Shown in pieces: positions 1-49,371 of a stretch of 49,371 nucleotides of DNA; position 1 is the first letter of the stretch; the number at the start of each line of letters is the position of its first letter. The position numbers and the translations under genes were made by a program. The notes beneath the pieces were generated by a model. It did no database searches. It saw nothing but the letters and a program-made list of their open reading frames with translations, and was not told where the DNA came from. Source of the stretch: Prevotella sp. (GTDB lineage: Bacteria; Bacteroidota; Bacteroidia; Bacteroidales; Bacteroidaceae); assembly GCA_017475005.1 (NCBI GenBank), contig JAFVGI010000064.1, forward strand, positions 1 to 49,371, written 5' to 3'.

Positions 1-1
1 C

Positions 2-1450
2 CCAATGACAGACGAGCCGAATATCTATAATCGTATCAGCGATTATTATGCTATCATCAACAACTGCAACTACTATCTTGCAAATGTTGACCCTAATGCA
101 CAGAGATATTCCAAGTACATTTTCAAGAGAGAATATATCGCAGTAAAGGTATTTCGTGCATGGACATACCTGCAGTTGGCAAAGATATATGGTAGGGTTC
201 CCCTTGTGCTCAATCCGCTCCTGACAGTCGAAGAGGCACAGGAGGCCATGAATATGAATTATTCAGATATGCAGGGAATATGTGACTATTTCATCAGCGA
301 CCTCAGCCAATATGTAGGCTCAAAGGACGATGAGGAGATGGAGTTCCCACAGTATGGTGATATATTTGGTTTTGAATCCAAAAAGTTCTTTATCCCTCTA
401 AGAGTGATATTGGGTGAGATGTGCTTATGGACAGGTCGCTATACAGAGGCTGCAACATACCTGCATGATTACCTCACAAAGACAAGCCGTCCTATGACGG
501 AAAGGTCTGGTAACATGGCATGGGCTGTAGAAGGAGATTTGGACTTCTCTAAGGGAAGAGTTTCCAATTCTTTGACGAATAACATTGTGAGCCCAAGTTC
601 TGATGAGAATATTACCTTCATTCCTATGGAGGACACAGAGTTCGATGGTGTGAAGAGCCTATTGGGAAATGTATATAACTCTACAATCAACAATAACTAC
701 TATGCTCAGGTGTCTCCATCAGCAGCAATGAAGAAGATTTCAAGGGATGAAGACTTCGTAGGTGTTTGGGGTACAGGCGCAAACAAAGATACGATATGGG
801 TACCAAAGGAAAATCTTCCTTCTGCCTTGATGGCAGGTGACTTGCGTCTCTATGGCAATTACGATACATGGGAAATGCCTCTGGATGTTTCAACATCTGA
901 CTACTCTAAGGAGAGACAGTCAATCGACAAATTTTCCGGCTTTTTCATCCCTCTCTATCGCAAGCAGTATGTCTACCTGCTCTTTGCTGAGGCACTCAAT
1001 CGTGCAGGCTATCCACATTCAGCCTTTGCTGTGCTGAAGTTTGGTTTGCGTAATGAAGAGAACCTAAAGCGTATTCCGGCAGAGGAAATTGCAAGTGCAG
1101 GTGAATTGATAAACTTCCCTAATGATGCCTTTACGGAATATAACACCTACGGAGTCCACTCACGTGGTTGTGGCGATTCAGCGTGTGATACCCTCTATCG
1201 TATTGAGAAGACAATCTCTGAGACGACTGACACGATAGAAATGGTGGAAGACCTCATCGTCAACGAGATGGCATTAGAGACAGCCTTTGAGGGACTGCGT
1301 TACTACACCCTCATGCGTATAGCAATGAGACGTAATGACAACAGCTATCTCGCAGAGCCAATCTCCAAGAGAGAAGGTGAGAAGAATATGGAGCGTTTCG
1401 ATAAGCTGATGAATCGTGACAATTGGTATCTGCCAATCAACACCAAGTAA
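2..1450 (+). CDS. SusD/RagB-family outer-membrane glycan-binding lipoprotein, 3' part
   Basis: The reading frame is already open at the left edge, so the signal peptide and roughly the first 80-100 residues lie outside the window. What remains, about 482 codons, has the SusD helical core: the RAWTYLQLAKIYGRVPLV stretch near residue 52 matches the TPR-like segment that packs against a SusC partner. The C-terminus, ending in NRDNWYLPINTK, is the usual SusD ending. Proteins of this family sit on the cell surface and capture oligosaccharides or glycopeptides for a TonB-dependent SusC transporter, which is expected just upstream outside the window. A strong terminator follows. The substrate cannot be read from this fragment. 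The family call is firm. Confidence 0.9.
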   Translation, partial: PMTDEPNIYNRISDYYAIINNCNYYLANVDPNAQRYSKYIFKREYIAVKVFRAWTYLQLAKIYGRVPLVLNPLLTVEEAQEAMNMNYSDMQGICDYFISDLSQYVGSKDDEEMEFPQYGDIFGFESKKFFIPLRVILGEMCLWTGRYTEAATYLHDYLTKTSRPMTERSGNMAWAVEGDLDFSKGRVSNSLTNNIVSPSSDENITFIPMEDTEFDGVKSLLGNVYNSTINNNYYAQVSPSAAMKKISRDEDFVGVWGTGANKDTIWVPKENLPSALMAGDLRLYGNYDTWEMPLDVSTSDYSKERQSIDKFSGFFIPLYRKQYVYLLFAEALNRAGYPHSAFAVLKFGLRNEENLKRIPAEEIASAGELINFPNDAFTEYNTYGVHSRGCGDSACDTLYRIEKTISETTDTIEMVEDLIVNEMALETAFEGLRYYTLMRIAMRRNDNSYLAEPISKREGEKNMERFDKLMNRDNWYLPINTK

Positions 1451-1476
1451 CATAATCCTCCATACAAAATAAAAAG

Positions 1477-1512
1477 AAGTCCTTTGAGCACAACACTCAA
1501 GGGACTTTTTTT
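1477..1512 (+). terminator. Rho-independent terminator after the susD-like gene
   Basis: A 12-bp stem (1477-1488 with 1496-1507, one T-G wobble) closes a 7-base loop and runs into seven T residues. It lies 27 bases after the stop codon of the susD-like gene. Confidence 0.9.
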
Positions 1513-1606
1513 GTGTTCAATTTTTGGTGCGTGCACAAAAAACATAACATATCCGCACTTTACAATCGTAGAGTGCGGAAATTTGTTTTCAATAACCGAT
1601 AATTTT

Positions 1607-1662
1607 TTCTAGTTTCTAGTCTTTCGTTTTTAGTTTCTAGTTACTAACAACTAACAACTAAC
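1607..1662. repeat. Period-7 tandem array, CTAGTTT/CTAACAA class
   Basis: Eight consecutive 7-bp units can be read: TTCTAGT, TTCTAGT, CTTTCGT, TTTTAGT, TTCTAGT, TACTAAC, AACTAAC, AACTAAC. The units drift gradually from TTCTAGT to AACTAAC while keeping exact 7-bp spacing. The array is intergenic. Confidence 0.85.
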
Positions 1663-1780
1663 GCCGCAAATCGGTCTGTGCTCCGCCAGTAAAAGCCTCC
1701 TTATTTTTCAATAACCTTCCCTTATTGTCAGATAAGGCTGCCTTCTTGGATGAGAATTGAGCCCTCCAGTCAAATATTTA

Positions 1781-1839
1781 TTCCCGCCTTGGGAACAAAA
1801 TATTCCCAGTGTGGGAATAAAAAGTTCCCAGCGTGGGAA
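1781..1839. repeat. Three TTCCC-N5-GGGAA palindromes at exact 22-bp spacing
   Basis: Units at 1781-1795, 1803-1817 and 1825-1839 each have TTCCC and GGGAA arms around a five-base centre (GCCTT, AGTGT, AGCGT). Their starts are 22 bp apart, about two helical turns, and the 7-base spacers are A/T-rich. This could be an array of binding sites for a dimeric protein or a palindromic intergenic repeat. The function is unknown. Confidence 0.85.
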
Positions 1840-1901
1840 TAAAAGTTTGTCTATTACCCTAAGTATTTCTTTAATCGAATTCTTATAATAAATCATAAAA
1901 T

Positions 1902-1935
1902 AATCTCCTGATTCTCTGTGATTCAGGAGATTTTT
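1902..1935 (+). terminator. Terminator-like hairpin upstream of 1977
   Basis: A perfect 10-bp stem (1902-1911 with 1923-1932), an 11-base loop and a T run. A T-rich tract also follows the hairpin on the other strand, so it may work both ways. It sits directly upstream of the promoter for the gene at 1977. Confidence 0.65.
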
Positions 1936-1937
1936 AT

Positions 1938-1945
1938 TAATTTTG
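1938..1945 (+). promoter_or_regulatory. Bacteroidales -7 element TAATTTTG
   Basis: The sequence matches the TAnnTTTG consensus 31 bases upstream of the start at 1977. No good TTTG -33 element lies about 20 bp upstream, because the terminator hairpin occupies that place. Confidence 0.5.
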
Positions 1946-1976
1946 CGGTTGCTAAAACTATTGAACAATTAACTCT

Positions 1977-2546
1977 ATGCAAACGAGATTCAAGAAAGGT
2001 ACTAAGGTTTTTGACATTGTCATTACTGCGGTTGCGGCGATGCTGTCGGTGGGTATCATGCTCTATGGGGTGGGACACTTCGGACTGGCTGAGGCGTGGC
2101 CCGAACTGGTTCTCAACGTCTTCTATATCGCCTGCCTGGTGATGATATGGATGTATTTCTTCGACTACCGTATCACTACCCACCAGTTCAACTACTGGTG
2201 CTCTATATCCGTCGGCGCTACGGTGCTGCTGCGCGACATTCTCTTTCCGCCGCCATTGGCCTTCTATTCTCTCCGTGTAGTGTGTCTCATACTTTCGGTG
2301 CTGCTGCTTTGCACGCTGACCTACTTCTATGCACGCAAGAATTGGCAGACATATACCAAGAAAAACCTGTGGGTAATATGTATCATCGACATCATCATTG
2401 CCTCAATATATAACTACTACATATTATATGTTGAGCCTATCACGGAATATACCAACTATATGCTCACGGAGATATGGATTCGTCCTACCATCATGTATGG
2501 TCTCGTGGCTTGCTTCGTGACGGACAAAAAGAAGGAGAAGAATTAA
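1977..2546 (+). CDS. Multi-pass membrane protein of unknown function
   Basis: This 189-residue protein starts with a short basic segment (MQTRFKKGTK) and then has about five or six hydrophobic segments, roughly at residues 14-34, 43-62, 73-88, 95-115, 128-148 and 168-182. It ends in a lysine-rich tail (KKKEKN). I recognise no family motif and give no function. Its own promoter-like element lies upstream. The next gene begins 32 bases after the stop, with a short TTAACGG repeat between them, so the two may be co-transcribed. Confidence 0.75.
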   Translation: MQTRFKKGTKVFDIVITAVAAMLSVGIMLYGVGHFGLAEAWPELVLNVFYIACLVMIWMYFFDYRITTHQFNYWCSISVGATVLLRDILFPPPLAFYSLRVVCLILSVLLLCTLTYFYARKNWQTYTKKNLWVICIIDIIIASIYNYYILYVEPITEYTNYMLTEIWIRPTIMYGLVACFVTDKKKEKN

Positions 2547-2578
2547 CGGTTAACGGTTATTGAAAATAATTATAGAAA

Positions 2579-3400
2579 ATGAAAGAGAGGAAGACAAGAT
2601 TATGGGTGCTTGCTGTCATATTTTGTATCTGTGGCGCTTGCATAACGACTTGCAGCAGCAGCGACGATAACTCTCAGCAGCCTACCGTACAACGTATCAC
2701 GGAGCGTGGCAAGCTGCTGGTGGGAACAACGGGCGACTACCGGCCTCTCTCGTACCGCGAGGCTGACGGCAGCTATTGGGGCTTCGGCATTGAGATGGCA
2801 GAGAAGATTGCCGAGCGTATCGGCGTTGGCGTAGAATTCGTGCAAACCTCATGGCCTACGCTGGCTGACGACGTGCTGGCAGAGCCGCAAACCTTCGACC
2901 TCGCCATCGGTGGCATCACCATTACTGACACGCGAAAGGAGACGATGCTGATGAGTGACGGTTATCTGGTCAATGGCAAGACCATCATTTGCCGCTCGGC
3001 AGATGCTGACCGCTACCAGTCTCTGGCTGATTTGGACAAGTCGGAGGTGCGCGTGATGGTGAACCCGGGAGGGCTGAACGAGAAATTTGCAAACAAGAAC
3101 CTCACCCATGCCACTATCATCGTATATCAGAAGAACGAGGAAATTCCCAATCAGGTGGCTGAGGGCAATGCTGACGTGATGATTACCGAGATTACTGAGG
3201 CTCCGTGGTATGTGAAGAATGACCCACGCCTTGCTGCACCGCTCATAAACAAGCCTTTCAGCCACGGAGAGATTGGGGTGCTGATGCGCAAGGGACAGGA
3301 TGACCTGCTCACCCTTGTAAACGCCGTCATTGCCCAGATGAAGGCTGACGGCAGCCTCCGCAAATTACATGAGAAATACGGATTAGTGTACGCGTATTAA
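2579..3400 (+). CDS. pheC: Lipoprotein of the cyclohexadienyl dehydratase (PheC) / amino-acid-binding type
   Basis: A 273-residue type II periplasmic binding-protein fold. It carries the segments that mark PheC-type cyclohexadienyl dehydratases within this fold: TTGDYRPLSY near residue 50, FVQTSWPTL (Trp92), AIGGITIT near 109, VMVNPGGLNEKFA near 159 and ADVMITEITEA (Glu207). From memory, the Trp, Asn and Glu at these places are the functional residues of Pseudomonas PheC, which turns prephenate into phenylpyruvate and arogenate into phenylalanine. The N-terminus is a lipoprotein signal with Cys25 followed by SSSDD, an acidic run of the kind linked to surface export in Bacteroidetes. A plain amino-acid-binding role remains possible. 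Confidence 0.75.
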   Translation: MKERKTRLWVLAVIFCICGACITTCSSSDDNSQQPTVQRITERGKLLVGTTGDYRPLSYREADGSYWGFGIEMAEKIAERIGVGVEFVQTSWPTLADDVLAEPQTFDLAIGGITITDTRKETMLMSDGYLVNGKTIICRSADADRYQSLADLDKSEVRVMVNPGGLNEKFANKNLTHATIIVYQKNEEIPNQVAEGNADVMITEITEAPWYVKNDPRLAAPLINKPFSHGEIGVLMRKGQDDLLTLVNAVIAQMKADGSLRKLHEKYGLVYAY

Positions 3401-3413
3401 GAGGATAGGGTTT

Positions 3414-4952
3414 CTACGGCATGCTATAGACATGGACGCTGGAGCCTTGGGCGGCGGGCAGGTAATTGATGCCCCACCAACACATCTGTAACAGTACAAA
3501 GGAAATGAGAAGTACCCACAATGCGAGCTTCGGCTTGTGTGTGGGTATTTGTCTGTAATGCACATACACCAGATAGGCGAGCCAGGTGATGGCGGCCCAC
3601 GTCTCCTTGGGGTCCCACGACCAGTAATGTCCCCATGCCTCCTTGGCCCACAATGCACCAAAGAGCATGCCGATGGTAATCAACGATATGCCGACGAAGA
3701 CGAGGTTGTCTAGTTGAGAATTCTTGAGACCTTCGGAACAAGCGTCCCATTGGGCCGAGCGGACAATTGATAATTGACAATTGAAAGTTTTCTCTTTGAC
3801 AAGCAGGAATATTGCTATCAGGGCGGCTGATGCCATGAGGGTATAGGCCAGCATATAGGCGATGATGTGGGGCTTGAACCACGGACTCTGCAGGGCGGGC
3901 ACCAGCTTGTCGGAATGGAGGATGGGCATGAAATGGTGTACGCAGAAGAAACAGGCCGCGATGACTGCACACAGAAGGAATACCGTCTTGGGATGTTTGC
4001 GGGCCTGCTGCACACTTTGTCTCCAAGGTATCGCACGAAGCATCATCAGCAGGGCTCCTGCCAACATCATATAGATGCCCGTATAAACCAACGGCAGCCA
4101 CGGGTCGCTCACCAGTTCCAGAATAGAGTACCGGCTCATGGCTCCCATCTGCGTGTCATAGCCGTATTGGTAGATTTTCCAGCCGTCCACCTCAACGGGT
4201 TTGTTCACTTCCACGGTGGTCTTAAAGGTGAAAGGTGAAAGGTGAAAGTTGAAAGGTGAGTGGTGAGAGGTGAAAGGACTGTTATGAGTTATGATGATGT
4301 CGGAGGCAAAGCGGCGGGGTAAGCCGTCGTCGTAGGTCTCCATGATAAACTCCTTCAGTTCGATGGCGAAGGGCATCTCCACAATATGCTGCTGCGAGGT
4401 CAGCGCACGCCACTCCGGCTCTCCCTTCACCGTAATCATCTTCAGCCGCTGCATGTCGGCATTGCCTAATGTGGCCGTTGTCATAGCGATGAAAAGGCCC
4501 AAATGGTTCAAGAGAAAAGGGAAGTCCTTTTTTAAATTGACAATTGAGAATTGATAATTGACAATTCGTCGAAGGATTATTTGTCCGAGGATGACGGCGA
4601 TATAGACGTAGATGAGTACGAAGGGCCAGAACGACAGCATATTGTTCAGCCACATACCATCCATCGTTTGCCGCGTCAGTCCCATGATGATGGTGAGTAG
4701 AACGGCATAGACCAGTGCGGGGATTGCGGCCTTATGGGTACCGATGAACTGAAAACCATATATCCGTTTACTCAGCAGGAAGATAATAGCGATAAATGCA
4801 AGGAATCCTGCCAAAACGATGCCATTGACCGGCCAGCGGAAGGCATCCCAAACGACAGGGCCGACGCAGAGTTCGAGCATCAGTCCAGCAATGATAATAC
4901 CTCCTCCAATGAGGAAGCCTTCTTTCATTCCGTATGGTTTAGTCCACTTCAA
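3414..4952 (-). CDS. ccsA: Cytochrome c biogenesis protein, ResB/CcsA fusion
   Basis: This 512-residue membrane protein has a short ResB-like N-terminal half (four hydrophobic segments, then a periplasmic loop) and a C-terminal CcsA domain with the tryptophan-rich heme-handling motif WGHYWSWDPKETWAAITW near residue 430. The complex passes heme across the membrane and attaches it to c-type cytochromes. The longest frame begins at TTG 4952; ATG at 4928 (MKEGFLIGGG) is an alternative. Three period-7 arrays lie inside the gene, in frame. One, at 4223-4278, encodes a 7-residue repeat (SPFTSHH, SPFNFHL, SPFTFK) in the periplasmic loop. Its role in anaerobic respiration is inferred from the family. 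Confidence 0.85.
   Translation of the reverse strand: MKWTKPYGMKEGFLIGGGIIIAGLMLELCVGPVVWDAFRWPVNGIVLAGFLAFIAIIFLLSKRIYGFQFIGTHKAAIPALVYAVLLTIIMGLTRQTMDGMWLNNMLSFWPFVLIYVYIAVILGQIILRRIVNYQFSIVNLKKDFPFLLNHLGLFIAMTTATLGNADMQRLKMITVKGEPEWRALTSQQHIVEMPFAIELKEFIMETYDDGLPRRFASDIIITHNSPFTSHHSPFNFHLSPFTFKTTVEVNKPVEVDGWKIYQYGYDTQMGAMSRYSILELVSDPWLPLVYTGIYMMLAGALLMMLRAIPWRQSVQQARKHPKTVFLLCAVIAACFFCVHHFMPILHSDKLVPALQSPWFKPHIIAYMLAYTLMASAALIAIFLLVKEKTFNCQLSIVRSAQWDACSEGLKNSQLDNLVFVGISLITIGMLFGALWAKEAWGHYWSWDPKETWAAITWLAYLVYVHYRQIPTHKPKLALWVLLISFVLLQMCWWGINYLPAAQGSSVHVYSMP
3765..3785. repeat. Period-7 array inside ccsA, AATTGAN class
   Basis: Three units: AATTGAT, AATTGAC, AATTGAA. On the coding strand it contributes FNCQLSIV to the protein, between membrane segments of the CcsA domain. 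Confidence 0.75.
4223..4278. repeat. Period-7 array inside ccsA, GAAAGGT class
   Basis: Eight contiguous units: TAAAGGT, GAAAGGT, GAAAGGT, GAAAGTT, GAAAGGT, GAGTGGT, GAGAGGT, GAAAGGA. The frame stays open on the minus strand and gives a peptide with a 7-residue period in the periplasmic loop. Confidence 0.9.
4535..4565. repeat. Period-7 array inside ccsA, AATTGAN class
   Basis: Units AATTGAC, AATTGAG, AATTGAT, AATTGAC and a partial fifth. It encodes NYQFSIVN after the fourth membrane segment. Confidence 0.85.
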
Positions 4953-5046
4953 AGAGTTAAGAAAATAGCGATAGATGATTTCGATGCAAAAACAGATTGT
5001 TAAATCGCCAAAAGGGGTGCAGAAATTGTTGTAGCGGTTGTAATGG

Positions 5047-6717
5047 TTACTCCTCGTCGGGGAACTTTCCTTTAAGGACCTTATTCATAAGGAACATTAC
5101 ATCGGGCATGCCAATCTTGCCGTCGCCGTTGAAATCTCCCATGACAGTTAGTTTGTCTTCCCTGATGGCTTTGAGGATGGGAAGGGCCTTGCCTTCATAG
5201 TCAAACCATGTGGTGTTGCCTACCATATTACCGTTTTCATACCATTTGTTCCCGCTCTTCTTGAAAGCCCAGGTTGACTTTATCCATGAATTATTAACCT
5301 TCTGCTCAACCATCACAGGGTCCCAATACAGATAGCCGAGAATATTGCTATTGCTTTTGATGACATCATGCAGTTCCTGCATAAAACTCTCCTGACCTGC
5401 TTCCGTAGCCTCGTTATAAGCCGAGCCGTTGAGATGCAGCTGGCCTTCATAGTTGCCGCCATAACGTCCGCTGGGACGATATTGTGTCCATGAATATCCT
5501 ACCTCCATAATCAGCAGTTCCTTGCCATAGCGGTTGTACATGGTGTTGGCAAGAGAGGTTAGCATTGTGGGCCTTTGGTTGGTCCAATAGGGATAATATG
5601 ATGTTCCGATGATGTCATAGTCGAGGTTGTTGGAACGCATAGCATCGAAAAACCATTTGTATGTTTCTGTGTTTATGTTCTCACTTAGCGTGAGGTGCAT
5701 TATCACCTTTGCCTTGGGACAAAGGGCACGAACGGCTGCACTGCCTTGATTGAGGAGGGCTGCCACATTAGACATATTATCATTGGAGGCATAGCCGTTC
5801 ACCTCGTCAATATTGTCGCAATGGCCAAAGAGAAGTCCTGCCTGTATCTCGTTGCCGATGCTGACATAATCAGGTGTAGTACCTTGGGCATTCATCTTCT
5901 GGAGGAAGTCGTAGGTGTAGTCATAAACGGCCGTCTTGAGCTGTTCAAGAGTGAGGTCTTTCCACGCACTGGGTTTGAACTGTGTCTCGCCATTAGTCCA
6001 GAAATCGCTATAATGGAAGGTCAGCTCTATCTTCATGCCCTTGTCCTTGGCACGACGGGCAAGGTTGAGAATATCGGTTTCATCGAGATAGCCGGCCGGC
6101 AGCTTGTAATTATATGTGGTGGCATCAACAGTGTAGCTAATCTCGTTGCCGGGGTTGTTGTACAAACGCAGGCGTACGAAGTTTACACCATTCTCCTTCA
6201 TTATGTCGAGCGGGTCTTTTTGCATACCGGAGGCTGTGTAAAACTTTGCTCCCATGTCTTCCACGTAATTCAACATAGAGATGTCTCCACCACGCAGATA
6301 GTCTCTTGCCGCCGGTGTTGCCTTGTCAAAGCGTATTGTGCTGGAGGCTGAGTTAAAGGTAACATTATATGTTCCTGCTTCTATCTCTAACCAACCGCTG
6401 GCAGAAGAGGTGATACCTAAAGGAACATCTACACTGATTTCTTTTACAATACCCTCTTCACCTTTTGACCAACCGTATGAAGTGCTCCACGATTTGTTGT
6501 GGATGCAGAAGTTTATTCCCGATGCTGTAACCTGGCAATTTCTCAGGAGAAAGACATCAGGAGTGCCTGTTTCCACGAATTGTCCGACATCACCATTAAT
6601 ATCGTATTGGTCGGAATAGAAATACAAATACCAGTCAACGGCATCGCCTGCTGAAGCATTGGCATTCGTCATGCCGACAAGGGATAAGAAGATGATATAG
6701 AACAGTCTTAGTTTCAT
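5047..6717 (-). CDS. GH53 arabinogalactan endo-beta-1,4-galactanase with a C-terminal dockerin-like repeat
   Basis: 556 residues: a signal peptide (about 1-22), a beta-rich N-terminal domain (about 25-132), a GH53 barrel (about 138-520) and a short tail. Family landmarks are LRGGDISMLNYVEDMG, NFVRLRLYNNP, FHYSDFW, VSIGNEI (acid/base Glu290) and LLIMEVGYSW (nucleophile Glu405). The enzyme cuts beta-1,4-galactan side chains of pectin. The tail, residues 527-549, has one calcium-loop repeat (DFNGDGKIGMPDV) like half a type I dockerin; such tails occur in Bacteroidales secreted glycosidases. The gene starts 15 bases after the GH35 stop and is probably the last gene of the galactan operon. The ccsA start lies 94 bases beyond with no clear terminator between. 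Confidence 0.93.
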   Translation of the reverse strand: MKLRLFYIIFLSLVGMTNANASAGDAVDWYLYFYSDQYDINGDVGQFVETGTPDVFLLRNCQVTASGINFCIHNKSWSTSYGWSKGEEGIVKEISVDVPLGITSSASGWLEIEAGTYNVTFNSASSTIRFDKATPAARDYLRGGDISMLNYVEDMGAKFYTASGMQKDPLDIMKENGVNFVRLRLYNNPGNEISYTVDATTYNYKLPAGYLDETDILNLARRAKDKGMKIELTFHYSDFWTNGETQFKPSAWKDLTLEQLKTAVYDYTYDFLQKMNAQGTTPDYVSIGNEIQAGLLFGHCDNIDEVNGYASNDNMSNVAALLNQGSAAVRALCPKAKVIMHLTLSENINTETYKWFFDAMRSNNLDYDIIGTSYYPYWTNQRPTMLTSLANTMYNRYGKELLIMEVGYSWTQYRPSGRYGGNYEGQLHLNGSAYNEATEAGQESFMQELHDVIKSNSNILGYLYWDPVMVEQKVNNSWIKSTWAFKKSGNKWYENGNMVGNTTWFDYEGKALPILKAIREDKLTVMGDFNGDGKIGMPDVMFLMNKVLKGKFPDEE

Positions 6718-6732
6718 GCTGTCTTCGTGTTC

Positions 6733-8838
6733 TTATTTTGTAGATGTTACGACAGAAAGGATGCTGATGTTCTCAAGTTGCAGCAGGTAGTCCTTGCTGT
6801 TGTCAAGGAGGGCCTTTTGTTCTTTCTGCAGGTATATTGGGGCATCTTTGCGCAGGGGCAGGATGCGCAGCTCCACATTCTTGCCTGCAAGGTCTGACAT
6901 TCGCACAAGCATGGGCTTGCCGTTCCAGAAATTATCCATGACGAGTTTGCCGTCGGCATATATCCTTGCACAGTCGCCAGCGTAATCTATTTTTAGAAAT
7001 TGATAATTGATAATTGATAATTGAGAATTTGAACCCTTGAACTTTTCAAGGTTTATATTCCAGACAGCTGCATTCTCGAAGTCAGCATCAGTAGGCATTG
7101 CTGCAACTTTCTGCGATCCCATCGGGACAATTCGCGGTGCGGCAGCATCCTTGGTTTTCGTTATCGTTATCGTTTCCGTTTTGGTTTTGGTTTTGGTTTC
7201 CTTCCATTCTTCCTCAACGACTTTTTCGCCATCCTTATATATTATGTTTCCGGCCTTCTTGGCAAAATACAACTTGTCGTCAATCTTGAAAGCCCGCATC
7301 GCCTCATCAGAGGAGAGAAGGGCGACCCCCAAACCTTCGACCTTTGACCTTTGACCTTTGACCTTCGACCATTGCTCCTCTTTCCCATCAACCCACACCT
7401 TTGGTGTCATTCCCTTTATCGGTATGAAATACAGGGTGTTGCCTATCTTGCAGAACGGCTGTGCGTCGGCTGTTATGCAGTGGCCGTTGAAAGGCATATC
7501 GACAGGACGGACATACGCCCTGCCGTCTTCGTTGAGGATACGGACATAGTCGTTATAGAATTCAAAACATCCACGACGGGCATAATGGTCGGAAAGGCTG
7601 TCCACATCCATCTGGCTCAGCATCTCGCCCCAGTCGGCAAGGAACTGGTGGAGCAAGCGCGTCTGGTGGAAGGCATTGATGTTTGGCTGTCCCATCTCTC
7701 CCAGCGGTGCCTGGAAGTCGTACGACATATAGGGCATGTCGTTGTAGTTTGTCACCTTCGTCGCCTGTGTCTCTGCCATAGTATGCTCCGCGCAGTAGGG
7801 ATTTGTTCCTCCGTGATACATGTAATAGCCCGGAAGATTTGAGCCGGAACCTAACTTACAGATTGCCAATGGCATAGCTTCGTTGCCCGACATATTTATG
7901 CGTCTGTGGTATGCCGGCATCATGCCGCCGCCCAGTTCGCATGTCAAATAAGGGTAGGAGAGTGAAGAATCATTGCCCTCGGAGAGTTCTTTCTTGCTGA
8001 AGGTCTCGGTGGCGATGTTGGCATTGATGCGCTGTTCCTTTATGATGAAGGCCTTGGGGTAGTCGCCAGGCATATCGTCGAGGGTGCGGTCCCAGAAGCC
8101 GTCAGCATAGTCGCCATAGAGAGGCAGCAGTTTTCCGAATTCTTCCTTGCCATTGAGCTTCGGCCATCCTGTGCGCGTCATGAAGGGCACGTCAAAACCT
8201 ATATTAACAGCCATATCGCGAAGGGCCATATAGTACCCCCAAGGGCCGCGACACTCGTTCTCTATCTGCACTCCCACAACGGGACCGCCGTCTTTCCACA
8301 GCATTCCCTTGGCCTGAGCGAAGATATTCTCATACAAGTTCTTCGTGGCAGCGAGGAAACCTGGTGCAGTGCTGCGAAGCTTGTAGTTCTTGGGGTCGGA
8401 CAGAGCTTTCTCCACTATCCATACAGGAAAGCCTCCCTGATAGACCTCTCCATGACAGAAAGGACCTATTCTCAGCACGACAGGCATATTCTCCTCCTTA
8501 CAAACCTGCAGGAACTGCCTGAGGTTCTTGTTGCCGCTCCAGTCCCACTGACCTTCTGTTGCCTCATGATGAATCCAGAAGCAGTATGTGGCGATGATGG
8601 TGATACCACCGGCACGCATCTTCTGTATCTCACGCTTCCATTCGGCAGCAGGCACACGAGAGAAGTGTATCTCGCCCATGACAGGCAAAATATGCTTGCC
8701 ACCAACGATGAAACCGCGTGAATCGACTTCAAATGTCACTCCCTGCGGATTGGTCTTTGTTCCAAACGAGAAGGTCTCCTGCGCCATTGCGCACAAGGGC
8801 AGCAGGGAGAAAAGGAGAAGTTTTAATTTATAATTCAT
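6733..8838 (-). CDS. GH35 beta-galactosidase, secreted
   Basis: I take ATG at 8838, giving 701 residues and a clean signal peptide (MNYKLKLLLFSLLPLCAMAQ). The longer frame from TTG 8865 is translated repeat sequence. GH35 landmarks are MGEIHFSRVP, FWIHHEATEGQWDW, LRIGPFCHGE, VVGVQIENE (acid/base Glu195) and LTCELGGGM (nucleophile Glu301). The enzyme should release galactose from oligosaccharides made by the neighbouring GH53. Three repeat-coded segments lie in the C-terminal half: SKVKGQRSKVEG, KTKTKTKTETITITKTK and SQLSIINYQF. The region upstream of the start codon is built entirely of 7-bp repeats that also encode the last residues of the preceding gene. Confidence 0.92.
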   Translation of the reverse strand: MNYKLKLLLFSLLPLCAMAQETFSFGTKTNPQGVTFEVDSRGFIVGGKHILPVMGEIHFSRVPAAEWKREIQKMRAGGITIIATYCFWIHHEATEGQWDWSGNKNLRQFLQVCKEENMPVVLRIGPFCHGEVYQGGFPVWIVEKALSDPKNYKLRSTAPGFLAATKNLYENIFAQAKGMLWKDGGPVVGVQIENECRGPWGYYMALRDMAVNIGFDVPFMTRTGWPKLNGKEEFGKLLPLYGDYADGFWDRTLDDMPGDYPKAFIIKEQRINANIATETFSKKELSEGNDSSLSYPYLTCELGGGMMPAYHRRINMSGNEAMPLAICKLGSGSNLPGYYMYHGGTNPYCAEHTMAETQATKVTNYNDMPYMSYDFQAPLGEMGQPNINAFHQTRLLHQFLADWGEMLSQMDVDSLSDHYARRGCFEFYNDYVRILNEDGRAYVRPVDMPFNGHCITADAQPFCKIGNTLYFIPIKGMTPKVWVDGKEEQWSKVKGQRSKVEGLGVALLSSDEAMRAFKIDDKLYFAKKAGNIIYKDGEKVVEEEWKETKTKTKTETITITKTKDAAAPRIVPMGSQKVAAMPTDADFENAAVWNINLEKFKGSNSQLSIINYQFLKIDYAGDCARIYADGKLVMDNFWNGKPMLVRMSDLAGKNVELRILPLRKDAPIYLQKEQKALLDNSKDYLLQLENISILSVVTSTK
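6998..7032. repeat. Period-7 array inside the GH35 gene, AATTGAT class
   Basis: Five units: AATTGAT three times, then AATTGAG and AATTTGA. Translated on the minus strand it gives SNSQLSIINYQF. Confidence 0.88.
7151..7198. repeat. Period-6 array inside the GH35 gene
   Basis: Eight 6-bp units: TTGGTT, TTCGTT, ATCGTT, ATCGTT, TCCGTT, TTGGTT, TTGGTT, TTGGTT. On the coding strand it makes an alternating Thr-Lys/Thr-Glu/Thr-Ile run. Confidence 0.88.
7333..7374. repeat. Period-7 array inside the GH35 gene, ACCTTTG class
   Basis: Six units: ACCTTCG, ACCTTTG, ACCTTTG, ACCTTTG, ACCTTCG, ACCATTG. It encodes WSKVKGQ RSKVEGL, a 7-residue period. Confidence 0.9.
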
Positions 8839-8895
8839 AATGCACAATGCATAATTGTTCTTCAACGTTCAACGTTCAATATTCAATGTTCAATG
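8825..8895. repeat. Period-7 double array spanning the DUF5107/GH35 gene junction
   Basis: Two adjoining arrays. 8825-8859 reads AATTTAT, AATTCAT, AATGCAC, AATGCAT, AATTGTT. 8861-8895 reads TTCAACG, TTCAACG, TTCAATA, TTCAATG, TTCAATG. Together they cover the last codons and stop of the DUF5107 gene, the whole 37-base gap and the GH35 start codon. Confidence 0.9.
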
Positions 8896-11800
8896 ATTTC
8901 AGCGCGTGTATGGCGAGGTGGTTGGGGTCGAGGGCCTCTACCTCTGTAATATACTGTGCTGCTTTCTCTGTATTGCCCATGCCGAAGTATCCCAGGGCAA
9001 GCATCAGTTTGCAGTGTATCTGATTCGCAGTATTGAGGTCACCCTCCCATATCTGCAGGTCAGGCAGCGAGACGGCAAAGTAGTCCATCACCACATTGTC
9101 GAAGAGATGCTGCTTGCCATAGTTCAGCAGTTTGTAGAAGCGTCCGTTAGCCTCGCCGTCACGTCCCAGTTTGCGTAATGCTAGACCCTGATAGAATATC
9201 TTCTCAGGCTTCGCATCGTTGTAGTACATGGCGGCAGCAGGTTCTTGCGGACCTTTGGTAGCCTCTTCCCAGCATTCGCGGGCCTTGTCCGTTTCCCCCA
9301 GTTTCTCGTAGGCACATCCCAGGAAGTAATAGAAATCACTCTCCTGTGCACCGTACAGCTTGCCTTCACCGAGGTGATGTGGATATTCCAGACACTCCTT
9401 CAGGAGTCGAATAGCCTCTGTTGGCTGAGAGTCATCAATCAGCTTCTTCGCCAGTTCTGTGCGTGCCAGCTGATACTGTGCAGGCACCTTTCCTTCACCA
9501 CCTTCCCAAGCGTGAAAATTATGGGCATCGATGAATTGCATGGCTTCCTCATAATGGCCTGTAAGATTGAGAAGTGTGGCATATTCCAGTTTCAGGTCTT
9601 CTCGTGTCTCCACCATATCAAGATGTTTCTGCATCTCCGCCAGCCGCTCTGTGTGGGGTTTGCCAAGACGTTTGTAGAGTTGGTCAAGCTCCATGTAGAT
9701 GCGGGCATCTGTCTTGTCGAGCTCAAAGGCCTTCTCCATATAACTAACGGCTTTTTCTGCTTGATGTTGTTTATTGAAATATGAAAGTGCTAGATTTCTC
9801 CATACAGTCGGGAAAGCCGGATTCTGCTCACGGCTGCTCTCCCAATGCTCTGTCGCAACGTCGTATTGGCGTTTGTCATAGTACAGGCATCCCAAGTAAT
9901 AATGGGCCTTGCTGGCGTTAGGAGCATCCTTTGTGGCAGCCATCAGTGCCAGGATGTCATCTATGCGGTTAGGGAAGCAGTAATCAGGATTTGCCTTTTC
10001 TGCTTCTGCCAGATATTTCGCATTGTGATTGCCATAAAAATAAAGGTAGTAAAATGTCATAGGAGTTGCTGCTCCTGCCTCTATGGACATTTCCAGAATC
10101 TTCTCCACATCATCAGAAAGTCCTGCAGCGGCATAGTCGAGGGCCAGTTCCTGATAGTTGTTCGGCATTCCGTGCATGAGAACTTTCATCTTTTCATATT
10201 CTCCGAGTTCGTAGAGGCAACCATAGTTGAAGAGGTCTGTCTTCAGGGCTTCCTCGCAGACATCCTTCATCTCCGCCTTCTTGCCCATGAGCCTCAGAAC
10301 GGTGGCCTTCAGCGCCAGGGCCTTCTGGTTATGCGCATTGTTGTTGAGGCAGCGACGCAGTTCCTCCCAGGCATCGTCAAGACGTTCTTCCATAACACTA
10401 ATCTTTGCTGCCTCGAAGTATCCGGCATCTGCCCATGCCTTGTTCCATGTGACCTTCCAGAAAAGATTATAGGCTTCTTTCCTGACCTTAGACCTCAGAC
10501 CTTCGTCCTTTGACTTGAAACTCTGGTATTTCAGGCAGATAGCCAGATTATACAGCGGTTCGCCGTCATACGGTTGCGGATTGCGTTTCATGGAGAGTTT
10601 TACAGCCTTTCTGAGGTAACCCTCTGCCTTGTTGAGGCGTCCCTTGCGGATATACCACAGTCCCATGGCATTCAGGCATCGTATATCGTTAGGATCACGA
10701 CGCAGAGCCTCCTCATAGTAATCTGTAGCAATATATGTAGCATGACGGTACTGCTCGATATGCATACCTGTCAGATACAGCTGCTCGTTGGTCTTTATCT
10801 GCTCAGGGAGCAGGGCAGCTTCGGCAGCATCAGGGATGGGGCGTATCTCGTCTGGCTCCGGTGCCCAGGTAAGAACGGGGCGCTCCTTGCCATACTGCTC
10901 CTTGTATATTGTCAGCTCTATCCAATCTGTTTTTGCAGCAAGACTTTCGCACAGCACTGCCTCAGGGCTTATTGTACGGCGCTCATCATAAAGGATTTTG
11001 CCGCTTTTATCGGTGAAAATGATGTGGATATCCTGTTTGCTGGTACCTTGTATCTTGAATTGATATTCTCCTTTCTGGGTTTCTTCTATGCCGAAGACAA
11101 TGTCCTTGCTGGCATTCTTTACCATTCCCACCTCACGGTAAGGCATGAAATACTGCACAAACTGCTTCTCTTCGTACGGCATGAGCCATGTGAAGTCCGG
11201 TTGGTTTTCTGTATAGACACCCGCCATCAGTTCGATATAAGGTCTGTAGATACCCCTCTCGTCCTTGTCCGTCAGCGAGCGGTCCCAGGCGCGTCCGAAA
11301 TCTCCGTTACCCCATGTCCACTGCTTCTTGCCGGGAGAGAAATGGTTGGAGGCTACATGCAGCATACCTGCCTGAGTGTCGTTTTCATAACCACCTTCGA
11401 AGTTGTATTTCGAGTTGACAGCCATATATGATGTCGGCACCTTGATATTCTTGTAGTTAGAGATGTCCACTCCAGAAGAATAGTCCATCTTATAGTAAGT
11501 GCCAGTAGCGATAGGGAACGATGAAACCGCACGTTTTCCGTGGTCGAAGACCGCATTGACATCCTGTGGGAAGACACTTTGGTAGGCATCATTGACCTCT
11601 ACGGCAGGATTTGCCCACCACAGGAACGTCTGTGACACATCAGTACGATTGTACAGCTGGCCTTTTATTTCGAGGTATGCACACCCGGGGCGCAGAGTGA
11701 AACCTGCCATACCCTTCTGGTGGAACATCTTCTCGTTCTCGCTCACCCATACTGTCACGGAGCCGTCCTCGTTCTCTTCTATCGTGCTGTCAACAGGCAG

Positions 11801-12178
11801 GTAGGTGCTTGGACGATGGTGCTGAGGCCAGTTAAACTCAATGCCGCCGCTGATCCAAGGACCGAGAAGACCCACAAGGGCCGGCTTTATCACATTATTA
11901 TAATATACGAAGTGGCGCTGACGAATCTTGTCGTATGCCATTTGTACTCTGCCTCCCAGCTCAGGGAGTATCATAACCTTTATGTACTCATTCTCCAACC
12001 AAACGGCCTGCCATTCGTGGTCAACAGGCTTTTCTTCGATTGATTCAATAACAGGGTAGGGATATACCACACCACTGGAACCTTGATAGACACGCTTCTC
12101 AAGGAATATAGGATTTTTTTCTGCCTTACCTACCTCATACGTAGGAATAACAACTGTCTCACGCCAAGCTTTTACCAT
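8876..12178 (-). CDS. DUF5107 domain plus TPR-repeat protein
   Basis: 1100 residues starting at ATG 12178, with no signal peptide, so probably cytoplasmic. The N-terminal part (about 50-360) is the DUF5107 domain, a galactose-mutarotase-like beta-sandwich, with stretches such as LPELGGRVQMAYD, GPWISGGIEFNWPQHHRPS and TFLWWANPAVEV. The rest (about 455-1095) is a chain of tetratricopeptide repeats. Proteins of this architecture sit in carbohydrate clusters of Bacteroidetes, but I know of no secure reaction and assign none. It lies between the sugar transporter and the GH35 gene, so a role in handling the imported sugar is an inference. A 7-bp array at 10484-10518 is translated as part of the TPR region (FKSKDEGLRSKVRKEA), and the last six residues (SLNIEY) are also repeat-coded. 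Confidence 0.85.
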   Translation of the reverse strand: MVKAWRETVVIPTYEVGKAEKNPIFLEKRVYQGSSGVVYPYPVIESIEEKPVDHEWQAVWLENEYIKVMILPELGGRVQMAYDKIRQRHFVYYNNVIKPALVGLLGPWISGGIEFNWPQHHRPSTYLPVDSTIEENEDGSVTVWVSENEKMFHQKGMAGFTLRPGCAYLEIKGQLYNRTDVSQTFLWWANPAVEVNDAYQSVFPQDVNAVFDHGKRAVSSFPIATGTYYKMDYSSGVDISNYKNIKVPTSYMAVNSKYNFEGGYENDTQAGMLHVASNHFSPGKKQWTWGNGDFGRAWDRSLTDKDERGIYRPYIELMAGVYTENQPDFTWLMPYEEKQFVQYFMPYREVGMVKNASKDIVFGIEETQKGEYQFKIQGTSKQDIHIIFTDKSGKILYDERRTISPEAVLCESLAAKTDWIELTIYKEQYGKERPVLTWAPEPDEIRPIPDAAEAALLPEQIKTNEQLYLTGMHIEQYRHATYIATDYYEEALRRDPNDIRCLNAMGLWYIRKGRLNKAEGYLRKAVKLSMKRNPQPYDGEPLYNLAICLKYQSFKSKDEGLRSKVRKEAYNLFWKVTWNKAWADAGYFEAAKISVMEERLDDAWEELRRCLNNNAHNQKALALKATVLRLMGKKAEMKDVCEEALKTDLFNYGCLYELGEYEKMKVLMHGMPNNYQELALDYAAAGLSDDVEKILEMSIEAGAATPMTFYYLYFYGNHNAKYLAEAEKANPDYCFPNRIDDILALMAATKDAPNASKAHYYLGCLYYDKRQYDVATEHWESSREQNPAFPTVWRNLALSYFNKQHQAEKAVSYMEKAFELDKTDARIYMELDQLYKRLGKPHTERLAEMQKHLDMVETREDLKLEYATLLNLTGHYEEAMQFIDAHNFHAWEGGEGKVPAQYQLARTELAKKLIDDSQPTEAIRLLKECLEYPHHLGEGKLYGAQESDFYYFLGCAYEKLGETDKARECWEEATKGPQEPAAAMYYNDAKPEKIFYQGLALRKLGRDGEANGRFYKLLNYGKQHLFDNVVMDYFAVSLPDLQIWEGDLNTANQIHCKLMLALGYFGMGNTEKAAQYITEVEALDPNHLAIHALKSLNIEY
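10484..10518. repeat. Period-7 array inside the DUF5107-TPR gene, GACCTTA class
   Basis: Five units: GACCTTA, GACCTCA, GACCTTC, GTCCTTT, GACTTGA. It is related in sequence to the ACCTTTG array of the GH35 gene and lies in frame at a TPR helix. Confidence 0.75.
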
Positions 12179-12196
12179 TTTTTTTATTTTAGTATT

Positions 12197-12250
12197 ATAG
12201 GTCCTATAGGTCCTATAGGTCCAATAGGACTAATAGGACTAATGGGTTAA
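12197..12250. repeat. Period-9 array between the MFS and DUF5107 genes
   Basis: Six 9-bp units: ATAGGTCCT, ATAGGTCCT, ATAGGTCCA, ATAGGACTA, ATAGGACTA, ATGGGTTAA. The left part is self-complementary (GGTCCTATAGGACC-like), so the transcript could fold. It fills most of the 76-base gap between two genes of the galactan operon. Confidence 0.88.
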
Positions 12251-12254
12251 TAAT

Positions 12255-13505
12255 TTACTCCAGCTCTCTTCCTTTCGTCTCAGGACATCTTCTGAACAGG
12301 AATATAAAGGCACAGAGGCAGATAGCGCTGTAAATCCAGAAGCTGCCGCTGGAACCTAATGCCGCATTCATAGAAGGGAATGAGAATGTCAGGGTGCAGC
12401 AACCTACCCACAGGGCGAAGGTGCATGTTCCCATTGCTATACCTCGGATGCGGGCAGGGAAAATCTCTGACAACAACACCCATGTGATAGGTCCCAGTGT
12501 CATTGCATAGCAAGAGATGGCGGCAACAACAAGGACAACCATCATGACTCCTGTCACCTGGATGTAGTAACAGGTGCCGAGAATGAAGTATATCATACAC
12601 AGTCCTCCTGCTCCGATGAGCATCAGGGTGCGACGGCCCCAGCGTTCTACGGTACCCATTGCCACAAAGGTAAACAGCACGTTGGCAATACCCGTGATGA
12701 CGATGTTTATGAACATCCCGTCAACATCAAAGCCTGCAGAGACGAATATCTCCTGGGCATAGTTGAAGATGACGTTCGTGCCGCACCACTGCTGGAAGAC
12801 AGCAATAAAGAGTCCCAAGAACAGGATATTTCGGTATTGCGAACTGAACATATCCTTGAATGATACAGAAGACTCTGTCTTTTCCATTCCACCATTCTCC
12901 TTGTTCTTCAGGAAAACAGGGCTTTCAGGAATGAAGAAACTGAGTATGAGGAACAATCCTGCGGGTACTGTCTCGGCCCAGAACATCCAACGCCAAGCCC
13001 ATTCGCGTCCCCAACCCTCTTCGACACCAGTACCGATGAGCATGTTTACCACCTGTGCTGACAGAATACCCAGTACTATGGTCATCTGGTTAAGGCTCAC
13101 CATGCGACCGCGAATATCTGCAGGGCTCACCTCTGCTATGTACATCGGTGCCAAAGCGCTGGCAACACCAATGCCGACACCACCGATGAAACGGGCTATA
13201 TTAAACATAGTGAAGTCGTCATACCATCCTGTAGCAAGGGCACTGACGGTAAAGAGAACTGCTGACAGCATCAGCAATGGCTTGCGACCATAGCGGTCGG
13301 CCATACCTCCTGCTATCATGGCTCCAACGAGACAACCTATCAGTGCTGTCGTCATAGCAACACCTTGCATGATAGGATCGTTGTCAATCTCAAAGAACAT
13401 CTCATAGAAAGGCTTTGCACCTCCTATGACAACCCAGTCATAGCCGAACAGCAGTCCGCCCATGGCTGACACCATACAGATAAAAAATAGGAAAAATTTA
13501 TTCAT
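12255..13505 (-). CDS. MFS sugar:proton symporter (sugar porter family)
   Basis: 416 residues and twelve predicted membrane segments, starting MNKFFLFFICMVSAMGGLLFGYDWVVIGG. Sugar-porter signatures are present: ADRYGRKPLL between segments 2 and 3, RFIGGVGIGVASALAPMYIAE with PADIRGR after it, PESPVFL at the end of the first half, ERWGRRTLML between segments 8 and 9, and the C-terminal PETKGRELE. The family includes XylE, AraE and GalP. In this cluster galactose or arabinose released from arabinogalactan is the likely substrate, by inference. The gene is the first of the operon and diverges from the AraC gene. Confidence 0.9.
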   Translation of the reverse strand: MNKFFLFFICMVSAMGGLLFGYDWVVIGGAKPFYEMFFEIDNDPIMQGVAMTTALIGCLVGAMIAGGMADRYGRKPLLMLSAVLFTVSALATGWYDDFTMFNIARFIGGVGIGVASALAPMYIAEVSPADIRGRMVSLNQMTIVLGILSAQVVNMLIGTGVEEGWGREWAWRWMFWAETVPAGLFLILSFFIPESPVFLKNKENGGMEKTESSVSFKDMFSSQYRNILFLGLFIAVFQQWCGTNVIFNYAQEIFVSAGFDVDGMFINIVITGIANVLFTFVAMGTVERWGRRTLMLIGAGGLCMIYFILGTCYYIQVTGVMMVVLVVAAISCYAMTLGPITWVLLSEIFPARIRGIAMGTCTFALWVGCCTLTFSFPSMNAALGSSGSFWIYSAICLCAFIFLFRRCPETKGRELE

Positions 13506-13531
13506 TGTTTTGTTTTTGGGTTTTCTGGTTG

Positions 13532-13539
13532 CAAAGGTA
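13532..13539 (-). promoter_or_regulatory. Promoter of the galactan operon (-7 TACCTTTG)
   Basis: On the minus strand TACCTTTG lies 26 bases upstream of the transporter start codon, with TTTTG sequences further upstream at a slightly short spacing. It is back to back with the AraC promoter. Confidence 0.7.
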
Positions 13540-13605
13540 TGGATTATTTACAAAACAAAAGATAGACTTTTTTATTAAAGAAATGGACAATATTATGATA
13601 ATTTA

Positions 13606-13637
13606 TTTGGATATAAGAAAAAATTATAGTAACTTTG
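13606..13637 (+). promoter_or_regulatory. Promoter of the AraC gene (TTTG, 20 bp, TAACTTTG)
   Basis: TTTG at 13606-13609 and TAACTTTG at 13630-13637 are separated by exactly 20 bp, the usual Bacteroidales arrangement. About 90 bp separates this -7 element from the divergent operon's -7 element, room for shared regulator sites. Confidence 0.82.
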
Positions 13638-13659
13638 CTGCCAAAGTAGATGTTTTATC

Positions 13660-14589
13660 ATGCAAAAACAGAAAGAAGGTTTTAGCGGAGAGCGTACTGT
13701 TATTCTTCCGCAGATAATGGTTGAAAGGTCTCAAAAAGACCCTTTGCTCTCCAGCCTTTACATAACAGATATAGGCTATTATCCCAATGCCTATAATCAT
13801 TATCGTGAGCGCAAGTCCCCGATATCCGAGTATGTGCTTCTTTATTGTATTAGTGGTAAAGGGTATATCCGTCATAGCGGTGAAGAATACCCATTGAACC
13901 AAAACCAATATGTAGTATTGCCAGCAGGAGTAAGCCATACCTACTGGAGCGATAATAAAAATCCCTGGACAATCTACTGGATACATTTTAATGGCAGTCA
14001 TGCACCGTATTATGTCGAAGGAGCCCAAAAACCACAGGATGTGAAACCAGGTCTTACATCACGCATTTCTGATAGAAACACTATCTTTGAAGAGATTTTC
14101 ACTACCCTGACGATGGGCAATGAGATGGAGAATCTCCGCTATGCTTCTTCACTTCTCCACTATTATCTCGGTTCGATGCGTTTTCTGCAGCAGTTCCGTG
14201 CAGTCGGCAAGACCCTACATCCCGACAGGGAGAAAGACTACATCTCCATTGTCGTACGCTATATGGAAGAGAATATCGAGACACGGCTTTCTCTCGATGA
14301 AGTAGCAAGTTATTTGGGCTATTCCGTCAGCCATCTGTCAGCAATGTTCAAGAAGGCAATGGGTGTAAGCCCCATCAATTACTTCAACCAACTGAAGATA
14401 AAGGAGGCCTGCAATCTATTACGCGAAAGCAACATGAAGATAAGTCAGATAAGTCACAAGGTTGGCATCAGCGACAGCTATTACTTCTCCCGACTCTTTA
14501 CCAAAACAATGGGTATTTCACCCAAGGAATATGTAAAAAATTACTACCTTTGCAAAAGAAATGACTGCAATAAGAATAATATTAAATAA
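13660..14589 (+). CDS. AraC-family regulator, divergent from the galactan operon
   Basis: 309 residues. The N-terminal part (about 40-130) is a cupin sensor domain with the YCISGKGYIRHSGEEYPLNQNQYVVLPAGVSHTY-type pattern of AraC sugar regulators. The C-terminal part (about 195-300) holds two helix-turn-helix units: LSLDEVASYLGYSVSHLSAMFKK and ISQISHKVGISDSYYFSRLFTK, followed by GISPKEY. The divergent position next to the MFS-GH35-GH53 operon suggests that it responds to the imported sugar and controls that operon. This is inferred from context and not seen in the sequence. Confidence 0.92.
   Translation: MQKQKEGFSGERTVILPQIMVERSQKDPLLSSLYITDIGYYPNAYNHYRERKSPISEYVLLYCISGKGYIRHSGEEYPLNQNQYVVLPAGVSHTYWSDNKNPWTIYWIHFNGSHAPYYVEGAQKPQDVKPGLTSRISDRNTIFEEIFTTLTMGNEMENLRYASSLLHYYLGSMRFLQQFRAVGKTLHPDREKDYISIVVRYMEENIETRLSLDEVASYLGYSVSHLSAMFKKAMGVSPINYFNQLKIKEACNLLRESNMKISQISHKVGISDSYYFSRLFTKTMGISPKEYVKNYYLCKRNDCNKNNIK
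14545..14552 (+). promoter_or_regulatory. -7 element TACCTTTG inside the 3' end of the AraC gene
   Basis: A perfect TAnnTTTG match 46 bases upstream of the start at 14599. It can give the next gene a transcript of its own, although the two genes are only 9 bases apart. Confidence 0.55.
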
Positions 14590-14598
14590 GAAGATATA

Positions 14599-15330
14599 AT
14601 GAAAAAAGTGATTTTATTGATGTCTGCCGTCATGATGGTGACATTGGGTGCTTTTGCACAGAAGAGTGAGTTGGGAGAAGGTGCTGACATAAATACAAGG
14701 TTTCTTTCGGACGAAGAATGTCTCAAGTGTGTCATCAGCCTGCCACAGCCACCGTCTGAGACGAGTGAGAAATTTGCTAACGATGTAAAATTATACAAGT
14801 CGGGAAAAGAAGAATGTGAGAAAAAGAATATCCGCGAGGAGACATTGCGCGAAGATGAAACATCGATGTTTGCGCTGTTCAGCAGTGTCCTGGGCATGAA
14901 GGTGAGCAAGAATGATACTCCAGAAATCTATAAACTTGCGAAGACTGCTATGAATGACGGTCTCTTTGCTGCCTATAAAGGACAGGAGCATTTCAAGCGC
15001 ACAAAGCCCTATGTGTATTTTCACGACGAGTCGCTGGCATCAAAGGATGGTGGTGTAAAAGACAAGGAGAATAGCTATCCCAGCGAATATTCCACAAAAG
15101 GCTGGATACTTGCACTTATTCTGGGTGTCATAGCACAAGAACATTCTGAGGCTTTGATAAAATGTGCAGAACAGTACGCTGCTTATCGAGTGAAAATGGG
15201 ACGCAACTGGAAAAGTGACATCGACGCAGGAAGAACTCTCGCAATAACAATATTCTCAAAGGAGGTAGTGAATCCTGAATACAAGCAACAATTGCTCAAG
15301 GCGAAAGCCGAATATAAGAGTAAGAGGTAA
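14599..15330 (+). CDS. Secreted class A acid phosphatase (PAP2) homologue lacking catalytic residues
   Basis: 243 residues with a signal peptide ending near AFAQ21. The body aligns by eye with bacterial class A non-specific acid phosphatases (PhoC type): EHFKRTKPYVYF, NSYPSEYSTKGW, YRVKMGRNWKSDIDAGR and the C-terminal QQLLKAKAEY. Every signature is damaged. KxxxxxxRP reads Q129 to K136-P137. PSGH reads PSEY (161-164), so the acid/base His is Tyr. SRxxxxxHxxxD reads Y196-R197 to N203 with D207, so the nucleophile His is Asn. It is therefore probably not a phosphatase and may bind a ligand or be decaying, although the frame is intact. The gene may share a transcript with the AraC gene or use the promoter at 14545. 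Confidence 0.75.
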   Translation: MKKVILLMSAVMMVTLGAFAQKSELGEGADINTRFLSDEECLKCVISLPQPPSETSEKFANDVKLYKSGKEECEKKNIREETLREDETSMFALFSSVLGMKVSKNDTPEIYKLAKTAMNDGLFAAYKGQEHFKRTKPYVYFHDESLASKDGGVKDKENSYPSEYSTKGWILALILGVIAQEHSEALIKCAEQYAAYRVKMGRNWKSDIDAGRTLAITIFSKEVVNPEYKQQLLKAKAEYKSKR

Positions 15331-15341
15331 GAGGAGAGAAG
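15314..15341. repeat. Short period-7 array at the stop codon of the phosphatase homologue
   Basis: Units ATAAGAG, TAAGAGG, TAAGAGG, AGAGAAG. They encode the last residues (YKSKR) and the stop, and nearly touch the convergent miaB stop at 15346. Confidence 0.6.
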
Positions 15342-15345
15342 TTTC

Positions 15346-16650
15346 TTACACTTCTTCTCCGAAGAGGGTTGCACTGGTGCTGCCGGTAATACGGACACGA
15401 ACGGTTTCACCGATGTGGTGGTTGCCCTTGTCGAAGACTACCATCTTGTTTTGCTCTGTGCGGCCACAAAGTTGTTCGCGGGAGCGTTTGCTGTAGTTTT
15501 CGACGAGAATGTCGAACTCTTTTCCGACATCAGCCTTATATGAAGCAGCAGACAGTTCGTTCTGAAGGGCTATCATCTCATTGAGACGACGTATCTTTGT
15601 CTCTTCTGGCACATCGTCAGGAAGATTTTTTGAGGCGTAGGTGCCTGGGCGCTCAGAGTATTTAAACATAAAGGCGCTGGCATAGCCTACCTCCTTCATA
15701 AGCGAAAGGCTCATCTGATGGTCTTCTTCTGTTTCGGAGTGATAACCCACAAAGATATCTGTGGTGATGGCGCAGTCAGGAATAATGCGTTTAATGGCTG
15801 CCACGCGATCTAAGTACCATTCGCGAGTGTATTTTCTGTTCATCAGCTTCAAGATGCGGTCGGAACCGCTCTGTACTGGCAGATGAATATGTTTGCAGAC
15901 ATTAGGATATTGGGCTATCACCTCAAGTGTCTCGTCGCTCATATCCTTAGGATGCGAAGTAGTAAAGCGCACTCGCATATCTGGAACAGCCTCTGCTACT
16001 AGCCGTAGCAGCTGTGGGAAGGTAGTTCCCTCAAAGAGATAGCTGTTAACATTTTGTCCTAACAGGGTTACCTCCTTGAAATTACGGCTCTGAAGGTCTT
16101 TCACTTCTTTCAGGATGCTTTCCACATCACGTGAGCGCTCGCGTCCTCTGGTATATGGAACGATGCAATAGTGGCAGAAGTTATTACAGCCCCTCATGAT
16201 GCTTACAAAGCCGGAAATATGCATACCATGTGCTCGCTGTGGCATGATATCACGATAGGTTTCTGTCAGCGATAGGGTAGTATCGATGGCTTTTTGGCCC
16301 AGTTCACACTGTGCTATCAAGTCAGGTAGGGCGAGGTAGGAGTCAGGGCCGGCCACCAAGTCGGCATGATAATTATTGATGAGAACCTCTTTTACACGTT
16401 CTGCCATACAGCCCAGCACACCTATTATGCGACCTTCCTTGCCACATTTCTCATTATGAAGTGTTTCAAGGCGATGATATATCTTGTTTTCTGCATTCTC
16501 GCGAACAGAACAGGTGTTCAGAAAGATTGCATCTGCTTCATTGGCATCTTCGCATAGTTCGTAGCCAGCCATCTGCATGATGCTTGCTACTACTTCAGAA
16601 TCGGCTACATTCATCTGACAGCCGTATGTCTCAATGTATAACTTCTTCAT
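15346..16650 (-). CDS. miaB: tRNA-2-methylthio-N6-dimethylallyladenosine synthase
   Basis: 434 residues from ATG 16650. MiaB is a radical-SAM methylthiotransferase that modifies A37 of tRNAs reading UNN codons. The auxiliary cluster cysteines are in TYGCQMN, LNTCSVRENAE and VLGCMAERV. The radical-SAM CxxxCxxC is in RGCNNFCHYCIVPYTRGRERSR. A TRAM domain ends the protein (VRVRITGSTSATLFGEE). I reject the upstream TTG because it lies inside the -7 promoter element. With that promoter the transcript would begin at or within a few bases of the ATG, so the mRNA may be leaderless. It converges on the phosphatase homologue. Confidence 0.96.
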   Translation of the reverse strand: MKKLYIETYGCQMNVADSEVVASIMQMAGYELCEDANEADAIFLNTCSVRENAENKIYHRLETLHNEKCGKEGRIIGVLGCMAERVKEVLINNYHADLVAGPDSYLALPDLIAQCELGQKAIDTTLSLTETYRDIMPQRAHGMHISGFVSIMRGCNNFCHYCIVPYTRGRERSRDVESILKEVKDLQSRNFKEVTLLGQNVNSYLFEGTTFPQLLRLVAEAVPDMRVRFTTSHPKDMSDETLEVIAQYPNVCKHIHLPVQSGSDRILKLMNRKYTREWYLDRVAAIKRIIPDCAITTDIFVGYHSETEEDHQMSLSLMKEVGYASAFMFKYSERPGTYASKNLPDDVPEETKIRRLNEMIALQNELSAASYKADVGKEFDILVENYSKRSREQLCGRTEQNKMVVFDKGNHHIGETVRVRITGSTSATLFGEEV

Positions 16651-16656
16651 AGTTTG

Positions 16657-16664
16657 CAAAGGTA
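16657..16664 (-). promoter_or_regulatory. miaB -7 element TACCTTTG, six bases from the ATG
   Basis: Only CAAACT separates the element from the start codon. If the transcript begins the usual few bases after the element, almost no leader is left. Confidence 0.65.
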
Positions 16665-16832
16665 CGAAAAAAAAATTGATATCGCAAATTTTTTAGTTTA
16701 AAGTTTGGAGGAATCGGAGTATTTGGAATAATCAGGGTAATTAGAAATGTGACGTGAAGCCCTAAAAAACAGCCCTGTTTTTGAGTAAAATCAAGAAATT
16801 GGGGGTAAAAGGAAAGAAATAGGGAGAAAAAA

Positions 16833-16863
16833 TTGTGTGCGCACACAGAATGTCATATCTTTG
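16833..16863 (+). promoter_or_regulatory. Promoter of the small lipoprotein gene with a palindrome in the spacer
   Basis: A -33-like TTG at 16833-16835 and the -7 element TATCTTTG at 16856-16863 are 20 bp apart. The perfect 14-bp palindrome TGTGTGCGCACACA occupies 16834-16847, overlapping the -33 element. That is a likely operator position. Confidence 0.65.
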
Positions 16864-16967
16864 CACTCGGAAATCAGAAAAACCCACGCTTTTTGGGGTA
16901 AGAAGATTGTCCAGGTTAACAAAAAAGAGGTGTATTCCTCGTAATTAAAAAAGAAAGGAGACGCATT

Positions 16968-17057
16968 ATGTTTACAAACACAGCAATGGTTCTCATGCTT
17001 ACAATGGTTGGTATTTCCACCATTTGCGGTTGCTCCTCCCTGATGGGAAGAAGATAA
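16968..17057 (+). CDS. 29-residue lipoprotein-like small protein
   Basis: The frame begins at ATG 16968 and ends at TAA 17055-17057. The product has a short N-terminus (MFTNTAM), a hydrophobic stretch (VLMLTMVGISTI) and a lipobox-like end (TICGC) with Cys22, then SSLMGRR. It resembles small entericidin-like or signal-anchored lipoproteins in shape only. An unusually clear Shine-Dalgarno (AAAGGAG, 16954-16960) lies 7 bases upstream of the ATG, rare in this genome. The unit has its own promoter (16833-16863), about 100 bases of leader and a very strong terminator (17097-17138). It could also be mainly a regulatory RNA. Confidence 0.6.
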   Translation: MFTNTAMVLMLTMVGISTICGCSSLMGRR

Positions 17058-17096
17058 ACCCAAGCAGAAACAGACTCCAAACCCACTTTAAATACT

Positions 17097-17138
17097 GGCG
17101 TCTGATGGCTCGTAAGAGTTATCAGACGTCTTTTTTTT
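17097..17138 (+). terminator. Strong terminator of the small lipoprotein unit
   Basis: A 15-bp stem (17097-17111 with 17116-17130, a few G-T pairs) is capped by a GTAA tetraloop of the GNRA type and followed by eight T residues. Confidence 0.95.
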
Positions 17139-17167
17139 GCTGTTTTAATACTTTTCTTACAAAAAAG

Positions 17168-17199
17168 TTTGGAAAAATGTGTTTTATTTACTACCTTTG
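17168..17199 (+). promoter_or_regulatory. secDF promoter (TTTG, 20 bp, TACCTTTG)
   Basis: TTTG at 17168-17171 and TACCTTTG at 17192-17199 have the ideal 20-bp spacing. The leader to the start at 17338 would be about 130 bases and contains a small GAAA-capped hairpin near 17267-17282. I see no known riboswitch or other element in it. Confidence 0.88.
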
Positions 17200-17337
17200 C
17201 ACCGTTTTATGTGCATATATGCTCGCGTGTAGGTGTGTGCATGTACTATAAATAGACGCCAGACGAAAGTCCGAAAGGCTTTGAAAAAGATACAGAAAAT
17301 CCAAAATCAATAATAATAAAAAACAACAAAAACTAAA

Positions 17338-20300
17338 ATGCAAAACAAAGGAATTGTAATTGTAACCGCCATCCTGTTGACGCTTGCAAGTATTTTCTAC
17401 CTTTCATTCTCTTTTGCAACGAGTTACTACGACTCTAAGGCAGAAGCAATGAATGATCCTATTGCTGCACAGAACTACAAGGATTCTGTAAAGTATTTGG
17501 GAGTGTATTCTTACCAGCAGTGTCTGGAAACTCAGATTGGTCTGGGTCTTGACCTGAAGGGTGGTATGAACGTGATTCTTGAAATCAGTGTGCCTGACGT
17601 AGTGGACATCTTGGCAGATCACAAGACAGATGCTGCTTATCAGAAGTCTATGGCAGAGGCAAAGAAGGAAGAAGAATCTTCACAGAGTGATTTCATCTCA
17701 CTATTCATCAAGGCATACCAGAAAAATGCCCCTGGTCATCGTCTGGCAGAGATTTTTGCTACTCAGCAACTGAAGGGCAAGGTTTCTACTCAGAGTACTG
17801 ATGCAGAAGTAGAGAAGGCTTTGCGTGCAGAAGTACAGAGTGCTATTGACAACTCTTATAACGTTGTCCGCAACCGTATTGATAAGTTCGGTGTTGTACA
17901 ACCAAACATCCAGAAGTTGGAGGGTCAGGAAGGCCGTCTGATGGTTGAGATGCCTGGTGTTAAGGAACCAGAGCGTGTACGTAAGTTGCTTCAGGGTTCT
18001 GCAAACCTTGAGTTCTGGGAGACATATAATGCTCAGGAGGTTCTTCCTTATTTATCACAGCTCGATGCACGTCTTGCTGCTATCGCTTCTGGCCAGAAGG
18101 TAGAGGAGACTGACAGCGTTAAGGCTGATAAAGCAGAGGTAGCTGAGGCACCCGTTGAGGCTGACACTACTGTAAAAGAGGCAGCAACAAAGTTCCAGCT
18201 GAAGAAAAACGATGCTGACCAGGCTGCTGCAGCAGACAAAGCTGCCAAGCAGGATGAAAAAGCTATCGAAAAGGCAAAGAAGGAGCATCCTCTCTTCGCT
18301 TTCTTCCAGCCAGTACAGGGACAAAGCCTGTCTACTGTAGGTTATGCTCACGAGCGTGATACTGCTGAGATAGACAAGGCTATCTATGGTGAAGAGGGTA
18401 AAAAGGTTATCCCTTCAGACGTTAAGTTGCTGTGGAGTGCAAAGCCTGTTGATGGTACAAAGAATATCTTTGAGCTCCATGCTCTGAAGGTTACATCTAC
18501 CTCTGGACGCGCTCCATTGGAGGGTGATGTCATTACTGATGCAAAGGATGAATTCGACAACTTCGGTCGTCCATGTGTATCAATGTCTATGAATAACGAG
18601 GGTTCGCGTTTGTGGGCTCAGTTGACAAAGCAGAATGTAGGTAAGGCAATTGCTATCGTTCTGGATGGCGTCGTTTATTCTGCTCCTCGTGTAAATGGTG
18701 AAATCTCTGGTGGTAACTCTCAGATTTCCGGTAACTTTACAATTGAAGATACTAAAGACTTGGCAAACACCTTGAAGTCAGGTCGTATGCCAGCTCCTGC
18801 TCGTATTGTACAGGAAGAGGTTGTAGGTCCTACACTCGGTGCACAGTCTATCCAGCAGGGTATTATCTCATTCATCATTGCTTTCGTACTCCTGATGATT
18901 TACATGGTTTGCATGTATAACCTCATCCCTGGTATGATGGCAAATATGGCTCTTGTAATAAACCTCTTCTTCACACTCGGTATCTTGACAAGCTTCCAGG
19001 CAGCATTGACAATGTCAGGTATTGCAGGTATGGTATTGTCACTGGGTACTGCGGTGGATGCTAACGTGCTTATTTACGAGCGTATCAAGGAAGAAATGAA
19101 GGGTGGTCTGGGATTGAAGCAGGCTTTGGCTGCTGGTTACAGCAATGCTTTCTCTGCTATCTTTGACTCTAACCTCACTTCTATCATCACAGGTGTCATT
19201 CTGTATGTATTTGGTACAGGTCCTATCCGTGGCTTCGCTACAACGTGGATAATCGGTATCATCTGCTCATTCTTCACAGCAGTATTCCTCACACGTCTTG
19301 TTTACGAGCGTCAGTTGAATAACGATCGTTGGAAGAACCTGACATTCTGTACTCCAATATCTAAGGACCTTCTGCAGAAGACAGACATCAAGTTTATGTC
19401 TCTCTATAAGAAGACCTTCACTTTCGTTGCTATTGCTCTTGTAGTATTTATCGCAAGCTTTGCTGTTCGTGGTCTCTCACAGAGTATTGACTTCACCGGT
19501 GGTCGTAACTATGTTGTTACCTTCGAGAAGGCAGTACAGCCAGAAGAGGTTCGTGGAACTGTTGCTAAGGCTTTCGAGGGTTACAATACCAGCGTTATTG
19601 CCCTTGGTACAGACAACAAGACGGTTCGTATCTCTACCAACTATAAGATAGAGTCTAACAATCCTAATGTTGATGATGAGGCAGAGACAATCCTTTATAA
19701 GGCTCTCAAGGCAGAAGGTGTAGTGAATCAGCCAAATGTAGAGGCCTTCAAGAATCCAGACGTTCGTGAGGGTGGTTCTATCATCTCTTCACAGAAGGTG
19801 GGACCAAGCGTAGCGAAGGATATCACTTATGGTGCTATCATCAGCGTGCTCTTCGCGCTTGTTGCAATCTTCATCTATATTCTCGTACGTTTCCGCAACG
19901 TGGCATTCTCAGTAGGTTCTACATGTGCATTGGCTGTTGATACAACCATAGTTCTTGGAATATACTCTCTCTGCTGGGGTTGGATGCCATTCTCTCTTGA
20001 GATTGACCAGACATTCATTGGTGCTATCCTGACAGTGATAGGTTATTCTATCAACGATAAGGTGGTTGTCTTCGACCGTATTCGTGAGAATCTGAAGATT
20101 CATCCAAAGTGGGATATACAGACAAGTTTCAATACTTCTATCAACCAGACATTGGCACGTACTATCAATACGTCACTCTCTACATTGCTGGTATTGTTGT
20201 GTATCTTCTTCCTTGGTGGTGATTCTATCCGTTCATTCTCATTTGCTATGATACTGGGTGTAGTATTTGGTACACTGTCATCAATATTCGTTGCAGCACC

Positions 20301-20370
20301 TGTTGCATATCTCACCCTCGGAAAGCACATCGAGAATAGATTGAAGAAGGCAGAGAATGCTGCAGAGTAA
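17338..20370 (+). CDS. secDF: Fused protein translocase subunit SecDF
   Basis: 1010 residues, combining SecD (about 1-680) and SecF (about 690-1010) in one chain, as is usual in Bacteroidetes. SecDF uses the proton gradient to help pull secreted proteins through SecYEG. Visible landmarks are LGLDLKGGMNVILE near residue 65, the P1-head region GKAIAIVLDGVVYSAPRVNGEISGG, the SecD proton-channel motif GTAVDANVLIYERIKEE, and in SecF SIDFTGGRNYVV and VIGYSINDKVVVFDRIREN. An Ala/Lys/Glu-rich insert of about 60 residues (near 265-325) lies in the P1 region. Two six-segment membrane domains are present. The gene has its own promoter and is followed 12 bases later by the YqiA-like gene. Confidence 0.97.
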   Translation: MQNKGIVIVTAILLTLASIFYLSFSFATSYYDSKAEAMNDPIAAQNYKDSVKYLGVYSYQQCLETQIGLGLDLKGGMNVILEISVPDVVDILADHKTDAAYQKSMAEAKKEEESSQSDFISLFIKAYQKNAPGHRLAEIFATQQLKGKVSTQSTDAEVEKALRAEVQSAIDNSYNVVRNRIDKFGVVQPNIQKLEGQEGRLMVEMPGVKEPERVRKLLQGSANLEFWETYNAQEVLPYLSQLDARLAAIASGQKVEETDSVKADKAEVAEAPVEADTTVKEAATKFQLKKNDADQAAAADKAAKQDEKAIEKAKKEHPLFAFFQPVQGQSLSTVGYAHERDTAEIDKAIYGEEGKKVIPSDVKLLWSAKPVDGTKNIFELHALKVTSTSGRAPLEGDVITDAKDEFDNFGRPCVSMSMNNEGSRLWAQLTKQNVGKAIAIVLDGVVYSAPRVNGEISGGNSQISGNFTIEDTKDLANTLKSGRMPAPARIVQEEVVGPTLGAQSIQQGIISFIIAFVLLMIYMVCMYNLIPGMMANMALVINLFFTLGILTSFQAALTMSGIAGMVLSLGTAVDANVLIYERIKEEMKGGLGLKQALAAGYSNAFSAIFDSNLTSIITGVILYVFGTGPIRGFATTWIIGIICSFFTAVFLTRLVYERQLNNDRWKNLTFCTPISKDLLQKTDIKFMSLYKKTFTFVAIALVVFIASFAVRGLSQSIDFTGGRNYVVTFEKAVQPEEVRGTVAKAFEGYNTSVIALGTDNKTVRISTNYKIESNNPNVDDEAETILYKALKAEGVVNQPNVEAFKNPDVREGGSIISSQKVGPSVAKDITYGAIISVLFALVAIFIYILVRFRNVAFSVGSTCALAVDTTIVLGIYSLCWGWMPFSLEIDQTFIGAILTVIGYSINDKVVVFDRIRENLKIHPKWDIQTSFNTSINQTLARTINTSLSTLLVLLCIFFLGGDSIRSFSFAMILGVVFGTLSSIFVAAPVAYLTLGKHIENRLKKAENAAE

Positions 20371-20381
20371 TCTCTGACATT

Positions 20382-21002
20382 ATGCAAATAATATATTTAC
20401 ATGGTTTCTCATCTGCGGGCAGTACTGGTACTGCTACGGAGATGAGAAATCATTTTTACCCCCTCGGAGTGAATGTCATTTCTCCTGACATCCCCGTAAT
20501 GCCGAATGATGCGGTACCCTTCTTGCGTGATTTTATTGCTGAACATAAGCCCGATTTGATTATCGGAACTTCAATGGGGGCAATGTATGCTGAGCTGCAG
20601 AAGGGTTATCGACGCATTCTTGTTAATCCGTCTTTTCAGATGTCACGAACTCTGACCTTTAATCATCTTGGAAAGAATGTAGCATTTCAGAATCCACGTC
20701 AGGACGGAGCTACACAATTCAAGGTTGATAAGGAGATGATAGCGCAGTTCAAGGCTTTGGAAACTGCACCAAAGAAGAGTGGTGAAAATACTCCACATGT
20801 TCTTTATGGCATAACACCAGAAGAGAAGGAACTGGTATGGGGACTATTTGGTAACAAGGACAGGTTGGTGAATTTCCAGAAGGAGTTTCAAAAGTGTTAT
20901 GGTAAGGAGCATTTTAAGGTTATTGATGCTGAACATCGCCTTAACAGTGTTGTCCTTAAGAAGGAAATAATACCTCTGATACACCAAATCTTAGGTGTAT
21001 GA
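20382..21002 (+). CDS. YqiA/YcfP-type small alpha/beta-hydrolase (esterase)
   Basis: 206 residues, no signal peptide. MQIIYLHGFSSAG holds the oxyanion-hole HGF, GTSMG (Ser64) is the nucleophile elbow and DAEHRL near the end supplies the catalytic His185. This matches the UPF0227/YqiA family of small cytoplasmic acyl esterases whose natural substrate is not settled. The gene follows secDF by 12 bases, and its stop overlaps the start of the papain-like gene (ATGA at 20999-21002), so the two are probably translationally coupled. Confidence 0.85.
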   Translation: MQIIYLHGFSSAGSTGTATEMRNHFYPLGVNVISPDIPVMPNDAVPFLRDFIAEHKPDLIIGTSMGAMYAELQKGYRRILVNPSFQMSRTLTFNHLGKNVAFQNPRQDGATQFKVDKEMIAQFKALETAPKKSGENTPHVLYGITPEEKELVWGLFGNKDRLVNFQKEFQKCYGKEHFKVIDAEHRLNSVVLKKEIIPLIHQILGV

Positions 21003-21865
21003 CGCGTGCGTACATTATTATATTATTAATATTGTTACAGTTTCTCTCATGCAACAGGCAGGAGCCGACGAATCAAGGTCACATCTCTGCCTGTTGGGTT
21101 TATGCTATGTGTGCATGTCTTGAACATGAAGCGCGACAGATAGGAGATAGTGTTGTCTTGTCGCGTCAATGGCTACTGGCACGTGAATTGGAAGAGCAGG
21201 CTTTGGGAGGAGAAGAGATAGCAATACGCAATGTGGGGCCAGAGGCGTTGCGGCTGATAAGTCGTTATGGATTGGTTCCGTATTCTTTCGAACGTTCCCA
21301 TATCAATAATGGAAAGGTATTGATAAAAAAGATAAAGTTGCTAAGAGAACAGAATGATGATAAGGAGGTTCTATATTCGCGCCTGAAAGATTTGCTGCCA
21401 CGTTTTACTGTGATAGATTATAATCCCTTTGAGAAAAAAGCCAAAGGTTCCTTTTATTACTATTCTATGCGATATTCTCCAACACAGTTTGCCGAAAGTG
21501 TGATGTACCGCATACATTATGATTGGTATGCCTATAGCAGTGACAAGAAAAGGGGAGAGAGATTTGTTCTTGATGACCCTGATAACAGAAAGCAGTACGA
21601 ATATGTAAATATATCATACAAGGAGATGTATGAAAAAGTGGTGGCATCTGTAAAGTCAGGGCATGCTGTTTATTGGGAATATGGTGAAAACCATTCCTCT
21701 AGTCACGCAATGGCGATTGTGGGACTAAGAAAATCAAAAAAAGATATGGGAGAGGGTCTTATATGTCTTAATTCTTATGGTACAGAATGGGGTAATAATG
21801 GCAAATGCATTATCAGTCCGCAATTCTTTCTGTCATACACATGTAATATAGGCGTATGCAGGTAG
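20999..21865 (+). CDS. Papain-like (C1 family) cysteine peptidase lipoprotein
   Basis: 288 residues. The N-terminus is a lipoprotein signal (ILLILLQFLSC, Cys18), so the protein is anchored outside the cytoplasm. The catalytic set of clan CA is clear: NQGHISACWVYA with oxyanion Gln26 and Cys32, SSSHAMAIVG with His236, and CLNSYGTEWGNNG with Asn258. The layout is close to the bleomycin-hydrolase/C1 peptidases found in Bacteroidetes, which process peptides in the periplasm or at the surface. Its start overlaps the stop of the upstream esterase. No clear terminator follows before the convergent AraC gene. Confidence 0.85.
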   Translation: MTRAYIIILLILLQFLSCNRQEPTNQGHISACWVYAMCACLEHEARQIGDSVVLSRQWLLARELEEQALGGEEIAIRNVGPEALRLISRYGLVPYSFERSHINNGKVLIKKIKLLREQNDDKEVLYSRLKDLLPRFTVIDYNPFEKKAKGSFYYYSMRYSPTQFAESVMYRIHYDWYAYSSDKKRGERFVLDDPDNRKQYEYVNISYKEMYEKVVASVKSGHAVYWEYGENHSSSHAMAIVGLRKSKKDMGEGLICLNSYGTEWGNNGKCIISPQFFLSYTCNIGVCR

Positions 21866-21916
21866 GAAATATTTTGTGCTAGAGTTAAAAAGAAATATTT
21901 GTTTAATAGAAAATTC

Positions 21917-22795
21917 TTACAGTTGTGCGCGGAACTTCGTAGGTGAAACACCTAGATGTTTGCGAACATAGGCTCCGAAATGTGAGATATTAGAGAAACC
22001 TAAGCGGAAGGAAATTTGCTTTACGCTGTAGTTGAGGTCTGTCAGATAGTAACGTATGTCATCAAGGGTATATTGTATAATCCATTCTGATGCAGATTTG
22101 TCACTGTACTGACGACACAACATAGTAAGATATTTTGGTGAAATATTCAGTTGTTCAGCATAATAGGCTGCTGGTCGATGTTTCACATCAATATTAGAAA
22201 GAATATTTAGGAATTTGTTGAATATCTGTCGGCTCTGCAGTATGCGTGGTTCTTCGCCAATACCATTGCTGGACTCGAGGACATCACAAAGTTCCAAAAG
22301 CAATGCCCGTATCAGTGTTTGAACCACTTCACGTGTAGAGTTACGATCTGAAGTTATCTTTGACCTAATAAGGGCGTAATACTGTCTAAAATCTTCCTTG
22401 CATGCACGAGACATTGGGATAATGTTGGTTTGGTTGATATAAACAGCTCTGTTCCAGATATTGATTTTGTCACGCAATAGTCCCTGCACAACGTGATTGG
22501 AGAGGCACAATAGTTTGCACTCAAAATCTTCGCTGAAAATGCAGTGGTCTATTTTAACATTTGGGGGACAGAAAAGTATATCGTCCTCTTTGATTTTGGA
22601 ATCCTTGCCGTTTACAGTCATAACAAGACTTCCCTTGACGCATAGACCGATGAGATTTATCATCGGTTTCATGGGATAAATTTCAGACAGGTCGCGGACA
22701 TTGTCAAAAATGACGATATCCCCATCGCTGTAATCCACCATTAAGTTCTTAAACTCAGTGTATCCCTGTTGATTGTTTGGATTTTCTGTTGCCAT
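21917..22795 (-). CDS. AraC-family transcriptional regulator
   Basis: 292 residues. The N-terminal half is a cupin-like sensor of the kind found in Bacteroidetes stand-alone AraC proteins (LIGLCVKGSLVMTVNGKDSKIKEDDILFCPP). The C-terminal half carries two helix-turn-helix units (AAYYAEQLNISPKYLTMLCRQYS and VKQISFRLGFSNISHFGAYVRK) and ends GVSPTKFRAQL. No target is obvious: upstream is the broken end of the long nadA-to-umuC run, and downstream is the convergent peptidase. ATG 22795 is preceded by a TAATTTTG element. Confidence 0.92.
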   Translation of the reverse strand: MATENPNNQQGYTEFKNLMVDYSDGDIVIFDNVRDLSEIYPMKPMINLIGLCVKGSLVMTVNGKDSKIKEDDILFCPPNVKIDHCIFSEDFECKLLCLSNHVVQGLLRDKINIWNRAVYINQTNIIPMSRACKEDFRQYYALIRSKITSDRNSTREVVQTLIRALLLELCDVLESSNGIGEEPRILQSRQIFNKFLNILSNIDVKHRPAAYYAEQLNISPKYLTMLCRQYSDKSASEWIIQYTLDDIRYYLTDLNYSVKQISFRLGFSNISHFGAYVRKHLGVSPTKFRAQL

Positions 22796-22823
22796 ATAAT
22801 ATGGATTTGTATTGCAATTGATG

Positions 22824-22831
22824 CAAAATTA
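22824..22831 (-). promoter_or_regulatory. -7 element TAATTTTG upstream of the AraC gene
   Basis: It matches TAnnTTTG on the minus strand, 28 bases upstream of the ATG at 22795. I see no good -33 TTTG. Confidence 0.5.
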
Positions 22832-22998
22832 ACCTATTTTTCTCTAATATATATAGGTGAGACGAAAAAAAATGTGTCGAAAAAGGTAGTGTTTCCCCTA
22901 TCCGTTGTTTATACTACCAAATTGAACACAGATATACAAAAGAACATAGTCTAACTTATCGTATATCAGGGCATTAACACGATAAAAGTGTCATAGTG

Positions 22999-23229
22999 TT
23001 AAAAAAGATTCTCTCCATTCTCATATAGGGGTTCTATAAAGAGTGATGAGTTATCTTGATGTTCATACATTTGCTCATGTTGTTTCTCTGTTTCCATAAG
23101 TGCACTATTATGTCCGTTGAGCGCTGCGAAAGGGGCAAACTGAGCTGCTCTGTTTCACATTGACATAGGAGTATGTTTCTTGGAAACATGGTGTGGAAGG
23201 TTGATGATTTCTTCGTAATTATCGTTCAT
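22999..23229 (-). pseudogene. Y-polymerase companion protein (LPHHVSKKH family) broken by an in-frame TGA
   Basis: The frame opens at ATG 23229, overlapping the polymerase stop (ATGA), and reads MNDNYEEIINLPHHVSKKH, then TPMSM. A TGA codon (codon 25, 23157-23155) follows, and the same frame continues as NRAAQFAPFAALNGHNSA to a TAA at 22999-23001. The pieces on both sides of the TGA belong to the small uncharacterised protein that commonly follows UmuC-like polymerases in Firmicutes and some gut Bacteroidetes, in which LPHHVSKKH, MSM and AAQFAPFAAL occur without a break. The simplest reading is a nonsense mutation. Readthrough or a sequencing error would also fit. Confidence 0.8.
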
Positions 23230-24746
23230 GCTTTGTGTCCTCCAATTTGATTGTTGCGTTCTTTTGCTGTCGCACCTTCCTCAAAATTCAACCCTCTTAA
23301 GATTGCATTTTTTCCAAAGCGTTTTTTGATTGAGATTTGTGTCTCTTGAATGCGGCGTTCTTTATCCAGTCGTTTCTTTTCTGCTTTTTCTTGTTTTCTT
23401 TTTTGTTCGTAGTCGGTAAATAAGTCTAGCTGTTTGATGCTCTCTTCTTTGGCAATGTTTTCTTCTCGTATTACGTTGTTAACGGTGATGTTGAGTCTGC
23501 GTATTAACAAATCTTTGTTAACGATTTCATCATATAATTTTGTTACGGCTTCTGTTATAAGTTGGGTTGAAGATGTAGGATGTAAGAGGTTTATACTGCC
23601 ATGAGCAGATTTCGGGACCATTTTTCCGTAATAGTTTGCCTTTATTTCTCCATGATATTTGGCTTGGATTGCTTCATTGGTAAGGTTTTCGGCATCATAT
23701 CCAACGTATATGATTACTTGGTCGGTAACGAGTCGTAGGGAAACAAGTTTTAAGGCCATACTATCGGCCATCTCCATAATAACAATCCGTGCTTTCTTAT
23801 TATTATAAGGTGAAGACAATACCTGTCCGTTGCTGAAAGAATTCCTTTCTGGCCTATATGCCTTTATCACGTCCATGGTGCATGGTTCCCATCCCCAGGC
23901 ATGATCTATCAGTAACTCCGCATTTACGCCAAAGAGATTATATAGTAAATCTTCGTTGTATTCCGACATAAGAGCAACCTTCCCCATAGTGTCAATACCA
24001 TATCGGCTCAGAGACTTTGCTATTCCGTGTCCCACACGCCAAAAGGCTGTTATGGGGCGATGGTTCCACAACTTTTGACGATATGTCATTTCATCTAGTT
24101 CGGCAATGCGCACTCCGTCTTTATTGAGCGGTGTCTTCTTTGCCATAATATCCATTGCCACTTTTGCCAAATATAGATTTGTGCCAATGCCTGCTGTAGC
24201 TGTTATGCCTGTCTGCTTGAGTACATCACGAATTATCTTGATAGCAAGTTCGTAGGCAGTCAGATTGTAGCTATCAAGGTAATTGGTAACATCTATAAAA
24301 ACTTCGTCAATGGAGTATACATGAATGTCTTCAGCAGCTATGTAATTCAGATAAATGTCATATATCTTCGAACTTACCTCTATATAATGTGCCATCCTAG
24401 GAGGGGCAGCGATATAATCTACGGCCCAATCAGGATGTGCCTTCAGTTCAATATCGGAAAAGGATTTGCCTGTCAGACGATGCGATGGAAGTGAGTCCTT
24501 TCGTTGGCAATTAATACTTTGCACACGTTGTATAACTTCAAAAAGACGTGCCCTGCCTTCAATACCATATTGTTTCAGTGATGGAGAAACAGCGAGGCAT
24601 ATGGTTTTCTCTGTTCTGCTGACGTCGGCAACTACAAGATTGGTGGTTAGAGGGTCAAGATTCCTTTCTACGCATTCAACAGATGCGTAGAAAGATTTTA
24701 AATCAATGGCTATATATGTGCGCTTTTTGTCCTTAACGGTTCTCAA
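23226..24746 (-). CDS. Y-family DNA polymerase (UmuC/DinB-like)
   Basis: 506 residues. Translesion polymerase with catalytic carboxylates in YIAIDLKSFYASVEC (Asp15) and YSIDEVFIDV (Asp147, Glu148). TAGIGTNLYLAKVAMD and the later HhH region (FWRVGHGIAKSLSRYGI) also fit. The wording of the N-terminus (DLKSFYASVECVERNLDPLTTNLVVAD) is that of the Firmicutes UvrX/YqjW branch, and the companion gene downstream points the same way, so transfer from that group is possible. The start is probably TTG at 24746: no ATG lies nearby, and the frame overlaps the upstream esterase by 14 bases, which suggests coupling. Confidence 0.92.
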   Translation of the reverse strand: MRTVKDKKRTYIAIDLKSFYASVECVERNLDPLTTNLVVADVSRTEKTICLAVSPSLKQYGIEGRARLFEVIQRVQSINCQRKDSLPSHRLTGKSFSDIELKAHPDWAVDYIAAPPRMAHYIEVSSKIYDIYLNYIAAEDIHVYSIDEVFIDVTNYLDSYNLTAYELAIKIIRDVLKQTGITATAGIGTNLYLAKVAMDIMAKKTPLNKDGVRIAELDEMTYRQKLWNHRPITAFWRVGHGIAKSLSRYGIDTMGKVALMSEYNEDLLYNLFGVNAELLIDHAWGWEPCTMDVIKAYRPERNSFSNGQVLSSPYNNKKARIVIMEMADSMALKLVSLRLVTDQVIIYVGYDAENLTNEAIQAKYHGEIKANYYGKMVPKSAHGSINLLHPTSSTQLITEAVTKLYDEIVNKDLLIRRLNITVNNVIREENIAKEESIKQLDLFTDYEQKRKQEKAEKKRLDKERRIQETQISIKKRFGKNAILRGLNFEEGATAKERNNQIGGHKA

Positions 24747-25614
24747 AATTTCTATTAGTACGTTTTAGCACATCTTCCAGGACACTAATCACCCATTTGG
24801 CATCGTGTGCACCATCGTTGACATACATAGAACAAGGGACGCCCTTTCCCCTAAAAGCTTTCATTAGGTCCATGTTGGCCTCAAGGGTAAAGTCCTTATC
24901 ACCAACTGCTATCTTCCAATCGGTTTTCTTCCATGCAGAGACTTCATCCTTTGTACCATTATTTATGCGTACTATAGGATTGTTGTTCTCTATTACTTGT
25001 TGTCTCCATGCTGCAGAAGGGTCGTTCTTCAGGAATTCCAAAGGCTGGCGCCTTAGGTATCCGCTGATATCATATACCATACAGAAACATTCAGGATGAT
25101 GTACGCCATATACTGTTGCAGCACCACCTCCCATAGAGAAACCACCAATGGCGCGTCCGCCTTTGTCAGATTTCACACGATATATCTTTTCTATGTATGG
25201 GATAAGCTCATTGAAGAAGTAATCCTCATATTTCCAGTCAGGTGAGCCGTTATTGTCTTTTTCTGCATTAAAATACATCATATTCTGGTGATTTCCTTCT
25301 GCGCAAACAATAACCATTTCATTGATGCTTCCATTGCTAATCAGGCTGTTTGCAACTTCGGAAATATGATATATCTTCTCCCAATCGGTATTTGAGCCAC
25401 CGCCACCATGCATCAGGTAAAGGACTGGATAGATTTTCTGTTTGTTCGTATCATAACTGCCAGGCAGGTAAATAGAATATTCACGTTCAGAGATACCATT
25501 CAACAGTTTGCAAGGCATTTTGAGAGTTTGCATCTTTCCTTGACTCTGTGCAATTGTCATCAATGGAAATAGCGCGACAAGAATAACTAATGCGATATAA
25601 AAAATTTTTTTCAT
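24733..25614 (-). CDS. Secreted CE1-like esterase (putative esterase family)
   Basis: 293 residues from ATG 25614 (MKKIFYIALVILVALFPLMTIAQ), which gives a clean signal peptide; the longer frame from 25644 does not. Alpha/beta-hydrolase of the esterase D/feruloyl-esterase group: YPVLYLMHGGGGSNTDW forms the oxyanion loop, GGFSMGGG (Ser160) is the nucleophile elbow and DGAHDAKWV (His270) supplies the histidine. Relatives remove acetyl or feruloyl groups from plant polysaccharides or hydrolyse siderophore esters. Its position among housekeeping genes gives no substrate. Confidence 0.87.
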   Translation of the reverse strand: MKKIFYIALVILVALFPLMTIAQSQGKMQTLKMPCKLLNGISEREYSIYLPGSYDTNKQKIYPVLYLMHGGGGSNTDWEKIYHISEVANSLISNGSINEMVIVCAEGNHQNMMYFNAEKDNNGSPDWKYEDYFFNELIPYIEKIYRVKSDKGGRAIGGFSMGGGAATVYGVHHPECFCMVYDISGYLRRQPLEFLKNDPSAAWRQQVIENNNPIVRINNGTKDEVSAWKKTDWKIAVGDKDFTLEANMDLMKAFRGKGVPCSMYVNDGAHDAKWVISVLEDVLKRTNRNFENR

Positions 25615-25673
25615 AGTGTATAAATAGATTTTGATTTGCTGCATAGTTAATGGGATTGTTTATAAATTTGAAT

Positions 25674-26204
25674 TCACTTTTCAAAATGTTGATAGTCTTT
25701 CAGTGTACGCCAGTCGCCTCCCCACTTAAAACCATGTTTTATGAAAAGCCGATATACAAGCCCGTTCTTTTTTATTTGTGGATTTTTGGAATATTTTCTT
25801 CCAGCCTCAGGCTTTACAATGCTTCCCTTTACGTATGGATTATAAAGAGGATTAATGTCTATGGCGAGTCCAAGGGCATGTTTGGAAAGGCGTTTCTTTG
25901 AGCCTGTCATAACACGATAGTTGTAGCATGATGTGTTATTTGCTGCCATACTCTTATCATCGTCACCATCATATTCGCTGGTAGGACGCATACGTTCAAT
26001 CCGATATTTTGCCTTATATAATTCGGCAAAAATCTCTTCCAAATCCTTCGCTATGTTTTTGTTGCATTCCAAAACGCCTATTGTGGGATTGCCATCTTTG
26101 TCATAGTGAGGAATCTGTAGAGTAACAATATCAGCCGCTTTCTGGGCTATGCTTGGTACAGACAGTACAACTAGTATTATTATGATGAGAAGTTTCTTTT
26201 TCAT
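25674..26204 (-). CDS. M15-family peptidase (VanY-like carboxypeptidase), secreted
   Basis: 176 residues with a signal peptide (MKKKLLIIIILVVLSVPSIAQ). The M15 zinc site is intact: SKHALGLAIDINP gives His109 and Asp116, and KDYQHFE near the end gives His173. Such enzymes trim peptidoglycan stem peptides or cleave L-Ala-D-Glu links. The start ATG shares one base with the TAA stop of the SNF2 gene (TAATG), so coupling is likely. Confidence 0.88.
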   Translation of the reverse strand: MKKKLLIIIILVVLSVPSIAQKAADIVTLQIPHYDKDGNPTIGVLECNKNIAKDLEEIFAELYKAKYRIERMRPTSEYDGDDDKSMAANNTSCYNYRVMTGSKKRLSKHALGLAIDINPLYNPYVKGSIVKPEAGRKYSKNPQIKKNGLVYRLFIKHGFKWGGDWRTLKDYQHFEK

Positions 26205-29200
26205 TAGATGTTTCCTCCTCCTACCATTTCCAGCAGTTCTTCTCCAGTGAGTCGATAACTCATATCTGTTGCTTTCAAGACATTATCCACCAACTTCTTC
26301 TTTCTAACATGGAGACGTTGTATTTTTTCCTCGATAGTTCCCTCAGAAATGAGGTGATAAACAGTAACTGCCTGCTTTTGTCCAATGCGGTGTGCACGAT
26401 CTGTTGCCTGTGCCTCAATGGCTGGGTTCCACCAAGGATCCATGTGTATAACATAGTTTGCCCGTGTAAGATTAAGTCCCAACCCACCGGCCTTGAGTGA
26501 AATGAGGAACACAGGGCATTCTCCATTTTGGAATCTTTCCACAAGTTGTTGACGTTCCTTTATAGGTGTTGAACCATCTATATATATATAATGTATATGG
26601 GCTTCGTCAAGATTCTTCTTTATTTGTGTGAGGTATGTAGTAAATTGTGAGAACACCAAAGAACTACCACCGCCTTCCATAATTGTTATTAGTAATTCTG
26701 TAAGTGCAACAATTTTAGATTTGCTGCAAGCGCAGAGGCGTAGTTTTGTGATTTCTGCTAAGGTGTTGAAGGAGACATTCTGATTTCCTGCATTGTTCCG
26801 CAGTTCCTCTTCAATGAGAGTTTGCGTCTTTTGGCGCATAACCTCATATTTGAGTTTTTCTTCCTCCGACAATGTGACATGTTGATATATCTCTTCCTTG
26901 TCTGGTAGTTCTTGCGCAACTTTGTCTTTTGTCCTACGCAGCATGAAAGGCTTTATCAGGTTGTCCAAATTTTCTTGTGCTACTTTGTCGTGAAGCTGTT
27001 CTATTGGCTGAATAAAACGTTTGTTGAAATTCTCAAAACTACCCAAAAGACCTGGATTGACAAATTGGAAGAGGTTCCACAACTCACCAAGATGGTTCTG
27101 CACTGGTGTACCTGTAAGCATTATGCGGTAGTCACTCTTCAACTTCATTGCAATAGCGGAGGTTTTCGCACCTCGATTCTTGATGATATGTGCTTCATCC
27201 AAACATATAGTCTTCCATTGCTTATTGATAACATCATCTTTTACACTCAGCAATAGCATATATGACATTACCACAATATCTCCAGCCCCTGCTTGTTTAA
27301 TTGCTTCAGTCCGATTGGTCTCGTAGTTGAGCATTATGACGTTGAGACTTGGAGCAAAACGTGCAAATTCAGTATTCCAGTTTGGTGTTACGGAGGCTGG
27401 TGCTATTACGAGAGCAGGTCCTTCTTTTGCTCTCGCAAGAAGCAAGGCTATCGTCTGTATTGTCTTACCTAAGCCCATATCATCGGCGAGAAGTGCTCCA
27501 GCTCCCCATTTGTTCAGTCGCATCATCCATTGGTATCCTTCTTTTTGATATGTACGTAGTGTAGCATGCAGGGTGGAAGGTATATGTGGGTGATATATGC
27601 TGGCTTTCCTTATACGCTGACGTATCTTTTGCAGTTCTTCATCACCTTCCAATTGCAGTTCTCCTTCGAGTATATCATTACTTAGAAGAGCGGCAGAGAA
27701 AGGTGACATCTGTAGTCGGGAATGGTGTCGTGATGCAATGGTAGCGAGTCTGTTAAGTTGTTGACGCAGTTTTTCCGATAATGTAAGGAATTCTCCATCG
27801 CTAAGGCGGATGTATCTTCCGTGACTCTGTGCTGAAAGTTCCAACAGCTGTGCCATAGAGATGACCTTATCTTGGTCAACGTTTATGCTGCCTTCGATGT
27901 CAAACCATCCGTTTTCATTGCGTCTGATGTTTCCATTCCAGATACTGTTGGTACTCTTGGTTTTTATTTTCAACGATATTCCTTCGGGCCATTCGCATAT
28001 TATGGTCTCTTGATGCTGTTGTGCATATTCCAATATGGGTAGAAGGTCATATATCCCAAGTGTCATGGATGTTTCTCCATATAGAGATGTTTTTTCAATG
28101 AAATCGTTGAAAATTTTAAGTTCACACTCCAAATCGCGATTTATGCGAGTACGATCTTCACCTATTCCATCGATTATGACCTGTTTCCCTCGTCCTGGTG
28201 TCAAGCGTACTTTCCCGCCTTCCATCGTGCGTATAAAAATCTCAATGGCGTAGCGTTGTCTCTCTTGCTTAAGAATCTGTATTACTAACTTAGTATCAGC
28301 ATCTCGTATTGGTAAAGTGGAACCACCTTCTAATAGGTCGCTATGAATCTCGAGTCTTGAACCGTCTGCAAAGCGTTGCATGCTGGCTTTTACAAGGAAG
28401 TTTTTCAGTTTTTCCTCCATTGACAAAGGGAAAATCTTTTCTATCAGGCGGTCATAATATTTTTTCTGCCTTTCGCCAATGCGTATAAAGTTTATCGATG
28501 TTCTACCTCTGTGACTGATAAAAATGCCTTGTTCTATGGCTTCGCGGGGTACATTGCTGTCAACAGTAAAACCATTTGGGGTACGTGTGACTCGCATATA
28601 TGGCATCTCTTCATTCACTTCTATGATGTAGTGTGGTGCATATCTCCCTCCATAGAGTGGGGTGCCATTTAAAACCTCTATCAAGACATCTTCTATCATC
28701 TTGTTTTGTCCGCTAAAGCGTTTCCCTGCTCCCCATTGTCCATTTTTCAGCATTGATTGCATGCGGGTCTCTACAGTTCTGACTCGTGTGCTTGTCATGA
28801 AGTATGCTTTCCGAGTAGGAGGTGTATAGTTGTCTTCAGAATCTTCTTTATGAGGCATATTCATCAGCAGGGCATTCTCCTTGAGGATGTTCCATTGTAT
28901 ATGAATGTCAGACAATTCAGTGACCTGTGTCTCGGCATCTGTCATACCGATATACTGGAACATCATTTTTGCCATTATGCGATCAATTCCTTTCTTGCTG
29001 GTGAGAAGGGTCATGAGATTCTTCTTTTGCTGCTTTTCGGAATTGGAGCCATACAGGATTCCAAATAAAACCTTTGCTGCACGTGTCAAGTTCTCCTCTT
29101 GCACCTTACTGATGCCCAATGCTTTCTTGCGTCCTTCTTCGCTAAAAGTGCGTTTAGCTATTGTAACAAAGTAGAAGTTGGCTATCTCCATTGGTAGGTA

Positions 29201-30007
29201 CGGTTTTGAGGTGGAATAGCCTTTATCTTTATTGTTTAGCGAGAGTGCTTTTTTAAAGTGTTCAAACCCTTTTTTGTCGTTGCCATGAAGGGCTTCGTAT
29301 ATGCCTGCTATGATGCGATGGTCTCTGTTTGAGGACAGAAGAAAATCTGGCGTCTTACCAAAAGCCAGGTAGCTATAGAGGTCCAGTGTGCATTGTAAAC
29401 TTTCCTTTTGTTGTGTTATTTCGGTATTTTGGTAACCTTTTATAAGGTTTTTCAAATGATAGATGTCTGTCAGTTCACCTGAAGAAAATAGAAATCTTAT
29501 GGTATTTTCGATGAGACCGAAGAAATTTGATTTATTGAAAAGTAGCAGTAGAGGGGCAAAACGATAATCCAGAACAGCAGGAACGAGGGTTGCGAGATTC
29601 TTGCTGATAGCAAAATCATCAATCTTCTCAATATTGACATGCTGATAGGAACTGCTTATAAACTCCCACAGCATTTTTTGTATGATTGTTGGCTGTAACT
29701 CTGCCCCAACAGCATTCAGCACTTCTACGGTCTCTTCTGGTTTCTTCTCCACGAGATATTGCATCACCTTGATGAGTATCTCAGATTTTACACAATGATC
29801 ATAGGAATCTGTGCGCCAGTTGAATGCGTATTCATCAATCAATCCTTGTGCGTATAGGGTTTTTGTGAGATGCTTCAGGTCAGTACACGGCCCTGTTGGC
29901 AGACTGTTCAGAATTGGTAAGATTCTGTTAGCCTGCGAGCCCTCAGTATCGTAAAGGGCAAAAATAGTGAGCAGTTGTAATTGCTGTTTGTTAAGTGCTG
30001 AAAGCAA
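26204..30007 (-). CDS. SNF2-family DNA-dependent ATPase/helicase
   Basis: 1267 residues. The last third is a full SNF2 motor: ADDMGLGKTIQT (Walker A), DEAH, LTGTPVQNHLGELW, MLRRTKDKV, GLGLNLTRANYVIHMDPWWNP and DRAHRIGQ. The first 750 or so residues are a long helical region without a motif that I know, followed by a region like the SNF2_N-associated domain of bacterial RapA/HepA-like proteins. The protein probably remodels DNA-protein complexes or RNA polymerase; the exact role is unknown. The frame begins at TTG 30007, overlapping sufE by 17 bases, and no nearby ATG offers a better start. Confidence 0.93.
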   Translation of the reverse strand: MLSALNKQQLQLLTIFALYDTEGSQANRILPILNSLPTGPCTDLKHLTKTLYAQGLIDEYAFNWRTDSYDHCVKSEILIKVMQYLVEKKPEETVEVLNAVGAELQPTIIQKMLWEFISSSYQHVNIEKIDDFAISKNLATLVPAVLDYRFAPLLLLFNKSNFFGLIENTIRFLFSSGELTDIYHLKNLIKGYQNTEITQQKESLQCTLDLYSYLAFGKTPDFLLSSNRDHRIIAGIYEALHGNDKKGFEHFKKALSLNNKDKGYSTSKPYLPMEIANFYFVTIAKRTFSEEGRKKALGISKVQEENLTRAAKVLFGILYGSNSEKQQKKNLMTLLTSKKGIDRIMAKMMFQYIGMTDAETQVTELSDIHIQWNILKENALLMNMPHKEDSEDNYTPPTRKAYFMTSTRVRTVETRMQSMLKNGQWGAGKRFSGQNKMIEDVLIEVLNGTPLYGGRYAPHYIIEVNEEMPYMRVTRTPNGFTVDSNVPREAIEQGIFISHRGRTSINFIRIGERQKKYYDRLIEKIFPLSMEEKLKNFLVKASMQRFADGSRLEIHSDLLEGGSTLPIRDADTKLVIQILKQERQRYAIEIFIRTMEGGKVRLTPGRGKQVIIDGIGEDRTRINRDLECELKIFNDFIEKTSLYGETSMTLGIYDLLPILEYAQQHQETIICEWPEGISLKIKTKSTNSIWNGNIRRNENGWFDIEGSINVDQDKVISMAQLLELSAQSHGRYIRLSDGEFLTLSEKLRQQLNRLATIASRHHSRLQMSPFSAALLSNDILEGELQLEGDEELQKIRQRIRKASIYHPHIPSTLHATLRTYQKEGYQWMMRLNKWGAGALLADDMGLGKTIQTIALLLARAKEGPALVIAPASVTPNWNTEFARFAPSLNVIMLNYETNRTEAIKQAGAGDIVVMSYMLLLSVKDDVINKQWKTICLDEAHIIKNRGAKTSAIAMKLKSDYRIMLTGTPVQNHLGELWNLFQFVNPGLLGSFENFNKRFIQPIEQLHDKVAQENLDNLIKPFMLRRTKDKVAQELPDKEEIYQHVTLSEEEKLKYEVMRQKTQTLIEEELRNNAGNQNVSFNTLAEITKLRLCACSKSKIVALTELLITIMEGGGSSLVFSQFTTYLTQIKKNLDEAHIHYIYIDGSTPIKERQQLVERFQNGECPVFLISLKAGGLGLNLTRANYVIHMDPWWNPAIEAQATDRAHRIGQKQAVTVYHLISEGTIEEKIQRLHVRKKKLVDNVLKATDMSYRLTGEELLEMVGGGNI

Positions 30008-30416
30008 GAGCGTATGCTTTAATACGTTTTACCATTGCGAGAAGTCCGTTGGAGCGCGTAGGAGAGAGGTGATCCTTTAGTCCGATAGCTTCAATAAAAT
30101 GGAAGTCTGAATTCAGAATTTCCTTTGCCGGTTGGTCGTTAATAACACGTATCAACAAGGTTATGATACCCTTTACTATCAAAGCATCACTGTCAGCTTG
30201 GAAATGTAATATCTTACCGTTTTCTCCATCAATAGTATCACATTGTATCCATACTCTGCTCTGACATCCTTCAATGATATTTTGCTCTGTTTTGTATTTC
30301 TCGTCCAGAGGTTCCTGTTCGCTGCCAAGGTCTATTAGTAACTGATATTTGTCCATCCAGTCATCAAGGGCGCTGAACTCTTCTATAATCTCTTCTTGTA
30401 TGTCGTTAATAGTCAT
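29991..30416 (-). CDS. sufE: Cysteine desulfuration protein SufE
   Basis: 141 residues. SufE takes sulfur from the SufS desulfurase and passes it to the SufBCD scaffold for Fe-S cluster assembly. The acceptor Cys51 is in EGCQSRVW, and the FHFIEAIGLKDHLSPTRSNGLLAM segment is typical of the family C-terminus. The gene overlaps the U32 gene by 11 bases and the SNF2 gene by 17. No other suf genes are in the window. nadA and miaB, both Fe-S enzymes, lie nearby. Confidence 0.94.
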   Translation of the reverse strand: MTINDIQEEIIEEFSALDDWMDKYQLLIDLGSEQEPLDEKYKTEQNIIEGCQSRVWIQCDTIDGENGKILHFQADSDALIVKGIITLLIRVINDQPAKEILNSDFHFIEAIGLKDHLSPTRSNGLLAMVKRIKAYALAFST

Positions 30417-31674
30417 TTTCTTTCTCTAGTATAAAAAGTTTGTCGTTAGGTCTTACCTTATCAGGAACAGCAATGCTAATTCTCTGTCCTTTTTTGGCGG
30501 TTTGAACGGGTTTAAGGTCATAGCGTATCTCCTTTACCTCGTCAATAAATAGTGCTCCTGTGGTAGGACCAGTAATGAGTATTTTGTCTCCAACATTGAT
30601 ATCATGTGCCTCAACCTGAAATTCCGCAACTCCTATCTTGGAGAAATATTTTATGGTCTTTGCAGCGTAAACTTTCTTCTCTGTAGCTTTTGAGCCATAT
30701 GCTTCATTCCATTCTCCCAAGGTCTGTCCCTGATAGTATCCGTCCCAGAAACCTCTGTTAAATACTCGTGCCAATCTCTCATCCCATTGGTCTTTGGCTA
30801 CTTCTGAGAAGTTCTTGCCTTTTGTTCCTGCTTCCTTGTCTGCTATAACGGCATTGATAGCCTCTCGATAGCACCTTACGACGGTATCGACATATTCAGG
30901 ACCTCGTGCTCTGCCCTCAATCTTGAATACCTCTACTCCAGCATCCAACATTCTGTCAATGAAGCGGATTGTTTTGAGGTCTTTTGGCGACATGATGTAT
31001 TTATTATCAACGAGGAGTTCATTTCCTGTTTCAGCATCCCTAACCTCGTAGCCTCGTCTGCATATCTGTACGCATTCCCCTCTGTTGGCACTTCTATTGG
31101 CGTTATGGAGTGAGAGATAACACTTGCCTGAAATCGCCATACACAAGGCTCCGTGACAGAACATCTCTATGCGGATAGGCTTTCCTGATGGACCACAGAT
31201 GCCCTCCTTCAAAGCCTGTTCGTGTATCTCCTTCACCTGCTCCATCTTCAGTTCTCTTGCCAGCACTACAACATCAGCAAACTGGGCATAGAAACGCAAG
31301 GCTTCGATATTCGAGATATTCAGCTGTGTGGAAAGGTGAACCTCCTGACCTACCTGACGACAATACATCATTACTGCTATGTCGGAAGCTATCACAGCAC
31401 TGATATTGGCTTCCTTTGCAGCATCGATGATTTCGTGCATTTGTGGGATATCTTCACCATATATGATGGTGTTTACGGTGAGGTAAGATTTTATGTTGTG
31501 TTCCTCGCACAACTGGGCTATCTCGCGCAAGTCATCAATGGTAAAGGCTGATGCGGAATGGGCACGCATATTCAACTTACCAATGCCGAAGTAGATGCTG
31601 TCTGCTCCGGCATTGATAGCTGCGGCCAAGGATTCCCTTGACCCTACTGGTGCCATTATTTCTAAATTTCCCAT
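30406..31674 (-). CDS. trhP: U32-family protein (TrhP/YegQ-like), probable tRNA hydroxylation factor
   Basis: 422 residues. The U32 signature ([25 protein letters not shown]) is near residue 245, and the conserved cysteines are in [19 protein letters not shown] and [13 protein letters not shown]. These four positions hold an iron-sulfur cluster in characterised relatives. YegQ/TrhP-type members make 5-hydroxyuridine at position 34 of tRNAs with prephenate as donor source; the older peptidase label is probably wrong for this branch. Assignment to TrhP rather than another U32 branch is by overall length and N-terminus ([25 protein letters not shown]). It overlaps cysS by 13 bases. Confidence 0.82.
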
Positions 31675-33143
31675 ATTGCTCCGTCAGGAGTGTCTTTAAT
31701 TATAATTCCAGCCTCGTTGAGGTCGTCACGTATTTTGTCTGATGTAGCCCAGTCTTTGTCAGCCTTTGCCTTAGCACGAATGTCAAGCACCATCTGCATT
31801 ACCTTATCAAGGGCTTTGTTCTCACCACCATTGTCGTTAGTGTTGATGAGACCTAGGATGTCTTCTATCCATAGGTGCATTGTTTGCGAAAGTTTCTGTA
31901 GGTCGTCAGCGCTGATTTTGGCTTTTCTGTCAACCAACAGATTTACCTGATGGCAAGCCTCAAAGAGTTCGCTGATGACGATAGGTGTCTGCATATCGTC
32001 ATTCATAGCAGCATAGAGTTTGTTACTTAACTCTTTGACGAAGGCAGTAATCTCAGGGCTAGAGCCTTTTGCAGGCTGTATGCGTTTCAGATCCTTCAGC
32101 CCGTTCATCAGTCGAGCAAACCCCTTCTCCGCAGCTTCAAGGGCTTCAGAAGAGAAATCTACTGTTCCGCGATAGTGGGCAGAGAGGATGAAGAAACGTA
32201 TTGTCATTGGGCTGAATGGCTTTGTCAGCAATTCGTGCTCGCCCTTGAAGAATTGGTCGAGGGTGATGAAGTTGTTGTATGACTTACCCATCTTCTGTCC
32301 GTTGATGGTAATCATATTGTTGTGCATCCAGTAGTGCACTGCCTGGTGTCCCATAGAAGCCTGAGCCTGAGCTATTTCGCATTCGTGGTGTGGGAACACG
32401 AGGTCCATACCTCCACCATGAATGTCAAATTCATCGCCCAAATACTTCCTGCCCATAGCGGTACATTCGCAGTGCCAACCAGGGAATCCATCGCTCCAAG
32501 GAGAAGGCCATCTCATGATGTGTTCCGGCTGAGCCTTCTTCCACAGGGCAAAGTCGGCTTGGTTCTTCTTTTCTCCAACTCCGGCAAGGGTATCGCGAGA
32601 GGCATCCTTGATGTTCTCGAGGGTGCGACCAGATAGAATGCCGTACTTATAGTCTTTATTGTATTTCTCGATGTCAAAATATACTGAACCGTTGCTCACA
32701 TAAGCATAACCATTGTCCAGTATCTCTTTCACAAGCTGCTGCTGCTCAATGATATGGCCTGTTGCATGAGGCTCAATAGAAGGAGGCAGCACGTTCAACT
32801 TCTCCATAGCAGAGTTGAAGCGGCGAGTGTAATATTGCGCTATCTCCATAGGCTCTAACTGTTCCAGTCGCGCCTTCTTTGCAATCTTGTCTTCACCCTC
32901 GTCGGCATCGTGCTCCAGGTGGCCCACATCAGTGATGTTGCGCACATAGCGAACTTTATAGCCGAGATGCTGCAGGTATCTGAACAGTATGTCGAAGGTG
33001 ATAGCCGGACGAGCGTGTCCTAAGTGTGCATCACCATAAACCGTCGGTCCGCAAACATACATGCCTACATGTCCTGGGTTAATGGGCTTGAAGGCTTCTT
33101 TCTTATGGGTGAGGGTATTGTATATCAAAAATGTCTGTTCCAT
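31662..33143 (-). CDS. cysS: Cysteinyl-tRNA synthetase
   Basis: 493 residues. Class I synthetase: [21 protein letters not shown] carries the zinc Cys and the HIGH-type HLGH motif. [14 protein letters not shown] and [10 protein letters not shown] hold the other zinc ligands, and [11 protein letters not shown] is the KMSKS equivalent. The length is normal. Between it and nadA lie 47 bases made mostly of 7-bp repeats. Confidence 0.97.
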
Positions 33144-33159
33144 AAAAAATGATAATTAT

Positions 33160-33194
33160 GATTTATGCATTGTGCATTATGCATTATGAATTAA
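33160..33194. repeat. Period-7 array at the nadA/cysS junction, GCATTAT class
   Basis: Units GATTTAT, GCATTGT, GCATTAT, GCATTAT, GAATTAA. It includes the nadA stop codon. The minus-strand sequence at the DUF5107/GH35 junction (8825-8859) is nearly the same, so this class occurs at least twice and in both orientations relative to the genes. Confidence 0.85.
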
Positions 33195-34183
33195 CTGAGT
33201 TTCAGCATTTTGTTAATTGGTTTTACTGCTTCTTTTGCTATTTCTTCGCTTACAGTCACCTCTGGTGCTCCGTAGAGAAGACAGTTACGCAGTTTCTTGA
33301 GGGTATTCATCTTCATATACTGACACTCATTGCATCCGCAAGATGTTGCCCCTTCAGAAATCTCCGGTGGAACGGGTATGAATGTACAGTCAGGACACAT
33401 CCTTTTCAGTTCGTGCATGATGCCAGCCTCTGTTGCTACGATGAAGGTTGGAGGAGCCAAAAGCTTTACGCTATTTTCCTTTCTCACATGCTTTGCATAG
33501 CGTATCATGTCGGCTGTAGAGCCCTTCACGTCCGCCATAGCAAGCACAGGAGCCTTACACTCCAGATGTGCCATAACAATGGCTTCAGGATGTTCTGCTT
33601 TCAGTTTTGCTATTGCTTCAACAGAGAAACGCTCATGAACATGACAGCCACCATTCCACAACTCCATATTTCGTCCTGTTACGGAATTGATATATGCTCC
33701 AAGGTTATAGTCGGGACCGAAAAGAATCTTTGCATCCTTGGGCAGCTGATCCACTACCTTCTTGGCATTGCCGCTTGTCACAACAACATCGGTAAGGGCC
33801 TTTGTAGCAGCAGTAGTATTGACATACTGCACCACGAGATGGTCAGGATGTTCCTCTTTCCATTTGCGCAAATCCTCAGCATTACAGCTGTCTGCAAGAG
33901 AGCATCCGGCATCAGGATCGGGTACCAGCACCTTCTTATCAGGTGAGAGAAGTTTGCAGGTCTCGGCCATGAAGTGTACACCACACATCACAATGATATC
34001 TGCATTTGTTGCAGCCGCTTGGCGTGCAAGGGCCAGAGAATCACCTACAAAGTCTGCACACTCCTGTATGTCGCCAGTAGTATAATAGTGCGCAAGTATT
34101 ACTGCATTCTTCTCCTCGCACAACTCGCGTATCTCCGTTTGGAGTTCCTTTATGCGCTGCGGGGTTAGCTGTGTTTCGTTCAT
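33191..34183 (-). CDS. nadA: Quinolinate synthase A
   Basis: 330 residues from ATG 34183 (MNETQLTPQRIKELQTEI); the longer frame from TTG 34240 runs across the promoter. NadA condenses iminoaspartate and dihydroxyacetone phosphate to quinolinate for NAD synthesis. The [4Fe-4S] cysteines are in VMCGVHFMAET (Cys67), LECKAPVLAMAD and SCGCNECQYMKM. It is the first gene of the long minus-strand run that reaches the Y-family polymerase. No nadB or nadC is visible here. Confidence 0.96.
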   Translation of the reverse strand: MNETQLTPQRIKELQTEIRELCEEKNAVILAHYYTTGDIQECADFVGDSLALARQAAATNADIIVMCGVHFMAETCKLLSPDKKVLVPDPDAGCSLADSCNAEDLRKWKEEHPDHLVVQYVNTTAATKALTDVVVTSGNAKKVVDQLPKDAKILFGPDYNLGAYINSVTGRNMELWNGGCHVHERFSVEAIAKLKAEHPEAIVMAHLECKAPVLAMADVKGSTADMIRYAKHVRKENSVKLLAPPTFIVATEAGIMHELKRMCPDCTFIPVPPEISEGATSCGCNECQYMKMNTLKKLRNCLLYGAPEVTVSEEIAKEAVKPINKMLKLS

Positions 34184-34210
34184 ATTTTTAGGGTAAATTT
34201 TTTTCGCGTG

Positions 34211-34242
34211 CAAAGTTATAAAAAAATGAGGACAGAACAAAA
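34211..34242 (-). promoter_or_regulatory. nadA promoter (TTTTG, 19 bp, TAACTTTG)
   Basis: On the minus strand TTTTG at 34242-34238 and TAACTTTG at 34218-34211 are 19 bp apart. The leader to the ATG at 34183 would be about 20 bases. Confidence 0.82.
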
Positions 34243-34410
34243 TAAATTTATTTATTTTTTATGTCGAGTGCCCGTAAGTACGCGATTTCTATCGTAAAGT
34301 TACAAAAAAATGAGCGAAGTACAAATGAAAATTAGGTTTTTCTTTTTTTATTTTGAGTGCAAAGCAATTTCTTTATATGCCCAAGTTACATTTTTTTTCG
34401 TCGAGAGCGG
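34212..34410. repeat. Degenerate tandem repeat of about 85 bp upstream of nadA
   Basis: Copies begin near 34212, 34296 and 34382 (last one partial). Copies one and two share AAAGTTAnAAAAAAATGAG, then a T-rich block ending GAGTGC, then GCnATTTCT. Each copy begins with the reverse complement of a TAACTTT promoter element; only the copy nearest nadA keeps the full TAACTTTG. Confidence 0.55.
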
Positions 34411-34430
34411 AAACTTTTTCCCTAACTAGC

Positions 34431-34462
34431 GAAAAATTGTTCCGTCCCTTACGGAATTTTTC
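34431..34462. terminator. Terminator-like hairpin in the nadA upstream region
   Basis: Arms GAAAAA and TTCCGT pair with ACGGAA and TTTTTC around a CCCTT loop, with a 3-base bulge. A/T runs on both sides would allow either direction. No gene is clearly associated. The surrounding stretch 34463-34634 is A/T-rich and shows nothing else that I can name. Confidence 0.4.
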
Positions 34463-34634
34463 CTGTATATGGTAAAGTATTCTATCTTCGGTAGGATATT
34501 TTTATTAAAAAGTATCATTTTGTATTGTGCATAGATTAATGTATATTTATTTATCGAGTGCGGGTTATATTGTGTTAACAAGGGTTAATGGAAGAGGCGA
34601 GGTGTTAAAAACATTTATCATTTTGTGCGGATTA

Positions 34635-34665
34635 TTGCAAAAACAGGCAGAAAACCATACCTTTG
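34635..34665 (+). promoter_or_regulatory. Promoter of the three-linker RNA (TTG, 20 bp, TACCTTTG)
   Basis: TTG at 34635-34637 and a perfect TACCTTTG at 34658-34665 are 20 bp apart, with no open reading frame downstream. Confidence 0.8.
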
Positions 34666-34671
34666 CACCCG

Positions 34672-34880
34672 CTATGTGATTTATTCACTATGCAAGGTGA
34701 TGATAAAAGTTTTTTTGTTCAATGATTGTTTTTATCTGTGAAGGTAGAGACTTTCAGGCTGAAAGTTTAAGTCTGTGAAGGCATTTACTTTTGGTTAATG
34801 TTAAATTAAAAGTTTATTCAGTTATTTGCCTGTGAAGGCACTTTTTATCCCCTATGGAGTTAATCATAGGGGATTTTTTT
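34672..34880 (+). ncRNA. Probable structured non-coding RNA with three UGUGAAGG linkers
   Basis: A unit of about 205 bases has a good promoter and a perfect terminator but no plausible reading frame. The nonamer CTGTGAAGG occurs at 34736-34744, 34773-34781 and 34830-34838. Each copy sits in a gap between hairpins: a GATAAAA/TTTTATC stem before the first, ACTTTCA-GGC-TGAAAGT (34750-34766) between the first and second, an ACTTTT/AAAAGT stem (34787-34813) between the second and third, and the terminator hairpin after the third. Identity is open: it may be a known Bacteroidales RNA family or 6S RNA, or new. The 5' and 3' ends do not pair as a 6S rod would need. Confidence 0.7.
34847..34880 (+). 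terminator. Terminator of the three-linker RNA
   Basis: A perfect 10-bp stem (34847-34856 with 34865-34874), an 8-base loop and a run of T residues to 34880. Confidence 0.95.
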
Positions 34881-34919
34881 GTGTGATATCATAGATAAAG
34901 TGAAAAAAATCAAGTTTTT

Positions 34920-34951
34920 CTTGCATTTTTCACGACTTAATTGTACCTTTG
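34920..34951 (+). promoter_or_regulatory. ssrA promoter (CTTG, 20 bp, TACCTTTG)
   Basis: CTTG at 34920-34923 and TACCTTTG at 34944-34951 are 20 bp apart, about 44 bases upstream of the mature tmRNA 5' end. Confidence 0.82.
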
Positions 34952-34995
34952 CACACGCAATTTAAAAAAGCCCTCATTAAGGGGCGCACTATTTT

Positions 34996-35393
34996 GGGGT
35001 TGACTGGATTTGACAGCGGGCCGGGATGGTGCGTAAGCATGCGGAGTCAAGGCTGTGTCCTCCATAATCACGTCGGCCGACAATTTAATTGGCGAAACAC
35101 GTTACGCTCTCGCTGCCTAGACCGAAGTATAGTAGGTCTGCTTAATTTCCGTGCAAGGCATGGAAACGGGACATCGCTCAGAGCCCTACTTCCTGAGGCT
35201 TAACTGGTTATAGCGGTGCAGAAATATCGGGAATAGCACAGGTAGAGCCTCGATGGCTGTGCGAAACTTTAGAGGATAAGGCAATGCTTGGTGGTCCGGG
35301 TCTTGGTATTGCACGAAAATGAAGTCCGGAATAAGCATGTAGAAAGCGTACGGTCACACCGTTTGGACGGGAGTTCGATTCTCCCCAGCTCCA
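34996..35393 (+). ncRNA. ssrA: Transfer-messenger RNA (tmRNA)
   Basis: 398 bases. The 5' GGGGTTG pairs with CAGCTCC at 35386-35392 as the tRNA-like acceptor stem, and the T arm GGGAG-TTCGATT-CTCCC lies just before it. The tag frame starts with GGC at 35091 and reads GETRYALAA, ending with TAG at 35118-35120. tmRNA rescues stalled ribosomes and tags the nascent protein for proteolysis. The CCA end is not encoded: CTA follows the discriminator A35393 and must be replaced by CCA addition. No terminator follows the 3' end; the next gene starts 3 bases on. Confidence 0.97.
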
Positions 35394-35395
35394 CT

Positions 35396-36913
35396 ATGTT
35401 TTTGACTTCTATAGCGCGGTTAGGATTCATTTCGCGTCAGAAAACCTTAGAGCGGCACTTCTATGATCCAGAAATGCTGCAAAGGGAGACTTTTAACCAT
35501 TTGGTGACTAAGGCAAAGGATACTCTTTTTGGCCAGGAGTACGACTATGAGCATATCTTTCACTATGAAATATTCAGAAAGCATGTGCCAGTAAGCACCT
35601 ATGATGACCTCAAGGGCTATATTGACAGAATGCGTCACGGAGAGTGTGACATATTGTGGCCAGGACAAGTAAAATGGTATGCAAAATCTTCGGGTACGAC
35701 GAATGATAAGTCAAAGTTCATCCCTGTTTCTACGGATGGCCTAAAGCGAATACACTATGCAGGAGGCACTGATGTAGTAGCCTTCTACCTGCAGAATAAT
35801 CGTAAGTCAAAGTTGTTTGATGGCAGAGCCTTGATATTGGGAGGTTCTCATGCCCCTAACTATAGTCTTCCCAACTCGTTGGTTGGTGACCTGTCGGCAA
35901 TACTTATAGAGAATATAAATCCATTGGTGAACTTGATAAGGGTGCCAGACAAAAGGACTGCTCTGATAGCTGATTTTGAAAAAAAGCGCGAAAACATCGC
36001 ACGACAATGCTTGAAAGCCAACATAACAAACCTCAGTGGTGTGCCATCATGGATGATGTCGGTACTTTTGAGGGTGATAGAGCTTTCTGGCAAACGCTAT
36101 CTTCGTGATGTGTGGCCCAATCTGGAGGTATTCTTTCATGGAGGTATAGCATTTACACCTTATCGCAGGGCATACGAAAAACTCATTTTGAAGGAAGATA
36201 TGCATTATATGGAAACCTATAATGCTTCAGAAGGATTCTTTGGCATACAAAATGATCCTGCATCATCTTCTATGCTCCTGATGCTTGATTATGATGTATT
36301 TTATGAGTTTGCTCCGATGGATACCATAGATGACGAAGGGAAACTGACAAATCCTGATGCTGTAGTTCCAATAGAAGGAGTTGAGGTAGGAAAGAACTAC
36401 GCCATGATAATATCCACTTCATGTGGTTTGTGGCGTTATATGATAGGTGATACAGTTAGGTTTACTTCGGTGAGACCGTATAAATTTGTCATTACTGGTC
36501 GTACGAAAAGCTTTATAAATGCCTTTGGAGAGGAACTTATCGTTGACAATGCGGAGAGAGGACTGCAATATGCCTGTGAGAAGACAGGAGCAGAGATAAA
36601 TGAATATACTGCAGCACCAGTATTCAGGTCTGAGGGGGTGATACCACATCATCAATGGCTTATAGAATTCTCCAAAGAGCCTGATAACTTGGAGGATTTT
36701 GCCAATATACTGGACAGTAAGTTGCAAGAACTGAATAGTGACTATGAGGCGAAACGCTTCAAGGATATCAATATGATCAGGCTGCAAATAGTAAAGGCTC
36801 GTCCTGGACAGTTCACAGAATGGCTTGCATCAAAGGGAAAACTTGGTGGCCAGAATAAGGTTCCTAGGTTGTGTAATAGTCGTCAGCATATTGATGAGTT
36901 ATTAAAGGTATGA
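35396..36913 (+). CDS. GH3 auxin-responsive-promoter family protein (acyl-acid-amido synthetase fold)
   Basis: 505 residues from ATG 35396 (MFLTSIARLGFISRQKTLERHF); any earlier start would lie inside tmRNA. The adenylate-forming fold is marked by YAKSSGTTNDKSKFIPVS near residue 92, METYNASEGFFGIQ near 270, and GDTVRFTS with ITGRTKSFINAFGEEL near 350-385. Plant relatives join amino acids to hormones; the bacterial substrate is unknown. No promoter, leader or ribosome-binding site exists apart from tmRNA, so the gene depends on transcription through ssrA. Its TGA overlaps the next ATG (ATGA at 36910). Confidence 0.9.
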   Translation: MFLTSIARLGFISRQKTLERHFYDPEMLQRETFNHLVTKAKDTLFGQEYDYEHIFHYEIFRKHVPVSTYDDLKGYIDRMRHGECDILWPGQVKWYAKSSGTTNDKSKFIPVSTDGLKRIHYAGGTDVVAFYLQNNRKSKLFDGRALILGGSHAPNYSLPNSLVGDLSAILIENINPLVNLIRVPDKRTALIADFEKKRENIARQCLKANITNLSGVPSWMMSVLLRVIELSGKRYLRDVWPNLEVFFHGGIAFTPYRRAYEKLILKEDMHYMETYNASEGFFGIQNDPASSSMLLMLDYDVFYEFAPMDTIDDEGKLTNPDAVVPIEGVEVGKNYAMIISTSCGLWRYMIGDTVRFTSVRPYKFVITGRTKSFINAFGEELIVDNAERGLQYACEKTGAEINEYTAAPVFRSEGVIPHHQWLIEFSKEPDNLEDFANILDSKLQELNSDYEAKRFKDINMIRLQIVKARPGQFTEWLASKGKLGGQNKVPRLCNSRQHIDELLKV

Positions 36914-38910
36914 AAAAACTATTATTTCTCATAATAATCTCTACTGCAACTCTGCTACTCGTACAGAGCTGTGCTCGTATGGGAGCCCCTGATGGTGGAT
37001 GGTATGACGAAACTCCTCCAAGGGTGGTTGGCGCTATTCCTGCAGACAAAGCTCTGAATGTTGATAATGGTAAAGTACGCATTTATTTCAGCGAGTTTGT
37101 GAAGATAGAGAATATTCAGGAAAAAGTGGTGATTTCTCCTCCACAAATAGAATCTCCGGAAATAAAGGCACATGGAAAATATGTGGAAGTGAAGTTGAAA
37201 GACAGCTTGAAGTCACACATGACTTATACCATAGACTTCTCAGATGCAATATCAGATAATAATGAAGGAAATCCTTTAGGCAGCTATACTTACAGTTTTT
37301 CTACGGATTCACTCATAGATACATTAGAGGTGTCTGGATATGTTTTAGCTGCTGAAAATCTGGAACCAATAAAAGGAATCTTGGTAGGCCTTTACCCTGT
37401 TGATTCAACAGAAGTGAAGAAAGACTCTTGCAAAAATGATTCTCTGCCTCCTTTCTTGAGAGTTTCGCGTTCAGATTCAAGGGGAAGGTTTGTTATTCGT
37501 GGAGTAGCACCAGGTCGATATACGGTTGGAGCTCTACAGGATGTAGATGGAGACTATAGGTTTACCAATAGGGGAGAGATGATGGCATTCTCACATGATG
37601 TTATCTCACCTTCTGCGTATGGAGATTTTCGTCAAGATACGGTTTGGGCTGATGCTGTGCATGTAAAAGATATAATAAAAGTACCTTATACCCATTTCGT
37701 GCCAGACAATGTTGTATTGCGTTCTTTTGAACATATCTCAACAGACAGATATTTCGTAAAAAGTGAAAGGAAAGATGCAGATAATTTCACTTTATTCTTC
37801 ACGGCACCATGTGCGAAAGAACCTCTTCCTCAACTGAAAGGGCTGAATTTTGATTCAGAGAATGCCTTTATTATAGAATCTTCTGCAAAGGCTGACACCA
37901 TAACATATTGGTTGAAGGATACAGCATTGGTGAATATGGATACTTTGCGAATAGAGATGAAAACATTCATCACAGATACCTTGGGAATGTTGTCTCCAAG
38001 CACTGATACTCTTGAAATTCTTGCTAAAACACCTTATGCAAAGCGTATGAAGGCAGAGCAAAAGAAAAAAGAGGAGTGGAAGGAAAAGATAGAGAAGAAG
38101 ATAAAGAAACAGGAAAAATGGGCGAGAGAACATCCTGACGAGCCTACAGAGGAGATAGATACTATTATGCCTGTACCAAAATTGGAGGTAAAATATGATG
38201 TTCCGTCATCTTTGGCGCCGGATAAGTATTTGAAGATAAGTTTTCCTAAACCGTTAGAGAAATTTGATTCTGCAGCAATTCACCTGTATGTTGAACAAGA
38301 TTCTTTATGGTATCGTTCACCATTCACTCTTGAGAAAACAAATGACAGAGAGTGGGAGATATATGCTGACTGGATATATGGTGCAGAGTACTCGTTTGAG
38401 ATAGACACTCTTGCTTTCGAAGATATCTACGGACAAAAGTCTGCACCTTACAAAACAGGTTTCAAGGTAGCTACATTGGAATCTTTTGCTTCGTTATTTG
38501 TAAATGTAAGTGGGGTTTCTACAGAGGGAGATATTATTGTTCAGATGATTGATAAGGGCGACAAGCCTGTTAGGTCTGCTGTAGTGCAGAGTGGGACTGC
38601 AGAATTCTATTATGTGCAGCCAGGCGTTTATTATCTGAGAGCAATAATTGATAGAAACAAAAACGGGAAATGGGATACAGGAGAATATTTTGAGGATCTA
38701 CAGCCCGAAGAAGTATATTACAACCATGAGCCTATAGAGTGTAAGGCAAAATGGGATCTTACACGAGATTGGAATCTTACGGCATTGCCATTATACAAAC
38801 AAAAGCCTTTAGAGATAACAAAACAGCGTGCAGATAAAGAAAAAACAATACAACACAGAAATGCTCAACGTGCAGCGGAAAAAGGGATACCCGAACCTGT
38901 ACAGAAGTAA
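36910..38910 (+). CDS. Ig-like domain lipoprotein
   Basis: 666 residues. The lipoprotein signal is MKKLLFLIIISTATLLLVQSC (Cys21). It is followed by a bacterial Ig-like (Big_5-type) domain: PPRVVGAIPADKALNV, VRIYFSEFVKIENI, HMTYTIDFSDAISDNNEGNPL. A carboxypeptidase-regulatory-like segment is near 135-215 (GRFVIRGVAPGRYTVGALQDVDGDYRF). A lysine/glutamate-rich coiled stretch is near 375-410. Such proteins are conserved in Bacteroidales and sit at the outer membrane, with unknown function. It is translationally coupled to the GH3 gene. Confidence 0.82.
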   Translation: MKKLLFLIIISTATLLLVQSCARMGAPDGGWYDETPPRVVGAIPADKALNVDNGKVRIYFSEFVKIENIQEKVVISPPQIESPEIKAHGKYVEVKLKDSLKSHMTYTIDFSDAISDNNEGNPLGSYTYSFSTDSLIDTLEVSGYVLAAENLEPIKGILVGLYPVDSTEVKKDSCKNDSLPPFLRVSRSDSRGRFVIRGVAPGRYTVGALQDVDGDYRFTNRGEMMAFSHDVISPSAYGDFRQDTVWADAVHVKDIIKVPYTHFVPDNVVLRSFEHISTDRYFVKSERKDADNFTLFFTAPCAKEPLPQLKGLNFDSENAFIIESSAKADTITYWLKDTALVNMDTLRIEMKTFITDTLGMLSPSTDTLEILAKTPYAKRMKAEQKKKEEWKEKIEKKIKKQEKWAREHPDEPTEEIDTIMPVPKLEVKYDVPSSLAPDKYLKISFPKPLEKFDSAAIHLYVEQDSLWYRSPFTLEKTNDREWEIYADWIYGAEYSFEIDTLAFEDIYGQKSAPYKTGFKVATLESFASLFVNVSGVSTEGDIIVQMIDKGDKPVRSAVVQSGTAEFYYVQPGVYYLRAIIDRNKNGKWDTGEYFEDLQPEEVYYNHEPIECKAKWDLTRDWNLTALPLYKQKPLEITKQRADKEKTIQHRNAQRAAEKGIPEPVQK

Positions 38911-38924
38911 AAACGAATGATAAT

Positions 38925-39689
38925 ATGGTAAAAAGAATCTTTTTATACCTATTTATGATATTGCCACTATGTAATGTGTCAGCACAATGTACTTATGAGA
39001 ATCGTGCATTTAGTGGCAGCGAGGTGATAAATTACAACCTGTATTTTAACTGGAAATTTATATGGATAAAGGCTGGTACAGCAAGCATGATAACACAGCC
39101 TATCGTTTATAATGGCAAAAATGCATACCGTTCAAGTCTGGTGACACGCTCTTCTGCAACAGTGGATAAGTATTTCATGATGCGTGATACCATAATGGCA
39201 TACTTCTCAACAGAACTGACTCCTTTGTATTATCGTAAAGGTGCTCGTGAGGGAAAAAGATACTATGTTGATGAGGTTTGGTATTCATACAATGGAAATA
39301 AGTGTATTACAAACTTGAAACATCTTACTTCTTCAGGAGATACTTATAAGGAGAAATTTGTGTATGACCGTTGTGTGTCAGATATGCTCAATAGTTTCCA
39401 GCGCGTCAGAAATCTTGATCCTTCAGGATGGAAAGAAGGACATGTGGAGAATTTGGATATTGCTGGAGGTGAGAAACTCGTTAATGCAAAGTTGATATAC
39501 AGAGGAAAGAAAGAGGTTAAAGCGGACAATAAGAAGAAATATAATTGTCTTGTATTGTCATATGTTGAAAAAGAAGAAAAAAAGGACAAAGAAATTGTAC
39601 GTTTTTATGTAACAGACGATAATAGACATGTTCCTATTCGTTTGGATATGTTCTTGAGATTTGGTTCTGCAAAAGCTTATTTGAGATAA
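38925..39689 (+). CDS. DUF3108 periplasmic protein
   Basis: 254 residues with a signal peptide (MVKRIFLYLFMILPLCNVSA). The body (GSEVINYNLYFNWKFIWIKAGTASM near 30 and the DMLNSFQRVRNL segment near 150) fits DUF3108, a lipocalin-like beta-barrel family without a known ligand. It starts 14 bases after the Ig-like gene, and its stop abuts the ATG of the S46 peptidase, so the three are one unit. Confidence 0.82.
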   Translation: MVKRIFLYLFMILPLCNVSAQCTYENRAFSGSEVINYNLYFNWKFIWIKAGTASMITQPIVYNGKNAYRSSLVTRSSATVDKYFMMRDTIMAYFSTELTPLYYRKGAREGKRYYVDEVWYSYNGNKCITNLKHLTSSGDTYKEKFVYDRCVSDMLNSFQRVRNLDPSGWKEGHVENLDIAGGEKLVNAKLIYRGKKEVKADNKKKYNCLVLSYVEKEEKKDKEIVRFYVTDDNRHVPIRLDMFLRFGSAKAYLR

Positions 39690-41840
39690 ATGAAAAGAAT
39701 ACTCGTAGTATTAATAGCGTTAAATAATTTTTTCCTCCCTTATATATTGGAGGGTGGAATTCTGCGTGCTGATGAGGGAATGTGGACTTTGTATAACCTT
39801 CCTGATGCTGTATATAAACAAATGAGAGCTGAGGGCTTTATGATGCCAAAGGAGGCTCTATACAATGATCTTACAAATTTTTCTTTACATTCAGAGCATG
39901 CTATGATTCCTACGCTTTCATCGGCAGTAGTGAATTTCTCAGGTTTCTGTACAGGAGAGGTAGTCTCACCAAAAGGACTCGTGCTTACTAACCACCATTG
40001 TGGTTTTGAAGCTATTCGATCACACTCCACAGTGGAGCATGATTATATGAAGGATGGTTTTTATGCAGAATCATACGAACAAGAACTGCCTAATGAGAAT
40101 ATGTTTGTGGCATTTATGAAAAAGCAGGAGGATGTTACAGACAAATTGCGCCAATTAGGTCTTGATAGCATGGATTTTTATAGTAAGGAGGCTCTTATTG
40201 ATTCCCTTGAAGAGGCAATGTCAAGTGAAGTAAAGAAAATAGACTCTACATTCTATGTTGAGATTAATGCTTTCTTTGAAGGAAATTCTTACTATGCTAC
40301 AACATATCAGCGCTATTCCGATGTGCGTCTGGTTTTTGCTCCACCAAAGTCAATGGGCAAATTCGGAGGTGAGACAGATAACTGGATGTGGCCTCGACAG
40401 ACATGTGATGTTTCTGTTTTTCGTATATATGTAGATCCGCTTACTGGTGGACCCGCAGAATATAGTCCGAAGAATGTACCAATGCTCCCTGATAACTGGC
40501 TGTGGGTAAGTACAAACGGATATAAAGAGGGAGATTTTGCAATGGTGATGGGATATCCTGGAAGTACCTCACGCTATCTTAGCAGCTACGGAATAGAGGA
40601 AATGCGTAATTGTATTAATGACCCTCGCCAGCAGGTACGTGGTGTCAAGCAGGAGGTTATGAAGAAACACATGGATGCCTCTGAGGCTGTACGCATAAAG
40701 TATGATAGCAAATATGCACAGAGTGCTAACTATTGGAAAAATGCTATCGGTATGAATAAATGTATCGATTCCATCGGAATAGTTAGGCAGAAACAAGCTA
40801 TGGAAGCCAAACTGACATCATGGGATTCTACAGCATTAAAAAATCTTTATGCAAAGCGTGCTGAAACCATGCGTGCCAACACATTTTTCTCGGAATCGTT
40901 TTCTTATCGTAGTGGTAATGAACTCGCAGTAAGGGCTACTAAATTCTATAGCGGAATGCCTGTTCTTGGAGATTCTACAAAGGTAAAGAAGCAATATCTG
41001 CAGTTTAAAGACAACAGCGACCAATGGGATAGAGATCTTGATATTGAGACGATGGCTGTAATGATTGAGAATTATCGTTCTCATGTTCCAGAAAAGTATA
41101 TTCCTTCTTTTTATAAGCGCATAGATAAGGAATTCCATGGAGATTATCGTGCCTATGTTGAAGCTATATGGGATAATTCGGTATTGATGAAGAAAAATGC
41201 CAAGATTCCGCTTCGTATGACGCGAAAACTGAAGAAGGACCTTGGAATAGATTTCTCTATGTCATTGGTAGAGACTCTTGCTGACTTAAAAATTGTCTTG
41301 GATGATATTAGAGACAGCATTCGGGAGGAAGAAAGAGTACTATGTGCAGAGAAATTGCGTGCAGAGGAGAATATTCCTCATTACAGTGATGCAAACTTCA
41401 CTCTCCGTATGACATATGGACAAGTTGGAGGATATGTTCTCAATGGTGATGATTCTGGATATTTTACGACTGCAAAGTCTATAAGGGAAAAAATGCAGAA
41501 GGGCGGTGATACTCACGATTATTATGTAGAGCCAAGAGTGCGTCAGTTGTTTGAATCTGATGTTTATGGTATCTTGGACGATAGGGTATCTAAAACTCTA
41601 AATATGTGTTTCCTAACGAATAACGATATCACTGGTGGAAATAGTGGCTCTCCAGTTCTTGACAGTCATGGGCATCTTATAGGACTAGCCTTTGATGGTA
41701 ACTGGGATAGTCTTTCCAGCGATATATTCTTTGATGCATCTTTGGCACGTTGTATTAATGTGGACATTCGTTATGTGCTATATATGATGAAGGCGTGGGG
41801 CAACGCCACACGCCTACTTCAAGAGATGGGTATAGAATAA
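39690..41840 (+). CDS. S46-family dipeptidyl-peptidase, probably DPP7-like
   Basis: 716 residues with an N-terminal signal segment. S46 enzymes are periplasmic and release dipeptides for uptake by asaccharolytic or mixed feeders. Landmarks: LSSAVVNFSGFCTGEVVSPKGLVLTNHHCGF with the catalytic His (101-106), NWMWPRQTCDVSVFRIY, and TGGNSGSPVLD with Ser652. The residue that sorts specificity appears as Gly670 in LAFDGNW. From memory, Gly marks DPP7 (hydrophobic P1) and Arg marks DPP11 (Asp/Glu P1), so DPP7 is more likely. It ends 6 bases from the convergent rnr stop. Confidence 0.92.
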   Translation: MKRILVVLIALNNFFLPYILEGGILRADEGMWTLYNLPDAVYKQMRAEGFMMPKEALYNDLTNFSLHSEHAMIPTLSSAVVNFSGFCTGEVVSPKGLVLTNHHCGFEAIRSHSTVEHDYMKDGFYAESYEQELPNENMFVAFMKKQEDVTDKLRQLGLDSMDFYSKEALIDSLEEAMSSEVKKIDSTFYVEINAFFEGNSYYATTYQRYSDVRLVFAPPKSMGKFGGETDNWMWPRQTCDVSVFRIYVDPLTGGPAEYSPKNVPMLPDNWLWVSTNGYKEGDFAMVMGYPGSTSRYLSSYGIEEMRNCINDPRQQVRGVKQEVMKKHMDASEAVRIKYDSKYAQSANYWKNAIGMNKCIDSIGIVRQKQAMEAKLTSWDSTALKNLYAKRAETMRANTFFSESFSYRSGNELAVRATKFYSGMPVLGDSTKVKKQYLQFKDNSDQWDRDLDIETMAVMIENYRSHVPEKYIPSFYKRIDKEFHGDYRAYVEAIWDNSVLMKKNAKIPLRMTRKLKKDLGIDFSMSLVETLADLKIVLDDIRDSIREEERVLCAEKLRAEENIPHYSDANFTLRMTYGQVGGYVLNGDDSGYFTTAKSIREKMQKGGDTHDYYVEPRVRQLFESDVYGILDDRVSKTLNMCFLTNNDITGGNSGSPVLDSHGHLIGLAFDGNWDSLSSDIFFDASLARCINVDIRYVLYMMKAWGNATRLLQEMGIE

Positions 41841-41846
41841 CACTAT

Positions 41847-44033
41847 TTATTCTGCTGGTACAAAATCCAATTGTTTCTTTTCGACATTAGCTTTGGAGAC
41901 CTTAATAGTGATAGGGTCTCCAAGATTATATCTGTTGTGATGTCTGCGACCTACGAGACAGAAATTCTTCTCGTCAAAGTCATAATAGTCGTCTTTTAGA
42001 TCTTGCAGACTTATCATTCCTTCACAATGGTTTTCATCAATCTCGCAGTAAATGCCGTAACTGGTTAAGCCGCTGATATGAGCCTCAAACTCTTCTCCTA
42101 CGAATTGTCCCATGAATTCTACCATTTTATATTTGATAGAATCGCGTTCTGCCATAGCAGCAGTCTGTTCCTGTTGGGAAGAATGTTCGCATAATTCTTC
42201 GTATTTATCTTCGCTGGCACTCTTTCCTCCTTCTTCGTAACGAGTGAGTAGTCGATGTACCATAGTATCAGGATAACGTCTAATGGGTGATGTGAAATGT
42301 GTATAGTAATCGAAGGCAAGTCCGAAATGCCCTATGTTGTGAACAGAATATTTGGCCTTCATCATTGCTCTTAATGCAACCATCTGAATGGCATTGCTTT
42401 CAGGTTTTCCTTCTATTTCATCCATAAGGGTATTGACGGCACGTGCAGTAGCTCCTTTTGTACCAGTAGATTTCATCTTGTAGCCAAACTTGGTAACAAA
42501 GGAACGAAGAGTCTCCATCTTCTGCGGATCTGGGGAATCATGGATTCGATAGGGTAGGGTCTTTGCTTTTGCAGGTTTGCCGCCTTTGGTCTTCTTTACT
42601 TTTCCTACGTGTTCTGCAACAGTTTTATTTGCCAAAAGCATAAACTCTTCTATTAGTTTGTTAGCATCTTGGCTTCTCTTAACATAGCAGCGTATGGGCT
42701 TACCTTTTTCATCTATGTCAAAACGCATTTCCTCTCGATCAAACCGTACGGAACCATTCTTGAAACGTCTTTCTCTAAGTTTCTTTGCTAATCTGTCAAG
42801 AGTGAGTAACTGTTCAGAATATGGGTCTTCCACCTTATCACGATTCATTATACCTGGTCTGCTACTTTCTATGACAGCCTGAACCTCTTCGTAAGCATAG
42901 CGGCGATTGCTCTTTATGACAGTATGTACAATACGGTATTTCTTTACATTAGCTTCCTCATCAAGCAGGAAGATGACACTATAAGCTAGTTTTTCTTCAT
43001 TTGGACGGAGTGAACAGATATAGTTACATAGTCTTTCTGGAAGCATAGGAATGGTTCTGTCTACAAGATATACCGAAGTAGCACGTTTTTGTGCCTCTTT
43101 GTCAATGATAGAGCCCTCTGTAACATAATGTGAGACATCTGCAATGTGAACACCAACTTCCCAAAGATTACCTTCTTTTCTGATAGATAGAGCATCGTCA
43201 AAGTCTTTTGCATCATGTGGATCGATGGTACATGTCCATATATCCCTAAAGTCTTCACGCTTTTCCAGTTCTTCCTTAGTAATGGCATCTGAAATCTTAT
43301 TGGCGGCATCTTCCACTTCCTTTGGATATTTGTAGGGCAAACCATATTGTGCCAGAATAGTATGCATCTCAGCATCGTTATCACCTTGTTTACCGAGTAT
43401 ATCAACGACTTCAGCAATTATACTGCGTTGTTCGCCATCTGGCCATGATATTACTTTTACAACAGCTTTGTCATTAGTTTTACCTTTTTTCAGTCTTTCC
43501 TTAGGAATAATGATGCTTGTAGTAATAGTTTCTGTCGGTAAAAGATATGCAAATCCTTTATCTACCTTCAGTTTTCCTACAAATTGGTCTTTCTTGCGTT
43601 GTAAAATCTCAACTACTCGTGCTTCGCGGATGTGATTGCGTTTGCGAGCCATCATCATGATTTGTACCCTATCGCCATTCATAGCAAACAAGGAGTTACG
43701 TTCTGCTACGAAGATAGGATTTTCGGAACCATCTGGAATAACGCTATTCCTTCCATTTGCCTTCGCTTGAAAGGTGCCGACTAGAGTCTGGGTGTTGTCA
43801 GCAAGTTTGTAACTGGTATCAGATATTTTGATAAGGTAGTCATCCCATGCCATCTCTTCCATGATGTCTATAGCGAGCATCTTAAGAGGATGAGTGTCAA
43901 GATGTAAGAATTTGAAAATCTGTTTTAATGAGAAGGTCTCGTTTGGATTACTTGAAAAGAAAGCCTCCAGTCTCTCAATAAGTTGTGCTCTCGTTAAGCG
44001 TTTTCCGCCTTTCTTTCTTCTAGTTTTAGCCAT
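41847..44033 (-). CDS. rnr: Ribonuclease R
   Basis: 728 residues from ATG 44033 (MAKTRRKKGGKRLTRAQLIE); the longer frame from TTG 44060 is weaker. Domains in order: N-terminal winged helix, cold-shock OB folds (GTFQAKANGRNSVIPD and DKGFAYLLP), the RNB catalytic domain (CTIDPHDAKDFDDALSI and the later HFTSPIRRYPDTMVHRLL) and a C-terminal S1 domain (GEEFEAHISGLTSYGIYCEI). RNase R degrades structured RNA and works with tmRNA in clearing stalled mRNAs; ssrA is about 7 kb away. Confidence 0.96.
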   Translation of the reverse strand: MAKTRRKKGGKRLTRAQLIERLEAFFSSNPNETFSLKQIFKFLHLDTHPLKMLAIDIMEEMAWDDYLIKISDTSYKLADNTQTLVGTFQAKANGRNSVIPDGSENPIFVAERNSLFAMNGDRVQIMMMARKRNHIREARVVEILQRKKDQFVGKLKVDKGFAYLLPTETITTSIIIPKERLKKGKTNDKAVVKVISWPDGEQRSIIAEVVDILGKQGDNDAEMHTILAQYGLPYKYPKEVEDAANKISDAITKEELEKREDFRDIWTCTIDPHDAKDFDDALSIRKEGNLWEVGVHIADVSHYVTEGSIIDKEAQKRATSVYLVDRTIPMLPERLCNYICSLRPNEEKLAYSVIFLLDEEANVKKYRIVHTVIKSNRRYAYEEVQAVIESSRPGIMNRDKVEDPYSEQLLTLDRLAKKLRERRFKNGSVRFDREEMRFDIDEKGKPIRCYVKRSQDANKLIEEFMLLANKTVAEHVGKVKKTKGGKPAKAKTLPYRIHDSPDPQKMETLRSFVTKFGYKMKSTGTKGATARAVNTLMDEIEGKPESNAIQMVALRAMMKAKYSVHNIGHFGLAFDYYTHFTSPIRRYPDTMVHRLLTRYEEGGKSASEDKYEELCEHSSQQEQTAAMAERDSIKYKMVEFMGQFVGEEFEAHISGLTSYGIYCEIDENHCEGMISLQDLKDDYYDFDEKNFCLVGRRHHNRYNLGDPITIKVSKANVEKKQLDFVPAE

Positions 44034-44054
44034 AGTTATCTTAGGTTTATATTT

Positions 44055-44096
44055 TCTCAACTAATGATTCTCAACTCTCCCTCTCTCCCTCTAACT
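44055..44096. repeat. Weak period-7 array between ctpA and rnr
   Basis: It can be read as TCTCAAC, TAATGAT, TCTCAAC, TCTCCCT, CTCTCCC, TCTAACT. Some neighbouring units are out of register, so it is the least certain member of the set. Confidence 0.4.
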
Positions 44097-44098
44097 GC

Positions 44099-45646
44099 TT
44101 ACTTCTGTTCCAGAAACTCCACAGCTCTTTTCACTTGCGTGTCATGCTGTATGGCATTGGCAATGCTGCCTCTTTGGAAATAGTATGCAGTAATTATGTC
44201 TTGCTCTATAAGGCGTTGTATAATTTTACGATTCTTGCCTAATTCTTTTGAAAGATTGTGAGTTAGCTTTGTCTTTAATGCCTCAAACTCATCCTTTGCA
44301 TCATCATAATAACCTTCGAATTTCGCGAATTTCACCAATTCATCGAATTCTTTACTTGTTTCTCTATCATATTTGAAACCACTTTTCAAGACGGCTTCTT
44401 TGAAATCTTCCCATTCTGCATCAGTAAGGTGGAAATCCTCTGCAGGTGCTATTTTTTTATGTTTTCTGATATAGTCAACAACCCAGTGAAATTCAACCTC
44501 TGTAGAGTCCAGACCTGATCCGCACAGGTATGCAGCAATATTGGGAAGAGAATCGTTGCTTACTTCGATATCAGGTTTAACACCGATACCTTGTACACAT
44601 TCTCCAGCAGGTAAATAATATTTTGATGTTGTCACCTTTAATGATGCATCATGTGGTAAATCAATAGGTTGTTGCACCAGGCCTTTTCCATAGGTCTTCT
44701 TACCTATTATCGTTGCTCTCTTCAGGTCTTGTAGAGAACCAGCTGTTATCTCGCTTGCAGAAGCACTATTTTCATTCACCAGAACGACTACTGGCATAAT
44801 GGTATCCAATGCTTCTGATTCGGTTTTATATTCATTATTTGAACGTGTTATCTTACCCTTCGTAGTAACGATGGTAACGTCTTTTGGAACAAACATATTC
44901 ACTATTTTTATGGCTTCTGCCAAAGCACCACCGCCATTATTTCTAAGGTCAAAGATGAGTTTCTTCATGCCTTGTCCTCGCATTTCTACAAGGGCTCTTC
45001 TAATGTCGCGTGAACAATCATCTGTAAATTGTGTCAATAAAAGATAGCCTATATCTTTATTTTTTTTAAGCAGACCGTAATATGGTACGCTAGGTAATTG
45101 TATGGCTTTTCTTGTTACCTTTTTTTTATACATTTTGCCGTTGCGTTCTATTTTTAAGGTAAAACTGGTGCCAGCTTCTCCGCGTAAACGGCTAGAAACG
45201 TAATCGACCTTCTTTCCTATCATTGAGGAATCATCAATAGCAATAACTTTATCACCCTTTTGTAATCCTATCATTGAGGCAGGCATATTCTCGTATGGCT
45301 CGTCTATGACGATGCAACTGTCTCTGAGGTCTTGTTTTATTATAGCTCCTATACCTGCATATTTTCCTGTCAGCATAGTTTTCAGGTTCTTCACCTCATT
45401 GGCGGGGTAATACTCCGTATATGGATCAAGAGATCGAAGCATTGCTTTGATTCCAATGCCAACTGTCTTGTCGGGATCGAGTGAGTCGACATATATCATA
45501 TCAAGATTTTTGTATAAGGCAGAAAAAATCTCGAGATTACGCATGACATCAAAATTATGATTTTTGACGATAGACTTGTTGTCAGCATATGTTGTACTGC
45601 TAACAACAGAACATAGAAGTACTATTATATAGAATAATTTTCTCAT
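44099..45646 (-). CDS. ctpA: S41-family C-terminal processing peptidase
   Basis: 515 residues with a signal peptide (MRKLFYIIVLLCSVVSSTTYA). Domains: an N-terminal helical region, a PDZ domain (about 90-175, GIGAIIKQDLRDSCIVIDEPYENMPA), and a Ser/Lys peptidase core with IFDLRNNGGGALAEAI, the catalytic Ser in NENSASASEITAG (294-299) and Lys in GKKTYGKGLVQ. It trims C-termini of periplasmic proteins. The -7 element TAATTTTG ends only 8 bases from the ATG, so the leader is very short. It follows the tRNA-Asn terminator. Confidence 0.94.
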   Translation of the reverse strand: MRKLFYIIVLLCSVVSSTTYADNKSIVKNHNFDVMRNLEIFSALYKNLDMIYVDSLDPDKTVGIGIKAMLRSLDPYTEYYPANEVKNLKTMLTGKYAGIGAIIKQDLRDSCIVIDEPYENMPASMIGLQKGDKVIAIDDSSMIGKKVDYVSSRLRGEAGTSFTLKIERNGKMYKKKVTRKAIQLPSVPYYGLLKKNKDIGYLLLTQFTDDCSRDIRRALVEMRGQGMKKLIFDLRNNGGGALAEAIKIVNMFVPKDVTIVTTKGKITRSNNEYKTESEALDTIMPVVVLVNENSASASEITAGSLQDLKRATIIGKKTYGKGLVQQPIDLPHDASLKVTTSKYYLPAGECVQGIGVKPDIEVSNDSLPNIAAYLCGSGLDSTEVEFHWVVDYIRKHKKIAPAEDFHLTDAEWEDFKEAVLKSGFKYDRETSKEFDELVKFAKFEGYYDDAKDEFEALKTKLTHNLSKELGKNRKIIQRLIEQDIITAYYFQRGSIANAIQHDTQVKRAVEFLEQK

Positions 45647-45654
45647 AACAGATG

Positions 45655-45662
45655 CAAAATTA
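45655..45662 (-). promoter_or_regulatory. ctpA -7 element TAATTTTG, eight bases from the ATG
   Basis: A TAnnTTTG match on the minus strand, between the tRNA-Asn terminator and the ctpA start. The transcript would have a leader of only a few bases. Confidence 0.6.
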
Positions 45663-45703
45663 CGATTAAGTTATGAATAATGCAAGAAAAATCGAAAAAA
45701 AAT

Positions 45704-45738
45704 AACAAAAAAGAAGAGTCAACGATGTGACTCTTCTT
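45704..45738 (-). terminator. Terminator of tRNA-Asn
   Basis: An 11-bp stem (AAGAAGAGTC arm at 45711-45720 with GACTCTTCTT at 45729-45738), followed on the minus strand by a long T-rich run. Confidence 0.92.
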
Positions 45739-45741
45739 GTG

Positions 45742-45815
45742 CGCTCCCTCTTGGGCTTGAACCAAGGACCCCCTGATTAACAGTCAGATGCTCTAACCAA
45801 CTGAGCTAAGGAAGC
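45742..45815 (-). tRNA. tRNA-Asn (anticodon GTT)
   Basis: 74 bases. Acceptor GCTTCCT pairs with AGGGAGC (one G-T). D arm AGCTCAGTTGGTTAGAGC. Anticodon arm TCTGA-CTGTTAA-TCAGG with GTT at 34-36. T arm CTTGG-TTCAAGC-CCAAG. The discriminator is G and CCA is not encoded. Its own promoter and terminator flank it. Confidence 0.97.
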
Positions 45816-45842
45816 TTTTATGCAATTTTTCGAATTGCGGTG

Positions 45843-45850
45843 CAAAGGTA
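45843..45850 (-). promoter_or_regulatory. Promoter of tRNA-Asn (-7 TACCTTTG)
   Basis: A perfect -7 element 27 bases upstream of the tRNA. The leader contains a 6-bp hairpin (GCAATT-CGAAA-AATTGC). Confidence 0.78.
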
Positions 45851-45928
45851 CAACGAAAAACTGAAATATCCAAATTTTTAGCGATTTTTTTTAGTTTTTC
45901 GTATAAAAAACTCCAGAATCCTTAAAAA

Positions 45929-47086
45929 TCACTTCGACATTATCTCGCAAATCCTGTTTTGTAGTGTGCGGGCATAGGGTTTGTCATAGCAATTATTAAT
46001 AAGGATAGAGAAGGCAATATCATGTCCATTGGATGCTGTAAGATATCCGCTTAATGTGGAAACTCCGTTAAGAGTTCCTGTTTTGGCATGTACATTATTG
46101 TGGGCCATACCGTTTGTCATTCGTTTCCCCAAAGTACCGTCAACACCTGCAATAGGCATATTGTCATACAATAGTTGGTAAATCTTTTTATCATGATATA
46201 CATACCTCAAAAGATCTATCTGTGACTGAGCAGTAGATTTATTGGAATGTGATAATCCGCTTCCATCAATGATGTTATAGTAATTATACTTTATATCCCA
46301 TTGACATTCTTCTGGCCTATATCTTTCTCGTATTCTACTTACCAAGTCTCTAACAACGTTTTTGCATCCATCGTAAGACCAGTTCTGATCATTCTTTACA
46401 AGATTCAATAACATTGATTCTGCGTATATGTTATCGCTACTTTTCAGCATACGATTCATAACCTTCATTAAAGGGGTACGGATATATCCCAAAGGATATG
46501 TTCCTCTGTCTGTGGTATTTTCCTTTCCCCATGTAAGGGTTGATGAGAACTTTACTGTATCAGAAGCAAGTAGTCTTGCTACCTGTGGTGCAAAATTGTC
46601 CTCTGCAAGACGTATGTGCTGTGTCTTCTCATTAATACATAGTATGATGCCACCATCGATGGAATCATAACCCATCGCTATTATTTTGTCCTTTATGGCT
46701 CTCGCTCCTTCGGCTGTCAGAGTCGGATCACAGTTGGTGTTGATGTATATATCCCCTTTTAAAAATAGATTTCCTAAAGTGTCCATTGCCTCCTCTCCAT
46801 TGGTGGTGATACTTGTCAGAAAGGTGAAATCTTCACCATATGTGGAGAGCATGGCCGTTGCTGTGTAAAGTTTTTGGGTGCTGGCAGGAATCATCATTCT
46901 GTCTGCGTTCCACTCATAAAGTGTAGAATCGGCTGTCAAGTCATAGATGCAACATCCGATGGAAACTTTTTTGGTTTTTGAAAGTAGTTCTTCTACTTCT
47001 GTCCGTAAATCCTCTTCCCAACTTTGGGCATTCAGACTTAGCGCTAGAAGAGAAAGTAGCAAAATGGAGAATAATCTTTTATTCAT
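45929..47086 (-). CDS. dacB: S13 D-alanyl-D-alanine carboxypeptidase/endopeptidase (PBP4 type)
   Basis: 385 residues with a signal peptide (MNKRLFSILLLSLLALSLNA). Penicillin-binding motifs are in order: SxxK as S69TQK72 in MIPASTQKLYTATAML, SxN in KSSDNIYAESML, and KTG in VHAKTGTLNGVSTLSGYL. GSGLSHSN also fits PBP4. The enzyme trims or cuts peptidoglycan peptides in the periplasm. At 385 residues it is on the short side for PBP4, which often exceeds 450, but nothing essential is missing. No promoter lies between it and tRNA-Met; the tRNA terminator sits in its leader. Confidence 0.9.
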   Translation of the reverse strand: MNKRLFSILLLSLLALSLNAQSWEEDLRTEVEELLSKTKKVSIGCCIYDLTADSTLYEWNADRMMIPASTQKLYTATAMLSTYGEDFTFLTSITTNGEEAMDTLGNLFLKGDIYINTNCDPTLTAEGARAIKDKIIAMGYDSIDGGIILCINEKTQHIRLAEDNFAPQVARLLASDTVKFSSTLTWGKENTTDRGTYPLGYIRTPLMKVMNRMLKSSDNIYAESMLLNLVKNDQNWSYDGCKNVVRDLVSRIRERYRPEECQWDIKYNYYNIIDGSGLSHSNKSTAQSQIDLLRYVYHDKKIYQLLYDNMPIAGVDGTLGKRMTNGMAHNNVHAKTGTLNGVSTLSGYLTASNGHDIAFSILINNCYDKPYARTLQNRICEIMSK

Positions 47087-47090
47087 ACTT

Positions 47091-47130
47091 TAAAAAAGAA
47101 AAGGCATCACTCATATCGAGTGGTGCCTTT
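47091..47130 (-). terminator. Terminator between tRNA-Met and the PBP4 gene
   Basis: A 13-bp stem (47100-47112 with 47118-47130, one G-T pair), a 5-base loop and a T-rich run on the minus strand, ending a few bases before the dacB start codon. Confidence 0.92.
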
Positions 47131-47132
47131 CG

Positions 47133-47206
47133 TGGGCCATCTAGGGCTTGAACCTAGGACCTCCAGATTATGAGTCTGTTGCTCTAACCAACTGAGCTAA
47201 AAGCCC
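47133..47206 (-). tRNA. tRNA-Met (anticodon CAT), probably elongator
   Basis: 74 bases. Acceptor GGGCTTT pairs with ATGGCCC with one T-T mismatch. D arm AGCTCAGTTGGTTAGAGC. Anticodon arm ACAGA-CTCATAA-TCTGG with CAT at 34-36. T arm CTAGG-TTCAAGC-CCTAG. The first pair is G-C, so it is not the initiator. A lysidine-modified tRNA-Ile2 shares this anticodon and cannot be fully excluded by eye. Confidence 0.9.
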
Positions 47207-47252
47207 GTGCTAACGTGGAATGTGTTTAAGGTGGGAACCACGCTTGCGGGTG

Positions 47253-47260
47253 CAAAGGTA
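47253..47260 (-). promoter_or_regulatory. Promoter of tRNA-Met (-7 TACCTTTG)
   Basis: A perfect -7 element on the minus strand, 46 bases upstream of the tRNA. Confidence 0.75.
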
Positions 47261-47334
47261 CAAAAAAAACTGCATAGAGGCGAGAACAAGATGGATAAAA
47301 GATAAGAATTTAAGTTTTTTTCACCATTTTACTA

Positions 47335-49137
47335 TTAAAAATCGAATATAAATGGGTTATTAAATCCCTCAACATGAACTATAACCTGTCCAGTATTTGA
47401 TTCCGCTGTTGACTGTATTCTGATGAATCCTTCTCCGAAATATGTTTTCATTGAGGTTGTACGCCAAGATTGTTCGCGTCTCATATCTCCTGTTTCTACA
47501 CCGAGCAGTCGGATACCTCCAGTCGTTTCCACTTTAAATCTACGTGACTCCATTTGCTGTACCAAACCATCCTTGTCAACCAGAGTGAGACGGATATTGG
47601 AAACAGTATTTCTGGCATTACATGGAGAATAGTCCTTTGCTACATTTGTTAGAACTTTATTGTCTGCCTCTAACCTTACGTTAGCCACCACACCATGATT
47701 TATCAACGAATCACGCATTATTGGTTTTCCGTCTTTATACCCTATAGCAAGTACCTTGCCTTTTCTGGCAGGCAATTGTATTTTTATGCAGTTGTCGGTG
47801 AAATCAGATGTTTTACGTGGTTTTAGAGGTAGTTGTGGATTACTCCACATTGGGAAGAAAAATTGTGCGGAATCGCAGGTGGTGTAGCATCTCACCTCAA
47901 CACATCGAGAATCTGTATATGGCAAATCCCACGTGTCTGCCATTGGAGGATATTGCCAATGGTCGGTACCAATGGCTTGGTCAAAGCAGTTGTCTCTTAC
48001 CATTAGTTTCAGGAAATCTTTCTCTGGGTTCCATGCTGGATGATAGAATGCTGCTTGTGGACGTTCCTTTAATGTTATATCAAAGGGACATGAGCACCAT
48101 CCTTTTGCTGGCCATGGTGAGGATTCTCCTAAATAATCGACTCCGGCCCATACAAAAGAGCCAGCAATAAAATCATTATTCTTTACGAAATTCCATGGAT
48201 TTTCTTCTACGAAATCGCGAACAACATCTTCACGCATTCCAGAATAATAAACAAAAGCCTCTGTTACGAGCATCTTCCTTTGGGGGTGTCTCTTATGGTC
48301 TGATATCATGCGTGGTTCGAGGTAGTTATAGCCTACCAAATCAGTCACCTCTCCGAATTTGTCTTCAAACCCTTGTTGACATGCTACCAATGTAGGACGC
48401 GTATTGTCGAGAGATTTCACGATGGAATTGAGTTCTTTGGCTCTCAATACTCCAGTGTCATCCTTTAGCCATGCTTCACTCAGTTCATTACCAATGCTCC
48501 AGATAATTACAGATGGATGATTCCTGTCGCGTATTATCATATCAGTAATATCTTGGTGTGCATTGTCGTCATAGAATGGTTCATAATAGCCAGACTTCCA
48601 TTTATCGAAAGCTTCGTCTAAGACCATTACTCCCATTGTATCACAAATAGTTAGAAACTCAGGAGATGGGGGATTGTGTGAACATCTGATGGCATTGCAT
48701 CCAATGTACTTTAGAGTGCGAATCTTCCGCTCCCATTCTTCGTCAGGAACGGCAACTCCCAGACTTCCTGCATCCATGTGGAGGCACATTCCTTTTATTT
48801 TCATGTTTTTACCATTAAGGAAAAAACCTTTGTCAGCATCAAAGTAAATGTCCCGAAAGCCAAAAGGAGTGGTAACCTTGTCAATGATTTTTCCCTTCCC
48901 ATTGTAAAGATAAGTACATACCTTATACATATTAGGGGTGTCAACACTCCATAATTTTGGCGATTTCACCGTTGTTGAGATGGTAGAAATGCTTTCTTCG
49001 TTGATTTCTGAGGTAATAGAGGATACTTTTTTACCTTTGGCATCAAAGATAATATGTTCTAATTTTGATGCTTCAGTACCTGATATTGTAGTTTCAATCT
49101 TTACGTTTCCACTGTTATTTGACTTTTCCTGATTCCA
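47335..49137 (-). pseudogene. GH2 beta-galactosidase family gene lacking its N-terminal domain
   Basis: The open frame covers 600 codons and stops abruptly at a TAG at 49140-49138. It begins in the Ig-like domain 2 (KLEHIIFDAKGKKVSSI, SPKLWSVDTPNMY) and keeps the catalytic barrel (GFRDIYFDADKGFFLNGK, GCNAIRCSHNPPSPEF, SIGNELSE with the acid/base Glu, MLVTEAFVYYSG with the nucleophile) and the C-terminal sandwich domains. The N-terminal sugar-binding domain of about 200 residues, which completes the GH2 active site, is missing, and upstream sequence in all three frames is unlike it. The gene was probably cut by an inserted element or a rearrangement. A short product from GTG 48969 is possible but unlikely to be active. 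Confidence 0.82.
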
Positions 49138-49208
49138 CTAGACACTTTTTCTATTTATAAACTAAATCAATAGACAAATGTTTATATGTCGTACTAATTT
49201 GATAGACA

Positions 49209-49370
49209 TTAGCGAAAAAGCTGTATGGGTTTTGCTGCCACCCAAGACAAATCTGGACATATAGAGCAGGGATTTGTTGCTTGGCTCTGCAAAGATACAA
49301 CATTATTTTCATTTTCTGTCTCTTTTTTAGGATTTTTATTCTTTTTCCACTTTCTTTCCTGCATTCCCCG
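49209..49370 (-). CDS. Open frame running off the right edge, possibly the end of an inserted element's gene
   Basis: The frame is open at the window edge and ends with TAA at 49211-49209. The visible part has a lysine/asparagine-rich stretch (KWKKNKNPKKETENENN) and then NPCSICPDLSWVAAKPIQLF. I do not recognise it. It stops 71 bases before the point where the GH2 reading frame breaks off, the spacing expected for a transposase ending near an element terminus, but that is only a suggestion. Confidence 0.2.
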   Translation of the reverse strand, partial: RGMQERKWKKNKNPKKETENENNVVSLQSQATNPCSICPDLSWVAAKPIQLFR

Positions 49371-49371
49371 C

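Follow-up and report, generated by a model that had tools for sequence, protein, structure and literature searches.

Dispersed tandem arrays with a 7-nt period in Prevotella sp.: units, placement at gene ends and comparison between species

The window (the whole analysed stretch of 49,371 nt from Prevotella sp., contig JAFVGI010000064.1) carries short tandem arrays with a 7-nt unit, which overlap stop codons, lie close to starts or are found inside genes, a placement already described in a sequence-only reading of this DNA. TRF reports period-7 arrays starting at 1606, 1643, 2543, 3762, 4224, 4535, 6998, 7333, 8824, 8861, 10484, 15315, and 33155. The arrays and the two genes that contain several of them are as follows (minus strand given for features inside minus-strand genes).

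1606..1662: array changing from TTTCTAG to ACTAACA, 8 units (TRF, own scoring)
2543..2559: weak TTAACGG array, 2.4 units, score 10, at the stop codon of ORF 1977-2546
3414..4952, minus strand: ORF with ResB and cytochrome c assembly (CcsA) domains (Pfam PF05140, PF01578), three arrays inside
3762..3784, minus strand: in-gene array, AATTNTC class on the coding strand, score 10 (ResB-CcsA site 3, residues 390-397)
4224..4277, minus strand: in-gene AAAGGTG array (CCTTTCA on the coding strand), 7.7 units (ResB-CcsA site 2, residues 226-243)
4535..4566, minus strand: in-gene 32-nt array, AATTNTC on the coding strand (ResB-CcsA site 1, residues 129-140)
6733..8865, minus strand: GH35 glycosyl hydrolase ORF (Pfam PF01301), two arrays inside
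6998..7029, minus strand: in-gene 32-nt AATTGAT array (AATTNTC on the coding strand), C-terminal part of the GH35 ORF, residues 613-623
7333..7374, minus strand: in-gene ACCTTTG/ACCTTCG array, 6 units, GH35 ORF, residues 498-511
8824..8855: TAATTCA/TAATGCA array at the start of the GH35 ORF (TRF, own scoring)
8861..8895: TTCAATG array, 5 units, across the stop codon (8876) of the DUF5107-TPR gene (TRF, Pfam)
10484..10502: marginal GACCTCA array, 2.7 units, score 9, inside the DUF5107-TPR ORF 8876-12178
15315..15334: marginal TAAGAGG array, 3 units, score 8, at the stop codon of ORF 14599-15330
33155..33193: TTATGCA array, 5.6 units, from the nadA stop codon towards the cysS start

The array at 1606..1662 occupies the same-strand gap between a SusD-like gene (Pfam) and the next ORF; by eye, its second part is roughly complementary to its first. 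Most of the sites listed in the sequence-only reading are real, while those at 10484 and 15314 are marginal and the one at 44055-44096, with a score of 0 at period 7 and 10 at period 8, was excluded from the family because its period is 8. The weak array at 2543..2559 had been absent from that list.

Arrays were detected by our own scoring at a threshold of 12, with 60 dinucleotide shuffles of the window as control. Eight period-7 arrays reach a score of at least 12, compared to a mean of 0.03 in the shuffles, which bears out that the window carries a dispersed family. Among periods 3-24, none besides 7, 14, and 21 yields more than one array; the counts for period 14 (4 arrays) and period 21 (3 arrays) were set aside because these are harmonics of 7. 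When the threshold is lowered to 8, the window has 12 period-7 arrays against 0.82 in 100 shuffles. The scan was applied to a sample of 980,048 of the 2,361,937 bases of the window's genome (three shuffles per piece), and period 7 stands out there: 186 arrays at period 7, 24 at the runner-up, period 6, and none at period 7 in the shuffles. Heptameric repeats are thus over-represented with respect to both composition and other periods, at a density of about 190 per Mb; the scan across periods proposed in the sequence-only reading shows this excess in the sample.

Period 7 also dominates in 109 loci of relatives, in the relative G098, and in two genomes from a different family within the order. 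No such period-7 array was found in the 100 kb scanned of E. coli K-12. Array density varies among close relatives, with 0 in 51 kb (G256), 3 in 42 kb (G193), 2 in 55 kb (G109), and 87 in 620 kb (G098).

The 186 arrays of the genome sample comprise 56 unit types. These share a degenerate consensus, YTNTNAM, beyond what composition accounts for, and the earlier description of the units as unrelated is therefore not supported. In the two genomes from the other family, 11 of 14 arrays have units outside these 56 types. Within an array, adjacent units are most alike, and the units drift along its length as had been described: their Hamming distance is 1.07 at lag 1 and rises to 2.39 at lag 9. When arrays with a score of at least 12 are masked, 39 non-coding runs of at least 7 remain as two-copy duplications at period 7, which is within the range of other periods (18-48). 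The preference for seven thus lies mainly in the expansion.

Arrays with four full units are the most frequent ones (85 of 231, 37 of 102, and 82 of 184 arrays with a score of at least 10). As score thresholds under-count arrays of two and three units, this mode was recounted without a threshold. For AATTNTC, four units remain the mode (10 of 28, 12 of 22, and 68 of 161 runs of at least 16 nt), and counts fall beyond four units from 68 to 10, from 12 to 1, and from 10 to 4. In the other unit classes, two units are mostly commonest and few runs exceed four; some sets show a second rise at four units (counts for two, three, and four units: CTNTTCA in relatives, 10, 3, 8; CTTNGAC in G098, 3, 2, 6; CTNTAAA in G098, 10, 5, 7). 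Arrays of 30-32 nt are frequent, both among coding arrays of relatives (47 of 116) and among non-coding arrays of the window's genome (46 of 214).

The arrays might be kept for a nucleic-acid structure, the G-quadruplex having been proposed for the four-unit preference of GGGAATC in Xanthomonas. The size preference, the intergenic bias, and the scarcity in divergent gaps do match the Xanthomonas repeats as described in the accessible part of PMC4692102. Yet the G-tracts that characterize the Xanthomonas and Nostoc repeats in that part of the source are lacking here: GGG or CCC occurs in none of the 56 consensus units (checked as cyclic repeats on both strands), even though four units are the mode. 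Consensus units devoid of G-tracts argue against a G-quadruplex here, and we consider this explanation barely credible; the data also speak against G-quadruplexes as a general reason for the four-unit size. Single variant units may contain GGG or CCC, as in L161.

AATTNTC arrays of the window's genome and of relatives have six nearly invariant positions and a single free one. Deviations amount to 36% and 30% at the free position and to 0-7% and 0-2% elsewhere, and the letters at the free position are nearly even (G 30, A 18, C 18, T 19). Edge units deviate at all six positions (80 of 120 viral stretches), so that array ends are uninformative on the free position. In the other unit classes, variation is not confined to one position. 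AATTNTC turns up repeatedly in the phylum and is patchy within a genus, with 92 matches in G403 versus 0 in G587, and 94 in G515 versus 0 in G417. The reversed pattern used as control, TTAACTN, is itself a heptad class of the window's genome (33 matches) and is thus a conservative control rather than a neutral one.

Two explanations other than slippage start from this free position. According to the first, the arrays are binding sites, the units being selected by a protein which docks every 7 bp, contacts six positions and ignores one. The six nearly fixed positions and the preferred size of about four units fit such a protein, and a precedent exists in the ribbon-helix-helix protein omega, known to bind contiguous heptads of the pSM19035 parS (PMC9499535, accessible part). 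Selection by one protein is, however, difficult to reconcile with 56 unit types in one genome sample and mostly other types in another family, with units that change at a kept site (see below), with arrays inside unrelated genes, and with the occurrence of both strand orientations in gaps away from stops. We regard binding sites as unlikely. According to the second, a putative template-jumping or RT-like polymerase would write arrays en bloc, copying about six nucleotides, adding an untemplated one, and repeating this at seeded sites. The near-even letters at the free position would be expected from this, as would the absence of a clear excess of two-copy intermediates, the frequent arrays of 30-32 nt (an 11-nt seed plus 21 nt), and the patchiness of AATTNTC even inside a genus. 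The free letter is, however, non-random along the array: neighbouring units carry the same letter in 37 of 95 cases (expected fraction 0.26) and in 131 of 259 in the viral set, which implies that units are also copied from one another. Variation at more than one position in the other classes argues against en bloc writing as well. Moreover, G417 and G515 have 7 period-7 arrays each in 100 kb, so that the patchiness between these two is one of units and not of arrays. We thus give en bloc writing even less credence than binding sites.

Of the 186 arrays, 107 are intergenic, 59 partly overlap a called gene, and 20 are inside one, so that they are mainly intergenic as heptameric SSRs are. Arrays cluster at stop codons, 52 of the 186 spanning one, and divergent gaps, where promoters lie, are depleted (0.41 arrays per kb, compared to 1.81 in tandem and 2.38 in convergent gaps). 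Phase-variation repeats, by comparison, lie in promoters or genes and act as on-off switches through their copy number. Arrays inside genes have stops only on the antisense strand in 16 of 20 cases.

The association with gene ends raises the possibility that arrays provide back-up stop codons, since 7 modulo 3 is 1 and three units would stop every frame behind a gene. Among 368 stops of the window's genome that are followed by free DNA, a further sense stop indeed lies at +7, +14, +21, and +28 in 19, 15, 13, and 12%, compared to 4-10% at the remaining offsets between +3 and +45. In the relatives' loci, by contrast, only +7 stands out (11% of 479), with 5-6% at +14, +21, and +28. Where an array abuts or spans a stop, its G-rich strand is the coding strand (50:11, 29:3, 27:4), but this bias is gone at 31-200 nt from the stop (20:16, 7:8, 2:6). 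Tandem gaps hold equal numbers of arrays with stops on the sense strand only and on the antisense strand only (14 and 14), arrays without sense stops also occur inside genes, and periods 4, 5, 8, 10, and 11 would serve equally well. Back-up stops were rejected as the main cause on the loss of strand bias and the equal sense and antisense counts, and we consider them very improbable.

Species were compared with one genome each. In 94 gaps common with a relative (87% identity), arrays occur at the same sites above chance, usually with altered units. In the eight same-site pairs with G098, the mean unit distance is 1.4, compared to 2.3 between different sites, two of the eight being as distant as units from different sites. 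The closer units at the same sites point to arrays being altered where they lie, and wholesale replacement from other loci is weakened accordingly. Gap lengths did not serve to trace gain and loss of units: in orthologous gaps with arrays, the length difference is a multiple of 7 in only 1 of 15 non-zero cases, which is no signal at 87% identity, and only single cases are clean. Other indels in those gaps may mask 7-nt differences.

Length steps of 7 and 21 nt were seen in such single cases. In the nadA-cysS gap, the array of G193 is one 7-nt unit shorter and has one substitution (the gap overall differs by 8, owing to another change), and G109 has a different heptad array at the same place. 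In the GH35 gene, the anchored stretch at 6998 exceeds its G098 counterpart by 21 nt, and the one at 7333 is 9 nt shorter. Among the relatives' ResB-CcsA loci, two linkers repeatedly hold an array, in 31 of 80 loci at site 1 and in 15 of 78 at site 3; at site 2, 4 of 80 have one. At site 1, L051 has one 11-nt seed, whereas in the window's genome, L067, L097, L098, and L100 the seed is joined by a further 21 nt that keep the frame. Linker length modulo 21 was considered as a marker and is not diagnostic, as the most frequent residue at site 1 does not differ between loci that have an array and loci that lack one.

The strict period, the drift of units, the retention of sites between species, and the placement at gene ends and in variable linkers are best fitted by one generating process with a 7-nt step. 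In this, the single mechanism proposed in the sequence-only reading is partly supported, without its premise of unrelated units. We consider replication slippage in 7-nt steps, depending little on local letters, the best explanation for how arrays are made and reshaped (probability about 0.55). The growing and the template strand would misalign by seven nucleotides during replication, and slippage would also homogenise units in place within an array. Selection would merely decide where arrays survive: not in promoters and, within genes, without sense stops and with the frame kept, so that arrays would be tolerated where little is disturbed. Slippage leaves the step of seven and the usual four-unit size unexplained. 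If plain, it gives no reason for the free position of AATTNTC or for the drop after four units; if blind, it does not predict the common consensus or the phylum-wide occurrence of AATTNTC. On a wider view, the heptamers of Bacteroidales, Xanthomonas, Nostoc, and Beggiatoaceae would all stem from a general bacterial activity that acts at short seeds in permissive DNA and writes short arrays in 7-nt steps. Each step would comprise about six templated nucleotides and a free one, each event about four steps, and the units would be specific to the lineage; this wider proposal is speculative, and we hold it to be improbable.

An excess of heptamers in bacteria has already been published, and the features reported here extend it; a worked-out cause was not found in the open-licence literature. 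Our analysis adds sites suited to a comparison of arrays across species. It also defines measurable quantities that any model has to account for, namely the 7-nt step, the anchoring at stop codons, and the four-unit limit and free position of AATTNTC. Rumen Prevotella-type bacteria would offer a practical system for finding the replication or repair enzyme that sets the step.

The STRR of cyanobacteria are tandem heptanucleotides spread over the genome, as are the arrays described here. The heptad motif that omega, a ribbon-helix-helix ParB, recognises in the parS of pSM19035 is WATCACW; none of the 56 unit types from the sample of the window's genome is of this type, and one such unit, AAGTGAT, is found in 2 of 151 arrays of relatives. 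The parS heptads and our arrays share contiguous 7-bp repeats with degenerate positions, but omega/parS is one plasmid centromere with one motif (PMC9499535, accessible part), while many loci and many motifs are involved here.

The sequence-only reading took the STRR for the nearest parallel and named no worked-out description in Bacteroidales, which overlooks TAACTGA in five Bacteroidetes (PMC4679880) and the GGGAATC-type repeats of Xanthomonas and Nostoc (PMC4692102, accessible part). MacGregor (2015) described TAACTGA arrays in marine Beggiatoaceae, cyanobacteria, and these Bacteroidetes; most of the indels that separate two closely related Cyanothece strains come in steps of 7 nt (PMC4679880). 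Like our arrays, they are heptameric, mostly intergenic, and patchy across species; they differ in having a single unit and in their location, which in the principal genome of that study is mostly immediately upstream of a start codon (PMC4679880). TAACTGA is absent from the 56 unit types of the 186 arrays in the 980 kb sample.

The remaining comparisons rest on the accessible part of PMC4692102. As told there, Mrazek and others (2007) found an excess of heptameric SSRs in many bacteria and proposed that the period reflects the DNA segment held by the polymerase; heptanucleotides of Calothrix are also cited. Period 7 stands out here likewise, and anchoring at stop codons, in-gene hotspots, a degenerate consensus, and the comparison of sites between species go beyond that account. 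Rehm (2015) reported GGGAATC/(GGGANTN)n arrays in Xanthomonas and GGGGAYT in Nostoc. The Xanthomonas repeats mostly have four units, which is also the mode here, and some unit positions are variable. They are 89-93% intergenic, with 7-8% in divergent gaps, and lie near ORFs, those downstream being on the coding strand; the bias towards the non-coding strand that is reported for Xanthomonas repeats lying upstream of a start does not reach significance here. They mostly occur between the same gene pairs in two species, with varying sequence and length. Unlike Xanthomonas, the window's genome has many unit types, and arrays recur inside genes at fixed linkers.

Repeats with a 7-bp period (heptad arrays), as reported for the window by the sequence-only reading, were retrieved by TRF at nearly every site named, and a run-scoring scan returned 8 arrays compared to 0.03 in 60 dinucleotide-preserving shuffles (12 vs. 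0.82 at a lower threshold). Two of the sites (10484 and 15314) do have period 7 but are marginal, and that at 44055 has a period of 8. The window is the entire contig C59 of a 2.36 Mb assembly (72 contigs, estimated completeness 81%; the source genome). In 60 pieces (980,048 bases, 41% of this one metagenome-assembled genome), 186 arrays of period 7 were found and none in shuffles; period 6 (24 arrays) and period 11 (20 arrays) follow, and other periods have fewer.

The predominance of period 7 also holds for 109 loci from relatives (1.37 Mb in total; 151 arrays vs. 28 for the next period) and for 620 kb of the close relative G098 (87 vs. 11). Small samples from other close relatives yielded 3 arrays in 42 kb (G193), 2 in 55 kb (G109), and none in 51 kb (G256). 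The closest loci in the named collection come from metagenome assemblies of rumen Prevotella and Bacteroidaceae. In another family of the same order, the genomes G515 and G417, which belong to one genus, contained 7 arrays each in 100 kb; none of these 14 arrays is inside a called gene, and the units of 11 are absent from the 56 types of the source genome. Two arrays were found in 56 kb of G403 and none in 51 kb of G587, both from the same order, and none in 100 kb of E. coli K-12. Several array counts depend on score thresholds, and all comparisons are at the species level with one genome per species, related genomes being non-independent trials.

Features of the window referred to in the text
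1790-1844: repeat of the 22-bp unit TGGGAATAAAAAATTCCCAGCG, partly self-complementary by eye
3414..4952 (-): ResB-CcsA ORF with heptad arrays at residues 129-140 (site 1), 226-243 (site 2), and 390-397 (site 3)
6733..8865 (-): GH35 ORF
7154-7201: period-6 array in the GH35 ORF, encoding a Lys-Thr-rich run
12196-12243: arrays of period 9, TATAGGTCC / ATAGGACTA, immediately upstream of the DUF5107-TPR gene (8876-12178)
23226-24746: gene for a Y-family (IMS) DNA polymerase
33155..33193: heptad array in the nadA-cysS gap

In the source genome sample, the smaller period-6 family has the unit AAAACG (CGTTTT) in 15 of 24 arrays, with 17 of 24 inside genes. Arrays of period 11 (19/20) and period 22 (12/12) are intergenic, with units such as AAAGGGGAGTG. 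Heptad arrays form dense clusters on contigs C7 (L008; 29 in 14.9 kb) and C33 (L164; 10 in 8.3 kb); on C7, there are long composite runs in which the unit switches while the 7-bp register stays.

Genes were called with a home-made, simple ORF and codon scorer. Per kb of gap, the source genome has 2.38 arrays in convergent, 1.81 in tandem, and 0.41 in divergent gaps (G098: 1.25, 1.50, and 0.39). Array midpoints are located 0-25 nt behind a stop codon in 65 cases, compared to 3.4 for random genome positions. As had been claimed, arrays extend across stop codons (52 in the source genome), and some units carry the gene's own stop (e.g., TAA CGGTTAA, from a list of 99 array-stop pairs). Among 137 arrays of the source genome, 40 start between positions -5 and +1 relative to the stop, where uniform placing within each gap predicts 22.4, and a further 16 begin deeper inside the gene. 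For the 59 arrays in 80 loci of relatives, no excess was seen at the stop itself (11 vs. 15.6 expected by the same placing), and 17 begin further inside the gene. In arrays abutting or spanning the stop, the G-rich strand is mostly the coding strand (coding:other 50:11 in the source genome, 29:3 in G098, 27:4 in relatives); the ratios are 19:8, 2:6, and 5:4 at 4-30 nt and 20:16, 7:8, and 2:6 at 31-200 nt from the stop. The proposed occurrence inside genes was also confirmed: 20 arrays of the source genome sample lie in called genes, and in 16 of these stop codons are restricted to the antisense strand.

The modal array size is four full units at a score of at least 10 (85/231 in the source genome, 37/102 in G098, 82/184 in relatives). 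AATTNTC runs taken without score threshold also peak at four and drop at five, from 10 to 4 in the source genome and from 12 to 1 in relatives; G098 has only 2 such runs. In viral stretches, the numbers are 68 and 10 for four and five units (80 of the at least 120 stretches), where only the drop after four is informative, because the pattern used for retrieval required three units or more. In the other unit classes, two units are mostly commonest without threshold, and some sets rise again at four. Two-copy period-7 repeats remaining after array masking are inside the range of other periods, and the preference for seven thus becomes visible mainly in expansion past about two units.

The 186 arrays represent 56 unit types out of approximately 1,170 possible ones (our own estimate). 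These are not unrelated, as had been assumed: they fit a degenerate consensus, YTNTNAM, with a log-likelihood of -8.47 per unit (EM fit over rotation and strand, 12 restarts), which exceeds the best values from 60 null sets, each fitted with 6 restarts: -8.64 for letter-shuffled units, -8.77 for AT-matched, and -9.23 for unmatched genome 7-mers. Inherited kinship of unit types inflates this fit, so that the consensus shows a family of units and not a binding site; a heptad-binding protein behind the arrays is one alternative explanation.

Deviations within AATTNTC arrays, which were found without asking for that motif, concentrate at the fifth position: 1, 0, 7, 1, 36, 0, and 0% by position in the source genome (85 units, 21 arrays) and 0, 2, 0, 0, 30, 0, and 2% in relatives (61 units, 16 arrays). 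Letters at this free position are close to even. Other unit classes also have a favoured variable position, although a less clean one. Over all arrays with at least four units and two deviations, the top position accounts for 0.66 (source genome), 0.71 (relatives), and 0.68 (G098) of the deviations, where random placing predicts 0.46, 0.50, and 0.46. Within an array, free letters depend on one another (identity between neighbours 37/95, expected 0.26). A polymerase that stutters and adds one untemplated nucleotide per step is another alternative.

Array sites tend to be conserved between species, mostly with changed units. Sequence identity over the cysS-nadA stretch is 91% (G193), 88% (G098), 85% (G256), and 77% (G109). 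In the nadA-cysS gap, the array of G193 is shorter by one unit and has one substitution, and the corresponding position in G109 holds a different heptad array, CGCTAAC/CGTTAAC. Among 94 orthologous gaps of the source genome and G098 (mean identity 87%), 8 have an array in both, 4 and 5 in the source genome or G098 only, and 77 in neither; permutation within gap-length bins gives a mean of 1.98 shared gaps (maximum 7 in 5000 trials). The result was alike for 73 gap pairs compared earlier over four relatives, which overlap with the 94: both members of the pair had an array in 8, one member only in 3 and 3, and no member in 59. The mean unit distance is 1.4 at the same site and 2.3 between different sites, with two same-site pairs having identical units and two being at distance 3. 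Length differences of the 94 gaps are in general not multiples of 7. At L131 (8056-8318) and its G098 counterpart, an array separates the stop codon from a hairpin that by eye resembles a terminator, with the units CGTTTAA and TAGAGTT, respectively.

Arrays also recur within the ResB-CcsA gene. Loci from relatives have an array (score at least 9) at site 1 in 31/80, at site 2 in 4/80, and at site 3 in 15/78 cases, compared to 0 to 5 (total 10) in 11 control stretches of this gene; as all 80 loci were obtained by searching with the ResB-CcsA protein, this set over-represents in-gene arrays. Site 1 has 15 unit types. At this site, L051 has a single 11-nt seed, AATTATCAATT, and the source genome and four relatives (L067, L097, L098, L100) have this seed, differing at most in the free letter, together with 21 further nt that keep the frame. 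On the gene tree (81 rows, array columns left out; 43/77 inner branches poorly supported), at least 16 changes in array presence and at least 23 in unit class are required for site 1. Some relatives (L097, L098, L100-L109, L111, L112, L114, L116-L122, L124-L130) show two separate ResB and CcsA match segments, with a break near residue 305-317 of the fused ORF in the window.

The exact pattern AATTNTCAATTNTCAATT occurs in 103/295 genomes of the order (82/184 genera) and 59/296 genomes of a phylum draw (39/140 genera), the source genome being included in both. Many positive genomes have just one to three matches, and the distribution is patchy within genera (G403 92, G587 0). As a control, the reversed pattern mostly gives zero matches, yet it is itself a heptad class in the source genome. 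Viral contigs, some of which may contain host DNA, carry arrays of this type (at least 120 stretches vs. 36 for the reversed control).

We consider it most likely, at a probability of about 0.55, that the arrays result from slippage in 7-nt steps, homogenisation in place, and selection on where arrays can persist. Strands would slip in steps of 7 nt, units would be homogenised within the array, and selection would act on where arrays can stay. The period, the drift of units, the conservation of sites with unit change, and the placement are the observed part of this reading. The enzymatic process itself is inferred. This reading gives no account of the step of seven, of the limit at four units, or of the free position, and an alternative would have to explain these.

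Heptamer arrays are not new to this group of organisms, for which the sequence-only reading knew of no worked-out description: MacGregor (PMC4679880) describes TAACTGA arrays, with five Bacteroidetes included, and indels of mostly 7 nt between two Cyanothece strains. According to PMC4692102, Xanthomonas has GGGAATC/(GGGANTN)n arrays with four units as the mode and few in divergent gaps; most are flanked by the same genes in two species but vary in length and sequence; Rehm and others tie the four units to G-quadruplexes, and a polymerase footprint was proposed as origin in 2007 (cited therein). Unlike those arrays, the consensus units here are devoid of G-tracts. Xanthomonas arrays prefer the coding strand downstream or the non-coding strand upstream of genes. 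The upstream preference is not significant in the arrays described here; the downstream rule also applies, with the coding strand used in 45/65 (source genome), 24/28 (G098), and 20/25 (relatives) arrays nearer the stop in tandem gaps. The arrays described here share much of their behaviour with those of Xanthomonas and with the TAACTGA arrays, with different units.
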